A stretch of DNA of 64,000 bases from Labia minor (taxonomy: Eukaryota > Arthropoda > Insecta > Dermaptera > Spongiphoridae), in contig OY720344.1 in NCBI GenBank assembly GCA_963082975.1, positions 13,999,580-14,063,579 on the forward strand, given 5' to 3'. Positions 1 to 64,000 of the stretch are shown here, piece by piece (position 1 is the first letter of the stretch; each line of letters starts with the position of its first letter). Made by a program: the position numbers and the translations under genes. Below the pieces are notes generated by a model, which ran no database searches, was not told the origin of the DNA, and saw nothing but the letters and a program-made list of their open reading frames with translations.

Positions 1-400
1 TTGCAAAAATGTATTCAAATTTATATAAAATGAAAAACTTCGATTATTAATAATCGTAACGATATATATTATAAAATACTTTAGCAATCAAAAACATCAA
101 AAGAAATGGATTTCCTTTAATAATATCAATTATTTAAAAAGATCTTATATTTAAGCGCAGTTCAAGATTTTATTTTCCAAAAATTAATAGATTTTAAAAA
201 CGTCGAGTGATAATAATAAAATGCATCATTACATTTTTTTTTCAGGAACTGAATGTATATAAATAATATATATTAGTGGATTCCATGAATCTAATTATTT
301 ATAGCAAGAAGATATTTCATTTTTACGATATTCTTCTAATGGAAATGTTTTTAAATAAAAAAAAAAAAAAAATATCTTCAGACTCTTAAAAAGGGGTGTA
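1..400. other. A+T-rich intergenic DNA, nothing recognised
   Basis: Only A/T homopolymer runs and stop-rich sequence in all frames. No repeat family or motif was recognised. Confidence 0.6.
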
Positions 401-570
401 TGCTTTATAGAGAATTCGAAGAGTGAGATGAGGGAGGGGGTGATGGAAAAAGAGAGAGAGAGAGACCAATGAAAAGTGGGGGTGGAATACTTAGGATAGC
501 GAAATGAACCCTTAAATGAAATGGGGAATTATGAATTACGATCATTTGAAGCGTCCACATTAATTCAGTG
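400..570. promoter_or_regulatory. Candidate non-coding regulatory island 1
   Basis: A block of more balanced base composition in A+T-rich surroundings. It carries a (GA)n tract at about 451-465, G-rich runs, and a phase with AATTATGAATTACGATC and a GCGTCCACATTAATTC stretch that includes homeodomain-type ATTA cores. It has no sustained reading frame and no similarity to the repeats in this window. A conserved enhancer is the simplest guess, but nothing here tests conservation. Nothing recognised from 571 to 1020. Confidence 0.25.
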
Positions 571-1020
571 TAGTTCGTTGAAAAAAGATATTGCTCTCCT
601 AAATTAAAATAAATAAAAAAAAAGTATGAATATCAAATTTAAGAGTTTAAAATAAAATAAAAACAAACCAGGATAATATTTATAATTTTATGATAAGGAA
701 AAATAATAGAAAATTTATACTCAAAAATAATAATAATAATAATAATAAGTTAGTCAAATGTTATTATAAAAGAATAGTAGATAGGAAATATTATCCGGGA
801 GATTGATACAGTATCATTAATCAAATATCAGACAAAACATCAATATCAAATCTAATGACAGATCATAAACAAAAGATAAAATTTATTTAGATATTTTAAA
901 TCAAATTGTATCATTTTCTGCAATAAACTTTACTAAATACTCTATACATACTTACTAAAGATCATTTATACTTATGTTCTAATAAATTTAATATAAAAAT
1001 AAAAGAAACAAATATAAAAT

Positions 1021-1636
1021 AAGTTGACCTGTGGCCAGGTCCGAACCGACCGACGGTTTGAAGTAAATTAATTTCCAGCTACAGAAACAATTTCAAATAA
1101 TTTTAATATATCTATTAATGTAATAAAAAACAGATATGGATAGAACATAAATATTTTTAATTTTATTTTATTTATAATATATAGCTGAAGTAGCCGGCGT
1201 TACCCAAGGCTGTGACGTCATGAAGGGCTGGGTGACGTCATATAATTTTAAATTAAGAAAAACATAATGAAGATGATTTTTTCCGAGGATAAAACCAATA
1301 CATTCGTGGTGATATGTAAAAAAATCTCCCTATGTGAAATTTGGTGCGAAAATAACCCTTCCCTTCTTATCGTCGATCGCTAATACTACCACTTCCGGTT
1401 TCCGGATTTGCACCAAAAGTTGATCAATTCATCCCACTGATGCATTAAGTAAATATACCAAATTTCATCAAAATCGGTTGAGCCGTTCAGGCTGTACACA
1501 TCTATACGGACGCACGGACGGACGGACAGACATCATGCTAAAATTACTTTTTTCTGTCTGGAGATATGTAAAAATCTCCACATGTGAAATTTGGTGTGAA
1601 AACAATACCTCCCTTACTATCGTCGGTCGGTAAAAA
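1021..1636 (-). mobile_element. HINE-like family Y, copy 1 (near full length)
   Basis: About 615 bp. Read on the minus strand it starts at 1636 with TTTTTACCGACCGACGATAG. It contains a GTC-rich tract (seen on the plus strand as CGGACGGACGGACAGACA), then a core with GATGAAATTTGGTA, and ends with the starting motif inverted (GAACCGACCGACGG on plus, 1043-1056) next to a terminal hairpin GACCTG/CAGGTC at 1026-1041. Other copies lie at 12708, 16668, 27217, 50390 and 61303. It has no coding capacity. The layout matches non-autonomous helentron (DINE-1/HINE) elements, an assignment made from structure only. Confidence 0.7.
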
Positions 1637-2337
1637 TATTAATGCAAAAAATTTAAAATTTTTTTTTTCTAATAAAAAATTCAAATTTCAACTATAGTAC
1701 ATATTGCATAAATTTTAATCTGATCATTTCATATTTATTATATTCAACAATTACTTACAATATTTACAATATGAAATCTTGTTGAAAAGTAGGTAGATGT
1801 AGTTATTATTATTAATTAAAAAAAAATTCATAAATATATTTTGTCACGATAGATGAACGATATGAATATTTATGTCCATATATTTACTTCTAATAAAGTC
1901 AGCTAATTAAAATAATTGTCTAATATTTATTTATTAAATGTATATCAAAATTGGTTTTTCCAATTGAATTAATTTGATTATTGCTGATAATAATATTTAT
2001 TTATAAATTATATACAAATATTATGGAAATACCATAAGTAATTATAAATACGTATATTTTTTTTTTAATTTGACATGAGATTATTTTAAATTAAAGAGGT
2101 TATGTTAATTGAATATTTAAATTTAGTGTTGTGCTTCGAATTTTTTCTGCTAAGCGATTTATCATGAGAACAAAATATCAAACTCAACTAAAAATTTACA
2201 AAAATTGTGTTACAATATATAATGTGATAAAGTTTCAAATAAATATGTAAACTTTAATTTCAGGGGGTCAATAAAAATTAATATAAATACTTTTTTTTAC
2301 AATTTATAAAATTTTAAAATTTAACTTTATACATATT
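1637..2337. other. A+T-rich intergenic DNA, nothing recognised
   Basis: Stop-rich in all six frames, with scattered A and T runs. No recognised repeat. Confidence 0.6.
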
Positions 2338-2345
2338 ATCTATAA

Positions 2346-2649
2346 CAGTGATTCTCATTCTTTTTTTTTACCGCGGCACACTTTTAACGGTTCAAGAATT
2401 TGTGGGCACTCAAAGAAATAGATAAGTGTAAAAGTTATTTACCTATTTATCATATTGAAAAAATTGTAAAAAAAAGTCGGAAATGTTTAAGAGCCTGATC
2501 GCAAAAACATTTTACCTTTTTTTTACATACATATAAAATAAATAAATATTTTTTCTTAATTTGAACTTTACATTTGTAAAATTTGGCAGCACATTTTGAA
2601 AATCTCGCGGCACACAAAAGTGCCGCGACACAGTGGTTGAGAATCACTG
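2346..2649. mobile_element. hAT-like miniature transposon (304 bp) with 8-bp target duplication
   Basis: It begins CAGTGATTCTCA and ends TGAGAATCACTG, giving 12-bp terminal inverted repeats. The flanks are ATCTATAA (2338-2345) and ATCTATAT (2650-2657), an 8-bp target duplication with one mismatch, as expected of hAT elements. The subterminal GCGGCACAC blocks near both ends resemble a very widespread hAT group. The internal 72-codon minus-strand frame has no resemblance to a transposase, so the copy is non-autonomous. Confidence 0.85.
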
Positions 2650-2759
2650 ATCTATATTTTCCCACCATATTTATTTAGATAAAACAATAAATTATTAATA
2701 AATAGTATAATTTATAGTATTTTACATTAATTATTTAAATTAGACTTGGATAGTACTGT

Positions 2760-2787
2760 CTTACGTGTTACTATAGTAACACGTAAG
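2760..2787. repeat. Perfect 28-bp palindrome
   Basis: The half-site CTTACGTGTTACTA is followed immediately by its exact reverse complement, with no spacer. It contains two ACGTG cores in opposite orientation and abuts the (GA)n and octamer-bearing island that follows. Confidence 0.95.
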
Positions 2788-2945
2788 GCGAAGAGAGAAA
2801 GAGAGAGAGAGATGCAAATTCTTCAATTTACCATTAAGTCTCTCTAATCAATTCCAATGGGACCCATGCTACGTGACTTGAAGTGAAAATAGATTCACTT
2901 TTTGGGTTCCTAGATATTCACAGTGGGGCCCTTTAGATCTATTAA
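2788..2945. promoter_or_regulatory. Candidate non-coding regulatory island 2
   Basis: A (GA)n tract at 2791-2811 runs straight into the POU octamer ATGCAAAT (2812-2819). After that come CATTAAGT, CTAATCAATT and ACGTGACTTGAAGTG, then a GGGGCCC run near 2925. No coding frame. The dense homeodomain/POU-like sites beside a perfect palindrome suggest an enhancer. This is inference. Confidence 0.3.
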
Positions 2946-3470
2946 TTTTATCATTAATACACATTTTAGTCAAAATTTATAATATAAGTATATATTTAAA
3001 AGTTATTTTAAATAAAGAAAAAAAAAATTATAAAAGTATAATTATAATTTGATATATTTTTTGAAATAAATATAGTTTGTTTGTTTTTTTAAATAATTTT
3101 CATCATCACTTATTTACTCTTTTGAAAAGTTTGTTTTAAATTAAAAATTAGAAAAATCTTTTAAAGCCAAATGAGAAACTATTAATAATAATAGCTAATT
3201 ATAAATTTAAAAGTGAAAAAATTCTAATATTCCAAAATATATATATTCAATAAAAAAAGATAACATTTTGTATTTATTTTTTAATTGAATCAGGTGTAAA
3301 TAATTTTTTATTCTTACCTTTTTTCATTTAATCAAATTAAAGTTCTATAAAATACTTTTAAATAACATTAATGTAGCTATACAATGTTTTCCATTAAAAA
3401 AATATCAATCCTTTTATAAAATCCTAAAGTTTCTTTTATAAGTAATAGAAAAATTTGAAGAAAAAAAAAA
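2946..3470. other. A+T-rich intergenic DNA, nothing recognised
   Basis: Long A and T runs, no reading frame of note, no repeat recognised. Confidence 0.6.
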
Positions 3471-3519
3471 TTTATGAATAACTTTTTAGTTTTTTGTTTT
3501 TTTTTTTAATTCTTTTAGA

Positions 3520-3860
3520 ACTCGTAAGACGAAAAGACAAAGGAAAGTCCAGGTGGAAAGTAAGAAAAACAGAAACATTTTCATTAGTCGTATGTGTTTC
3601 CAGGTCGACAACAAGGCCCTTGATTTTTTTTTTATTCTTTTGTTTACTATCTTGAACCAATGAATCGCCCCGGGATCTGTTTTAAAGGAAGGATGAATAG
3701 GTGGATGGGTGGGTGGAGAAAAGAGGCTTTCAATTAGGGAACCGCAAAACCGCCGCTGGGTACCTTAAGAACCTAATAAACAAAAGCCACGCAACTCAAA
3801 TAAAAAGAGACTACCAGGTTACTCTTTGTCAAAGTGCTTAACATTCTCTTTCTCTTATTG
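3520..3860. promoter_or_regulatory. Candidate non-coding regulatory island 3
   Basis: A G+C-richer block with CCAGGTGG (E-box like), TTTCCAGGTCGACAACAAGG, a GATGGGTGGGTGG run and CCGCAAAACCGCCGCTGGG. The minus-strand 62-codon frame across its left half looks accidental: K/N-rich with no family resemblance. Possibly a conserved regulatory block. Sequence from 3861 to 4177 is A+T-rich without recognised content. Confidence 0.25.
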
Positions 3861-4177
3861 CATTCAAATAGATTATTTGTAAAACAAGTGGCGAATTTTA
3901 TACTTATCATTTTTATTAATTAACAGTCAAGTAGTATAAGTAAACGTTCTTTTCATAAGTTGAATTTTAATTGTCAATTATTTTTGATTTATTATTTTTT
4001 TTTTTATAATACTCGTATTTAAATAAAAGTTCAAATCCTACTAACATGACATTTTATTTTTCTTTCTGTATAGGCATATTTTTATATGGACCCTTGGATT
4101 TTAATATACCCTATTGTAATATCATTTTACATTTCATTGGATTATCATAAATTGTAAATATATAAATAATATAAATA

Positions 4178-5063
4178 CAGGGTGTCTCTAAATGATTATC
4201 GGAGTTTTGACGCTTTATAATATTTAGTATATTAAACTTAAAATGATAAATGATATGTTAAATGAAAGAGCAACTAAAACAGTTTTACCAAGAACCATAT
4301 AATCACACATTTATCACACGGGACACATCACATGCTTAAGCTACTGTTACGGGTACTTCTTACCTTGATATACTAGAGCAGTGGTCTTCAAACTGGGTTC
4401 CGTGAAACAAGCCCAAGGATTCCGTGACTATCGTTATTTTTTCCTTAGTTTTTCATTTTTGAATTATCATTGTTTTCAAAGTGTTTTTAACATTATCGTT
4501 CTTTGGTATAATAATAAAAGTTAAATACCGTATAGCTCAAATATAAATAATTTTTTTAAAGTATTAATTTAATATTGCGTTGAAAAATATATTAGCGTAT
4601 AGGGTTCCGCGACTCCAGAAAGTTTGAAAAACCACAATGGCTCTTTCCTAAGTTGGGAGAACATGAACCAGAGAACTTCATTTTCACCAAGGTGGTGCCT
4701 CACTTCACTGGCCACATGGGACCTAACGACAAAGCTTGATATGCATGGCCTCCACGTCTACCCGACCTGACGCCATGAGATTTCTACCTTTGGGGCTTCA
4801 TCATGTGCCTCCGCTACCAGCAAACCTCTCCTGAATTTAGAAACAGGATTGTAGAAGCTGTTGCAACAATTACTGAAAACACACTGATCAGTGTTTGGGA
4901 AGAATTCGATTGTGTCGTGTGACAAATGGTGCTCACTTATAAGGTTCTTGGTAAAACTGTTTTAGTTGCTCTTTTATTTGACATATCATTTATCATTTTA
5001 AGTTTAATGTACTAAATATTATACAGCGTTAAAACTCCGATATTCATTTAGAGACACTCCGTG
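4178..5063 (+). mobile_element. Mariner/IS630-type transposon remnant with long terminal inverted repeats
   Basis: The ends are roughly 125-bp inverted repeats (4178-4305 and 4940-5063), starting CAGGGTGTCTCTAAATGA on the left and mirrored by TCATTTAGAGACACTCCGTG on the right. Between them a plus-strand transposase C-terminus can be read in pieces around 4745-4925, including LPDLTPCDFYLWGF-like residues (the last acidic residue and its setting) and then a region resembling RNRIVEAVATITEN. The N-terminal two thirds are missing, and frames change at least once. The copy cannot make a transposase. A hAT-like element sits inside it at 4379-4636. Confidence 0.75.
4379..4636. mobile_element. hAT-like miniature element nested in the mariner remnant
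   Basis: It begins CAGTGGTCTTCAAAC and ends with GTTTGAAAAACCACA, imperfect inverted repeats of the common hAT type. GGGTTCCGTGA and GGGTTCCGCGA lie just inside the two ends. I could not see a clear 8-bp target duplication, so the exact borders are uncertain. Because it splits the mariner remnant, it must be the younger insertion. Confidence 0.6.
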
Positions 5064-6985
5064 ATGAGCATAAATATTATAAATGTTTGTGGATTGGATG
5101 AAGTTTGAACTCTCGATTTTAAATTTCTGCTTTTTATAGATTATTTTCGAATTCGTTTAATAAATAAATATAATTATTAATTTTATAAATAATTAATTTA
5201 AAATTAAAAGGAATAATTTAGAATATTTTTTTGATTATTGATTTTTTATTTGAAAAGCATCCATGATTGTCCAAGCAGTCTGAATCATTATAGGTTTTTT
5301 TTTTGTATAATTTTATTTAATTTTATAATTTTTTTAAAAAATAATTAAAAATTGAAAAATGTTATTATTAATGATATGTTTGAGTTTTATTTTTTTTTAT
5401 TATGACTAAAAAACGATGATGATATACCATATTCAATAAATAATTAATTTACTAGTAATAATTATAATGCCTAAGTTAATCTACAATCGTAATTGATTAA
5501 TTTCTCATATTTACTAATGTATATTTATTTAATATAGATAAAATATTTACTCTAATTCATTCTGTAGAAAAACTTTTATTTATCTTTTTGATTGTATTTT
5601 ACTACAATATTGTCAAGAACACTTTTGAAAATATTTTTGCATGTGTATTTATGTATCGTACTGATATGTAACTAGGTATATATACATTTAGATGAGACAC
5701 CCTATTCATCCTTGTATGGTTTTAAAAATTGAAATGCAATTCAATAAATTTGAATTCACGATATATCTGAGTAAAACTCAGCAGTATCACTTGTTCCAGG
5801 AGGCATATTTCGAAATCTCCGAGTCACTCAGTCGATCCCCCCCTCCCTCACCCTCGCCACATCCCAATTCCTTCTCAATGGTAATATTAATAAATTCAAT
5901 ATTTTTTTCCCTTTTCAAATAAAATTTCAAACAAACCCAATGACCATATGTTGTTTTTTTATGGCTTCCGATATATATATATAGAAATATGGATTTGCAA
6001 ACACTGTTTTTTTTTCTATTATATATCCCAATATCTATCTCTCTTGGTAATATTAACATTTTAATATAATATATACAAGTAAATGAAGAAATCCTATGTA
6101 ATTGTTTCACATTATGTAAATTCTTTTATAGCAGAAATCTTTAATTTGCTATTAATAATATGATGAATTTAAAATCAGACATATATCATGAATCCGAAAA
6201 GTCTAAAACGGTATTAATTTTTTTTTCCATTTAAGAAATTTTAATGAACTATCACACCATTTGGAACTTATTTGTATAAGTTATAAATTTATTATCACTT
6301 TTACATGTAAATTAAATTTAGAAAAATTAAATTCTTATAAATAACATTGTGGTTCATTAAATATAAAATAATCCCGATGATTTATTTATGCATTTCAATC
6401 CAAAATTGGCCAACTATTTATGAAGATCAAAAATTTTCACAAATTTTATAAAATTATAAAATAATTAAACTCTACACAATGGATAAATGATTCAAGTAGT
6501 TATTTTGTCCTTTCAGCATGTTTTTGCTTCTTTTTATTAGAAAATGAGATTTTTGTAAGAACTGCGTTATCTTTTGGAATAGTCTCGCCCTTATATATAG
6601 AACTACTGGTATAAGTATAGGTACAACCCCAATGCTGGAAGATATACTCCATATTAAAGGGAAGTGTCATATCACAATTCATATAGCATTTATTATTCCT
6701 ATTAAAAAAAACATATTTGAGAAATTGAATATTTTAAGAAAAGAGAGGTGATATCTGTGCTGTGTTGACCTTAAGATCTTAGATAGGACACGATATTTTC
6801 ATTTTAATCGTCTCTTTTGTAAAACAAAATAATGATAAAATGATTAATAATTTATTTGAATTACATTTGTAAACTATAATTACAAGTACAAATCTATTCT
6901 CTTTAATGATATCCCTTCCATGTTTTATTTTCTATTCAGTTCCATTTTGTTGTTAGCATGTTCGTGTATATGGTTGATGATTTTA
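5064..6985. other. A+T-rich intergenic DNA without recognised genes
   Basis: Two overlapping open frames near 5692-6110, one on each strand, cross a small CT-rich patch at 5835-5865 and resemble no protein I know. A frame at 6500-6682 also looks accidental. No repeat family was recognised. Confidence 0.5.
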
Positions 6986-6989
6986 AACT

Positions 6990-7210
6990 CTCCCTTTTGA
7001 GAAACTAATTTAGGATGGTTCATTATAAGCTACAAGAAAACGCCGAGTATCTCAAAGAGTGTGTTAACTGAGAGTTAGAGCATCGTAACTCGGTTTATAT
7101 GGGGCATATCTCTTTCTTTCCCCCTCTGACTAGAAATTAAACTCCGAAGGGAATTAACCTGACATATGACTTTCAATAGATTTGATTCCACACCCAGAAA
7201 ATTACACTTA
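6990..7210. promoter_or_regulatory. Candidate non-coding regulatory island 4
   Basis: A moderate G+C block with ACTAATTTAGG, GTTAACTGAGAG, GGGGCATATCTC and CCGAAGGGAATTAACC. No coding frame and no repeat similarity in this window. A weak enhancer guess only. DNA from 7211 to 8500 is A+T-rich with two accidental frames (7819-8013, 8084-8284). Confidence 0.18.
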
Positions 7211-8504
7211 CTACAGTTCAAAGTAATAAAATACAAGAAAGTTCATTCATTCATTCCAAGGTATAATTCAAAAAGTTTGATATTAATTTTATTCTAAATG
7301 ATAACCTCATTATTATCATAAACCAAAGGATGAAATGAATTAAATAAATTTACATTTGCATTTTGAATACAAAAATTAATAACATTGCTTAGAGTGTTGG
7401 TTTGTTAAAATTGAGAAACGAAGAGAAGGATCATGTTTAAAAGATTTCAATTCACAAATGTCTACGTGACAGGCTCATAATACAACTCTTTTATCTAGCA
7501 AAGCTTTTCGTTTTGATTTATGAACAAATTTTTATATTAAATTGATCAAATCATTATATGTTTAATAATTTTATTTATAATCCTAATAAAAAGAAATAAT
7601 TTTAAATTAATTATAAATACTAATTTGAATTTCAATTTCCAATGAATACTCATGAAATAAGAACAAACATTTAAAAAGTTAAAAAAAAAGATATTACAAA
7701 AAAAAAAAAAAAATTACAAAATATGTCATGTATTAATTATTTAAAACAAGATATATTTCCATTTAGTTGTATTTAAAAATATATCGTTTCATAAATTATT
7801 AAATTCTTTTAAAAAAAATTAAAATAACAATATATGAAAATGAATTAAATGTATTATAATTTGTAATATTTTTAGGTTTTTATTAATTAATAATAAAGAA
7901 AAATAAATGATAAAATTTAATTGTTCTTTATATATTCTCCTCCGATCTTCACACCCTTTGAAAGGTTCAATATCACACTCACGAAATAAGACTAAGGGCA
8001 AGTTGTAAGTCAATTGACACTGACTTCTGAATCGATTTCAACAAGAATGAGGATATTTTGAGGTGTATCAAAATTGATGAGATGTGGATACATCATTACA
8101 CTCTCAGATAGAAAATATATATAGAAGGAAAACGATTGGCAAACAATCAAATATAAGAGGAGAATTTCGCTCACTAGTCGCCATAAGAGATAGGAAAAGA
8201 AGAATTAATTATACCAGTATCATTAAAGGTCTAATAAAATTCATGTTTATATTTAATATAATTTTGAAAATAAAAAATATTTAGATATAAGATATATATA
8301 TATAAGATATATTCACTAAAAAAAATGTTAGTTACTCTTCAGGAATTAAAAATTTGTCATGAAACAGAAAAATAAATATTTCATTCAAACAATCACTCAC
8401 AAAAAATAACTTAACAATTTATTTATCTATGAGCATATAAAGATGAACATATAAAAATTATTTTAATAAATTTTGAATTTAGAACAGAAATTATAATGGT
8501 AGAC

Positions 8505-9765
8505 TCAGCAGACTGCAATAACTACAGGTAAATTTCTCTTTTGACGACATCGTATAAGATTCTCTCGAATGTTATTTTATTAAAATTATGTCCATATGCA
8601 GAAGAAATATTAGGAGAACATCAATGCAGATTCAGGCCAAATCGATCAACATTAGATTAGATATTTTTATTGAGGCAGATATTAGAAAAAAAAACGAGAA
8701 TTCACTATTTCTGTTCAACAATTATTTGTAGACTTTATTAAAGCATATGACTCAATAGACCGTGATAAACTTTGCAAAATTTTGATCTTAATAGAAGTTC
8801 AAAAAAAAACTATATATAGTAAGTATGATTCAAACCATGTTTTGAAGGTAGGAAAGGAAGAGTAAGATGCTGGAATCAATTGTGAGAAACTTTCGAAATT
8901 CGGAATGTGTTAAAACAAGGAGATGCACTATCACCAATTTTATTTATTTATTTTATTTAATTCAAGTATTAGGTTATGCAGAAGACTTAAATATCAAAGG
9001 GGATGCAACAATTGCAATTAAGGTAGCGTAGAAAAATTGATCGAAGCCGGAAAAGAGGTGGGGTTGGAAATTAATAGTGCTAAGACAAAGTATTTAGAAC
9101 AGAGAGGAATAGTATTAATACACAAAGTCTTAACATACAAAATGTAGAAAAATTTAAATACTTAGGTTCTGTACTCACGGATTAAGGATAATATTATTCG
9201 AGAAGAATTTAAATCGATGTTCAATCGGGTAATGCCTGTTATTATGCAGTAAAGAGCTTATCGCGTCAAAATTATTACCAAGGGAAATACAAATTAAAAT
9301 ATATAAAACAATTATTTTGTCGGTTGTATCTTAAGGGTGTGAGGCGTGGTCTATAACCTTGTGAGATGAGAGAATATAAAGAATATTTGAAAATAGAATA
9401 GTATTTAGGAGGGCAAAGAAAGATGAGGTCACCGGAGAATGGCGGAGACTGTATAACGAGGAATTGCATGACCTCTATGCATCTCAAGGTTAGGGTTATA
9501 ATATCGAGAAGGCTGCGATGGGCAGGGCATATGGCTAGAATGGGAGAGAAAAGAATGGCGAAAATATTGGTGGGGAGAGGAAACGTCCGCTTGGAAGACC
9601 AAGGACGCAGTGGGTGGAAAATGTAAGATGGGACGTGAGAGAGATGGGACAGAATAGGAATTAGATGGTTACTGCTCAGGATAAGAACATTTGGAGAAAT
9701 GTGGTTGCTGGGCCAAGAATTTTCGAATTCCGTAGAGCCACAGAGATCGATAAAAAGATAGATTT
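8505..9765 (+). mobile_element. LINE fragment with reverse transcriptase remnants (copy a, longest)
   Basis: A 5'-truncated non-LTR retrotransposon. Translating pieces in turn shows the reverse transcriptase blocks: VDFIKAYDSI near 8725 (motif A), GDALSPILF near 8923 (motif B), and GYAEDLNI near 8973, where the usual YADD catalytic motif reads AED. A thumb-like stretch KYLGSV follows near 9158. The C-terminal region RRLRWAGHMARMGEKRMAK lies at 9511-9567 in a 67-codon frame from 9423. Several frameshifts and stops interrupt it, so it is dead. The C-terminus is of the kind annotated in insects as endonuclease-reverse transcriptase; the exact clade (RTE-like or another) I cannot fix. The 3' end runs into GAT-rich sequence. 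Confidence 0.8.
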
Positions 9766-9769
9766 TGAT

Positions 9770-10274
9770 TTAGATAATAACTAGAGAAATTGATTTATTT
9801 TGAAAAATCAGTTTTACATGATAAAAAATATAATTATATAAAAATAGTCTATTATTATACATTATAGATTAATATAGGAGTAGAGAAAATACAATAACAA
9901 GAATTGAATAAAAATTTAACGTAATAATATAACATATTTATTCCGATATTTGTTTATTTTTTATTCATTTTAAGTACAAACTAAAACAAATGATTAATAA
10001 AATGAAACCATATTGTTTAATCATTGCTAATATCATCAAACAAAATTAGAAAATTATATAATTAAACAAAAAAGTAGTCATAATATTACATATATATTAT
10101 ATTTTTTATTAAATTATATCAATATAATTTACCCTTTATAGTATAGTTTATAGTAGATAAAAATCAACCAAAGTTGTATTCATTATAAATATTAAATTTA
10201 CTTAAAGAGGTATAAAATTTATTAGACTTTTCAACATTTAACTTAAACTAATATATATACATATATTATTGAAT
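9770..10274. other. A+T-rich intergenic DNA, nothing recognised
   Basis: Highly A+T-rich, no frame or repeat recognised. Confidence 0.6.
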
Positions 10275-10640
10275 GAATGGTCTTCTTTTTGACTTTGTAG
10301 CCAACGTTTGGGCATCTTTCTCAGGGGCTGAGCACCACTGTCGCATTAAATTCTGTTATTTGCATATTTTTAACTCCCAGCAGCAAGCATTACATCGTAA
10401 TTATCTTAGTAATTAAGCCCGACGTAATAGAATAAAAATGGCCCAGTTGGAGGGTGAGAAAAGGGAGTGGTAGAAGTGGGATAAAAGGGTTGGGAGAAGA
10501 GGTAGAGTGAAAATAAATGAGTGTCTTTCTCAGAGCCTAAAGGGGGAAAATTTAATACGTGCGCTCTGAGTAGAGAAAGAGATATCCTCTGAATGTATTA
10601 GTTCAGCTTGCTTTGAGTCAAAAGTTATTTGCCTTTCAAG
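10275..10640. promoter_or_regulatory. Candidate non-coding regulatory island 5
   Basis: About 360 bp of balanced composition. It contains the octamer ATTTGCAT (10358-10365), CATTACATCGTAATTATC and TAGTAATTAAGCC (homeodomain cores), TTTGGGCATC (also present in the island near 20290), and a purine-rich stretch from 10440 to 10560. No coding frame and no repeat similarity. Inferred to be an enhancer-type block. Confidence 0.3.
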
Positions 10641-10650
10641 TATTATTAAT

Positions 10651-10688
<38 letters not shown>

Positions 10689-11850
10689 ACAAGGAAACTT
10701 TATATACATATATAATATATATAATTCAAGATTTCAAATTATTTAAAAATAAATTTAAAAGTGTCATTTGTTTTAGAAAAAGTACTTTAAAATTTATCTA
10801 GCATAAAAAATCCTAATCTGGCTTTTGATTGAACAAATAATAAATTATTAAATGTTTTCATTATTTTTGTTAAAAAGTATAAATAAATTATATATAAAAA
10901 AGTTTTTATAGTTTTATATTGTAGAAGGGTTTTCCGGGTCAATTCAATAAAAACAAAAACTAGATGTACTACTCGTATGTACTTTTTTTTAAAGGAAATT
11001 TATTAAAGAATTGAACAGAAGAGGAAAATTATTTATTTACAACAATAAAAATTGATAAACAGATCACCAAAGCATCACATTCACACCAAACAAAAACGTT
11101 TATAATGTTCAAATTTTAAAAGCTGTTTTAGCTGAGGGGAGAGGAGGTTCAAGTCATTCAATCACTTTACTCACTGTTAGCAAAAGTATCATCGAAAATT
11201 TTAAAAAATACCTTAAACCTAAAATCAACAATTAATTTTCTTTTCAGAAAATTTATAAATTATGAAATTGAAGTCAAATTGTAACAAAACAATCTGATTG
11301 AAGTGTAAAGTCAATCATTTATTGGTCCTAATATTGTGCTTTGTGATTTTTGTATTTTTTACCTATTAATTTGCAATTTAATACCATTTAATGTTTAAAT
11401 AATAACTTTAAAAAAATTGATTATTAATAAATAATAATATTCTAATACTAAAACTTGTTATTATTATATTATTAAAAAAAAAATGAAAAAATTTATCTTT
11501 ATATTTGATAATATTACTTAATATATTTTAAAATTGAGAATTTAGAATGCTAATAGAAAGACATAAACATTGTAACCATATCAATATTTTATTAAAAAAA
11601 AAAAATAAATAAATAAATAAATATAAAAACGCAAAGTAACTTGAAAAAAATATAGGATGATGAAAGAAAGTGTAAGTCGAAAGACCCGGAATATTTCTTC
11701 TTTGATTAATTTTATTAAAAAAAAAGTTCCAACATCACTCAGAGAGGTTTGTTTACTTCATCATCATCGAAGCGAGTCCCAGGCTGAGGGTGTTTTTTAA
11801 TAAAATAAATTGTTGTTTGCCTTACCATTCATTCATTTTATATAAAATGA

Positions 11851-11891
<41 letters not shown>

Positions 11892-12707
11892 TATACTTAA
11901 GTAGAATTTTCATTTTTTGGTAATACGTAAGTATATATACAAAAAAAAAATTAATCAAGCATATTTATATATATATATATATGGATGTATGTATATAAAT
12001 ATATAACGATTGGATGATAAAGTCATATCAGACTGGTATATATATACATATATCATACGTAAATAGAAAAAAGAGCAACTGATCAAATTGATTTATATCA
12101 AACCTTTTGGTATTTTTTTTAAATGCTTAGTATATTAACAATAATTTTTTTTTTTTTTATCATACAATGGCCATTGGGAATTATGTCCATTTCAACCAAC
12201 CTTTATGAATATATTTATTTTATTTTTAAATTTTATAATCTTTTTTTTTTTTTTTTGAAATTAGTGAAGTATGAACCCTCGATCCTGTCATTGTACGATA
12301 CTAATGCATTACTCATATTTTATTTTTCAATTAATTTCAATTGAAATAAATTTGATGTTAGTATAATTATTCTAGTAAATTGAAATATAAATACTAGAAT
12401 TTAATTAAAACAAAATTTAATCGCGAATTTTAATTCTATCCAAATCATTATTAAGACATTAAGTTTTGATAATATGCCCCTTCTGACTTAATGAATAGAT
12501 TATAATTTTATTTCCCTGATTATTAATCTGAAATGAATCTCCCATATTAACTTTTTAGGACAATCTGATTACTCAATCACTTAGAAATTAAATCTCTCTT
12601 TTAATCCGTCTAATTTATTTAGGATTTATATTTAACTACATATTTCTAATTAACTAATAATATATGTGTGTATATAAAAACATAGAATATATATCATTTT
12701 TCATTGA
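10641..12707. repeat. A+T-rich DNA with (AT)n and (TAAA)n simple repeats
   Basis: (AT)n tracts lie at about 10655-10686, 11858-11889 and 11969-11983, and an (AAAT)n run near 11602-11623. The region also has long T runs (12146-12158, 12241-12256). The 73-codon frame at 12123-12344 is translated poly-T and not a gene. A small block at 11740-11800 (TCATCATCGAAGCGAGTCCC) is the only balanced stretch. Confidence 0.7.
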
Positions 12708-13306
12708 TTTTTACCGAACGACGATAGTAAGGAAGGTATTGTTATCACACCAAATTTCACATATGGAGATTTTTACATATCTCCACTAATAATGAATTTT
12801 CTTAGCTGAAAAAAGTATTTTTAGCATGAAGTCTGTCCGTCCGTATAGATGTGTACAGCTTGAACGGCTCAACGGCTTGAACGGTTAATGCATCAGTATG
12901 ATGAATTGATCAACTTTTGGTGCAAATCCGGAAAACGGAAGTGGTGGTATTAGCGATCGACGATAGGAAGGGAAGGGTTATTTTCACACAAAATTTCACA
13001 TAAGGAGATTTTTTTTTACATATCTTCACGAATCATGCACTTTGTATTGGTTTTATCCTTGGGAAAAATCATATTCGTTAGTTTTTATATGACGTCACCC
13101 AGCCCTTCATGGCGTCACAACCAGCGCCTCCTTATATATTATAAATAAAATAAAATTAAAAATATTTATGTTATATCCATTTCTGTTTTTTACTGCATTA
13201 ATAGATACATTTAAATTATTTGAAATTGTTTCTGTAGCTGGAAATTAATTTATTTCAAACCGTCGGTCGGTACTGTGGCTGGCCACAGGTCAACTTATTT
13301 TTAAAC
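12708..13306 (+). mobile_element. HINE-like family Y, copy 2 (near full length)
   Basis: It starts TTTTTACCGAACGACGATAG at 12708. The GTCTGTCCGTCCGTATAGA tract near 12831 is followed by GATGAATTGATCAACTTTTG. The inverted 5' motif CCGTCGGTCGGTA lies at 13259-13272, directly before a strong hairpin CTGTGG/CCACAG (13274-13289) and GTCAACTTATTTTT. The core is partly rearranged: AACGGCTCAACGGCTTGAACGG replaces the usual GATTTTGATGAAATTTGG stretch. Same family as 1021 and 50390. Confidence 0.7.
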
Positions 13307-13669
13307 ACTTTTGAACAAATATGAATACGAATGGGTTTGGATGAGATTAACAATTCGGCATATTCAAGTGGTTTTAGAGTTTTAGAATTAATTGTTCATT
13401 GTTCATTGATCAAAATAATAAAAAAAAAAAAAAAAATTAAAATGTTTTGGTAAACGATTAAAATCCCTATCTATATTATATTATATCAAATTTTTTTTAC
13501 ATTTTTAATTTAGTGATTATAAATAATATACTTTTTATTCATATAGTTATCTATTTATTGTTTAAGATTATTATTATTATTATTATTTTATATTTAAAAT
13601 ATTTAAATAATTAAAAATTTAACTGAACTAGTTGAGGTTTTTGTTTTAATTTGTCTTGTCAATGCAATG

Positions 13670-14100
13670 CCTGTTGATGTTTTTCCTTTTGGCTATTGAT
13701 TTGGCACCGACAGGACACAGAGAAAGGGCGGAGAGACAAGTCTGGTGAATTCCGGTAACTCTGTGTTAACAGGGTGTGTGCACATCACTAGAAGAGAGCA
13801 AGCCATCCTGTTCTCATTCTGACTCTCTCGCTCCATGTCCCTTTCATTCTCTCTTCTTGAACTTGAAGTGAAACTACGGTAAGCCACAGACACGTCAACA
13901 AAAACAGAGTCCAACAACTAACTGTAAAGAGCCAGCGGCTGTCTCAAGAACCAAAAGCAAATCAGCCAAGCAGAAAATATAACATTCCTCCTTTATTCTA
14001 TACACCCATTTATATCTCATATTGAAAGTTCTCATTGTAATGTGAAAATATGCATTTCCCTTTAATTCAACTAGAAAGGGAAATTCTTCATTTGCATTCT
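13670..14100. promoter_or_regulatory. Candidate non-coding regulatory island 6
   Basis: A balanced block. It holds a 74-codon minus-strand frame (13693-13917) rich in R, E and S, which resembles no family and is probably accidental. The sequence includes CTCTCTCGCTCC, a purine/pyrimidine-skewed segment, and an octamer ATTTGCAT at 14090-14097. The frame's composition is closer to coding than its surroundings, so an unrecognised exon cannot be excluded. DNA from 13307 to 13669 is A+T-rich with a (TTA)n run near 13567-13587. Confidence 0.2.
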
Positions 14101-14703
14101 CTACTTTTGAATTATATCTTTATATGAAATTAAATTTTATTCATTTTCATGATATATTCTATTTTAGAGTTTACCACAAGAATTTGCTTAGAAAATTCAA
14201 GGTATCCCGTGCAAGTTTAACATTAAAAACCATTAATTAAAGGAAATTTATTCAATTTGAACTGCTTATTATAATAATATACATATATTTATACATATGT
14301 ACACAGGTACAACAAGAATTATAAATAAAATAGTAAACTATAGTTTTCGACAATTATTATTAATGAAATAGTTAATTTACATAGAGAAATCGGTTATATT
14401 CAAAATTTATTTCCTAAATATTTAAATAGAGTGATCTAAATAAAAACATTTTATCGATTATGACAGATTTATAAATAAAATATTAAAAGTAAAAATAATG
14501 TTTTCTTTTTAGGTTTATTGCAATAAATCATAATTTTACAATTTTGATTACTTTATTATTCATTTAGGCTTAATAAAGAAACAAAAGCCAAATTCAGAAT
14601 TTCCGTTTATAAATATTAAAAATAATACCTAATTAAAATAGAAAATCATGTTCTGAAGTGATTCTATTTCATGAATACAAGGTTTTATAAAAAAAACATC
14701 TGG

Positions 14704-15213
14704 GAATGCGCAAGCTTGCATTGCCAAAACGAACTTAAGTTCGGATTAATTTAAGTTATAAATAAGTCAAGATTAAATATAAATATTATTGAATAAAATT
14801 ATTTATTTTAAATTTGTAGTATAAATTAAATTACAAAAAATGTTTATATTTACAAATGTATTTTATTATTTTAAAAACAAAACATTTTAAAAAACTTTAA
14901 CTTTGGACGCCATTCTGCCTATGTTCCTGAAGTGATATCAAAAAATAAAAAACACTTTACATTAATACTTTTCGATACACTATTCTCGAATCTGAAATCA
15001 GAATTTAAAATTTCGGATTTTTAAATATTAAAAATTTCAACTTTGGACGCCATTTTGACCATGTTCCCGAGGGGGTATCAAAAAATGAAAGGCACTTTAC
15101 ATACTACTTTTCGAAGCTCTTTCCGAATCTGAAGTCAGAATTTCAAAATTTTGAGTTTGATGTCGGACAGAACGACAGACTGAACGATTTTATAAACTCA
15201 CTTAAGTTCGTTG
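14704..15213 (-). mobile_element. HINE-like family Z, single copy with internal duplication
   Basis: Read on the minus strand it opens at about 15213 with AACGAACTTAAGT. The exact reverse complement of this 13-mer is at the far end (14728-14740 as seen on plus). Immediately beyond lies a terminal hairpin AATGC/GCATT (14705-14722). Close to the 5' end is a GTC-rich stretch (GTCTGTCGTTCTGTCC on minus). The interior is a direct duplication of about 140 bp: both units contain CTTTGGACGCCATT, at 14901 and 15041. No coding capacity. Families X and Y share this plan but not this sequence. Confidence 0.6.
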
Positions 15214-15216
15214 AAA

Positions 15217-16180
15217 ATAATCAAAATGTAAATAATCTAATTAGTTTAATAGTGAATTGTAAATATCAAGGTATTCATTCATTAGTTGAAAGAAAATTAA
15301 ATTTTGAGCCTTCTCCTCTTAAAAAAAAAATTATAATCTTTTTTTAACAAAATTTTATTTAATTTTAGAACAATCATCCTCATATACAAACAAACAAGGA
15401 TAATAATTGTCAAAATATCAAAAATAAACTTTTGAAAACTTAAAAAAATAATAAATTCGTCGGTTTATTATTATGATTTATTTTGGTTAATTTGTACTCA
15501 GAAAGTAATTATTTACAAATGAAATATATAAGCGAATAAATTTGAATTTATATTAAATGAAATAACAAATATATTGATTATTTACTTTTTACAATTGAAA
15601 TTGAAACATTCAATCAGTGGAATCGAAAGAATTATTAATAAAATCTTTATTAAACGCTTTTAAATGTTTGAATTTAATATAATTTATATAATAATAATAA
15701 TAATAATAATGATGTTGTATAATTATTATAATACCTATATTATACCAATGATATTTCTTCATGATTTGAATTATTCTCCTCCCATTGACCCTCAGTCGAT
15801 AATTAAATAATTTGCATTAATATATAATTATTTAAAATGAAGGGAAATTATAATTATACCCATTAGAATTTGAAATTAGCATGGATTTCCATTGTTTTTT
15901 TTTCTCTCTCTTAAAACATAACAAAAAAAAAAAAAAAAAATTTGGTTCGATCGATGAATATAAACACTTTATTAAATTTTCTATTCTATTATTAATTTAA
16001 ACTGGCAATAGGAGAAATCCTTATAAAATGTTGTTCGTTCAAAACTCTTAAAAAAAAAACTTCTTTTGTTTTCTTTTTTTTTTATTTTGAATTTAAAAAC
16101 GATAAAATGTGATATATTGAATTAAAGGGGAGGCACTCGAGAAAAAAGAGAGGTATTTAGCCAGCTTCAATAAACAAAAT
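15217..16180. other. A+T-rich intergenic DNA with (AAT)n
   Basis: An (AAT)n tract lies at about 15691-15710, with poly-A/T runs near 15925 and 16070. Nothing else was recognised. Confidence 0.6.
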
Positions 16181-16567
16181 TTAAATAAAAAATAGATTCA
16201 GAACGGAAAGCCGTTCAATCGCGTTGCTTAAGAACATGTCGAGGGTGGGGATGAAAGAGAGAGAGAGATAAAAAAAAATAAACTTCACAAGGAAATACGA
16301 TGGCTTCAATTTACCAAGAGAGAAGAAAAGAAGACAGATTGGAAATGAAAGAGGAAATGTTCTTATGTTCGTCGAACAAGCGCAGTGCCTCCACCGAGAA
16401 TGACATTTCTTCTGGAGATGTGTAGAGGGTGTGTTTGACAACACTCGCCTCCCGGAATGCCCGAAACCAAAAACAAGATAGATAATGGGTGTCAATGATT
16501 GTTTTGCGCCAATCGACAAATAATCCCCATCTTTATGAATTATTTTACATATCATCAAATACATCAA
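16181..16567 (-). other. Balanced island with the window's longest open frame (128 codons), probably non-coding
   Basis: A minus-strand frame of 128 codons covers a balanced block that includes a GA tract at 16256-16268. The translation is rich in F, L, S and I, with no recognisable domain, and its C-terminal half reads through the purine tract as F/Y/L/S. There is no partner frame, splice context or family resemblance that supports a gene. I treat it as a candidate regulatory island (7) in which the long frame is chance. An unknown small protein remains possible. Confidence 0.2.
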
Positions 16568-16667
16568 ACCAATAAATTATGTATATTCTGATAAAGGCAA
16601 AGGGATTTTATTTGACATTTCTTCAAATTCTCTTTTTATTTGATAAAACAGGAAATATGAAATTAAA

Positions 16668-18128
16668 TACAGAAACAATTTCAAATAATTTAAATGTATC
16701 TATTAATGCAATAAAAAACAGATATGGATAGAACAGACATATTTTTAATTTCATTTTATTTATAATATATAAGTAGGAGCTGGGTGTGACGTCATGAAGG
16801 GCTGGGTGAAGTGATATAATTTTAAATTAAGAAAAAACTAATGAAGATGATTTTCCCGAGGATAAAATCAATACCAAGTGCATGATTTGTGGAGATATGT
16901 AAAAATATAAGTTATGTCATCCTAATGACATACGCAGATCGTTCCCACACTGGACTCTCTAGCCATATGAGCATCTGGAAAATAGATTAAACCTTAGCAA
17001 GTTAGTAGAAAGGAGAACGATCCCACAGGGATTATGTTACAACCATTTGACCACCACGCGAAGGATAAACAGACATTCACAGGACCATCCAAGCCATCTG
17101 GACCCTTAGCCCATCATCGCTTGATAAGATAAACAAATTCCCCCAAGCGAGATAACCTAGACATTCCTATGAGGCCATCTGGTCCCTGCGAAGTCGGATA
17201 CTTTCTCACACACTTTCCCACACATGGCTAAACGCATTACTAATACTAATGCTTTAGACCCCTTTAAATATCAACTTCTTGCTCAACTCGAGTCAGTTGA
17301 AGTGTCATCGACGCCGTGTCCACGTCACTTTGATCACGGTTTCATCAACATCAAATTGACCCTCAACTCCGGCTAATTTCCAGTATTTAGTCGTTAAACC
17401 AACAAACGGCTCACTCCCAATCTCATCGGCGCATAATCTCTTCTAACCCTCGTTCGTGTCTGATCCTACTAGTGTCTGGTGGTTCCGAGGTGAAATTCCT
17501 CGTCTAGAGGTGAATAGGTATCGTAATCGCGATACACTGGTAATAGCCGCCTACCAGAGTTCACACTCCTCCTGATAGACCATTGTGGTTAAGTCTATCA
17601 ACCTCCCAAAGCGGGTCGACATGTTAGTGTAGCCAGACATCAAAACGAACAACTCCCCAATCCCCCATTCGTATATTTGCTTCTACAAATACTTTATTGC
17701 AAATAATTATAATACAATTTATATCAATGGTATAATTAATGCAAATAAAGAAAATTATAAATAATAATTTTGTACTGTACTTTTAAACCGTTTCCTGTGT
17801 CCCAACCCTTAGATAAAATAAATTTGATAACAAACATTTAACATCAATACATTCCTCCTTTCAATTCTATCTGAAACTGAGCCATCCAGGTGGAGGATGT
17901 AACTTATATGCACCAAAAATACTGATGCATTAAGTAAATATACCAAATTTCATCAAAATCCGTTGAGCCGTTCAAGCTGTACACATCTATCTATACGGAC
18001 GGACAGACCGACGGACAGAAATTCTTTTTTCTGTTAAGAAAATGCATGATTCGTGTAGATATGTAAAAATCTCCACATGTGAAATTTGGTGTGAAAATAC
18101 CTCCCTTACTATCGTCGGTCGGTAAAAA
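16668..18128 (-). mobile_element. HINE-like family Y, copy 4, split by a 1-kb insertion
   Basis: Family Y sequence runs from 16668 to about 16905 and resumes from about 17909 to 18128, where it ends CGTCGGTCGGTAAAAA (its 5' end, minus orientation). The 3' terminal hairpin is missing, so the 3' end is truncated by roughly 60 bp. About 100 bp of the family are also absent around the insertion point. The insertion at 16906-17908 is therefore younger than this copy. Confidence 0.7.
16906..17908. mobile_element. Unclassified 1,003-bp insertion with 9-bp terminal inverted repeats
   Basis: The ends are TATAAGTTA (16906-16914) and TAACTTATA (17900-17908), followed inward by CATCC on both arms with a 3-bp offset. 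Just inside the left end is a hairpin TATGTCAT/ATGACATA (16913-16932). The interior, except for its A+T-rich last fifth, is much more G+C-rich than the surroundings and has no long open frame. It could be a non-autonomous DNA transposon or, because of its length and composition, a solo LTR. No clean target duplication is visible, so I leave it unclassified. Confidence 0.5.
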
Positions 18129-18432
18129 TATCTCTAAATATATGATGGAATTATTTTAAAGATGAACTGTGTTTTCCATTATCATCAATGAATACTACAT
18201 CTTAGAAAACTTTCCTTCATATAATTTTATCAAAATAATATGTGGGAAATTATTATATGAGCTTTTTAATTTATACAAATTAATATTAAATTAATATTTT
18301 TTATCATTTAAGTAAATTGAAGTGAAGTGACAAATATATGCATATTCTTAGGTATATGGGATGATGATGATAAGCATATTGGTAAAACGTATAGATTGTA
18401 TTTAGTGAAAAATAGCTTTATAATACCAGGAC

Positions 18433-18720
18433 AGGTCAATAAGTCCGTAACTTTTTAATGAAATAAAGGTTTTTGGATAAAAAATTCTTTACAATTCGTC
18501 CAACGTTTCTCCAATTTTTTTATCCCATACAAAAAATAAGATTTGTTGAGGGCATCAAAATAGATATTTCTTTGTGAGATGATTTCATCGTTGAAGTCAA
18601 ATATCTTTTTGTCTAGCCATTTCTTCAGGTTTGGAAACAAGAAATAGTCACTCGGGGCTAAATCCGTAGAATAGTGCGGATGAGGCGCGGAGCAATCCGA
18701 ATCCCAATTCATGGATTTTC
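18433..18720 (-). mobile_element. Mariner transposase C-terminal fragment
   Basis: An 85-codon minus-strand frame (18455-18712) reads YSTDLAPSDYFLFPNLKKWL, the third catalytic aspartate block of a D,D34D mariner transposase. It continues with the usual C-terminus through IKKLEKRWTNC. The TIR-like sequence AGGTCAATAAGTCCGTAAC at 18433-18451 marks the 3' end. Everything upstream of the third aspartate is absent or unrecognisable, although balanced sequence runs on to about 18960. Dead fragment, different from the other mariners here. Confidence 0.8.
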
Positions 18721-18959
18721 ACTTGATTCCATTCTTCTTCAATCCCGAGGTAGTCTGCTATTAATGGATGTCAAACAAAAACCAAAAGTCCCAGCTGGTT
18801 CAAATTTCAACAGGAGTCAGCAAATATTTTCCTGCATGACCAGTGTTGCCATTTCATTTAAGAATTGGGAAATTCAAAAAGTCACTGAATTATTGACCTT
18901 CCCTCGTACATATATTTATTTTTGTTAATGACCATTGGATTGGCTCAGTCTATGTATAA

Positions 18960-19740
18960 ATTTCATAAAAAAAAATCAATTTTATTATTATTATTATTAT
19001 ATTTAACCTTTCAATTTCTATTTCACAACGACTGAGCACACATCTGGTGTATTTATGGCTTAAAAAACTATTAAAATTAAAAACAAAATTTAAATAATGG
19101 AAAATATTTACCAAATTTTATATTATATTATTATATTTCATTATATTATTCCAAAAATGAATATATAAGTTTATTATAAGATATATACAATTATTTTAAA
19201 GAAAAAAAATAAAATTATTATATACAAACTAAATTAATTAAAAAATTAAAACTTTAGATTGAACATTTAGATTTAAGGAAATTTCGATACATATTATTCT
19301 CCAATTATAATAAAAAAGGTATACACATTTATATTAAGACTCTAAATTTAATAATTAATAATTAATTGTTCAATATATGATATAAAATTTAGAGAAAATT
19401 TCATTATTTCATTTGAATTTAATACATTGAACTTGCAGTTGACTTTATAATACAATAGTAGTACTATATACTATATACATATCTATTTAATAAAATATAA
19501 TAAGTGACATATGAGGACCATTTTAAATAATCTGAAATGAAACTGGACTTTTATTTGAATATATATATATATATATATCTGACTAAACAAATGAAATAAA
19601 TAAAAGCCGCTGTTATTTCATTCACTTTCGAGAATCCAAGAAATATAAAACTTGAATTTTCTTCATCATTGAATATTTATTTAACATTCTAATTACAAAG
19701 TTCTCCATCCGTTGTTATACTCTTTGAAAGTTTATTAATT
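18960..19740. other. A+T-rich intergenic DNA
   Basis: A (TTA)n run lies at 18983-19000 and an (AT)n tract at about 19559-19580. Nothing else recognised. Confidence 0.6.
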
Positions 19741-19744
19741 TGAA

Positions 19745-20345
19745 TGAATTAGAGAGAGAAAGTGTCTAAGCTTAAGAGAGAGAGAGAGAGAGAGAGAGTT
19801 TGTACTAGAAGGCTTATTGCGGCTGGGTTATGGCTGAATGCAATAACGAGAGATGCAAATAGCAACGTCCCGCCGCGGCAGCGAATGCAAATCGCTCATT
19901 GTCCTCCCACTCATCCTCTTGTTGAAACAGTGTTCGGGGATGGGACGAGCTCCCCTCCCCCTCCCTTGTCAATACAAGCCGTCGCAATGGGTTAATCCGC
20001 CCTTTGGGCCATTAGTCATAAACTCGATGGTGCATTGTCGTGGGTGAACCGCCCACCAGCCAGCGCCATCCACCGGTCAGGTCTTTTCAAGAACAATGAA
20101 TTAATTACTCCTGGTCAAGATGCATCATTTGCACTAATGAATATCATTCTATACCCAAATGGATTTAGTTAAAACGGTCAAAATCAAAGGCGGATTTAAT
20201 TAGGCCGGATTAGAATCACAATACAATTTGGCTGACAAGGTCAAAATGCGTTTCCTTCTAATGACACTAATTCGTTAGGGAAGCTAATTTGGGCATCAAA
20301 AGATCTCTTATCATTGTTACAAGAATTAATTCAACTTAATTATCT
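19745..20345. promoter_or_regulatory. Best candidate enhancer: 600-bp island with clustered developmental factor sites
   Basis: A (GA)n tract at 19779-19798 leads into the most balanced 500 bp of the window. Consensus sites seen are POU octamers ATGCAAAT at 19853-19860 and 19885-19892, a SOX core CATTGT at 19897-19902, a TCF-type ATCAAAGG at 20183-20190, an Otx-type GGATTA at 20207-20212, a GATA site CTTATC at 20307-20312 overlapping a second SOX core CATTGTT, and several TAATTA or CTAATTT homeodomain cores. A Gli/Ci-like CCGCCCACC lies near 20050. Overlapping open frames at 19762-20047 have no family resemblance and translate low-complexity G+C-rich sequence. Site calls are by eye; function is inferred. 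Confidence 0.4.
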
Positions 20346-20475
20346 ACAAAATCCCTAAATTTTAAGTAACCATCTTGAAAACCAAGATATTTTAGCAATT
20401 CATCAATTAATTATCTATATAAAAGACATAATCATTCATTCAATTCGTAATTCCGTAACCATTCGTTGCTATGGA

Positions 20476-20513
<38 letters not shown>

Positions 20514-20763
20514 AAATTGGAGGTGGAGTGTTCAGGATCAGCCATGATTAGTATGGTGTATATGGGTGTGTGTGGATGGATATTAGGTCGTAATTAATTA
20601 ATCAACTAGGTAGGAAATAGAAGAGAGTATTTAATTCCCTTTCTATTAATTATACAAGTGAAATAAGAAATGTTATAAGAAGGTGGATATGAATTCGTAG
20701 AAGAATAAGCCGTTCGGGGAGTCATACAGAAATAACATTGGAAAGCCCCAATTAAAAATAAGC
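20346..20763. repeat. (AT)n tract and mixed intergenic DNA
   Basis: (AT)n lies at 20479-20511. The following 20520-20760 is moderately balanced (GGTGTGTGTGGATGG, TCGTAATTAATTAATC, GCCGTTCGGGGAGTC) without a frame. It may be the edge of the preceding island. Confidence 0.6.
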
Positions 20764-21409
20764 TGGAGTGTCTCCACTCGACTATCTCGCAATTTGAATT
20801 GGATTAAATAACATAATATATTATATTTAAATTAAATTTAATTAATTATAAATTATAAATAATAAATATTAAACCAGCGCATGTTTGGCTTTTTATTGAT
20901 GGCACTATCACACGTGTTGGCGCGTGAGATTTGCAGTGTTAAAAAATTAATTCTGGTACTTTCAGCGATTCAATCAAGCTGAAATTCTATATATAGCAGT
21001 TTTATACAATGTTTAATCATGTGAAAAATTATCAAACATATATCTTTATTTTTACGGTCACTTTAGAGGAAAAAAAACCAAAACGTTGTGGTAATGACCC
21101 TCTTCCGGATGAGCTACATTTCTCAAAAGTTGATAGAAAACTATGAATTTTGAATAATGTCCATGTACCAAATTTCATCATTCTAGCTCAAACCGTTTTT
21201 GCGTAATCTTGGTTACATACATACACACACACACACACATACACACACACACACACACATACACACACACACACACATACACACACACAGACATTTTTCT
21301 CAACCTTAGTGAAAATGATTCAGGAACCTTCAAAACGTATAAAAACATCAAAATCTCAACATCGAAAATTTTCGTGATCGCAATACTATCTCTTACGAGA
21401 TAGTAAAAA
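20764..21409 (-). mobile_element. HINE-like family X, copy 1 (full length, 646 bp)
   Basis: Read on the minus strand it starts at 21409 with TTTTTACTATCTCGTAA, whose CTATCTC pairs with the following GAGATAG. A GTRT microsatellite (plus-strand CA repeats, 21215-21290) follows, then the core GATGAAATTTGGTACATGGA. At the far end is the inverted 5' motif (ACTATCTCG at 20783-20791 on plus), directly next to a terminal hairpin GAGTG/CACTC (20768-20781). The open frames over the CA repeat are translated microsatellite. Copies: 29491, 39418 and 55891. Confidence 0.75.
21215..21290. repeat. (CA)n microsatellite with TACA interruptions
   Basis: CA/TACA repeat internal to family X. The same position is repeat-bearing in the copies at 29491 and 55891, so it is part of the element and not an independent microsatellite. 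Confidence 0.95.
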
Positions 21410-21534
21410 GATGCTTGATTAGAGGAAAAAACTTGCATTTAAACACCCACAAAATGGATATTCATAAAAATAAGCCAAAAATGTATGTCATGGATACCAC
21501 ACGAGCATCAGCCGATATATTAGTTAGTGAAAGT

Positions 21535-21715
21535 AAAATATGTCAATCTTAAACATAAACTTATCGACAATCAATAAGTGATCATTGGTATATGAAAAAT
21601 ATTGTTTTCAAAGAACTAGTCAATTAATTGCTGCACTCCACGATAAAATCATTTTAAACTGAAAATGCAAACACCGTTTGCAACGCGTTCAACTAGTTAA
21701 TTAATAATTTCTCTA
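21535..21715 (+). repeat. Dispersed repeat W, copy 1
   Basis: It contains AACTTATCGACAA, GAAAAATATTGTT, AATTAATTGCTG, CCACGATAAA and GCAAACACCGTTTGCAA. These occur in the same order at 54740-55003. The hairpin-like GCAAACACCGTTTGC is its most conserved part. Type of element unknown. Confidence 0.6.
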
Positions 21716-22454
21716 TCTTATGTGACATTTTTTTCATCATGTCGTGATTATATAATATCAATAAAATTCCTTAAGCTCTCGTTTCAATGTGAGTCATTTG
21801 AACCGATCTGATTCCAGATGTAAATCATTCAATTAAATCTAATCTTTCCAAAATTCCATTATTCTATTATTATGTCTGATAATCTCTTAATTTATTTTCT
21901 ATTCTATTCAAATACATATTAGTACTATAATTAAAATGAATTCTTACTTATGAATTTAATTTTAACATTGCATACAATCGATTTAGTAAGGATATTAAGA
22001 GGAACTGAATAACAAGAGAAAGAAAATTCTATTACTAGAATAATTCAAAATCAGATACTTACATATTATAGAATAATATTAAACTTCTTAGTATTTAGAT
22101 TAAATTTATTATCTATCTTATTATAAATAGAAAATGTCAAGAATTATATATTGGAATATGTTTTGACAGAACAATAGGGTCTGTTCATATATAGGAGCCA
22201 GTAAGTTAATACTCGTATATTGAATTTTTTTTCAACATTAAATCATTAAACTTTCGTATACTAATTAATCATAATTTTTTGATGACAACAAAAAAATAAA
22301 TTCATTAATAAATTAAAATATAATAGAAAATATTACTCCTTTTATTTGTGATCAATAAAACAAATTAAATTTCAATCTCTACTATCAAATCTGGGCAGAT
22401 ATTAAATTGATATTGATTTTAAACAATAATATTTTTTTTTTATTTCAATTTTTG
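21716..22454. other. A+T-rich intergenic DNA, nothing recognised
   Basis: No frame or repeat recognised. Confidence 0.6.
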
Positions 22455-22469
22455 AAATTAGTAATTATT

Positions 22470-22865
22470 ATTATTATTATTTGCGTCTGGACCATCTAGG
22501 ATCACGCAAAGCTCCCATATACAAGGGTAATGATGTCAAGTGTAGCCATATATGAATGTTCTTTAGGTGTTAACTTTTATTCTTCTTTTTGAGTGCTCGT
22601 AAAGATCCGGATCCTCCAGGTGACGGGTGGATTGGGTACCAACTGGAGTTATTCTCATCACGATCCATTGTTGCTTATGGTTGCTTGTTTTTGAGGTAGT
22701 CCTGTTGGTGCAAGGTTCTATAGAACCAGGGCTTGTCAGTTCCTGGAGCCAGAGGCAGCTGATGTTAAATTGAATTTATTAGAAAAATCCATTCTTGGTG
22801 AGAATCGAACGCCGACTTCTTGTGTAGAAGGTTGCCACGTTACACTCTCGGTCAAGCCACCTCCC
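22470..22865 (-). mobile_element. tRNA-derived SINE, complete, with exact 15-bp target duplication
   Basis: Identical flanks AAATTAGTAATTATT at 22455-22469 and 22866-22880. Read on minus from 22865, the head is tRNA-like: an A-box region TGGCTTGACCGAGAG close to the start and a B-box GTTCGATTC about 50 bases on. A tRNA-unrelated body follows. The 3' tail is (AAT)n, seen on plus as TTATTATTATTATT at 22467-22480. The exact duplication argues for a fairly recent insertion. The 65-codon plus-strand frame starting at 22770 is the antisense of the tRNA-like head and is not a gene. Confidence 0.85.
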
Positions 22866-22880
22866 AAATTAGTAATTATT

Positions 22881-24185
22881 TATTATATTGATCATTTAAA
22901 TCTCTATTTTATATATCTCTTAAGTTCTTTTAGTAATTTTTTTTTAAATATGTCATTTGTTGTATGAATTTATGGATTGAGAAGTGAACATAAAAAAGAA
23001 AGCTCAACTACTACATACATATATTACAAAAGAGTTTAGTGGAAAGTTCATGAACTTAGTAGAGTTTATTAGCGCTATAAAACGAGTTTATTAATTGAAC
23101 AATGAAATTTATACTTTGTAATATATAAAAATTGTAGACAAATTTAAGAGATAAAAAAATATTTTTTAATTGAATTCCCTCGATTAATAATTAATTAATA
23201 TAACATAATACATTAATATAGAACATTACTTACCTATCTCTTCAAGAATGGAATAATTTTTATTTCTAAATAAGTTATTTTAATTGGTTTACTTTTATTA
23301 TTATTATTATATTCTTATTTTTAAATTAATTATATCCATTTCTAGTATTTCAATTTGAAACAGAATATATAAATTATTTTAAAAATTTATAAAGCATGAA
23401 AATCTCTGTCTCTCGCCTTGCTAGATAAAATTAGTAAAGATCCTTTTTTCAAATGTCTAAATCTAGAAATCTTTAAGTTAATTCGTAGCCTTTTTCTTTT
23501 TATTATCTCGATCACTTTTTGTTGAGTATCTTCGTTTTGCAAATGTAAAAAAAGATAAATTTTGTTTTTATTGAACTCGTTATCAGTGAAAGAAGACATT
23601 AGAAAATTTCAATTTTGTATTACACTCACAATTAGTGTTATGAATCAACCAAAATTCAGACAAGTTTGAATGTTTGTTTTTTTTTTTTTTTGTCATTTTT
23701 ACTTTAAACTATTTAACGTAATTAACGTGAATAAATGTTTTTTTTTCATATATTAAATATATAAAGGTATTATATTATTGTATATTATTTTTCTGAAATC
23801 TTAATTGTTAATAATATTTAAAATGTATAGAAATATTCATAGATATGTAATTAAGGGAAATTCAAATTAGAAGACTGTTGAGTTATTTACCCTAACTAAT
23901 ATTATAATAGAAAGATTCCTGTAAAAATACAAGAAATGAAATATAAAATTATAACCTACACAGTTTACTTCACACAAATATTTTTATATAAATTGATTTT
24001 AACAAAAATTTTTAATAATAGTTAAAAAAAAATATAGAAAGATGTTATATATATTTATTATCTTATGCACAGTTATTGTCTTTTGAATTATCATTATTTA
24101 CACTTTAAGAATATAATTGAATAAATCGATGGGAGAGTGTTTTAAATAGTTCTTTGTTTTATTTCTGTGTAATAGTTTTTATTTA
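22881..24185. other. A+T-rich intergenic DNA
   Basis: The minus-strand 70-codon frame at 23387-23599 is K/R/L-rich and matches nothing I know. Poly-T at 23679-23691. No repeat recognised. Confidence 0.5.
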
Positions 24186-24189
24186 TTAC

Positions 24190-24725
24190 CCTTCTCTCTT
24201 TAAATTCAACGGCCGTGAAGAAAGGAAATTGCAAATCTGATTTTTCCAATTTACATGCTGGGTTAGTACATCTCAAATCAAGGTATAAATCACACCTCTC
24301 TAAACATTTTCTCTATTGATTTTTCATTAATTTATTAAAACTTATTTTCTTTTAAAGTATTAAAAAAAATTGTTAATCAAGATCATATTGGGTATGTATA
24401 TATCTATCTATCTATATATATGTACAATAAATAAACTATTTAACTAGTATAATAAAATTTAATAATTAATAATGATATTCCATTCAATTTATTTATTTAT
24501 TTCATAACAGATTATTTTCTAAAATTTAGAAATTTATACAGAGAGTGACTATAAATGTATTTCTTTCAAGATAAAAAATTTTTAAATAAAAAAAAATCCC
24601 GGTTGCATAAACATCAGGGTCTTATTCAAATCTGAGAAAAGGCCTTTCGTTCTTGGAAGCAAATTTTAAACAGTCCTGCAGAGGTTAAAGGTTTTAACCC
24701 TCACCCTGCTTTCTATTTGTACTTA
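24190..24725. promoter_or_regulatory. Two small candidate regulatory islands
   Basis: Balanced patches at 24190-24310 (CAACGGCCGTGAAG, GGAAATTGCAAATC, CATGCTGGGTTAG) and 24595-24725 (TCCCGGTTGCATAAAC, AAAAGGCCTTTCGTTC, CCTGCAGAGGTTAAAGG) are separated by 280 bp of A+T-rich DNA. No frame, no repeat similarity. Weak evidence. Confidence 0.18.
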
Positions 24726-25039
24726 CAAACTTATACAAATATATTGAATAAATTGAAAAAATATACCTTTTTCTTTGTAATATCATATTCTAAAATTAAA
24801 TTTATATATGTATAAAATATTTATTTTTAATCAGGAGAGTTTTTTTTTAATTTGATATATTATTAAGGTCTCCCTCCATCAGATTAAATATTATTTTATT
24901 TCATTAAAAAAAATTTAATTCTTAATTTTAAACTTCACCATTTTTTTAATATACATTAATTATTTTTTTATTTTTAATATTAAGTTCAATTTTGGTTTTT
25001 CTAAATATTATTTATCAATTAATATAAAACGTATGTAGA

Positions 25040-25260
25040 AATTGCATTGACAATGTGTTGATTGAAATGAAACATAACATCCCTAGAATGTTTTGTTTGA
25101 TCACCGGAGAACATCGTGAGCTGTTAGCTCTTCACTAATCAAATTCCACTTAACCTGCATTGAAATTCAATGACAAAACCTAATCGTGAATCCTGTAACT
25201 CGAAATTTCAATAAGATTACATAAAGGCCAAATATCTTTACAGGTCAAATCTCATCCAAG
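25040..25260. promoter_or_regulatory. Candidate non-coding regulatory island
   Basis: A moderately balanced block with GACAATGTGTTGATTG (SOX-like), GTTTGATCACCGG, ACTTAACCTGCATTG, CAATGACAAAACCTAATC and TACAGGTCAAATCTC (nuclear-receptor-like half site). No frame or repeat similarity. DNA from 24726 to 25039 is A+T-rich. Confidence 0.22.
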
Positions 25261-26239
25261 AAAACAAAAATATTTCCCATATAATTTTCAAACTTCGAAT
25301 TGTTTTTAAAAATCGTATCGATTATTTAATTTCTATGTATTTATTTATTTAAATTCTAATAAATATTCTAAAAATACTAGGGATCTCGTTATGAGTTACT
25401 ATTTTGTATTTCATTCAGTAATATAATTATTATTTCATTTAATGTTTGAAACCATCTCACTATTCATTAAAACTCTCCCACAAACATACACAGTGACGAA
25501 GAAAAAGTTACCTTAAAAAATGTTGATGAAATGACACTGATGGATTGTGGTTTTTGTCGTTGACGTAACGCTATGTTTATGATTACATATGTAATTTCAT
25601 TAATAATTTATCTTACACTTGTCCGAAACCTTCAGACAGAATCTGTCAAAATCTAGTGTTCACTCACTAAATCTTCATTAAAAAGTTTGTAAAACTCTAT
25701 GTTTGTCATTATTTTGTAAAATATTTTGTAAAAAAAAACAAACAAAACATTTAAATCAATGCATTTGCTGATTTGATAAAATATATATAAAAATATTAAT
25801 AAAATAAAATAAAAATTATATATTTTAAGGGAATTAAAAAAAAATGGAATTTTTTTTTTTTTTTTTTTTTTGTAGAATGAAAAATAAAATATTTCGACAT
25901 TTAATTATAAATAGGTATATTTCAATAAAACATTTTTTTTATTAAATATTTAACCATATATATATAGTATTAATTAAAATTAATTTTATTCGAATAATTC
26001 ATTTTTTATATATCATACAGATTTTATAAATAATTATTTATTGAATAAAATTAATGGGAAAATAAAAAAAAAATAGGTAGAATTTTATTTTAATTCTAGA
26101 TTACAAGCATTTTTAAAAACATGGGAAAAAGATATTCAGGATATTTGATAAGCAATAATGTTCTGTTATTCAATAAATATAATGATTATTTATTATATCT
26201 ACTCGTATATATATATATAAATATAAATATATATATACG
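25261..26239. repeat. A+T-rich DNA with a long poly-T tract
   Basis: Poly-T at about 25850-25871 and (AT)n-like sequence near 26205-26235. A minor balanced patch lies at 25490-25690 (CAGTGACGAAGAAAAAG, TTGACGTAACGC). Confidence 0.6.
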
Positions 26240-26254
26240 ATGGTGGGGTGAAAA

Positions 26255-26390
26255 GTAGGATCCAAAATGGCTGACATATGAGAAACATATGTGTACCAAC
26301 ATAACAAAAAAAAACATTTCGATAATCGAATGTACACAGCCCGCTAAAATTCAAAATTCACCTTTTCTTCTTTGAGCAGACCTTGTATAA
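26255..26390 (-). mobile_element. Mariner end fragment of the 44111 family
   Basis: ATCCAAAATGGCTGACATATG, TGTACCAACATAACAA and CAGCCCGCTAAAATTCAAA match, in order, the 5' non-coding end of the element whose end lies at 45299-45425. The terminal CTTTTTGAACCC is replaced by CTTCTTTGAGCAGACC. No transposase remains. Confidence 0.55.
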
Positions 26391-26409
26391 AATATATCAA
26401 AACATATCT

Positions 26410-26525
26410 ATGTATAGTATGGTGACGGAAAAATGTTATCGCCATGAGGGCGCGATTGCAGGGCAATCAAAGTGAAAGTCTATAGCCATTACCCAATTCC
26501 GCCTCTATAATTACACACACAGACA
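26410..26525. promoter_or_regulatory. Small balanced patch with CCATGAGGGCGCG
   Basis: GGTGACGGAAAAATG, TCGCCATGAGGGCGCGATT and GCAATCAAAGTGAAAG stand out from the A+T-rich surroundings. No coding frame. Possibly a continuation of the mariner fragment next to it or a regulatory patch; I cannot tell which. Confidence 0.15.
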
Positions 26526-27216
26526 GTTATTTTCTTTTATGTTAAATACAAGTATATAAACAATATATACTCTTATAAAATATTATTATTCTTTAATTTT
26601 AACATTTATTGATATTGATAAACCTGTACATTTTTTTTAATCATCTGAAATATAAAAATTCTGATTAAATTAAAATTAATTTTAGACCAAGGGAATTCCA
26701 ATCTCTCTCAGTAGTAGATGACCAATAATAATATTGCAATACTCTAATTAAAATCTCATAAATATTTAATTGAATAATTATTGTAAATATTGATGAGAGA
26801 AATCCCAAAACGTATTTTTTTGAAAATTTTATTGATGAAAATTAATATACCAGAGGTCAGGTATAGAAATGCTAACAATTCATGTTTATACACAAATTTA
26901 ATGCATGATAAAACATTAGTTGACTTTGCAAATACATTTTTATTTAATGTTATATACATATATATAAATATTTAATAGCTATTAGTTGCTTAACCTGCTT
27001 ATAATGCTATATCTTAGGGGAACTTCACCTCTCCACTCATAAATTTCTTAAGATAGTTATGTATATTACGTATCAATGTAATGGTTAGGATGGTAATCAT
27101 TTCTTCTCATATTTTTATTTTCATTTGTTTTTATATATATATTTTTTTTCATTTTTCGATAATCCAAATTATCAATTATTCTGGTAAGGTACTTTTCATG
27201 ATTAAATAAAAATTTT
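26526..27216. other. A+T-rich intergenic DNA, nothing recognised
   Basis: Accidental frames on both strands at 26756-26975 and a minus frame at 27066-27281 are low-complexity I/K/N/Y. No repeat recognised. Confidence 0.6.
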
Positions 27217-27475
27217 GTTTTTACCGACCGACGATAGGAAGAGAAGGTATTGTTTTCACTCCAAATTTCACATATCTCCACGAATCATGCTATTTGTTAA
27301 CAGAAAAAAGTATTTTTAACATGATGTCTGTCCGTCTGTCCATTGTGTGTCCATATAGACGAGTATAACTTGAACGACTTAACGAATTTTGATAAAATTT
27401 GGTATATTTACTTAATTCATCAGTAGCATTCACTTTGGTGTATATGTCGAAAGCGGAAGTGGTAGTTTACAAAGT
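27217..27475 (+). mobile_element. HINE-like family Y, copy 5 (5' part only)
   Basis: It starts TTTTTACCGACCGACGATAG and keeps the GTCTGTCCGTCTGTCC tract, the core (GATAAAATTTGGTATATTTA) and the AAAGCGGAAGTGGTAG stretch. It stops before the 3' inverted motif and hairpin. About 27 bp are missing after CAAATTTCAC near 27270. Confidence 0.65.
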
Positions 27476-27774
27476 ATTAATTTTATATTCATTGTAGGAA
27501 AACTTTAAATATAGTAGTAATTAATAATTGAGTGATTGCACTAAAAATTATTTTATTGTCATTATTAACAATTAAGTAGTACTTGTAGTTTTTACTTTGA
27601 AAAATAAATGATTCTTATTTTTGGATAAAAAATAACAAATGATACAAATTCTATTCTAGAATGAAGAAAGAGGCGAAAGTAGATTAATTAAAAAAAAAAA
27701 ATTTTATTTTATTTATATTTAAAAAAGGAAGCGCTGTCTGATGTAGTTGCTATTATTTTAAATTCAGAAAAAAA

Positions 27775-27955
27775 TAATAAAGATGATTTTCCCGAGACTG
27801 AAACCAATAGAGATCAATCTTTCTTTATAAAAATTATCAATGGTGGGAATTTCAAAAAAAATCCTTCGAGCTGTTTAATATTTCACAAATTTAAATATAT
27901 ATACATATATCTATATACAATTTTTGCTAGTATAATAAGATAAGATACATATACT
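27775..27955 (+). repeat. Dispersed repeat V, copy 1
   Basis: AAGATGATTTTCCCGAGACT, GATCAATCTTTCTTTATAAA, AATTTCAAAAAAAATCCTTC, CTATATACAATTTTTGCTAG and AATAAGATAAGATA recur in the same order in reverse orientation at 52535-52765. Its first 20-odd bases are also found inside family Y, so V and Y share a module. Type unknown. Confidence 0.55.
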
Positions 27956-28670
27956 CAAATATATTTATATATTTATATGTAGAATTAAAAATAATCCTTG
28001 GTGATTTTCAATTTTATTTTAATTTTTAAAATAAAAAATAATCTAGTTAAACGATTTCGTTTTAAAGTTCAACCTATCAAGAATTTATTTGATTTTTTTG
28101 TTCAAACATGAAACCTTTTCCCTTTTGGTTTATTCATTACCACTCTGTCCACAATTTGCTCAGGTTCACTAAATCTCAATCTCTCTACAATTCTAATAAT
28201 ATTTACTTTCCCCTAAAATACATTTACAATCTAAGTATTTGGATTTATCGCATACATTTTATATCTATATTAATTATTTAAGATCTATAAATAATAATCT
28301 ACTATTTAACAAAAAGAATTGATATTTATTCTATTGTTATTAATTCTAATGGTGGATCTCATTTTAATGATAAATAAAACTAAAATTTCTTTTTTTTTGT
28401 TGTTAAATATTTTTAAACTCTTTCACACACACACACACACACATTATCTTAAATAAAATCTAAATCGAAATGTTACTTTTACATTATTGTATTCATAATT
28501 TAGTTCTTTAAATTTAATGCTTTTGGATCTTAAAAAATTCATAATATTATATTTATACTTATTATACTCGTATTTGATAAAACAAGCCTAATATTAATGA
28601 AATATATAAATAAATCATTTACTTACATAATAATAGTCAATTTTATAAATAATTTAACCCGTTTAAAGTC
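27956..28670. other. A+T-rich intergenic DNA with a short (CA)n
   Basis: (CA)n at 28423-28442. A mildly balanced patch at 28100-28200 (TTTCCCTTTTGGTTTATTC, CTGTCCACAATTTGC). No genes. Confidence 0.6.
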
Positions 28671-28675
28671 TTCTT

Positions 28676-29335
28676 GAATGTCAGGGGTTCCTATGAACTC
28701 GAGCGTTCAGCCAGCCGGTGTCGTGTTGTGAGTGCGCCTGCACGGTTAGGCCCGATTCACACACAAGTGGCGTATGGCACTGGCGTGGTTCTGGCGTGGA
28801 ACAGGTTTGTTAATGTAATTGCATTAGCTTATGACTCAATACCCACAGATATGGCGTGTTGGAGGCGTGGAAAATGGCACGAAGACCACTCCACTCCGAC
28901 GCGACCGGTGGCTCGTAGGGACTTTGCACGCCACTTCTAGACCATTTCATTATTCATTTCAACTTTTTAATCAAATTTTATATTTTGCCAGCATTTAATT
29001 ATAAAAACGTGTTTTTTGTGCTACTTTTTTTATGCTACTTTAAATGTTATTAATTTATTTAAAAAAAAATAAAAGTAAACAAAATAAAAATAAAATATAA
29101 AATTAGCATAACACTAAACTACTATAAAAATAATATTAAAAAATATATTATATATTAAAATCTTACGTGAAAATCCAATTATGAGATCAAATTTTCTTAA
29201 TTAAAATAATTTACTCACATAATCTTAAGAACCACGCCAGAACCACGCCAGTGCCATACGCCACTTGTGTGTGAATCGGGCCTTAGGCAGCTGGCTGGAG
29301 GGGATGATGATACTCTGTCAACAACAAAAGGGTAA
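28676..29335 (+). repeat. G+C-rich dispersed repeat S, copy 1, split by a Harbinger-like element
   Basis: About 120 bp of G+C-rich sequence (28676-28748 continuing at 29286) contains GAGCGTTCAGCCAGCC, TCGTGTTGTGAGTGCGC and CTCTGTCAAC. A related copy is at 39060-39185 in reverse. Nature unknown: too short for a gene, no tRNA boxes seen. An 88-codon frame across the left half (28674-28940) extends into the inserted transposon and so is not a gene. Confidence 0.55.
28749..29282. mobile_element. Harbinger-like non-autonomous element, perfect 51-bp arms, TTA target duplication
   Basis: The terminal arms 28749-28799 and 29232-29282 are perfect reverse complements over 51 bp. They begin GGCCCGATTCACACACAAGT and carry GGCGTATGGC and TGGCGTGG repeats. 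TTA flanks both sides (28746-28748, 29283-29285), the target duplication typical of PIF/Harbinger. Further GGCGTG repeats lie near 28853-28870. The interior is A+T-rich without a transposase. Perfect arms suggest a young insertion. Assignment to the superfamily rests on TSD and first bases only. Confidence 0.8.
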
Positions 29336-29490
29336 TATTGTTTTTATAGAAACTATAATTAATTTTTAAAACATGTCAAACAATCACTATCACCTCCTCT
29401 ACTCTAACATAAACATCATTGTAAAAATATCAAAAATGAATTTCTGAAACTTTTGAATATAATCATAAACATGTAAATAAAATAAAATTA

Positions 29491-30093
29491 GCTGGAGTGT
29501 CTCCACTCGACTATCTCGCAATTTGAATTAAATAACATAATATATTATATTTAAATTAAATTTAATTAATTATAAATTATAAATAATAAATATTAAACCA
29601 GCGCATGTTTGACTTTTTATTGATGGCACCATGGCACGTGTTGGCGCGTGACATTTGCAGTGTTAAAAAATTAATTCTGTTAATTTCAGCGAATCAATCA
29701 AGCTGAAATTCTATATATAGCAGTTTTATACAATTATTAATCATGTGAAAAATTATCAAACATATATCTTTATTTTTACAGTCACTTTAGAGGAAAAAAA
29801 TCAAAACGTTGTAAGTAATGACCCTCTTCCGGTTGAGCTACATTTCTCAAAAGTTGATAGAAAACTACGAATTTTGAATAATGTTCATGTACCAAATTTC
29901 ATCATTCTAACTCAAACCGTTTTTGTGTAATCTTGGTTACATACATACACACACACACATACACACATACACACACAGACATTTTTCTCAACCTTAGTGA
30001 AAATCAGGAACCTTCAAAACATATAAAAACATCAAAATCTCAACATCGAAAATTTTCGTGATCGCAATACTATCTCTTACGAGATAGTAAAAA
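29491..30093 (-). mobile_element. HINE-like family X, copy 2 (full length)
   Basis: Starts on minus at 30093 with TTTTTACTATCTCGTAA and ends at 29491 after the GAGTG/CACTC hairpin (29495-29508). The CA tract (29946-29978) is shorter than in copy 1. Apart from that and the A+T-rich middle it is close to copy 1, which suggests fairly recent spread. The 61-codon frame at 29745-29930 has a shadow in copy 1 and is not a gene. Confidence 0.75.
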
Positions 30094-31100
30094 TCCATAT
30101 ATAAGTGAAGTTGAATAAAATTTATGTATTGAGATGGTAGTCTAAATTAACCAACTACATTAACTACTGTAAATGAAAAATTGAATTTGAACCCTTCCTC
30201 CTTCAAAAAATAAAAAATATATGAAATATGAATTTCTATGTCTATGAAAGTAAAAATACTATAATTATAATTTCAGAATTTTTTCGGACTAAGCGAATAT
30301 AGTATTTAGATATCTTGAAATAAAAGAGTTCTCTGTTATAATATAATTGTAGAAGATACAAAGCACATGATAATATAATTAAAATTTCCTTCCGTTAAGA
30401 ATGAATGTAATAAATTAATTCGCGTCATCTAAAAATAAAATTAAAAAAAATAAGAATGTTGAAGTCTTTCTGTATACAAGTAACAACGGGAGTAGCAATA
30501 ATAACAATAACAAGTAGTACTAGTACCACGTAAAAGATGAAAAGCTTCAAAATATTTTCTTAAATCTAATTAACATTTCTTGCATTGTTTTCTTTCTTAG
30601 ACATAATAATAATCATAATAATAACAATAATAATAATAATAATAAATTTTAATCAAAGTGAAATGGAAGATTTTTATTCTTTAAAAGAATGTATTTTATA
30701 ATATTTGAGGGAAAAATTGTTGATAAAAGGAATGTAATAGAATAATTACTTTAAATTTTAAATCATTTCATTATTTATTATATTTAGAAGATAAATTTTC
30801 ATAAAATTTACTATTAATCATAATAATAATTCTTTTTTTTTTTCATTTTCTTTTTTCTTTTAATTATTGTAACAATTGAATACTTAATTTTATTTGTGAA
30901 CTTTACTTATACTCTCCAATCTTTATATTGAGCCAGAAAAAAAATATTCACTATCAAAGTGGAAATTAAATTAATTAATCTGAATAAACATATATATCAA
31001 ATATTTTGTAAAATTATCAATGCTAACATCATTTAATATTTATCATTTAAGTATCTTATCAAATAATTCAGCGAAAAATATTAAAATGTTAAAAAAATGT
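30094..31100. repeat. A+T-rich DNA with (AAT)n tracts
   Basis: (AAT)-type runs lie at 30605-30648. A patch near 30480-30535 (ACAACGGGAGTAGCAATAAT, GTAGTACTAGTACCACG) is slightly balanced. No genes. Confidence 0.6.
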
Positions 31101-31109
31101 AATAGGATT

Positions 31110-31420
31110 TGAAAAATGTGATCTCGGGTGGAGAAGGGGGGGGGGTGAAGAAAATGGATGTAAAAAAAAAACAAAGACATTTCCAAGTGGGTTGTCCAGC
31201 TAAATTTGAATAGAAATTGGTTTATTAGCCAAATCGGTTGATAATATCACTGGGCGTCTATTGTAATGGCAAAGAGCCCCATTAAGGCTTGCTTTGTCAA
31301 AGGATTGGCAGGGCTTTAAAAGGGAAGGGAAAAAACGACCAGGTGCAGCTTTCAATGTTCTCAGATTAATGTTGGCCGTGGAATGTGAACTGAATCACAT
31401 AGAATGACTAGGATAAAGAT
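31110..31420. promoter_or_regulatory. Candidate non-coding regulatory island
   Basis: A G11-like run near 31135-31145, then GGTTGTCCAGC, TTGGTTTATTAGCC, TCTATTGTAATGGC, CCCCATTAAGGC, TTGTCAAAGGATTGGC (TCF-like), ACCAGGTGCAGC (E-box) and GTGGAATGTGAACTG (TEAD-like GGAATG). No frame, no repeat similarity. One of the better enhancer candidates. A small separate balanced patch lies at 31915-31985. Confidence 0.3.
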
Positions 31421-32177
31421 ATTTTTCAAATAATCGAATATATTTTGAGGTGAAAAAAAGAAAGCTTAAACGATTAAATAATGTAAAACATTAATATTTT
31501 TATGAATCAAATTTGTAAAATATTTTTTATTCATATTTTCATTGAACAATATAAAGTGATAAAAGAAACCAATACTTTAAAAAAAAATGTATATATATTA
31601 TTCTATATTTGTATTTATCTCTGCATTCTAATTTATTGCTAAAATATTAAAGCATATCGATTTTTATCTCAAAGTCTGTTAAAATTGGTAAAGGATTTTT
31701 TTTAATCACTTCTGATTTCTTCTTTTTCAATTTATTGATTCAATTTATTGATTTTACTTTTTACTTGTTACTTATAAGAAAATATTTTTCAAAGAAGTTA
31801 AAATAAAATGAGAATAAATATATTATATTTTTAATAAAGAGAAAATGTTTGCATTTAGTTATTTGGGACGTTTGAATTTATCAAGTGTCACTTTAATCAA
31901 CCCATTTAACACTATTTTACATCGGAGAGCAAAAGAGGGAGGCGACAAGATCGGCCCTCTGAATCGTGAAAGGGAGGATCACAAATAAAAAAAAAAGAAA
32001 AACAGATACTACAATAATTTATTGAAAATATATCAGGAGAAAAAAATCGTTGACTTTTTTAAATAATAAAAAAAAAGTATATTCTGTAAAAATACATTTT
32101 CTACTGGAATAAAATGACAAGGAACTTATATTATAGATATTTTATTAAATTTTATTAAAATTAATTAAAATTAAATT
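31421..32177. other. A+T-rich intergenic DNA with one small balanced patch
   Basis: The patch at 31915-31985 reads GGGAGGCGACAAGATCGGCC and GTGAAAGGGAGGATC. Otherwise nothing recognised. Confidence 0.5.
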
Positions 32178-32566
32178 GACGAGAGTAGATTTAGAGTATT
32201 TGGGAATAGGATTCTTCGAAGCATTTTTCGGCCAAAAACAGATGAGATCATCGGGGAATGGCAGAGACTGCATAACGAGAAATTGCATGAACTCTATGCA
32301 TCTCCAGACATAGTTATGGTTATAATATCGATAAAGTTGCGATGGGCAGGGTATGTGACTAGAATAGGTGAGGAAAGAATGACGAAAAATATATCGGTGG
32401 GGAGACCGAGTGGGAAACGTCCGTTCAGAAGACCAAGGACGCGGTGAGTGGCAATATTAGGAAGGAACGTGAGAGAGATAGGAGAGGGTAGGGGTTGGAT
32501 GGTTGTGGTTCAGAATAGGGACACTTGGAGAAAGTTGGTCGCAGTGGCCAAGAACAGAGATAGAAT
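32178..32566 (+). mobile_element. LINE 3' fragment (copy b)
   Basis: Homologous to the end of copy a: AGTATTTGGGAATAGGATTC, GAATGGCAGAGACTGCATAA, ATGCATCTCCAGACATAG, GCGATGGGCAGGG and CAAGGACGCGGTGAGTGG. It encodes the LRWAGxxxRxGEERM region, broken by stops. Dead 5'-truncated copy. Confidence 0.8.
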
Positions 32567-34195
32567 TAAAATTAAATTATGATATTCTCCATATGTTATT
32601 ATAATCTTGTAAATATTTCAAAAATAATTTAACAAGAATTAATTTATTTTTTACATGTAATAAATAATAAATATTATAATTAAATCAAATAATATTAATT
32701 TATAGCAGATTGGATTCTGTATATTATGTAATATGTATATTTAACTAGAATGATAATAATCTAATATTGATAATAAACATAATAAAGACAAATCAACTTT
32801 GTATTCAGTTCAAACAATATTATATAATATATGCATATAACGTGTATAAATTATAAAAGAATAATAATATTCTCTCTAGAGTCTATTCCTAGATAAATAG
32901 TTTCTTAGAAGACGTGGATTCAAATCATGATAAATCCTGTTTGTAGCTCCAGACACTTGAAATATAAAATATTATCTATGTATTCATATAACTAATGGAA
33001 AAGCATAAATTTATTATGCTAATTTTATAAATTTCTACTCATCTAGATTTCTAAAAACTTACTTATATTAAGAATATATAGTTTTAGTTGAACATACATA
33101 TTTTATTATATAAAAAAATTGGATATTACAAATAATAACTTTTCACGAAATTACTGGTGATTGGGAAAAAAATATTTTTTAAAATGATAACTAATATAGA
33201 CCAATACCTCACTTTTCGTCGGGGTTACGTTCCAAAAAATCAGAATGGAAATTGAAACGACTCAAAGTGAATTAAGATTTTCTATAACATCCATTCTATA
33301 TATCCATGTAAAGATAAAACTAACATTTCAGCAATCAATTATGTTTTTTCCAGAAATGTTGGTTCTATATTCAAATAAATAATTTTTTGTTTAACTGAAA
33401 ATTCCACAATCATTTATGTAAATTACATATCGAAAAGAAACTAGTATGTTGTAGGTATTATACAATATTTATTTGAAAATTAATTAAAATTACAAAATTT
33501 ATGATGATCTCACTCACTAGTAAACATAAATTTTTCAAATATTGTTTTGTCACTTGTCATTGAAATTTTCACCTACGTGAAAATTCGACAATTTTTAAAT
33601 TGCAATTATTGAATTTACACATCTAGATAAAACAAGCAATTAAATATATATTATTAATATATTGTGATGATTTTTTGTATAAGGGTAGATATTGCAGGGG
33701 AAAATCTAAGAAAAAGAAAGGTTGGTCTCATATGTGTAATGGAAAAGGGTGGACTTTGAATCGGCGTGAACTGCCCTGGAGATCTGAACTACAAAAAAAA
33801 AAAAGAGAAAAAAATTAAATTTATCATTAAGAATAAAATTTATAATAAGATTTATTATATTTAATGTTTAAATATAAATTTTCAAAACCTTTAAAGATTT
33901 AAGTGTAAAGATTTTAAATTATAAAATTATATACAGTAATTTTTTATATTTTTTATATAAAAAAAAACGTTTTATAAAAATTATAAATAAACCAATATTT
34001 GTTGGGAAACAATTTTTTTTAATTCTTTGATTAAAAAAATAAAAAAACAATATTTTTTGTTAATAATGTAGCCGGTCCTTTTGTAAGAGATAGTGCGTGG
34101 ACGACCGAGTGTAATGGTGGTCCTTTTCTTTCTTTCAATAAAGTCCGTCTGCTCTCGACGGTAGCCCACGAACGAATGCACATATCGCCGATATA
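32567..34195. other. A+T-rich intergenic DNA with a possible transposon scrap
   Basis: CACTTTTCGTCGGGGTTACG at about 33210-33229, followed by TTCCAAAAAATC, has the look of a transposon subterminal repeat, but I could not find a partner end. A balanced patch at 33690-33795 and another at 34070-34195 (GGACGACCGAGTG, CTCTCGACGGTAGCCCACG) have no frame I trust. Confidence 0.4.
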
Positions 34196-34199
34196 TCAA

Positions 34200-34421
34200 T
34201 GAGGTGTCCTATGATCAGTAGAACGGGTCTTCTCAACCTTTACCTTGATTTTCTTGATCGGAGGCGCTATCAAGTAGCTTTTCCCCAATGTTGTTCCCGG
34301 AGGCTGGGTTGACTCCGTCCCATTGACCCCAGCTAGGGAAATTCCCTTGCCAGGCCCGGGACTTGAACCCGGGGCCATATGAATTTGAAGCAGTTTCGGT
34401 ACCCACACACCCAAGGCGCCT
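34200..34421 (-). mobile_element. tRNA-derived SINE-like element
   Basis: Read on minus from 34421: AGGCGCCTTGGGTGTGTGGG, then CCCCGGGTTCAAGTCCCGGG, with a clear B-box GGTTCAAGTCC (34359-34369) inside a T-arm-like inverted repeat. The body that follows is G+C-rich (CAGCCTCCGGGAACAAC). The A-box is weaker (TGGGTGTGTGGGTACCG). No target duplication was found, so its borders are approximate. The 72-codon frame here is antisense or shadow. It could also be a decayed tRNA pseudogene, but the long conserved body favours a SINE. Confidence 0.6.
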
Positions 34422-34517
34422 TTATATTCTATTAGATTTCATATAATTTTTGATTTTTCTTAAATTAAAAAAATAAATAAAAATTTATTAAAAATTGTTT
34501 TTCATTTATTCATATTG

Positions 34518-34520
<3 letters not shown>

Positions 34521-34549
<29 letters not shown>
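34521..34549. repeat. (AT)n microsatellite
   Basis: Uninterrupted AT repeat. Confidence 0.95.
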
Positions 34550-34654
34550 CTGTATATTTATTATAATATTTATGATATTTTATTTGAGGGTAAATTTTAC
34601 TTTCTCTTCCAATTAGTATTGATAAAAATTGATAGCCAATATTTGATTCGAACA

Positions 34655-35000
34655 ATATTCTCTATATTTGTCATTTGGCTTGAAAAGGTCAATAATTTTT
34701 CGCCTTGGCCATTCGAGGCAAACATTCACGGAATGGCATTTCTATTCAATCTGTATGTAGTAGAGTTAACAGGCTAGCTAGTATGGTCTCGAGTCACGCA
34801 AAAGAGGACACCCGAGTGGATGGAATGCGTGCATATGTCATGTCATGTTTATACCGAACCAAAAACGGATGCATCAATACCACCTAAACTGAACGAGATA
34901 AATCCACCCACAAAATACAGTCCCCGCTCTCCCCTCCATTCGTCCCTGATCAGAACTCCATGTGATTTACGAGGTTTCAACCACTACCACTACCAACAAC
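34655..35000. promoter_or_regulatory. Candidate non-coding regulatory island
   Basis: About 340 bp of balanced sequence with AAAAGGTCAATAATTTTTCG, TCACGGAATGGCATTTC, GTTAACAGGCTAGC, CACGCAAAAGAGG and a CT-rich CCCCGCTCTCCCCTCC. Two frames of 60 and 64 codons cross it (34705-34887, 34820-35014) with no family resemblance. 35001-35414 is A+T-rich. Confidence 0.28.
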
Positions 35001-35414
35001 TTTTACATTTTTGATTTATAATACAAATTAAATTTCACATAAAGTCGTTCGTATTTGTGGGCAAAATGTTCAAAATCAACCAAACCAGTTGTCGCTTTAA
35101 AATGTCACATTCCTTTCATCAAAATTTAATCGAGTTGAAGCAATTTGTCTTATAAAAATGAATTTATTCGAAATCTCGCTAAAACTAATCTTAACCAAAG
35201 ATATATTAAAACATATTTCTCTATTGAACCAAATTAATTACAAAACTTCAAATTATATTTTTGAAAATTTTACAAATTACTTATTACTATATATATAATA
35301 AACTGAGTTACTATTAATATTTAAAAGTTTCTATTGTACTGTAGCATTTTCTATGTCAGTTTGCTGGTCTATCAAAAGGGGTTTTCTTAATTGTCTTTTT
35401 TTTAAACAGTTTTT

Positions 35415-35795
35415 CTAGTCTATCTATCTCTGTGGCTCTAGGTAACTCGAAAGTTCTTGGCCGCAACAACCACACTTCTTCAAATGTTCCTATTCTGAGC
35501 CACAATCCTCCAATCCCTATTCTCTCCCAGCTCTCTCACGTCCCTTTCTACATTATCCACCCACCGCGTTCTTGGTCTTCCCAGCGAGCGTTTCCCACTG
35601 GAACTCCCCCCCCCCCCCAATATATTTTTCGCCATTCTTTCCTCCCCCATTCTAGCCACGTGTCCTGTCCACCGCAGCCTTCTCGATTTTATAATTATAA
35701 CTATATCTGGAGATGTATTGAGGTCAGTCATGCAATTCCTCGTTATGCAATCTCCGCCACTCCCCGGTGAGCTCATCTTTCTTCGCAGAATCTAG
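35415..35795 (-). mobile_element. LINE 3' fragment (copy c)
   Basis: The minus-strand frame at 35480-35776 keeps 98 codons, including RRLRWTGHVARMGEERMAKN and GRPRTRWVDNVERDVRELGE. This is the most intact C-terminus of this family in the window. The 3' end shows (TATC)n at 35418-35430 on plus, i.e. a GATA tail. A run of C at 35609-35618 (poly-G on minus) corresponds to a glycine stretch. Truncated at the 5' end. Confidence 0.85.
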
Positions 35796-37855
35796 TACTT
35801 TTTCTAGTAGATTAAAAAAATGATTTGAATCATAATAGTTTCTTTTCATTATTTTATTCTCATTTTATCTTTAATTTAAGTATATATTTTACTTTTGGTT
35901 TAAAGATTGACAATAATATGATACAATTTCTGCAAATTATACATGATCAATATTAAATTAACTCATTTTGGTCCAAAAAAATTATTAATTTTTTTTTTTA
36001 AATAATATAAATTTACTCATTTTTACTTACTTACTTTTATGAAATATCGATTAAACAAAAAAAAAAAATTTCTATGGGATTCTATGTTTATATTTAAAAT
36101 TAGCCCTTTACTATACAAAATATATTTGGTTACTTATGTCCACTATTCCATAAGTAAGACAAGTTTCCAAAAAGTTTTGTTTTATTGGGATTTTTTTCTT
36201 TCTTTGATTTCAGATTAACATGAACTAAATTAAAATTAAATTCTTTTAATATATGTATAAAATGCATATACCTATATTGGTTTCTAGATCTCAGACAAGA
36301 TAGAATTATATCGTATGGAAATATATATTATTAATTAGGTAGTATTAAATATTTAATATAGGTACATAATAATAATAATAATCATATTTGTTTGGTAAAA
36401 TTATTTTAAAAAATATATTTAATATCTTCATTCTCTTTTTTTATATAAATATAAAGATATTAATAAAGAAATAATTTAATCATCAATTTTATAATTTTCT
36501 TCATTTTATAGCTATATATTTTTATATTCATCTATAATATAATTATTGTATATTTTCTTTATGTTGTACTGATCATACAACAAATCAATTCCACCAAGGT
36601 AAATAGACTCAATCATTTCATATAATGTTTATGAGATAGATTTTTTTGTTCATATTTTTTTTTGCATAAAAATATTTTCTGTTTTATTGTGACTACAAGA
36701 AAATTATATATTATGGTTGACAAAATAAAGATCAACAAATGGTTCTAATTATACAGTTCTTAGATAAAATGATAAAAAAAAGAATGATACTTCAATTATT
36801 TCTAAAAGTTCGATGTAAAATGTTCTATTGGCAATCTATTATAATAATTAATAACAATAAAGGGTGGAATATTAAAAACAACTATATATTAGTCGACATT
36901 GAAAGGGTTAAATAATTTGACTAAAATGAAATGTGTGGCTTGTCATTATTTAATCTAGAGGTTGACAACAAACACACAGCCAGTTTGTTTGCGGTTCATC
37001 AAAGTAAAGTAATTTTTGGAAAAATTGGAAGAAAGTAAAAATTAAGAATTTTGATTTTTTTTTTTATATATAGATTATTATTAAGTGTTATATTACTATA
37101 ATAAAGATATTTATTTATATAATTTTAATAATATTTTTTTTATAAATAAAAAGTAAAAAAAAAATGATAAAAGTTTTTATTGATATTAGTTTTTTTACTT
37201 CCAAAGAAACAAAGTCGAATGTCTAACAATAAGTACATCCTAAAGTAGATAAGTACACTCGTACTTCCTCACCTTGTAACCTATACACCACTCTTGTAAT
37301 CTTAAAGGTGACAAAAGAGCTCAAGTAGATCATGTACTCCCACTCACTCACTTTCTTTTGTGTTTATTATGTATTGCCAGCTTTATAAATTTTATATACT
37401 TGAACTTGCATATTGAGTATTATTTGAAACATACTAGTATACACGGTGACAACAAAGAGATTTTACTAATTACTAAGTATGTGGAGCAAATAGTTTGTGT
37501 TTTTTAATCAAAGGTATGTAATAAAATTTAACGTCCAAAAATGGTTGCTGACGCTAAATTTAACCCTTCATTTATACATTTTTTTTATAAAACCAATTAA
37601 ATATTTTTTAATCATTCCAAAATTTTATTTTTGTCTTTTCCAATTTAATAATAATTATTTCTACCAATTTATATTTAATTATTTTTTTTTATATTATTTT
37701 ATAATTTTTAACCGTTTAGACAACTCTCTTTATTAATCATTAAAAATATTTAATTAAAATTAAAGTTGCAAGAGATACAAATGAACTCGTTTTCAAAGTA
37801 TTTCAATATTGGAGTAATATTTATCTTTGCTCGATGTTTCAATGAAGATTTCAAT
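35796..37855. other. A+T-rich intergenic DNA with one balanced patch
   Basis: A patch at 37205-37380 (AAAGTAGATAAGTACACTCG, CTCACCTTGTAACC, GGTGACAAAAGAGCTC) is mildly balanced, and one at 36895-37015 has CATTGAAAGGG and AACACACAGCCAG. The F/Y/L-rich frame at 37497-37736 is translated poly-T. No repeat family recognised. Confidence 0.5.
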
Positions 37856-37859
37856 TACT

Positions 37860-38150
37860 TGGTTTGTTGTTGTGTTTATCAGTCAAGTTAAATAATTTAA
37901 TTGGCCAATCAGGGATATCCAAGTAAGGTGGAACACGGTTAAGTTTGTATACGTGACCCATGGAGAGTGGTGGGGTGGTGAGGAAGGGATTTGTGGTCGT
38001 CATGAGGTACCGGTCAAGTCTTTCGCTCAGTTGAGTGCCATAAGAGAAAGGTTTTTCCTTTGTGTGAAGGGTAGGAGAGGGAGAGAGAGAGAGAGATTCC
38101 AAAAAAAGCTGAAAAGGGCAGCTACTTTCTGCTTGTTAGATTGATTTCGT
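37860..38150. promoter_or_regulatory. Candidate non-coding regulatory island with (GA)n
   Basis: TTAATTGGCCAATCAGG (CCAAT-type), GGTGGAACACGG, GAGAGTGGTGGGG and a GA tract at 38078-38095. Overlapping frames on both strands show no family. Possibly regulatory. Confidence 0.25.
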
Positions 38151-39059
38151 AAACTAATCAATCTTCCGGAAATATATTCAATATATATAGAGGAGAAAAA
38201 AAGAACAAGAGCTTGCTTAAATTTTAGTCGCTAATGAAAAAAAAATATATATATAATATGTTTTTTTTAAATTAAAAAAAATCCTTGTTGCGTAATTAAT
38301 AAGAATCTCTATTTGGTTCGATAGACATATTTAATTAATCGTGGTCGAAAATATAAATTCTAACTACGACATTAAAAATACGAATAACAATAATAAATCC
38401 TGAATAAAAATTTAAAAATACAACGATTAACCAAAATAATAAAATAAAATTTTTGAATCGTACGAGTATATTATAATGTAAAAAATTATAAACTATACAA
38501 ATTGACCTTTTGCTAGAATTATTTATTTTCTAACTGTACTTATTGTTAGTTAGGCTTCATGCTTAGAAGATTAGTATAAATGTGAAAATTTTAATTAAAT
38601 TTTAAACCTACTACGAACATTTTCATATTTCTATTATATTATCCTTTTGAGTTAAGGATTATTTTATCTAATTTCTCTTAAAATAAAATCTAGTTTATTA
38701 AAATCTGCAGAGGATCATAGTATTTCGTTGTGTTTTTACTATCTCGTAAACATTAAAACATATTCATTGAAGAAGATGATAATATATTTTGATAATCATT
38801 TTATTTTATTGATATAAAAAATTTAATATTTAAAATTATAACACTTTTATTCAGGATTGTTACAAGATATAGAAATATATTCAATTATACATATATTAAC
38901 GCTTAAGGCGATGGATGGGACGTTACCCCTTCTCTAAGTGATAAAAAAATCAGTAAATCATTTCAAACAATTTTACAATGATCTTTGTGTCTAAGTGGAA
39001 GGATTGGCATTAATTGGTTACCTAGTATTAGTGAATTATGATAATTATAATGGAAAATT
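38151..39059. repeat. A+T-rich DNA with an isolated family X terminus
   Basis: At 38733-38749 the 17 bases TTTTTACTATCTCGTAA match the 5' terminus of family X exactly, with no family X sequence directly after it. It may be the detached 5' end of the copy starting at 39418. The rest is A+T-rich. Confidence 0.5.
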
Positions 39060-39185
39060 CACTTACACTTTCGCTGTAGACAGAGCGTCGCCCGCCCGGT
39101 GTGCTACGCCATGCGCACTCACACAACGACAGCGACTGACTGAACGTTTAGTTGGCTAGAAGCCCCTGGCATGTATGCAACCAGC
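39060..39185 (-). repeat. G+C-rich dispersed repeat S, copy 2
   Basis: On minus: GCCAGGGGCTTCTAGCC, AACGTTCAGTCAGTCGC, TTGTGTGAGTGCGC and CTCTGTCTAC, in the same order as in the copy at 28676-28748 and 29286-29335. This copy has no Harbinger-like insertion. Unknown type. Confidence 0.55.
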
Positions 39186-39417
39186 ATTACCAGCCACCCA
39201 ATTTAAACTTAGAATATTTAAATGTTTAAATGTTTAAAAACAGATTTTGCTTATTTGATTATTCAATTTATTAATAATAAATTTAATAAAATAATTAAAT
39301 AAAAAAAAATAAAATAAAAATAATAATTTGAAATGTGGGATTTTAAAGTATTATTTTAACAGTCAACCAACGTAGACAAACTGACAAATTAATAAATGAA
39401 AATTCAATACTTGCAAT

Positions 39418-39898
39418 TTACCTACCACGTTTTCATATTTTTTTTTTCTAAACTGACCGTAAAAATAAAGATATAAGTTTGATAGTTTTTCACATGATTA
39501 AAAATTGAATAAAACTGCTAAAGATATAATTTCAGCTTGATCGAATCGCTGAAAGTACCGGAATTAATTTTATAAATATTTTAACATATTGACTGCCAAT
39601 CACCCCCCAGCACGTGGCGTGGTGTCATCTACAAAGTATTAATTTTTTAAATTTTTAAATTTTGACTTAAAAATGAAGGTAAAGGTTTTAAATATCAATT
39701 TAATATATGTTAATTAATTAATTTAATTCAATAACAATACTATACTATAAATTTAAATTTTTTAAATTAATTAATTAATTAAAATTCACAAACAAATATA
39801 CTTAATTTATAATCTAATTGATTAAATTTAATTTAAATATTTTATATGTTAATTAATCCAATTCAAATTTGCGAGATAGTCGAGTGGAGACAATCCAG
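39418..39898 (+). mobile_element. HINE-like family X, copy 4 (5' truncated, diverged)
   Basis: It retains CGTAAAAATAAAGATATAAG, ATTTCAGCTTGATCGAATCG, GCACGTGGCGTGGTG and the 3' inverted motif GCGAGATAGTCGAGTGGAGA. In the terminal hairpin the second arm has changed, with CAATCC for CACTCC. The microsatellite and core are missing. The A+T-rich middle is expanded by about 100 bp. Older than copies 1-3. Confidence 0.65.
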
Positions 39899-40079
39899 AT
39901 TTTTTTAATTTAGAAATATTTTCAATAAATTCCATTAAACCACGAATAGAAAATAATAAATTAAATATAGAATTAGTAACTTATATATATTTTTTAGTGC
40001 TTTTTCATCTTCATTTTCTTTTATTACTATTATTATACCATTTAATAAAGCAAATGTTTTTCCTTTAATGAAACACTAA
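39899..40079. other. A+T-rich intergenic DNA
   Basis: Nothing recognised. Confidence 0.5.
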
Positions 40080-40290
40080 TTTCCAGTCAAATATTTGCAA
40101 AATTTCAATCACATATTGAAGACTATTCAAACAGATTATTTGTGCTTCCAATAAGAGAAGAACAATGGAACTATGTCAGGTTCCAGAAGCTCTCTTCGGG
40201 TCATTGTTTTTGCTCCAAAGCAAAGTCAATGTACATTTCGGTCATTTAGCTTAACACAAAGTGTATGATTTCTATTGAATTTGGTAGATA
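40080..40290. promoter_or_regulatory. Candidate non-coding regulatory island
   Basis: AATATTTGCAAAATTTC, GAGAAGAACAATGGAACT (SOX-type AACAATGG), GGTTCCAGAAGCTCTC (heat-shock-element-like GAA/TTC alternation), GGGTCATTGTTTTTGC (second SOX core) and GTCAATGTACATTTCGG. No frame. The following 40291-41090 is A+T-rich with nothing recognised. Confidence 0.28.
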
Positions 40291-41090
40291 CGGAGATAAA
40301 CAAGTAATTAAAAATATTTAGAACCAGTGATTGTTTTAAAGAGAGAAAAAGAACAATAAAGATTTAAAAAGGATATATTCGAGTATATCAAAATGTATAT
40401 TAACAATAAGAAAATGTTATTTTAACCATTTTGTTTAGATTCTAGTTTGAAATATTTTAATATTTAATATAGTCTTAGTATAGACATTTTATTTAAATTT
40501 TACTTTTCTTATTTTATTTGTCCGTTAGAGCAATTTAAAAAATATAGTCTTGTTTAATATAAAATCGATGTGTATTGATATGTAATATGTAAATTATTAT
40601 CTAAAATTGATTGAGAAATAATCAAAAAAATTTGAAAAAGAAACAAATCGGGAGTTCAAGTACTGATCAAAAATATAAAACATTTTGTTGACTTCAAGAA
40701 ATTAATTGACTTTTATAATATTTTAATAAGTCCCTTTGGTTAATTCAAATTCTTTAATATATTCCATATAATCTCCGTATTAAACGAAATTTAAATTACA
40801 TATTTTACATTTCATATCAATAAATAAGTATAGATATTCATCATATTTAGTAGAATAAATTTTCATTAAAGGTATATTTTTTTATCATTAAAAACTTTTC
40901 AAATTAACTTTTCAATAAATATTAAAATTTTATATATAAAAAAAAGTTGTTTCTTTTATACTTTAATTAATAAATACACTTTTTTCACTTAAAAATAAAG
41001 CCAGTGAGATTCTATAATATTAGAGTATATTGTTTTTTGTTTTTTTAGGCCTATTTTCTTATTCATTTTCAGATGTAGACTTCCTGTAAC

Positions 41091-41945
41091 TACCACGTGT
41101 AGATGCATGAAACTGGAATTTTCCTATAGATGGATAATTAGTTTAAAGACCGTAAGACCATTTCTGTAGTGCCATTTTCTCCCTCTAACAGCTGACGAAG
41201 TTTGTCAACACACAATAACATAAGTTTTATACACCGATATATTTGTCTATAACCTCAAACATGTCGAGTTTTGTGCCTACGAACTATGATTCGCGGACAG
41301 CATTGGTTTTCTGTTATCATTTGCAGAATCGTTTAGAATGCTTGCCGAAGCATACAGTGAACAAAACTTAATGCTTTGAGTGGATAAAAAAATTTAAAAG
41401 TGGTAATTTTGACGTGAGAAACGAGGTGAGTGGGAAACAACCGAAAAAACATAATAAAATATTATGAGCTACTAAAACCTGGTGAAACCGTTAACACTGA
41501 ACGCTAACAACAACAAATGATCGATTTGGATCGAGCAATACGTGAAAAACGACCAGAATATGCAAAAAGGCAACATAAAGTCATTTTGCTTCATGATAAT
41601 GCCTCCTCACACACAGCAAAACGGGTCACGGATACAATCGAGGCGTTCCATTGGGAAGTTCTAGCGCATGCAGCTTATTCTCCAGACTTGGCTCCGTATG
41701 ATTACCATATATTCGCATCATTGGGACATGCACTCGCTGAACAACACTTCGATTCGTATGAAAATATTCGAGAATGGCTCGACAACTGGTTCGCCTCAAA
41801 GGAAGAATTGTTTTTTTTGGCGTGGCATTCATAACCTACCGAAGAGCAGGGCAAAATGTATAAATTCCAATGGAGACTATTTTGAATAAATCATTTTTTA
41901 TAATTTTCAAATAACAGTCCGTTTTCATACTTTTACCACCTTGCA
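41091..41945 (+). mobile_element. Mariner transposon, internally deleted, with both ends
   Basis: Terminal repeats can be paired: CACGTGTAGATGCATGAAA at 41094 and, inverted, TTTTCATACTTTTACCACC ending at 41940. The N-terminal helix-turn-helix region starts ATGTCGAGTTTTGTGCC at 41261 and includes residues like RMLAEAYSEQ. It then jumps to YYELLKPGETVN near 41461, so the region with the first catalytic aspartate is deleted. The frame at 41517-41834 carries VILLHDNASSHTAKRV and YSPDLAPYDYH, a textbook D34D spacing for aspartates two and three. A stop precedes 41517 (TAA in place of a tyrosine codon), and an expanded T run near 41811-41818 shifts the frame before the natural end at NGDYFE (stop about 41889). 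Non-autonomous, moderately old. Confidence 0.88.
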
Positions 41946-41949
41946 TTTG

Positions 41950-42080
41950 CAGATTTCTCTATTTGGGTTTGGGACGCAATTTCTTTAATTGAAGGCAAGG
42001 AAAAGTCGTGACTTGCGTGAACAGGGTTGCTTCCCTGATGTGGGCCTATCTCTTTGGGATCATTCAGAGTAACCACCCGC
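41950..42080. promoter_or_regulatory. Small balanced patch
   Basis: GACGCAATTTCTTTAATTG, GTCGTGACTTGCGTGAACAG, CTATCTCTTTGGGATCATTC and CCACCCGCCACTCATAAAAT lie just outside the mariner. Could be regulatory. 42081-42819 is A+T-rich with CT-rich patches near 42535-42590. Confidence 0.2.
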
Positions 42081-42819
42081 CACTCATAAAATTTATTTTG
42101 AAGTTAAAAAGTTAAAACAAAATACATAAATGAATTTTAGGATATAATGTACAAAATAATATTATTTAAACCATATTTATCAGGATTATTTAATAAGACT
42201 GATTCGAATAATGAAATTCTAAGAAATTCTCAAATATGTACCAGAACAAAGAAACTTTTAACAAAATTTAAACTGTGTATTTGAATTGGAAGAATAAATG
42301 TTATAAACTCAAATCGTATAATTCTTCAGTATAGAAAAATGAAAAAAAAATAATAACCATCGACATAAGTGGACACACACAACTGTCCTTAATAAAAACA
42401 GAATCAAAATAACACGATCTTTTAAATAAAAGACAATATTTTCCCTATTCAGAGAGCTTCACATTTTCATGTGCTTTCTTTTAATCAACTCATGAAATGA
42501 AGAGGGTATTATTCTTTAATTGAACTTTGTTTGTTTCTTTTCCGTTTCCTTCTCTTTACTTTTCCTTCCCTTACTTTGTTCCACTCATTTTTATAGGACA
42601 CAAATATTTGCTGATGTCAAAGAAAAAAAGAATTGTTTTTGTGATGGTGTGGAGTTTAATCAATAATTAGAAGTTCACGAGGCGACCAAATAACCACAAA
42701 ATTACAAGTCGATAAATTGATAGTCCGACCCAATTATTAGACTAAATACCGTTAACTAGTTAAAACATCTAACTTTACCATTTTATTAAATATTCTACAC
42801 CTTTAATGTAAATATTTGT

Positions 42820-43350
42820 TAAATCGACTGTTACGATGTCAACAGAAATCAACTATGATGACATTGACATTAGAATACGATCAAACAATTCAGCTTATTT
42901 GCATAATTGTTTTATTTTCTCACTCAACTTGAATTCCATTCATCATTTATAAGACAAAGTTCCACCAGATAATCATTCCCACATATTTACACAAATCAAT
43001 ATAATAAATAATTATAATTTTTTCTTTACTCTTTTATTAGAATGAATAATATTATATATTATATTTATGGATAAAACAAACAATATTATTAAAAATGATG
43101 AAACGTTATTTTTTTTTTTATCTTTTTTATTTGATTTTAGAAATTTATAGTAACAAGTTTCTCATGTCACCGCATTAAATTTTAATGAAATACTTTCCTC
43201 CATTTACTTGATTTTATAGCGTCATCTATTTCCAATTACATTTACTTGAGATAATTAATCGTGAGAAGTAAAGGGATTTAATTCCATTTGCCAAAGTAAA
43301 ATTAAATTTGTCCATTAATAAAATATGAATTCGATTTTAAATGCATTATT
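42820..43350. promoter_or_regulatory. Candidate enhancer with an adjacent POU/SOX pair
   Basis: ATTTGCATAATTGTTTT at 42897-42913 joins a POU octamer to a SOX core with one base between. Further cores are AACAATTCAG (42884), CCACCAGATAATC, TACTTGAGATAATTAATCG and TTCCATTTGCC in the second half. Composition is mixed rather than G+C-rich. No frame and no repeat. Function inferred from motifs only. Confidence 0.28.
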
Positions 43351-44110
43351 ACTTACTTGTCAAATACTTATATCTCTACTAAGGGAATAAAAGACAAAAT
43401 ATAAGCACCGAGCAAATATTGAATCAGGAAACGAAGGAGAAAGAATGAAAAACATGTATAAAAATAGAATATGAAGAGAAGAATAAAATTCAGGGTGACT
43501 GGTGAAAATGAATATTGTCTTTATACAATAGAGTTATATTTAATAAATTGTAAAAAAAAAAAATATCAACCAATAACAATTTATTCAATAGCACTTTATA
43601 GAGACATTAAAATTTAAAATGATTTAATAATCAATTTATCATTAGAATTAATAATTGGAGTCATATCGTAAAAATTATATAAAATTGTTTCACTACATAA
43701 ATAGAAATTCATTTCTATTGATTTAGAGGAATTATTTAAAATAATTGTTACGGGAAAATGGAGACCTTTAATGTTTATTTTATTCTACCTAAATTAATAT
43801 TATCATCTATCTTTTATATAATTTGCTTATCTATTTATAATGTTATAAATTATCAAGCACCCACTCACTATACTAATACAATATAGTAGATATTTAATTT
43901 TTTTTTACCTATATTTGTTCTTTCAATGAATTTGTGAACAGTATATGTACATGACGTTATATAGTTATAATTAAATATACAACCACATATATATACCAGA
44001 AGAACCCTGCCAACGGTGTTTGCAATTTAAGTTTAAACTGAATTTTTAACTAATTTTCATAATGTTACAGACATCACATACATACATACGACGGAAATTA
44101 TGTAGTTTGA
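43351..44110. other. A+T-rich intergenic DNA; repeat W scrap at the end
   Basis: GCCAACGGTGTTTGCAATTT at 44008-44027 is, inverted, related to the conserved part of repeat W. The rest is A+T-rich. Confidence 0.45.
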
Positions 44111-45425
44111 TATGTGGTGTGTTCAAAAAGTATCACGAATTATGTATTTCTTAAATAAATTTAAGTAAAAAGAAATCTTTTTAATAAACACACTTTACTT
44201 AAAATTGCACTAAAAAGTAAAAAATAAAATCACTGTAAAGTGTGTGTACCCAATAGTGGAAGCAAATGTTTTACGGTGTTATTATAATTTGAGCGCACAC
44301 ACTTTACAGTGATTTTATTTTTTACTTTTTAGTGCAATTTTAAGTAAAGTGTGTTTTTTAAAAAGATTTCTTTTTACTTAAATTTATTTTATACTTTTTA
44401 GTAGAACTGCTATCGCCATCTATGATTGAAATAGTGAACTATTCCATATTCCGCATATGAAAGTTTAGTTAATTAATTACCAGTAATAGATAAATAATTC
44501 AGTAGATTTTTCAATTGATTCGTGTATTATTAGCAGGAGCAAGCGCGTATTCAAAATTTCAAGTTGATTGAATGACGGGAAGTTGTTGAAATATCGATTA
44601 TAAAATGCCGCGGACAAACAAACGGACATCCGGACAGTGTGAGTTAAGTAAAGTGTATTAAAAAAGTAGTCACCGCCAGATATAATGCACTGTCAGCGTT
44701 TTTCCCAATTTTTAAATCACTTAAAAAATAATTTTTTTGTGATCTCCTTCAATGTATTTTTTATCTCCTTTCATGGGCCTCTTCAGTTTTGGAAACAAAA
44801 AAATTCAAAGGGCCAGGCCTAGGAAATACGGTGCCTACAGCACCATTACTGTTGTTTTTGAATAAATATTCGCGCACAAGCAACGAAGCTAGGGTGTTAT
44901 CATATTGCAAAAGCCAATTTTAGTTCCGGGCGTTTCTGATGTGTTTCTTTGTGCAAATTGTGCATAACTTGCAGGTAATATTCTTTATTGACCGTGCGAC
45001 CCTTTGATAATGACTCATGATCCACGGCGTTTTCTTCGAGGTGAGCAAAACCTTCCGGCTCACTCTTCGTCGTCCACATCTTCTCGCCCCTCTGAGAACA
45101 TTTTGTACCATCAATAAACGTTGCTTTTGCCCAAGGTAGCTTCACCACATGCCACAGTGAACATTCGGAATGCGTTCGCTTACTTAATTTTGTTTTTCAC
45201 ACAAAATTTGATACAAATTCTTTGGTCCATTTTTTGGAATAAGCAAAAATCAAAGACCAACCAAAACATGTCCAAGCAAAAGGTGTCAAAAATTAACTAA
45301 ACATTCAAAATGGCCAGTCAGTATGGGGGATATGAGTACCGACATAATGCAACAAAACAATCGAAAATCAAATTCACGTAGCCCGCCAAAATTCAAAATT
45401 CGCGTACTTTTTGAACCCACCACGT
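44111..45425 (-). mobile_element. Mariner transposon remnant, mosaic, with nested hairpin element
   Basis: The ends pair as GTGGTGTGTTCAAAAAGTA (44114) and, inverted, TACTTTTTGAACCCACCACG (45406-45425). On minus, an 82-codon frame (44900-45148) reads HESLSKGRTVNKEYYLQVMH, the segment after the first catalytic aspartate of a mariner transposase. Other frames continue with LVREYLFKNNS and, near the end, EKRxQCIISGGDYF. The block around the third aspartate is damaged (PRPGPLNFFV). Several frame changes are needed to follow it. The 44400-44640 part does not look like mariner (GACAAACAAACGGACATCC) and may be a further insertion. A long hairpin element sits at 44153-44390. Confidence 0.75.
44153..44390. 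mobile_element. Long near-perfect hairpin (MITE-like), about 95-bp arms
   Basis: The left arm 44153-44246 and right arm 44296-44390 are almost perfect reverse complements, with only a few differences. They enclose a 49-bp loop (GTGGAAGCAAATG...). The arms contain AAGTAAAGTGTGT and CACTGTAAAGTGTGTG repeats. It lies inside the mariner remnant and is therefore younger. A transcript would fold into a long double-stranded stem. Confidence 0.85.
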
Positions 45426-46974
45426 ATATGATCGTTTAGAAAGTTTTAATTATTATTGAAAATTATTTGCGGTTTATTTTTACATTTAATTGTGAGATTT
45501 AAGTCTCGACGTTTCGGCGTCAATTTTAGCAAACTTAATTCTAGTATACTATATACAAAATATTGATTAAATAAATTCCGTTTTCTTTTCCTGAGTTTTT
45601 TTTTTTCTGTTTTAATAAAATCTACCTAAAGTTTTTTTCCAAAATGTTTGTATCTAATTTTGTTCATACTTCGATGATTCCAAAAGTACTAAACAAATTT
45701 TATTTATAAATTTATCAATTTAAACTCTCATTATAACTTACATTGGTGTGTGAAAACAATTCTTTCCATTCAGGGAAAACCTCTACCCATAAATATGGTA
45801 TGCTCCAGGTGTTTGTACATACGTATAAATGCGTTGAAGTCTCCACCCAAATTTAAGCTGTCATTAGCACTCATGAAATTATCTCTTATATACTCTCATT
45901 ATATACTGTGTCTATGTTTTTGCCAAATTGGTCATTTGAAAGTAAATAGAAGACTCTAAGTATAAATATGAATTTTCTTATTTTAATTCAATTTAATAAA
46001 TCAATTTAATCTAATTATGTAGATCAATGTTGCAGAAATTATAAAATTTGTTATAAGTTGTTTTTTCATGATTCCAGAAAAATACCTATCAATACCATTA
46101 ATAATAATGAGTGATAATTTTTGGTAGTATGGTTTCATAAAAGCAGATCAAGTAATGCGCTTGAAACAACTCAGAAGTCTTGATATCATTTTAAGTAATT
46201 TCTTTAAATTCTACATCCATATCTGTGATTCAATTTTTTTCACCTTCAATTCGATAAAGTAAATGAAATCATTGCAGTAGCACTTATATCTTTTCAGCTT
46301 TAAAATTTATCTCTGAAACCTTATTGGAGAACTATACATTTAATATTATTCTTTCTCCATTCATCTTGTATTCCATCACTAAAATCAACTTGCTCTAAAA
46401 AGAGTGCCTCATTGTCTGTATAAAATTTTTAACCATATCAATAACTAATTATAAGCTGAGGTAAGTTGTTATTTGAATATGAAATTCATCTCAGAAATAT
46501 CATTCTTTCTCTAAGCTCCTTTGAAGTATTCTGACAGTTAAGTAAAAACAAATTAGAAATCCTTTCAGACAATAAGTCGACTTTTCTCAAGAAAAGCGTT
46601 GGAATGTCAGGAGCGAGCAATTCATTCCCCTCAATAGATAGAGACAGAACACAGAAATATAATTACTTATTTACGAAGTTGAAAATATCTTATATTACTT
46701 TATTATTCTTCAAAATATTCCATTTTCCCTTCATCAGCCAATGTTACTTGGTACATTTAAAGATATAAAATATTTACTCGTATTTTAATTAAATTATAGA
46801 TATCTTTGAATTTAATCCTTTTTTTTAATTACAGTATATTTAAAAATTATATTATTTTTTTTTATATTTAGAAATATTTGAATAAAAAAATGGTTTGATT
46901 TTATTTTATTGAAAAGATTTAATTTTGGATGTTATAATGAATGAATGAATGAATGAATAAGAATCTCTACTTTA
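45426..46974. repeat. A+T-rich intergenic DNA with (GAAT)n
   Basis: (GAAT)n lies at about 46937-46958. TCTCGACGTTTCGGCGTCAA near 45504-45523 is a small balanced patch. The 69-codon frame at 45750-45959 has no family resemblance. A patch at 46560-46640 (GACTTTTCTCAAGAAAAGCG) contains the short inverted repeat CTTTTCTCAAGAAAAG. Confidence 0.5.
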
Positions 46975-47410
46975 ATATGTTCATTGGATGAAAGTGAGGT
47001 GGAAATTGAATATTATTTATTTGAAGCTGAAAGCATTTTATTTTTCATTGCATTTGTACTGCTGCCTGTGAAGTCTATTTATTTGAGTGAATTGGGGGAG
47101 GCAAGGGTGAATAACGAAAGCGTAGCTGCCTGGGGCAATTCTAACTCCACCAGTCGATATTTTGTGATATTTCGTATGGATATTTCCGGGGTGGGAGATT
47201 TGCAGGTCAGCTGGCAGCCCATTGTGGACGTAGCGACTAATTGACATTCCAGTCTCGTACAGTTGCCTGCCATGTAGATGTAACAGTCAGGCGATGGCTA
47301 TCAGTCAAGCCTGCGGCAAGTCGAGGACCTCTGATGGATATCCTAACACCATCGTGAAATATATTGAAGCCGATGAAACGGATTGCATCCAACCCTTATA
47401 GACCCTAATA
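46975..47410 (+). other. Balanced island with several short open frames; possible orphan exon
   Basis: About 430 bp of nearly even composition. Frame one, 46984-47244, gives 86 codons without a recognisable family. Frame two is open from 47234 to a stop at 47399-47401 and, from an ATG at 47294, reads KSRTSDGYPNTIVKYIEADE near its end, which has a more protein-like composition than most chance frames. AG dinucleotides that could be splice acceptors precede it (TTTGCAG near 47205). No homology can be claimed. It may equally be a regulatory island. Confidence 0.22.
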
Positions 47411-49359
47411 CGTGCTTTCTCTGCAAATAATATTAAATGCTTCTGGAATTTTTTTTTTTTTTTTTACTATTTTCTTTGATTTTGATTCAAAAAGTAATAC
47501 TAGAGAGGAAGAGTATATGAATTATTAAGTAAATCATATTATACGTTTTATAAAAAAAAATTCAGATAAAACAAAATGCTTTTATAAATATTAAGCTAAG
47601 ATAAACTTACCTTGTGAATTACATAACTAAAAAGAATGATTAAAGTTGAATGAATCTAAATATTTTTTTTTTATTATTATTATTATAAAATATTCAGGTC
47701 GTTGAAAGATTTTTTAATTAATTATTTGCAATTTCATTTAAAATTATAAAGATTTATTCGTTTGTATTTTTAACATAAAAAGCACTCAAGTTTATGTATC
47801 TTTCAATGCTTAGCTAATATTTATTCAGTTGGATAAGTTTCAGAAGTCTACAGAAAATTTCATTTGCCTCTTATAAATATCGAGTTTAAAATTAATTAGT
47901 TTAAATTAACCAAAAATAAAATAAAATTTCAAAGTGAAAATAAAATATACTTGAAGTAGATACTACCAAAAATCAAATCAATTAAAAATTATTTAAATTA
48001 TATGAAATACAATACCTACAATTAGATATTTTATCTCAATGATAAATTTAAATTCAAAATATTTTATAATTGTTAGTTTATAATGTTTTTATCAACTTCA
48101 CTTCATGACTGTCTGTCTGTTTGTTTGATCTTACGACAAATTGAAATCGATTTTACATCAACTTTAAATTGAGATAGACTTTTGAAAATTTTTACTGATA
48201 TTTCAATGGATCCCTAGAAGGTATGAAAGAAATATAATTGAATTATAATTAATTAATTGTAATGCAATTAGTGATTAATTGCCTTTAGTATTTGAATTTT
48301 TATTCATGCCATCTGATGGATAAATATTGAGTTGGTTTTCATTTGAAAATAATTCAAAATAATTTACAATATTATTAGAGGAATTTTTAATTAATATGAT
48401 AATTATAATAAATATATTTTAAAAATATTACTTCAATAATAACATTTATTTAATATTTATAATTATTATTAATATTTATTCATTGATAATAAATGCGCCC
48501 AATGTTTTTCGTTTTATATGAAGCAATTTATCCATAAACTTTGTCAGGCTTATAGAAAAATTATTTTATTCTTTTTAGTCCATGATAAAACGTTAATTTT
48601 TATAAAAAAATTTTTTTATATTTATATTATTATAAATTGTAATAGTTTGAGTTTATTATTTATAACTTGACAAATTTTTAATTAATTTTATTCGAAATTT
48701 ATAATATATGAAAAGTTATAATAATTGTCTGAAATATACATGATACATGATAAAATTGTGAAGACTAAATAGAAAGAAGGTTTTTGAAAAATAAATATTT
48801 GAGTAGATACATACATTATTATATTACTATATATATATTAAATTACGAGTCTATTTATAAATAAAGAGAAGTTTTGTATTACTTTATATACTTACTTAAT
48901 TGTTATTTTTTCAAATTATATTTACTTTTTGTTGAACAAATAATAAAAAAAAAAATATTCGAATATAAACCAAGATATTTTAATATTTAAAGAAAATATT
49001 TTATATAAACAAAAGAAAAGATTACAATTGAGAAATTTTATATTATTAAATAATATTTTGATAGTATCTGTAAAAAAATTAATTACTAATATACACATCA
49101 TTATGAAAATTCAAAATGATAGAGATGAATGAATATTTAAATATTTAAAATTCCATAAATATTCATTTGTTAATACATATACAGTAAATACTTTCATAAC
49201 AAAGAAAGCACGTAGAATAAAATTGCCACTTTCAAATGTTTCTATAGAATAGATATATATATTTTTTTTTAAGAATCGATTTCTCTATAAAAAAGCGAAT
49301 AAAAAAAACAACAAAATCTCCCTTAAAACGAGACAAAATGTTTTTATTGAATATGAAAG
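47411..49359. other. A+T-rich intergenic DNA, possible decayed repeat
   Basis: GACTGTCTGTCTGTTTGTTT at 48107-48126, followed by GATCTTACGACAAATTGAAA, resembles the GTC-rich tract and neighbourhood of the HINE-like families, but no terminal motif was found. Otherwise nothing recognised. Confidence 0.4.
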
Positions 49360-49570
49360 TTGATATTCTGCCTGATTCCATCGCTTGCTTGCTTGCCTGT
49401 CTCTCTCTCTCTCTCTCTCCATCCCATTTAATATCCTCGACCTGCTTTCTGGCCCATTGTTTTCGATGGGCGTAGGGTGGTGGGTGTGGATTGCCCATAA
49501 AAAACAATCCCTGAACTCATGTTCAATTCAAACTGACCGACAATCATGACAACAACTTTATAAAACATTA
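49360..49570. promoter_or_regulatory. Candidate non-coding regulatory island with (CT)n
   Basis: GCTTGCTTGCTTGCC, (CT)n at 49401-49418, GGCCCATTGTTTTCGATGGG (SOX core CATTGTTT) and GGTGGTGGGTGTGG. The 91-codon minus frame reads the CT repeat as an R/E run and is not a gene. Confidence 0.25.
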
Positions 49571-50389
49571 CCACTCATAATGATTAGGGTTATTTTATTT
49601 TATGCCTGGGAAGTTATCTCAACAAAAAAAAAACATCTGCACAATAATCATATATTAATGGCTTTGAAATTATAAATTAAAAAAGCAATCCAGCTTCAAA
49701 TATTTCAAAATATTTATTAAATTTGCTTGAATTATATTTTGTAATAACAACACAAGTTTACCTAATTTACTCTTTAATTTACTCTACCTAACATAATAAA
49801 GTGAAAAAAAAAATTATTCTAATTATATCATAAAATTAGTATATATGTACATAGTATATCTCGCTGTGATAAATGTTTAAATTAAAATTTGTATTTTCTA
49901 ATATAAAATAATAAAATAAATAAATAAATATTAAAGATTTAAGTTATATATGTAATGTTCAATGGTACATTTTAGTAGCTAATTATCATCTTGAAAAGTA
50001 AATAAATAAAATCCAAATAATAAATTTATAAAGATATATATTAATCAAAATAAGCAAGGGATGTTTTAAATCGAATTTAGATATCAATGACTAACAATAA
50101 ATAAATAAATAAAATAATTATATAATTCTATGGAAGTCTAAAGCTCTTAAATGCAGCAATTATATTATATATTATATATTAATTATATATTACAATTATA
50201 AATATTATCCTCCAACGATCCCTATCTTGGACTACCTCCATCCAACTTCTCTTCTCTCCCATCTCTTTTATGCTTCTGTTAATAATAATATTAATTAATA
50301 ATAATGGATAATAAGTAAAGTAATGTTAAAATAGTAGATGAAAAAAAATTCTGATGAAATAAAATAAAAACTAAATTTTAAATTGTTCC
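49571..50389. other. A+T-rich intergenic DNA, nothing recognised
   Basis: A CT-rich patch at 50210-50280 (CCAACGATCCCTATCTTGG, CTTCTCTTCTCTCCC) may be the decayed end of a LINE fragment of the family at 8505 (antisense), but it is too short to be sure. Confidence 0.4.
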
Positions 50390-51018
50390 TTTTTACCGAC
50401 CGACGATAGTAAGGGAGATATTGTTTTCACACCAAATTTCACATGTGGAGATTTTTACATATCTCCACGAACCATGCATTTTCTGAACAGAAAAAAGTAT
50501 TTTTAGCATGATGTCTGTCCGTCCGTCCGTCCGTATAGATGTGTACAGCCTGAACGGCTCAACCGATTTTGATGAAATTTGGTATATTTACTTAATGCAT
50601 CAGTGGCATGAATTGATCAACTTTTGGTGCAAATCCGGAAACCGGAAGTGGTAGTATTAGCGATCGACTATAGGAAGGGAAGGGTTATTTTCGCACCAAA
50701 TTTCACATAAGGAGATTTTTTACATATCATCACGAACCATTCACTTTGCATTGGTTTTATACTCGAGAAAAATCATCTTTATTAGTTTTTTCTTAATTAA
50801 AATTATATGACCTCATCCAGCTATTCATGACGTCACAGTTTGGTCTTCCATATATATTATAAATAAATTAAAATTAAAAATATTTATGTTATATCCATAT
50901 CTGTTTTTTATTACATTAATAGATATATTAAAATTATTTGAAATTGTTTCTGTAGCTGGAAATTAATTTATTTCAAACTGTCGGTCGGTTCAGACCTGGC
51001 CACAGGTCAACTTATTTT
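50390..51018 (+). mobile_element. HINE-like family Y, copy 3 (full length, best preserved)
   Basis: Starts TTTTTACCGACCGACGATAG. The tract GTCTGTCCGTCCGTCCGTCC (50513-50532) precedes the core GATTTTGATGAAATTTGGTA, then CATTCACTTTGCATTGG and a CRE-like TGACGTCA (50828-50835). The inverted motif CTGTCGGTCGGTTC and hairpin ACCTG/CAGGT (50995-51008) close it. It is a good type copy for the family. Confidence 0.75.
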
Positions 51019-52534
51019 ATTAAATTTTAATTTAATTTCATATCATGGATGGTCTGCCAGTTTATAACAAGTCTTTAAATAATTCAAATTAATGGAGGAA
51101 TTTAAAATGATCTATTTCTTTACGGTATATTTACGAATAAATATAATTTTGAGTTGATAAATTTCTAATAGAGTTAAAACTAATTTTATAGAAAAATAAG
51201 TTAATTCAATGATTATAATTAAAGAGGGAAAGAATTATATTAATGATTTAATCAAACGTCATATTCACCATCAATCGTACAAGAGTTTTCAAATATTGTT
51301 AGTAAATGAGGAAAGAAATATTCAATAATAATATATTATAATTTTGGTAGATAAATTGAATTGTTGAATTTGAATTACTAGCAAATTTTCAATTGAAAAA
51401 GTAGTTTACTTTACTAAAGAATACTATAGAAAAGATCTAAAAAAGAATTAATAAATATTATTTATTATAATTTTTAAAATTTTGGGAGGATACTTTATTA
51501 AATATAAATACCTTGATGTGATTATTCCTTGAAAAATCACAAATCTCTATGATAATTGTAAAATATTATTAAAAAATAATAGTTCATTTAAATTATAATT
51601 TAATGCAATTATAATTAAAAATTGGACAACTGATAAGAGATGAGGCCTACCTATTTGAGATATGGGAATCCAATATGTATTATTGTATATATATTAGAAG
51701 AATTTATTGAATCATTATTTCTGACCAGTGAGAGAGAGAAAGGTATATTATAATTGAAACACAAATTAAACTCAAAATGATTGAAAACATGTCTTCCTTC
51801 TTGGATAGTTCCCGATAAACTGACTCGATTACAATAATATTTTAGTTAAAGAGTCATTGGAAAGGAGGAGACGATAATCCAATAATTCCTCTTAAAAAAG
51901 GCAAATTTTATTATTTTTTTTTACTAATCGGATTATATGAAAATAACAAAATAAAGAATCTAAAACCTTCGAAAAATCGAATTTATATATGTAATTTAGT
52001 GTTGAATTTTATATTTTACTCATGATTTAAATTCGATATTATAGAAACTTTATATATAAAATTAAAATATTGGAATTTTAATGTATTTATTTGAATTGTT
52101 TATTATACATGTATATATATATATATATTTATAGGTATATATTATATAATAAATCCAATATTGTTTTGATTTAATTTAAAAAAGTTCTTAAAAATATAAA
52201 ACGGAAAATTTTAATTAAGAAATTTGTTTATTTAAGTAATAACTTTTTATTAATTTCTTAATGTTCTTGGGCATGTTTTGTTAATATATTTACTAAATTT
52301 TTAATAAAATAAATCTATAAAGGATTATTTTAATGTTTATTTTGAATGCCACATTTATTTATACTATTAATAGTATGTGTGTTGAAAGTTTACACAAAAA
52401 ATTAATTAAAAAAAAAAATTAAATGTGTATTTTTACTAGAAATAATTTGAATATATTTTATTTTTGATTTTGATTTACAATCATAAGTGAGTAAATAGGG
52501 TAAATCAGTAGAGAATAAATAAGGAATGTCTATA
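51019..52534. other. A+T-rich intergenic DNA
   Basis: A slightly balanced patch at 51730-51870 (CTTCTTGGATAGTTCCCG, TAAACTGACTCGATTAC) is the only exception. No genes. Confidence 0.5.
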
Positions 52535-52765
52535 GTATATTACTATAGTATATCTTATCTTATTATGCTAGCTAAAATTGTATATATATATAGCCATGGG
52601 TTCTCAAAAACCGCTCTAACGATTTTTTTCAAATTCATACTAGATATAGTATTTATAAAGAAAAATTGATTTTTATTGATCACATCTCAGGAAAAATACA
52701 TCTTAATTATTTATTTCTTAATTTAAAATTATATATGGAGACGTCAAAAATGGCATCCATATTGA
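52535..52765 (-). repeat. Dispersed repeat V, copy 2
   Basis: On minus it matches the copy at 27775-27955 in order. It also carries AAAAAAATCGTTAGAGCGG followed by TTTTTGAGAACCCATGGC, which resembles the core seen in X and Y. See findings. Confidence 0.55.
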
Positions 52766-53139
52766 AATTTGACTCCCGCCTTTTTTTAAAGGTTATTGTA
52801 TTAATATTTTTTTATATTTAAAATATTTTAAAATTTTTAATTTAATTTCGAAATAAAATTAAAAATATATATTTTAATAATATTTTATAATTATAAATTA
52901 CGATATATATTTATCATTCTTCCAATAAAAAAAAATATTCATTCACTTAGAAACATACCTAATAATACATATTTATGTATTATTGAGGACACCAAGTTCC
53001 ATTCATTTTATTCAGATTGAGCATTGATGCAACATTTAATAATTGTAATAAATAATTAAAGAATTGTATTTCAGCTCGGTGTCTCAAGTATTAATATTAC
53101 CAGCCAAACCCAATATAATGAATTATTTTTTTTAACTTA

Positions 53140-53171
53140 AGTACCGAGCCGAGGCTCGGGGTCCCGGTACT
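53140..53171. repeat. G+C-rich hairpin
   Basis: CCGAGCC (53144-53150), two bases, then GGCTCGG (53153-53159): a 7-bp perfect stem in very A+T-rich DNA. Outer AGTAC and GTACT pair around it with a bulge on the right. Possibly the terminus of an unrecognised element. 52766-53139 is otherwise A+T-rich. Confidence 0.7.
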
Positions 53172-53339
53172 AAATATCTTTATAGGAGGAACATTAGTTA
53201 TACTATATAATTTTACTTAATTTACATTTCTTTAAAAAAAATGATAAATCAATTGTTTTGTTTTTTTCTTTTTAAATTATAAGACTTATTAATGAAAAGA
53301 AATTCATTTGATTGTCTTTTTTCATGTTTAATTTGTTTG

Positions 53340-53650
53340 TTTGTTTGTTCGTTTGTTATGATTTGGATGGTCTTTGGATCGCACGGTGTATAGGCTGTGC
53401 AGATGTTTCAACTTTAGGCTCTCCATCTCCCATCGAACATTAACGGTACCCAAACCACATATACATGTGAACATGAATGCTGGGAGCTCGGTCATTTGGA
53501 CACATGTGCACCGCTGTTGCGCTTAACCACAACCCTCTCTCGTCCTTGGGGAGAGATTGGGCCAATAATGGTGGGAGACTGAAGGGGTGTTCGTTCACCT
53601 CTGGATTTTTCAATCGAATTTCACTCTTTTACTAGTGTGCTGATTTAAGC
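53340..53650. promoter_or_regulatory. Balanced island, 300 bp
   Basis: It contains GGATCGCACGGTGTATAGG, GAACATTAACGGTACCC, TGGGAGCTCGGTCATTTGG and GGGGAGAGATTGGGCC. No frame longer than the threshold, and none of the repeat families matches. Either a regulatory island or an old unrecognised repeat. An (AT)n tract follows at 53690-53714. Confidence 0.25.
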
Positions 53651-54739
53651 GCAGAATTTAACCCCACTCTATACAAATACCTATATACCATATATATATA
53701 TATATATATATATACTATTTAATGACGTTTCAAAGAGAAAATTATGTGAATTGAGTGACAAAAACAAAAAAAAAGAAATTTCAAATAATGAACCCATATT
53801 AAAGAAATTAAATATAAAACAAAATTCACACATTGTTCACTATATATACAAATCGAATATCTTAAACAATTTGGTAATATTTTATACATAAAAATTATGA
53901 AAAAATAAATTAATTAAAGAATATTATAATATAAAACAATTTCTATAAAATATATTTTTTATAAAAATGCATTACCAATCAATATAATACAATATAAATA
54001 TTTTTATTATTCATGTATGCATTAATGATTGAAATTTTCTTGATCGTTTAATAATGAAAAAATAAATTACAAAATAAGAAACAATAATAATATATTAATA
54101 TGCACAAACTTTAAATTAAATATACATTATATTTATAATATTTTAGATATTTATTCATTTAAATAATTACAAATCCGTTCATTTTGTATATTATTGATTG
54201 TTTTCGATCTATCACAAAGAAAACAAAAACATTACCGTCTTTTGTGTCATCATTATCATTATTATATATAAAAGCCATAATCACTCATCACCTAACCCCA
54301 TAATTCGGCCACATGACACTAGATGGCGTCTTTCGACGTGGGTTTTTCAAAAAAACAAAATTATTATATAAATTGTAATTTGCTTTTTAAAAATGTTAAT
54401 CGAATACTAGATTTCGTAGCTCATAAATATATATATGCATATATTTCAATCTTTTAATCCAATTTCTTCCTGGTGTTTGAATTTGTTGATAAATTAGTTC
54501 TAATTAATATATTTATCCATAATTTTTATTTTTCAATATTATGTATAAATATATAAACTATTATATTATTATATTATATAAGTTTTATTTGTTATAAAAT
54601 AAATGATATATAACTATAATTATTAAAATAAAATATTTAATTAAATATTAAGTTATTTGATATTTATTTAAATATTTAAATTATTATTTAAATTATAGGT
54701 ATATTTATATATATACACAGGCAATAGCCCAAAGATTAG
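53651..54739. other. A+T-rich DNA with a CTCF-like site
   Basis: ACACTAGATGGCG at 54316-54328 matches the general CTCF consensus CCACTAGATGGCG at 12 of 13 positions. The patch 54235-54350 around it is the only balanced stretch. An SNP-level match by eye in this length of DNA is only suggestive. Confidence 0.35.
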
Positions 54740-55003
54740 CGCAACCAATGTCAATATTAAACATGAACTTATCGACAAAAGAGATCGTTTTTTTAATTTT
54801 TTAATGTCCACGACCAGAACAACATCAAAACAAAAATTAAAGAAAACTCCACTCAAGGTAGATTACTAAAAAATGATCATTAGGTATACGAAAAATATTG
54901 TTCTCAAAGAACTATTTAATTAATTGCTGTAAACCACGATAAATTCATTTTAAACTAAAATTGCAAACAGCGTTTGCAATGGGTTCAACTAGTATAATAA
55001 TAG
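54740..55003 (+). repeat. Dispersed repeat W, copy 2
   Basis: Matches copy 1 (21535-21715) in order from AACTTATCGACAA to GCAAACAGCGTTTGCAA, with about 80 bp extra between 54780 and 54865. Accidental frames here are not genes. 55004-55890 is A+T-rich with nothing recognised. Confidence 0.55.
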
Positions 55004-56437
55004 TATTTGTACCGGTGAATTTCAATCTTGTGGATAAAAAAAAAGTTGGACTTTTAGTCATTAAATAAAAAGTAGATTGATTCTGTTCGAATTCAATAAG
55101 AAAGTAGATTAAGTAAATCCACCAGTACATAATAAATTCACTAAATAAATAAAAAATAATGAGATTATAAAGGGGATGTTTATAATCAATTTCGATTATC
55201 TAGTATATAGATTATGGAAATGAAATGAATTTCTATAAGTTAATTTATTTCGAAGACATCATCAAGATTTAATTGGAAATACATCATATCCTCTGTGGAT
55301 TTGTCATTTCATCGTCTCCGAATATTGAACAAGATTTTTTTTAAATAAATAGAATTTCGGATTAAGTAATTGAAAAGTGTAATAATCACATTAGATATGC
55401 TTTTCAAATGAATAATAAAATTTATTTTTAGAACAAAGATCTTACTAATTAGAAGTCTAAAAAATAAAAAATAATGATAAATTAAAATATAATAAATAAG
55501 AAAAATATTGTTTTGAAATTAATACTAATATATTAAAAATATATGACAATTAATATAATTTTTATGAAAATCCTATGTTTATTTGTCTGTTATATAAACT
55601 TAAAATTTTATAACATAATTGATTGTCTATTCTGTATGGATAAAAAATTTATAAAGAATCCAAATGAGAAGCTCCATCTATATGTTAAATTTTATTGTAT
55701 ATTACAACTTTTTTGAGGTTCTAATCTTTAAAATGAATATAATACCTACATATATATATATATTATTTATAGAAATAATATAATATTCAAATTTTATCAA
55801 AAAATAATTTAATTAATTTATTAATGGGAAAATTATACTTGGATTCTTCAAATATGCTAATAAGTAGGTTAAAAAAATAGGATTGTCATATTTTTACTAT
55901 CTCGCCAGAGATAGTATTGCGATCACGAAAATTTTCGATGTTGAGATTTTGATGTTTTTATACGTTTTGAAGGTTCCTGAATCATTTTCACTAAGGTTGA
56001 GAAAAATGTCTGTGTGTGTGTGTGTATGTGTGTGTGTATGTGTGTATGTGTGTATGTGTGTGTGTGTGTATGTATGTAGGCAAGATTACGCAAAAACGGT
56101 TTGAGCTAGAATGATGAAATTTGGTACATGGACATTATTCAAAATTCATAGTTTTCTATCAACTTTTGAGAAATGTAGCTCAACCGGAAGAGGGTCATTA
56201 CCTACAACGTTTTGATTTTTTTTCCTCTAAAGTGACCGTAAAAATAAAGATATATGTTTGATAATTTTTCACATGATTAATAATTGTATAAAACTGCTAT
56301 ATATAGAATTTCAGCTTGATTGATTCGCTGAAATTACCAGAATTAATTTTTTAACACTGCAAATCTCACGCGCCAACACGTGACGTGGTGCCATCAACAA
56401 AAAGCCAAACATGCGCTGGTTTAATATTTATTATTTA

Positions 56438-58488
56438 CTAGCTGCTCAGAGCTCCTTCGTCGCTCTTCACATCTAGACGGGGGCTCCGCCCCCTGTACCC
56501 CCGAGTGGTACATAGTATTTGGTTGAAAGTAGTAAAAGGTTTTCATCCATTTTGTTTCAAACAATGTATAACATAAAACATTCATTTCTTATTGTGTGAT
56601 TATTTAAAATATATTTTAATTTATTTAGTAAATTAATTATATATATTATTATTGAATATGTTATATCTATCTACTCGAAAGTTCTTGGCAGCTACAACCA
56701 CATTTCTCCAAGTGTCCCCGGTGACCTCATCTTTCTTTGGCCAATAAATGCTGGAAAGAATAATCTGAATCTACTCTCATCTCCCAGGGTCATAGACCAT
56801 GCGTGGCTCAACGGTACTCGAAAGTTCTTGGCAGCTACAACCACATTTCTCCAAGTGTCCTTATCCTGAGCCTCTGTTCCATCTCTCGTACGTCATTCCC
56901 TGATGTACTCATCTTTCTTTGGCCCATAAATGCTGGGGAGAATCCTATTCTCTGAATCCACTCTCATCTCCAAAGATCATAGACCATGTCTAACACTCAT
57001 ATAATACAACAGACAAAATAATTGTTTTATATATTTTAATTTTCATTCCCTTTTATAATAATTTTGATGAGATAAGCCTCTTTACTGCATGATAACAGGC
57101 GTTTTCCGATTGCAACTTCGATTTCAATTCTTCTCAAATATTATTATCCTTCGTGATTACATTCAATTTTTCTACATATTCAAATTCTACATTTTGTATG
57201 TTAATACTGCTCCTGTTTGTTTCTAAATATATTTATTTATCATTATTAATTTCAAACCTCATCTCTTTTCCTACCTCGATTAATTTTTCCTCGCTATCTG
57301 TAATTGCAATTGCCGAATCTCCTATTATATTTAAGTCGTCTGGGTAACCTAATATTTTACAATTGATTTCCACATCTTACTCTTTCTTTACTACCTTCAA
57401 GATAAATTTTAAGATCAAAATTTGAAAAAGTTTATCCGGATCTATTGAGTCATGCGTAGGTTTTACTAAAGTCTACAAATAATTAGTGAACAGAGATATT
57501 GAATTCGCGGTTTTTTTAATATCTGTCATAATGAAAATATCTTAATTAATGTTGATCGATTTGGCCTGAACCCGCAATGATATCGTCTAATATTTCCTCC
57601 GCCTATAGTTTATAAGTATTGAATATGTTATAATAGAGTATAATATTTCTTGATCATTTCATTTTGATATTTTAATTTCATTGCTTGATTTTTATTGAAT
57701 ATTTTTAATTATAATAAAATTTGAGAAAATGCAAAGTTTGAGACTTGAGACAATTTATAAAAATTAATTTATAAAAATTAATGGTATAAAAGTATTGATA
57801 AAACTAAAGATAAATTAACAATATATACATTCATTAATAGTATTAATTTAAATTAATGGATTTATTTGATTTTTTATTATTAAGTTCATTTATTAATTTT
57901 TTTAGATCATAGTTAATTCCCTCCCTTAAAATAAAAGAAGTATTCAAATATAGAAAGAATAAATACAAAATAATTTAAGTTAAATATGATTTAAATATTT
58001 TATTATATTAATTAAAATGAGAACTTTTTTAGAATAAATTATTTAATTGAAATGATATTTGAATATTAGAATTTAAAATAAAAAGTTAAATATTATAATA
58101 ATTCTTTGATTGGGAATCCCTAGAGTTATATACATTGTGTAAAATGAGTCCGCCAGTCAGTGGGCCACGCCTGGCTCTTGAATGAACAACACGGAGAACT
58201 ATATATAAACTTTAAATCTCTCTCTCTCCCGCTCACACACACTCCCACTTCTCTCCTCATCCCCTCCACCTCTCATTTCTTAGTTATTTCAATTTCCACA
58301 AATTGTCTAATTTTTAAAATATTCACTAATTTACTTTCTATTTTTATTCTTTAATCCTTAAATAATATATTTTCTATTTTATGTTAAAATGTAAATAACT
58401 TACATTTTAACATATTAAACTATGACAGCAAAAAAGTAAACGAATTACATACATACATACATACAAACAGTCTCCTTTATATATATAG
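56438..58488. mobile_element. 2,051-bp insertion with exact 8-bp target duplication, family unknown
   Basis: ATTATTTA is present at 56430-56437 and 58489-58496 but only once in the intact family X copies, so both borders are fixed. It begins CTAGCTGCTCAGAGCTCC, with a G+C-rich head that includes GGGGGCTCCGCCCCC, and ends (CATA)n, CAAACAGTCTCC, TTTATATATATAG. A LINE fragment lies inside in antisense (56676-57640). A pyrimidine-rich tract is at 58216-58277. It has no transposase or long frame of its own. The (CATA)n tail and TATATATAG end favour a retrotransposon-like or composite element, but I cannot classify it. Confidence 0.7.
56676..57640 (-). mobile_element. LINE fragment (copy e), internally rearranged
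   Basis: On minus, the upstream part (57640 to about 57050) matches copy a from the CATCATTGCGGG-like start (AGGCCAAATCGATCAACATT on minus) through the RT motif A region and GACATTCGGCAATTGC. The 3' part, TTCTTGGCAGCTACAACCAC on plus, occurs twice: at 56687 and again at 56827, each followed by CACATTTCTCCAAGTGTCC. The LRWAGH region is missing. So the copy carries both an internal deletion and a terminal duplication. Confidence 0.75.
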
Positions 58489-58590
58489 ATTATTTATAAT
58501 TTATAATTAATTAAATTTAATTTAAATATAATATATTATGTTATTTAATCCAATTCAAATTGCGAGATAGTCGAGTGGAGACACTCCAGC

Positions 58591-59179
58591 TAATTGCATT
58601 TTCAATTTCATTTATAAATTATTTAAAGTCTATAAATTAAATTTTATAAGACAACTTGGATTTTTCCTATACGTTAATTTCAATTTCAAACATATACTTG
58701 TAAAATAATTTTAGTTGGTTTGTATCAGATAACAATCACTTCTCATTATTTAAAACAATATTATATAGAAATTTGTAAAATATTTGATTTTGAAATTTAT
58801 AATAGATCTAAAATAGGTAAATGAAATTGATTTTTTTTTTTTATATTGATAATATTTTATTTTTGATAATTTATATGTATGAATCTTCCTCCAATATGAA
58901 GATAAATTGCTCTGTGTGAATTTAAATTTTATACATTATTTATTTATTTATTTTCAAAATTCCTTCTAGAAATATATAGGAAAAAAAATAAAACTATGGT
59001 ATTTAAATGATGTGAAAAATTTATAATTTTAACTTTTAATTGGAAATACTTCATATCCTCTGTGGATTTGCCAATTCATTGTCTCAGAATATTGAACAAG
59101 ATTTTTTTTTAAATAAATAGAATTTTCGATTAAGGAATTAAGAGATATTTCCTTCATGCATATTTAGGTTTGTATATGT
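58591..59179. other. A+T-rich intergenic DNA
   Basis: 59040-59130 (TACTTCATATCCTCTGTGG, ATATTGAACAAGATTTTTTT) is also found at 55278-55360, so a short dispersed repeat of unknown type is present in both places. Confidence 0.5.
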
Positions 59180-59359
59180 CCACGGTGGCTAAATCGTGAC
59201 TGGGAAGCCACATGTGGCTCTTATCGAGTTTATTGTGGCTCAATTAGAAAATTTAAAGTTTTGACGCAAAAAAGAAAGGTCAAATTTTCCCGATTTGGCT
59301 CTTAAACATTTTCGACTTTTCAATATGGCTCTAAGTATCACCAAGTATGGCCACCCCTG
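59180..59359. mobile_element. hAT-like miniature element (180 bp), exact 8-bp target duplication
   Basis: GTATATGT flanks both sides (59172-59179, 59360-59367). The ends are imperfect inverted repeats: CCACGGTGGCTAAATC on the left and TATGGCCACCCCTG on the right. The interior has GAAGCCACATGTGGCTCTT, a signature of a widespread hAT group. No transposase. Confidence 0.85.
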
Positions 59360-59579
59360 GTATATGTCATACCATTAAAATGAAAACAGCGCTCATCATA
59401 CCAACTATCTCAATATATGTCATAGCCATAATTTGTAAGAGTATAAAATAATGAATTAACATAAATATAATCCCTAAATATATATTCAGAGTATAAAATG
59501 TAAATAATTAAAATACATGTATATTTAATTACTTGTTTTAATATAATATACACTACAAACAAATATATATTATCAAAGG

Positions 59580-60066
59580 GGATAAAAATTAAAAATTATA
59601 TAAAACAACTATTTTGCCGGTTGTATTATATGGGTGTGAGGCATGGTCTATGACCCTGGAAGACCAGAGTAGTTTTAGAGTATTTGAGAATAGGATTCTG
59701 CGCAGTATTTATGGGCCAAAGAAAGATGAGGTCACCGGGGAATGGCGGAGAGGAATTGCATGATCTCTATGCATCTCCAGATATAGTTAGAGTAATAAAA
59801 TCGAGAAGCTTGCGTAGGGCAGGGGACGTGGCTAAAATGGGAGGAAAAAAAAATCGAAAAATATATATTGGTGGGGAAATTGATTGGGTAACGTCCGGTT
59901 GGAAGAATAAGGACAGGGTGGGTGAACAATTTAGGAAGTGACGTGAAAGAGATGGGAGAGAAAAAGTTAGATATTTGTGGCTAAAGAGACACTTGAAGAA
60001 ATGTGGTTGCTGCCGCCAAGAACTTTCGAGTACCGTAGAGCCCTACAGATAGATAAATAGATAGAT
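59580..60066 (+). mobile_element. LINE 3' fragment (copy d)
   Basis: Starts in the thumb/connection region (ACTATTTTGCCGGTTGTATT, GAGGCATGGTCTATGACC), passes GATGAGGTCACCGGGGAATG, keeps a damaged SLRRAGDVAKMGG segment in an 85-codon frame (59684-59941), and ends GAACTTTCGAGTACCGTAGA followed by a GATA-type tail (AGATAGATAAATAGATAGAT). The tail supports a complete 3' end. Confidence 0.85.
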
Positions 60067-60537
60067 ACAAACAAATATATTTCCAAATAGGTAATGTAAA
60101 AAAAAAAATTAAGTTTAAACAATGATGCGCACTTGTCGAAAAAACTATAAAAAATAAACTTTGATTTAAAATTATTGAAAGAACGAATAAAAAAAGTAAT
60201 AAAAAATTCGTAGATATTTGGAATGTATTAACACTAAACAGACGAAAATGTATAATATACCCATTAAATTTTGACAAATTTTTAAATTGAGAATATATTC
60301 ATTTTTTATATAATATATATACGTACAATAATAAATTTAACTTATTTTTTTAGAAATATTTGAATCGTTTGGTTATAAATTGAATTTTATTAAATTAAAC
60401 ATCTAACAAATTGTTTTTTGTCAAAACTTTTTAGATAATATTTAAACAATTTAAATTTTTTTTCTCTGTGAATACTTATTTATAAAACTTTTTAAAACAA
60501 ATGGTTAAACTGTGGCCTAAACATTTGTCTCATTCTT
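60067..60537. other. A+T-rich intergenic DNA, nothing recognised
   Basis: The 98-codon frame at 59981-60277 (minus) reads F/L/I/S-rich and partly overlaps the LINE tail. Not a gene. Confidence 0.5.
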
Positions 60538-60597
60538 TTATGAGTATATAAGTAGAGTAGAGGTAAAAAAAAATAACAGTGTCAGTTCTTCCTTTAC

Positions 60598-60761
60598 AGA
60601 GTTGAGCCATGTCAACATTTTTTTAAGTGGAGAAGTAGCTAATTCCATAATCCTGTTTCGACAAGGGAGTGACAATTTGGGATCATAAGGTTTAGTATCA
60701 GATTGTTTCCAGTCTCTTCCTTTCAAATAGTTCAAAAGCGATCTTCTAGAGATTCGGTGTT
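60598..60761 (-). other. Possible orphan exon (very weak)
   Basis: Within a 100-codon minus frame (60538-60840), the 164 bp between a plausible acceptor (TATAGTATAG, AG at 60762-60763) and donor (TCTGTAAAGG, GT at 60596-60597) read NYLKGRDWKQSDTKPYDPKL and then MELATSPLKKMLTWLNS, with balanced amino acid use. No family is recognised, and the neighbourhood shows no second exon. It could be an unrecognised transposon piece or chance. Confidence 0.15.
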
Positions 60762-60841
60762 CTATACTATAAATTATAGAATGTGTACAAATGTACCTAC
60801 AATATTTAAATAAACATGAATCATTTATTTGAAAATACATT

Positions 60842-61302
60842 TTGAAAATAAATATGAAATGTATTTGATTATTGTGCCAATATATAATTTAACTGTATGA
60901 GGAAAAACAAAATTGGTAAACACAAGTATATATAAATATTCTAAAGTGGACTATCAGATTATTTTACTTTTACTTTTTAAAAATGTGATAATAGAGACAA
61001 TAATAAATGTTATTTTTTAGGATTATTTGAATTTTTTTAATTAAATAAAATATTTAATTTCAAGTATTAATTGCACAATGTAAATTTAAAAACTGATTAT
61101 TAAAATGTATATTATTTTCTTTTATTTAACTTTAAATCTTAAATTAGAATTCTCTGGTGAATTATCAATGTTCTCACTTTTTTGGTATTCATATATTATA
61201 ATAAGTAATTAGAAATAAATGATGTGAGTTAATTGAGTATACCCTCGATAGTGTCATGACAAACGGTCTTGTTTCTTACATTTATTTGGCATAACATAAA
61301 AA
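60842..61302. other. A+T-rich intergenic DNA, nothing recognised
   Basis: No frames or repeats recognised. Confidence 0.55.
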
Positions 61303-62380
61303 TATGAGCTGTGGCCAGGCACAGAACCGACCGACTATTTGAAATAAATTAATTTACCAACAAATTATATATAATATATAAAGTATCAAAAATAAAAGGT
61401 TTTTTAAAACTTGAATTAAAATTACTAAATTACATTATATTATTTTGGTTTTTATTTTTAGTTTAATTAATCAATTATTAATCTAGGAGCGCTAGCAGCG
61501 CTCCGCCCCGCCAAGTAAGAAAACACCTGAGGCTGCCAAGCGTATATATACTGGACGTGACAAGTACCGGTTTTCATCCCCTCACAGCAAAAAAACGGTG
61601 GCAATTTTTTTAGGTCTTATAGGGGCAGGCCACCAGACAAAAACAAAAAAAAAATCATTAATTTTGATGCAGTACAACCGGAGATATTCAATTTTAAAAA
61701 TGGCATTTTTTTGCCATTTCCATTAATCCAATATGCACCAAAATAGAAGAAAAAGAAACAAAAGAAAAAATTAATAAACAAATAAATAACACTTATTTAA
61801 ATCAATGGATAAATTAAATTGAAAAGTTTGAAACAATTTTTTTTATTTTAATTTTGTTGAACAATTAATTAAGTGTTATTAAAGGAATTTTTATTTAAAG
61901 ACCACATTGTTTGTATAAATTATTTATTAAAATAAAATAATTATTAAATAATTATATTTATTAAAATATTATACACAAAATCAATTAATATTGTAAGGTG
62001 AGGAACTTGGCGGGGAACCTCTACCACGAAGTGGTTTTTTGTCGGATTACTACTATATTTTAAGTGAAATATTTTCCGAAAACGAATTTAAAATTAATAC
62101 CTATTAACTACCACTTCCGGTTTCCGGATATACACCAAAAGTTGATGCATTCATACTACTGATGGACTAAATAAATATACCAAATTTTATAAAAATCTGT
62201 TGAACCGTTCAAACTATACACGTCTATACGGACACACAATGGACAGTTGGACAGACGAACAGACATCATGCTAAAAATACTTTTTTTTCTGTTAACAAAA
62301 TGCATGATTCGTGGAGATATATAAAAATCTCCACACATGTGAAAACAATACCTTCCCTTCCTATTGTCGGTCGGTAAAAA
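61303..62380 (-). mobile_element. HINE-like family Y, copy 6, enlarged and rearranged
   Basis: Both ends are Y: on plus, GCTGTGGCCAGGCACAG then GAACCGACCGAC at 61309-61335, and GTCGGTCGGTAAAAA at 62366-62380, with the CGTTCAAACTATACACGTC core side intact (62100-62380). The middle, about 61380-62040, is unlike other Y copies and includes a G+C-rich block at 61483-61680 that starts with a hairpin. The total of about 1.08 kb suggests an insertion into, or acquisition by, this copy. Confidence 0.6.
61483..61504. repeat. 8-bp perfect hairpin next to CTAG
   Basis: GGAGCGCT (61486-61493), AGC, AGCGCTCC (61497-61504), preceded by CTAG overlapping the stem. The 2,051-bp insertion also begins CTAG and has GAGCTCC close behind, so this may mark the start of a related element inside Y copy 6. 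Confidence 0.7.
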
Positions 62381-62689
62381 GTCAACCGAAATATACAAGG
62401 AGTTAAAATGAAAAAATCGGATTTACCTGAATGATAGTTAAATTAATTATTATTATATATTGAGTTTATAATCAATAAATATTTATAAAAAGAAAGACTT
62501 TATATATTAATTAGGAAGAGAAATCAATAAAAATATTTCTTCAGGAGTTAATACAAGAAATAAACCACATTTACTTAAAGATATAAAATTATAATTGAAA
62601 GTAGAGTTTTTATCTCAGCAAAACAAAATTGGGATATATATATTAGTAAACATTAAATTTGAAACCCATTGAAAAATTTTTTAACAGAG

Positions 62690-63180
62690 TTGCACTAAAT
62701 GGTGGAAATTTTTTGGTATCGGGTGTTTGGCTGTTGGCGGGCTTCATTAAGTAAACGTAAGCGAACGAACGGTGACATCGAAAAAACCGATTTCTCGATA
62801 AGATAAGAAAAGCCCGCGTGGTGGTTGTTTGTTGTGACATCTTGCTTGCATGGAAAAATAGTAAGCAGTCCCTCCCCCCCCTACTCCTCACTCTTAGCAC
62901 CCCTTTTAACCCCCAGGCAACCCCACCTCACCCCCGCTTTTTAACCCTATGTGAATATTTAGATATGCGAAACGAGATTTGTTCTCTCTTGACGTTCCGT
63001 AATTGTGAAAGAGGAGAGGGAATATGAGAAACAGAATGAGAGAAAGGGAATGGAATGTAATTTAAGCTTTAAAGGTTTGTCTAAATTCAATAGGGAAATA
63101 TTGGAATGGCCTCTTGGAATGTTAAACAAAGCTTAAAGCCCTTAATTCGACAGCCGTTTTAAAATAATAATTTTTGTCTC
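62690..63180. promoter_or_regulatory. Candidate non-coding regulatory island
   Basis: About 400 bp of balanced sequence with GGTATCGGGTGTTTGGC, AACCGATTTCTCGATAAG, C-rich CCCTCCCCCCCC, GGGAAAGAG repeats and AAGCTTTAAAGG. The minus frame at 62643-62900 (85 codons) includes SQQTTTTRAFLILSRNRFF and matches nothing known to me. Overlapping plus frame at 62818-63027. Regulatory guess; a first exon cannot be excluded. Confidence 0.22.
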
Positions 63181-63529
63181 TTATATTTATTATTATAAAA
63201 TTACCAACTGATCCCAGGGAACAATCCAGAGATTCTACTTGTATCATTCTATATCAATTTCCATTACCACTTTAGATTAAAAAAATTTGGAAATATTAAA
63301 AAGGGAGAAAAAACAGTTTGGAAGGAACAAGTTAATAGTTCTGAAGATTGTGACTTCAGTTTTAAAATAACACACAGATGAAAATAATTCTATTGAAGTC
63401 ATTGATGAGGATCAGAAGGCTCTAAAATTAAATTGTTGTATGTTCAAAAAAAAATTTACAAATAATACATGGTATTTTTTTTATATGGGAGATTACTTTA
63501 CCGTAAAAATCATACAATTTACTGATGAA
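63181..63529. other. A+T-rich DNA, possibly decayed mariner 5' part
   Basis: Nothing recognised for certain. Confidence 0.4.
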
Positions 63530-63893
63530 GAAGTTACATCGTTCGCGACTTATAACTGAATTCCTGGTTAAAAATCACGTTATTCCTTTGCATCATTCGC
63601 CCTATTCACCAGATCTGGTTCGGTGCGACTTCTATCTGTTCCCTAAACTGCATTTGGCGATGAAAGGAAAGTGGCACGATTGAAGCGCCCATTGAGAAGG
63701 TGACGACCGACGTCCTAAAGACCATTCCAATAAAGGACATGTAGAAGTCGTTTGACAACTTGTTGGAGCGTGCAAATTTGTTTATCGATGCAGAAGGGGA
63801 ATACATTGATTATTAAAAATAATTTGTTCAAAAATGTACATTGTTTTTTTGTTTTTTTAAAAAGTTCGGTTTCTTTTGGAATAGAGGGTGTAT
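63530..63893 (+). mobile_element. Mariner transposase C-terminal fragment
   Basis: Read on plus in pieces: RLITEFLVKNHVIPLHHSPY, then SPDLVRCDFYLFPKLHLAMK (third aspartate in CDFYLF), then SFDNLLERANLFIDAEGEYI and a stop near 63814. The second-aspartate block is lost. At least two frame breaks and stops lie between. The TIR candidate GGTTTCTTTTGGAATAGAGG ends near 63893; its partner was not found upstream. The minus frame at 63606-63806 is antisense shadow. From 63894 to the window end nothing is recognised. Confidence 0.82.
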
Positions 63894-64000
63894 ATTAGCA
63901 CTTGTTTTGTTGTTATTCTCACTTTTGTTACAGAATAATAGTGTTTTTTAATGAAAATTTCTCTTAAGGAGGTCAACTACTGGTACGTTTACCCTAAATA

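Follow-up and report, generated by a model that had tools for sequence, protein, structure and literature searches.

Three short repeat families of Labia minor that are very probably non-autonomous Helentrons

What kind of mobile element lies behind several repeat families that follow one plan at their ends? The question is raised by a stretch of Labia minor DNA of 64,000 nucleotides (C1:13999580-14063579, hereafter the window; G+C 26%) from a 604-Mb assembly of 71 contigs, in which an earlier note had described three families, X, Y and Z, of helentron-like layout. In the passages of Thomas, Vadnagara and Pritham (2014; PMC4067079) that treat them, HINEs are defined by a subterminal inverted motif, a 3' palindrome, strings of T at the borders and an unaltered target site. 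We consider it very probable that X, Y and Z are three non-autonomous Helentron (HINE) families, because of their end structure, their T-run borders without duplication, their nested insertions into oligo-T and the Helentron-type Reps in the same genome.

End structure and copies of the three families

In all three families (Table 1), the motif at the 5' end recurs inverted near the 3' end, as the earlier note had described, over 9 bp in X, 10 bp in Y and 13 bp in Z, lengths attained in 16, 4 and 0 of 1000 shuffles, respectively. A hairpin with a stem of 5-6 bp follows the inverted copy in each family, its stability exceeding that of shuffles in Y only, and the GT- or GTC-type tract that had been claimed is found as a CA/GT microsatellite in X and a GTCC tract in Y. 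Additionally, X alone has a short inverted repeat of the DINE-1 type with its 5' side inside the 5' motif, and none of 200 shuffled versions of that end gave an equal or better fold. Such nesting is described for DINE-1, and a palindromic motif, as in Z, for mite families (PMC4067079); neither feature was found in Y.

Table 1. Features of families X, Y and Z in the window (window coordinates)
Feature	Position	Strand	Remark
X full copy	20755-21409	-	CA/GT microsatellite at 21215-21293
X 5' subterminal motif ACTATCTCG	21396-21404	-	
X inverted repeat GAGATAGT	21385-21392	-	nested with 5' motif (DINE-1-type)
X motif, inverted 3' copy	20781-20789	-	
X 3' hairpin GAGTGGAGACACTC	20766-20779	-	
X copy of X/Y common core	21166-21197	-	
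X full copy	29484-30093	-	
X 5' part of copy	55891-56440	+	interrupted by another repeat
X 3' part of same copy	58488-58590	+	
X partial copy	39418-39899	+	matches X from about base 316
Y full copy	1016-1636	-	
Y full copy	12708-13301	+	internal deletion
Y full copy	50390-51018	+	GTCC tract near 50513-50533
Y 5' motif	50395-50404	+	
Y motif, inverted 3' copy	50980-50989	+	
Y 3' hairpin	50993-51008	+	
Y core AACGGCTCAACCGATTTTGATGAAATTTGGTA	50553-50584	+	
Y, two partial matches	16668-18128	-	17921-18128 and 16668-16905, about 1 kb of other sequence between
Y partial	27218-27828		5' part 27218-27466 (+); weaker reverse match 27602-27828
Y partial copy, 5' part	62107-62380	-	
Z full copy	14697-15213	-	
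Z 5' motif	15200-15212	-	
Z motif, inverted 3' copy	14728-14740	-	
Z terminal hairpin AATGC..GCATT	14705-14722	-	
Z internal tandem pair	14890-15158	-	138 bp step

Genome-wide, the exact 3' end occurs 15,900 times for X, 16,423 times for Y and 193 times for Z, with no occurrence in controls. The proposal that the families are active side by side fits X well, seven copies of which are 98.9-100% identical; the best Y copies share 95-97% identity with the window copy, and Z has fewer copies than X and Y, most of them older. By description, not sequence, Y also recalls insect elements that reportedly carry hitch-hiking (GTCY)n tracts, and Bombyx and Rhodnius elements said to have formerly been named MITEs: the point in common is a GTC-type tract within a short element.

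Several further repeats accompany these families. A diverged X-like subfamily is clustered at C6:7.6-16.4 Mb, at several places 14-33 kb apart (one copy read, L098), in what looks like a duplicated region. The insert splitting the third X copy (56438-58487) starts with CTAGCTGCTC, contains GGGGGCTCCGCCCCC and ends with TATATATAG; by eye, ATTATTTA flanks both of its edges, a possible 8-bp duplication, and its first part matches L019 and L110. Fragments of related repeats are scattered at 8594-9769, 32204-32542, 35432-35791, 56640-57077 and 59560-60042, and the reading frame at 35480-35791 (-), which has no Pfam match, resembles by eye the end of a non-LTR retrotransposon. A Pfam scan of six reading frames in the window gave one match, a mariner-like DDE fragment under the curated cut-off.

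T-run borders and insertion sites

Flanks were compared for copies with a full-length match and an exact anchor at both ends, a rule that dropped 1 of 12 distinct X copies, 1 of 4 Y copies and 3 of 24 distinct Z copies; ten further Y copies, fetched for their ends, joined the set, which thus held 11 X, 13 Y and 21 Z copies. With the 5' T-run removed, flank repeats of at least 4 bp were present in 0/11 X, 1/13 Y and 5/21 Z copies, against means of 0.45, 0.67 and 4.67 with shuffled partners. The check for target duplication and T insertion that had been proposed therefore found T-run borders and no consistent duplication, although frequent chance matches leave the test little power for Z. X and Y begin TTTTTAC, and at least five T form the 5' border in 11/11 X and 12/13 Y copies, the exception being a Y copy in L004 that directly abuts an X copy at the latter's 3' end; Z has four T in 16/21 copies and two in 5/21, and in DNA as AT-rich as this a T-run border arises by chance more easily than in balanced DNA.

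Nested copies supply the empty sites, in four cases only. Two X copies (in L003 and L006) lie within poly-T belonging to other X copies, a Y copy at C2:77995772 lies in the corresponding poly-T of an X copy, and a Y copy at C1:63725550 lies within a six-T run of an outer Y; in all four, the outer sequence continues past the T-run and only T is duplicated. Moreover, match coordinates suggest two additional cases of Y within Y, at the same position in Y (C10:65509973 and C1:39894220). The elements run from T-run to T-run, unlike canonical Helitrons (5' TC, 3' CTRR, A/T insertion), and the combination of TIRs and a fixed-length target-site duplication that marks DDE MITEs was found in none of the three families.

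These observations bear on two other modes of copying. Mobilisation as MITEs by a cut-and-paste DDE transposase would suit elements that are short, non-coding, numerous and bear an inverted motif near both ends, and similar elements were long named MITEs (PMC4067079). However, the inverted motif is asymmetric, its 5' copy being terminal and its 3' copy having a hairpin after it, target-site duplication is no more frequent than chance, and the nested insertions duplicate nothing but T, which together make this reading highly improbable. If instead a LINE reverse transcriptase copied X, Y and Z in the manner of SINEs, the T-runs being tails, the T-run borders and the very high copy number would be accounted for, yet we find this scarcely credible: T-runs stand at both ends, the 5' ends are fixed among the compared copies, variable target-site duplications are absent, and the Rfam scan of the window returned no family at threshold.

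Under the HINE reading, analogy with the class suggests how X, Y and Z would be copied. A Helentron Rep would nick at a T-run, single-strand copying would start at the 5' motif and stop once it reached the inverted motif and hairpin towards the 3' end, and the strand would enter between T residues, HINEs retaining the ends and being copied in trans. We propose that such entry between T residues explains the lack of duplication, and that insertion into the T-runs of other copies accounts both for copies nested in one another and for the X-Y pair lying head to tail in L004.

A core common to X and Y

The families had been described as unrelated, which does not hold for X and Y. Their central alignment scores 37.5, and 300 shuffles average 18.4 (sd 2.9) with a maximum of 29.5, whereas the X-Z (22.0 vs 22.1 shuffled) and Y-Z (21.0 vs 18.5) scores are shuffle-like; judged by sequence, X and Y are thus related through a common core. 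The strongest common part spans about 140 bp: the microsatellite comes first, AACGGYT..GATGAAATTTGGTA next and ATCAACTTTTG..CCGGAA last. Sought in a loose form, the core has 8 occurrences in the window and none in ten Markov sequences, and a 27-base pattern for its Y version and kindred forms is met at 10,690 places genome-wide (none in the control). Some of the first 100 places hold arrays of the Y core, with steps of 126-146 or 270-283 bp.

That families differing in their ends should share this core is the least expected aspect of the finding. The core recurs with 6 mismatches in 32 bases in the L110 repeat, which lies beside the Helentron-type Rep gene of lineage D and has different ends. 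One idea, which we regard as unlikely, is that the core moves as a module from one rolling-circle family to another and is selectively kept, for example as a cis signal in transcription or synthesis of the second strand, with new termini taking the place of the old. Similar cores are present in repeats of many arthropods. Searches outside the genome with the X and Y 3' ends (viral contigs), X (GTDB contigs), the core (viral contigs) and Y with the core (phage records) gave no useful match; 82 phage records matching Y or the core did so over 30 bases at E 0.1, which looks like chance, and of four strings from the core and a related repeat, one stands in two papers, the occurrence among the matches listed being unrelated.

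Rep genes, candidate sources and known parallels

A Helitron_like_N search of the genome gave 104 matches, with two kinds of Rep where the motif is readable: RGLPHxH (Helitron type) and RGSPHxH, a Helentron-type Rep by the signature given in PMC4067079. A tree of 19 distinct rows (from 28 passing the length filter, 41 loci offered) splits 11 vs 8 with support of 100/99, under a program warning on long branches, and the Helentron-type rows fall into groups C/D, E/F and G. Three separate open stretches, in different frames, make up lineage G (C2:16282032), with an RGSPHxH Rep, a PIF1 helicase (E 6.3e-30) and an Exo_endo_phos match that exceeds the cut-off (E 1.2e-6); as predicted from these domains, it has the Rep, PIF1-type helicase and C-terminal endonuclease of a Helentron. 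Lineage E (C1:47868109; C1:47862700-47868800; L071, L114, L100) has an open frame of 2181 aa with Rep and PIF1 in the parts read and a region alignable to the endonuclease portion of lineage G, the best stretch including helicase, while Pfam gave no endonuclease match there at E 0.01. Its tail, after the endonuclease-like region, has a sub-cut-off match to an Ulp1-type protease (E 0.0013, 19.1 vs 20.7 bits).

The search for an autonomous Rep/helicase element with X, Y or Z termini, which the earlier note had called for, found none among the Rep loci examined, with patterns that would miss a partner sharing at least the first 34-35 bases with its HINE. None of the X or Y 5' ends that continue differently is closer than 31 kb to any of the 104 Rep matches, and no DDE or reverse transcriptase partner with these ends was met in a partial test. 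Lineage C (L064-L067) suggests a variant in which the rolling-circle mode is the same and the source is a Helentron-clade element lacking an endonuclease, not a classical Helentron. Its 1785-aa frame holds Rep and PIF1, its last 382 aa have no endonuclease match, and it begins, as X and Y do, at a T-run (TTTTTAGTTATACG); yet this delimited 5' end differs from X, Y and Z past the T-run, and its 23 bases occur exactly only 7 times in the genome, so that we hold such a source to be very unlikely. Elsewhere, an inverted repeat in the window (44153-44389; 101-bp arms, 96% complementary, 35-base gap) has a match in the region downstream of the Rep gene of lineage C. Loci L045-L053 carry RGLPHxH Reps of nearly equal score; seven of the nine open frames are about 1650 aa long and the other two 1176 and 1537 aa, which points to a young canonical Helitron family in this genome as well.

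Among known systems, the HINEs of Metaseiulus occidentalis and Drosophila DINE-1/INE-1 resemble X, Y and Z, by layout and not sequence, in their ends, T borders, microsatellite or central repeats and copy numbers above those of Helentrons, but are tied to autonomous Helentrons, in a scheme where the link is an identical motif of at least 11 bp (PMC4067079). The Pacific oyster, compared by description, has several divergent HINE families alongside unlinked Helentron-type Reps, and none of its ten Helentron-type elements is relatable to its HINE families in the passages that describe them (PMC7492417). The central tandem repeats of Cg_HINE are mostly 140-180 bp, near the 138 bp of Z and the 126-146 bp steps of the Y core, but form the main body of the element, whereas most compared X and Y copies have one core unit (PMC7492417). 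The layout, the coexistence of families and the missing link to a Helentron thus all have precedents.

To these, Labia minor very probably adds three HINE families that offer clean borders and empty sites, two of them very abundant and the third smaller. With HINEs and long open frames of Helentron type in one genome, which Helentron copies which HINE becomes a testable question.
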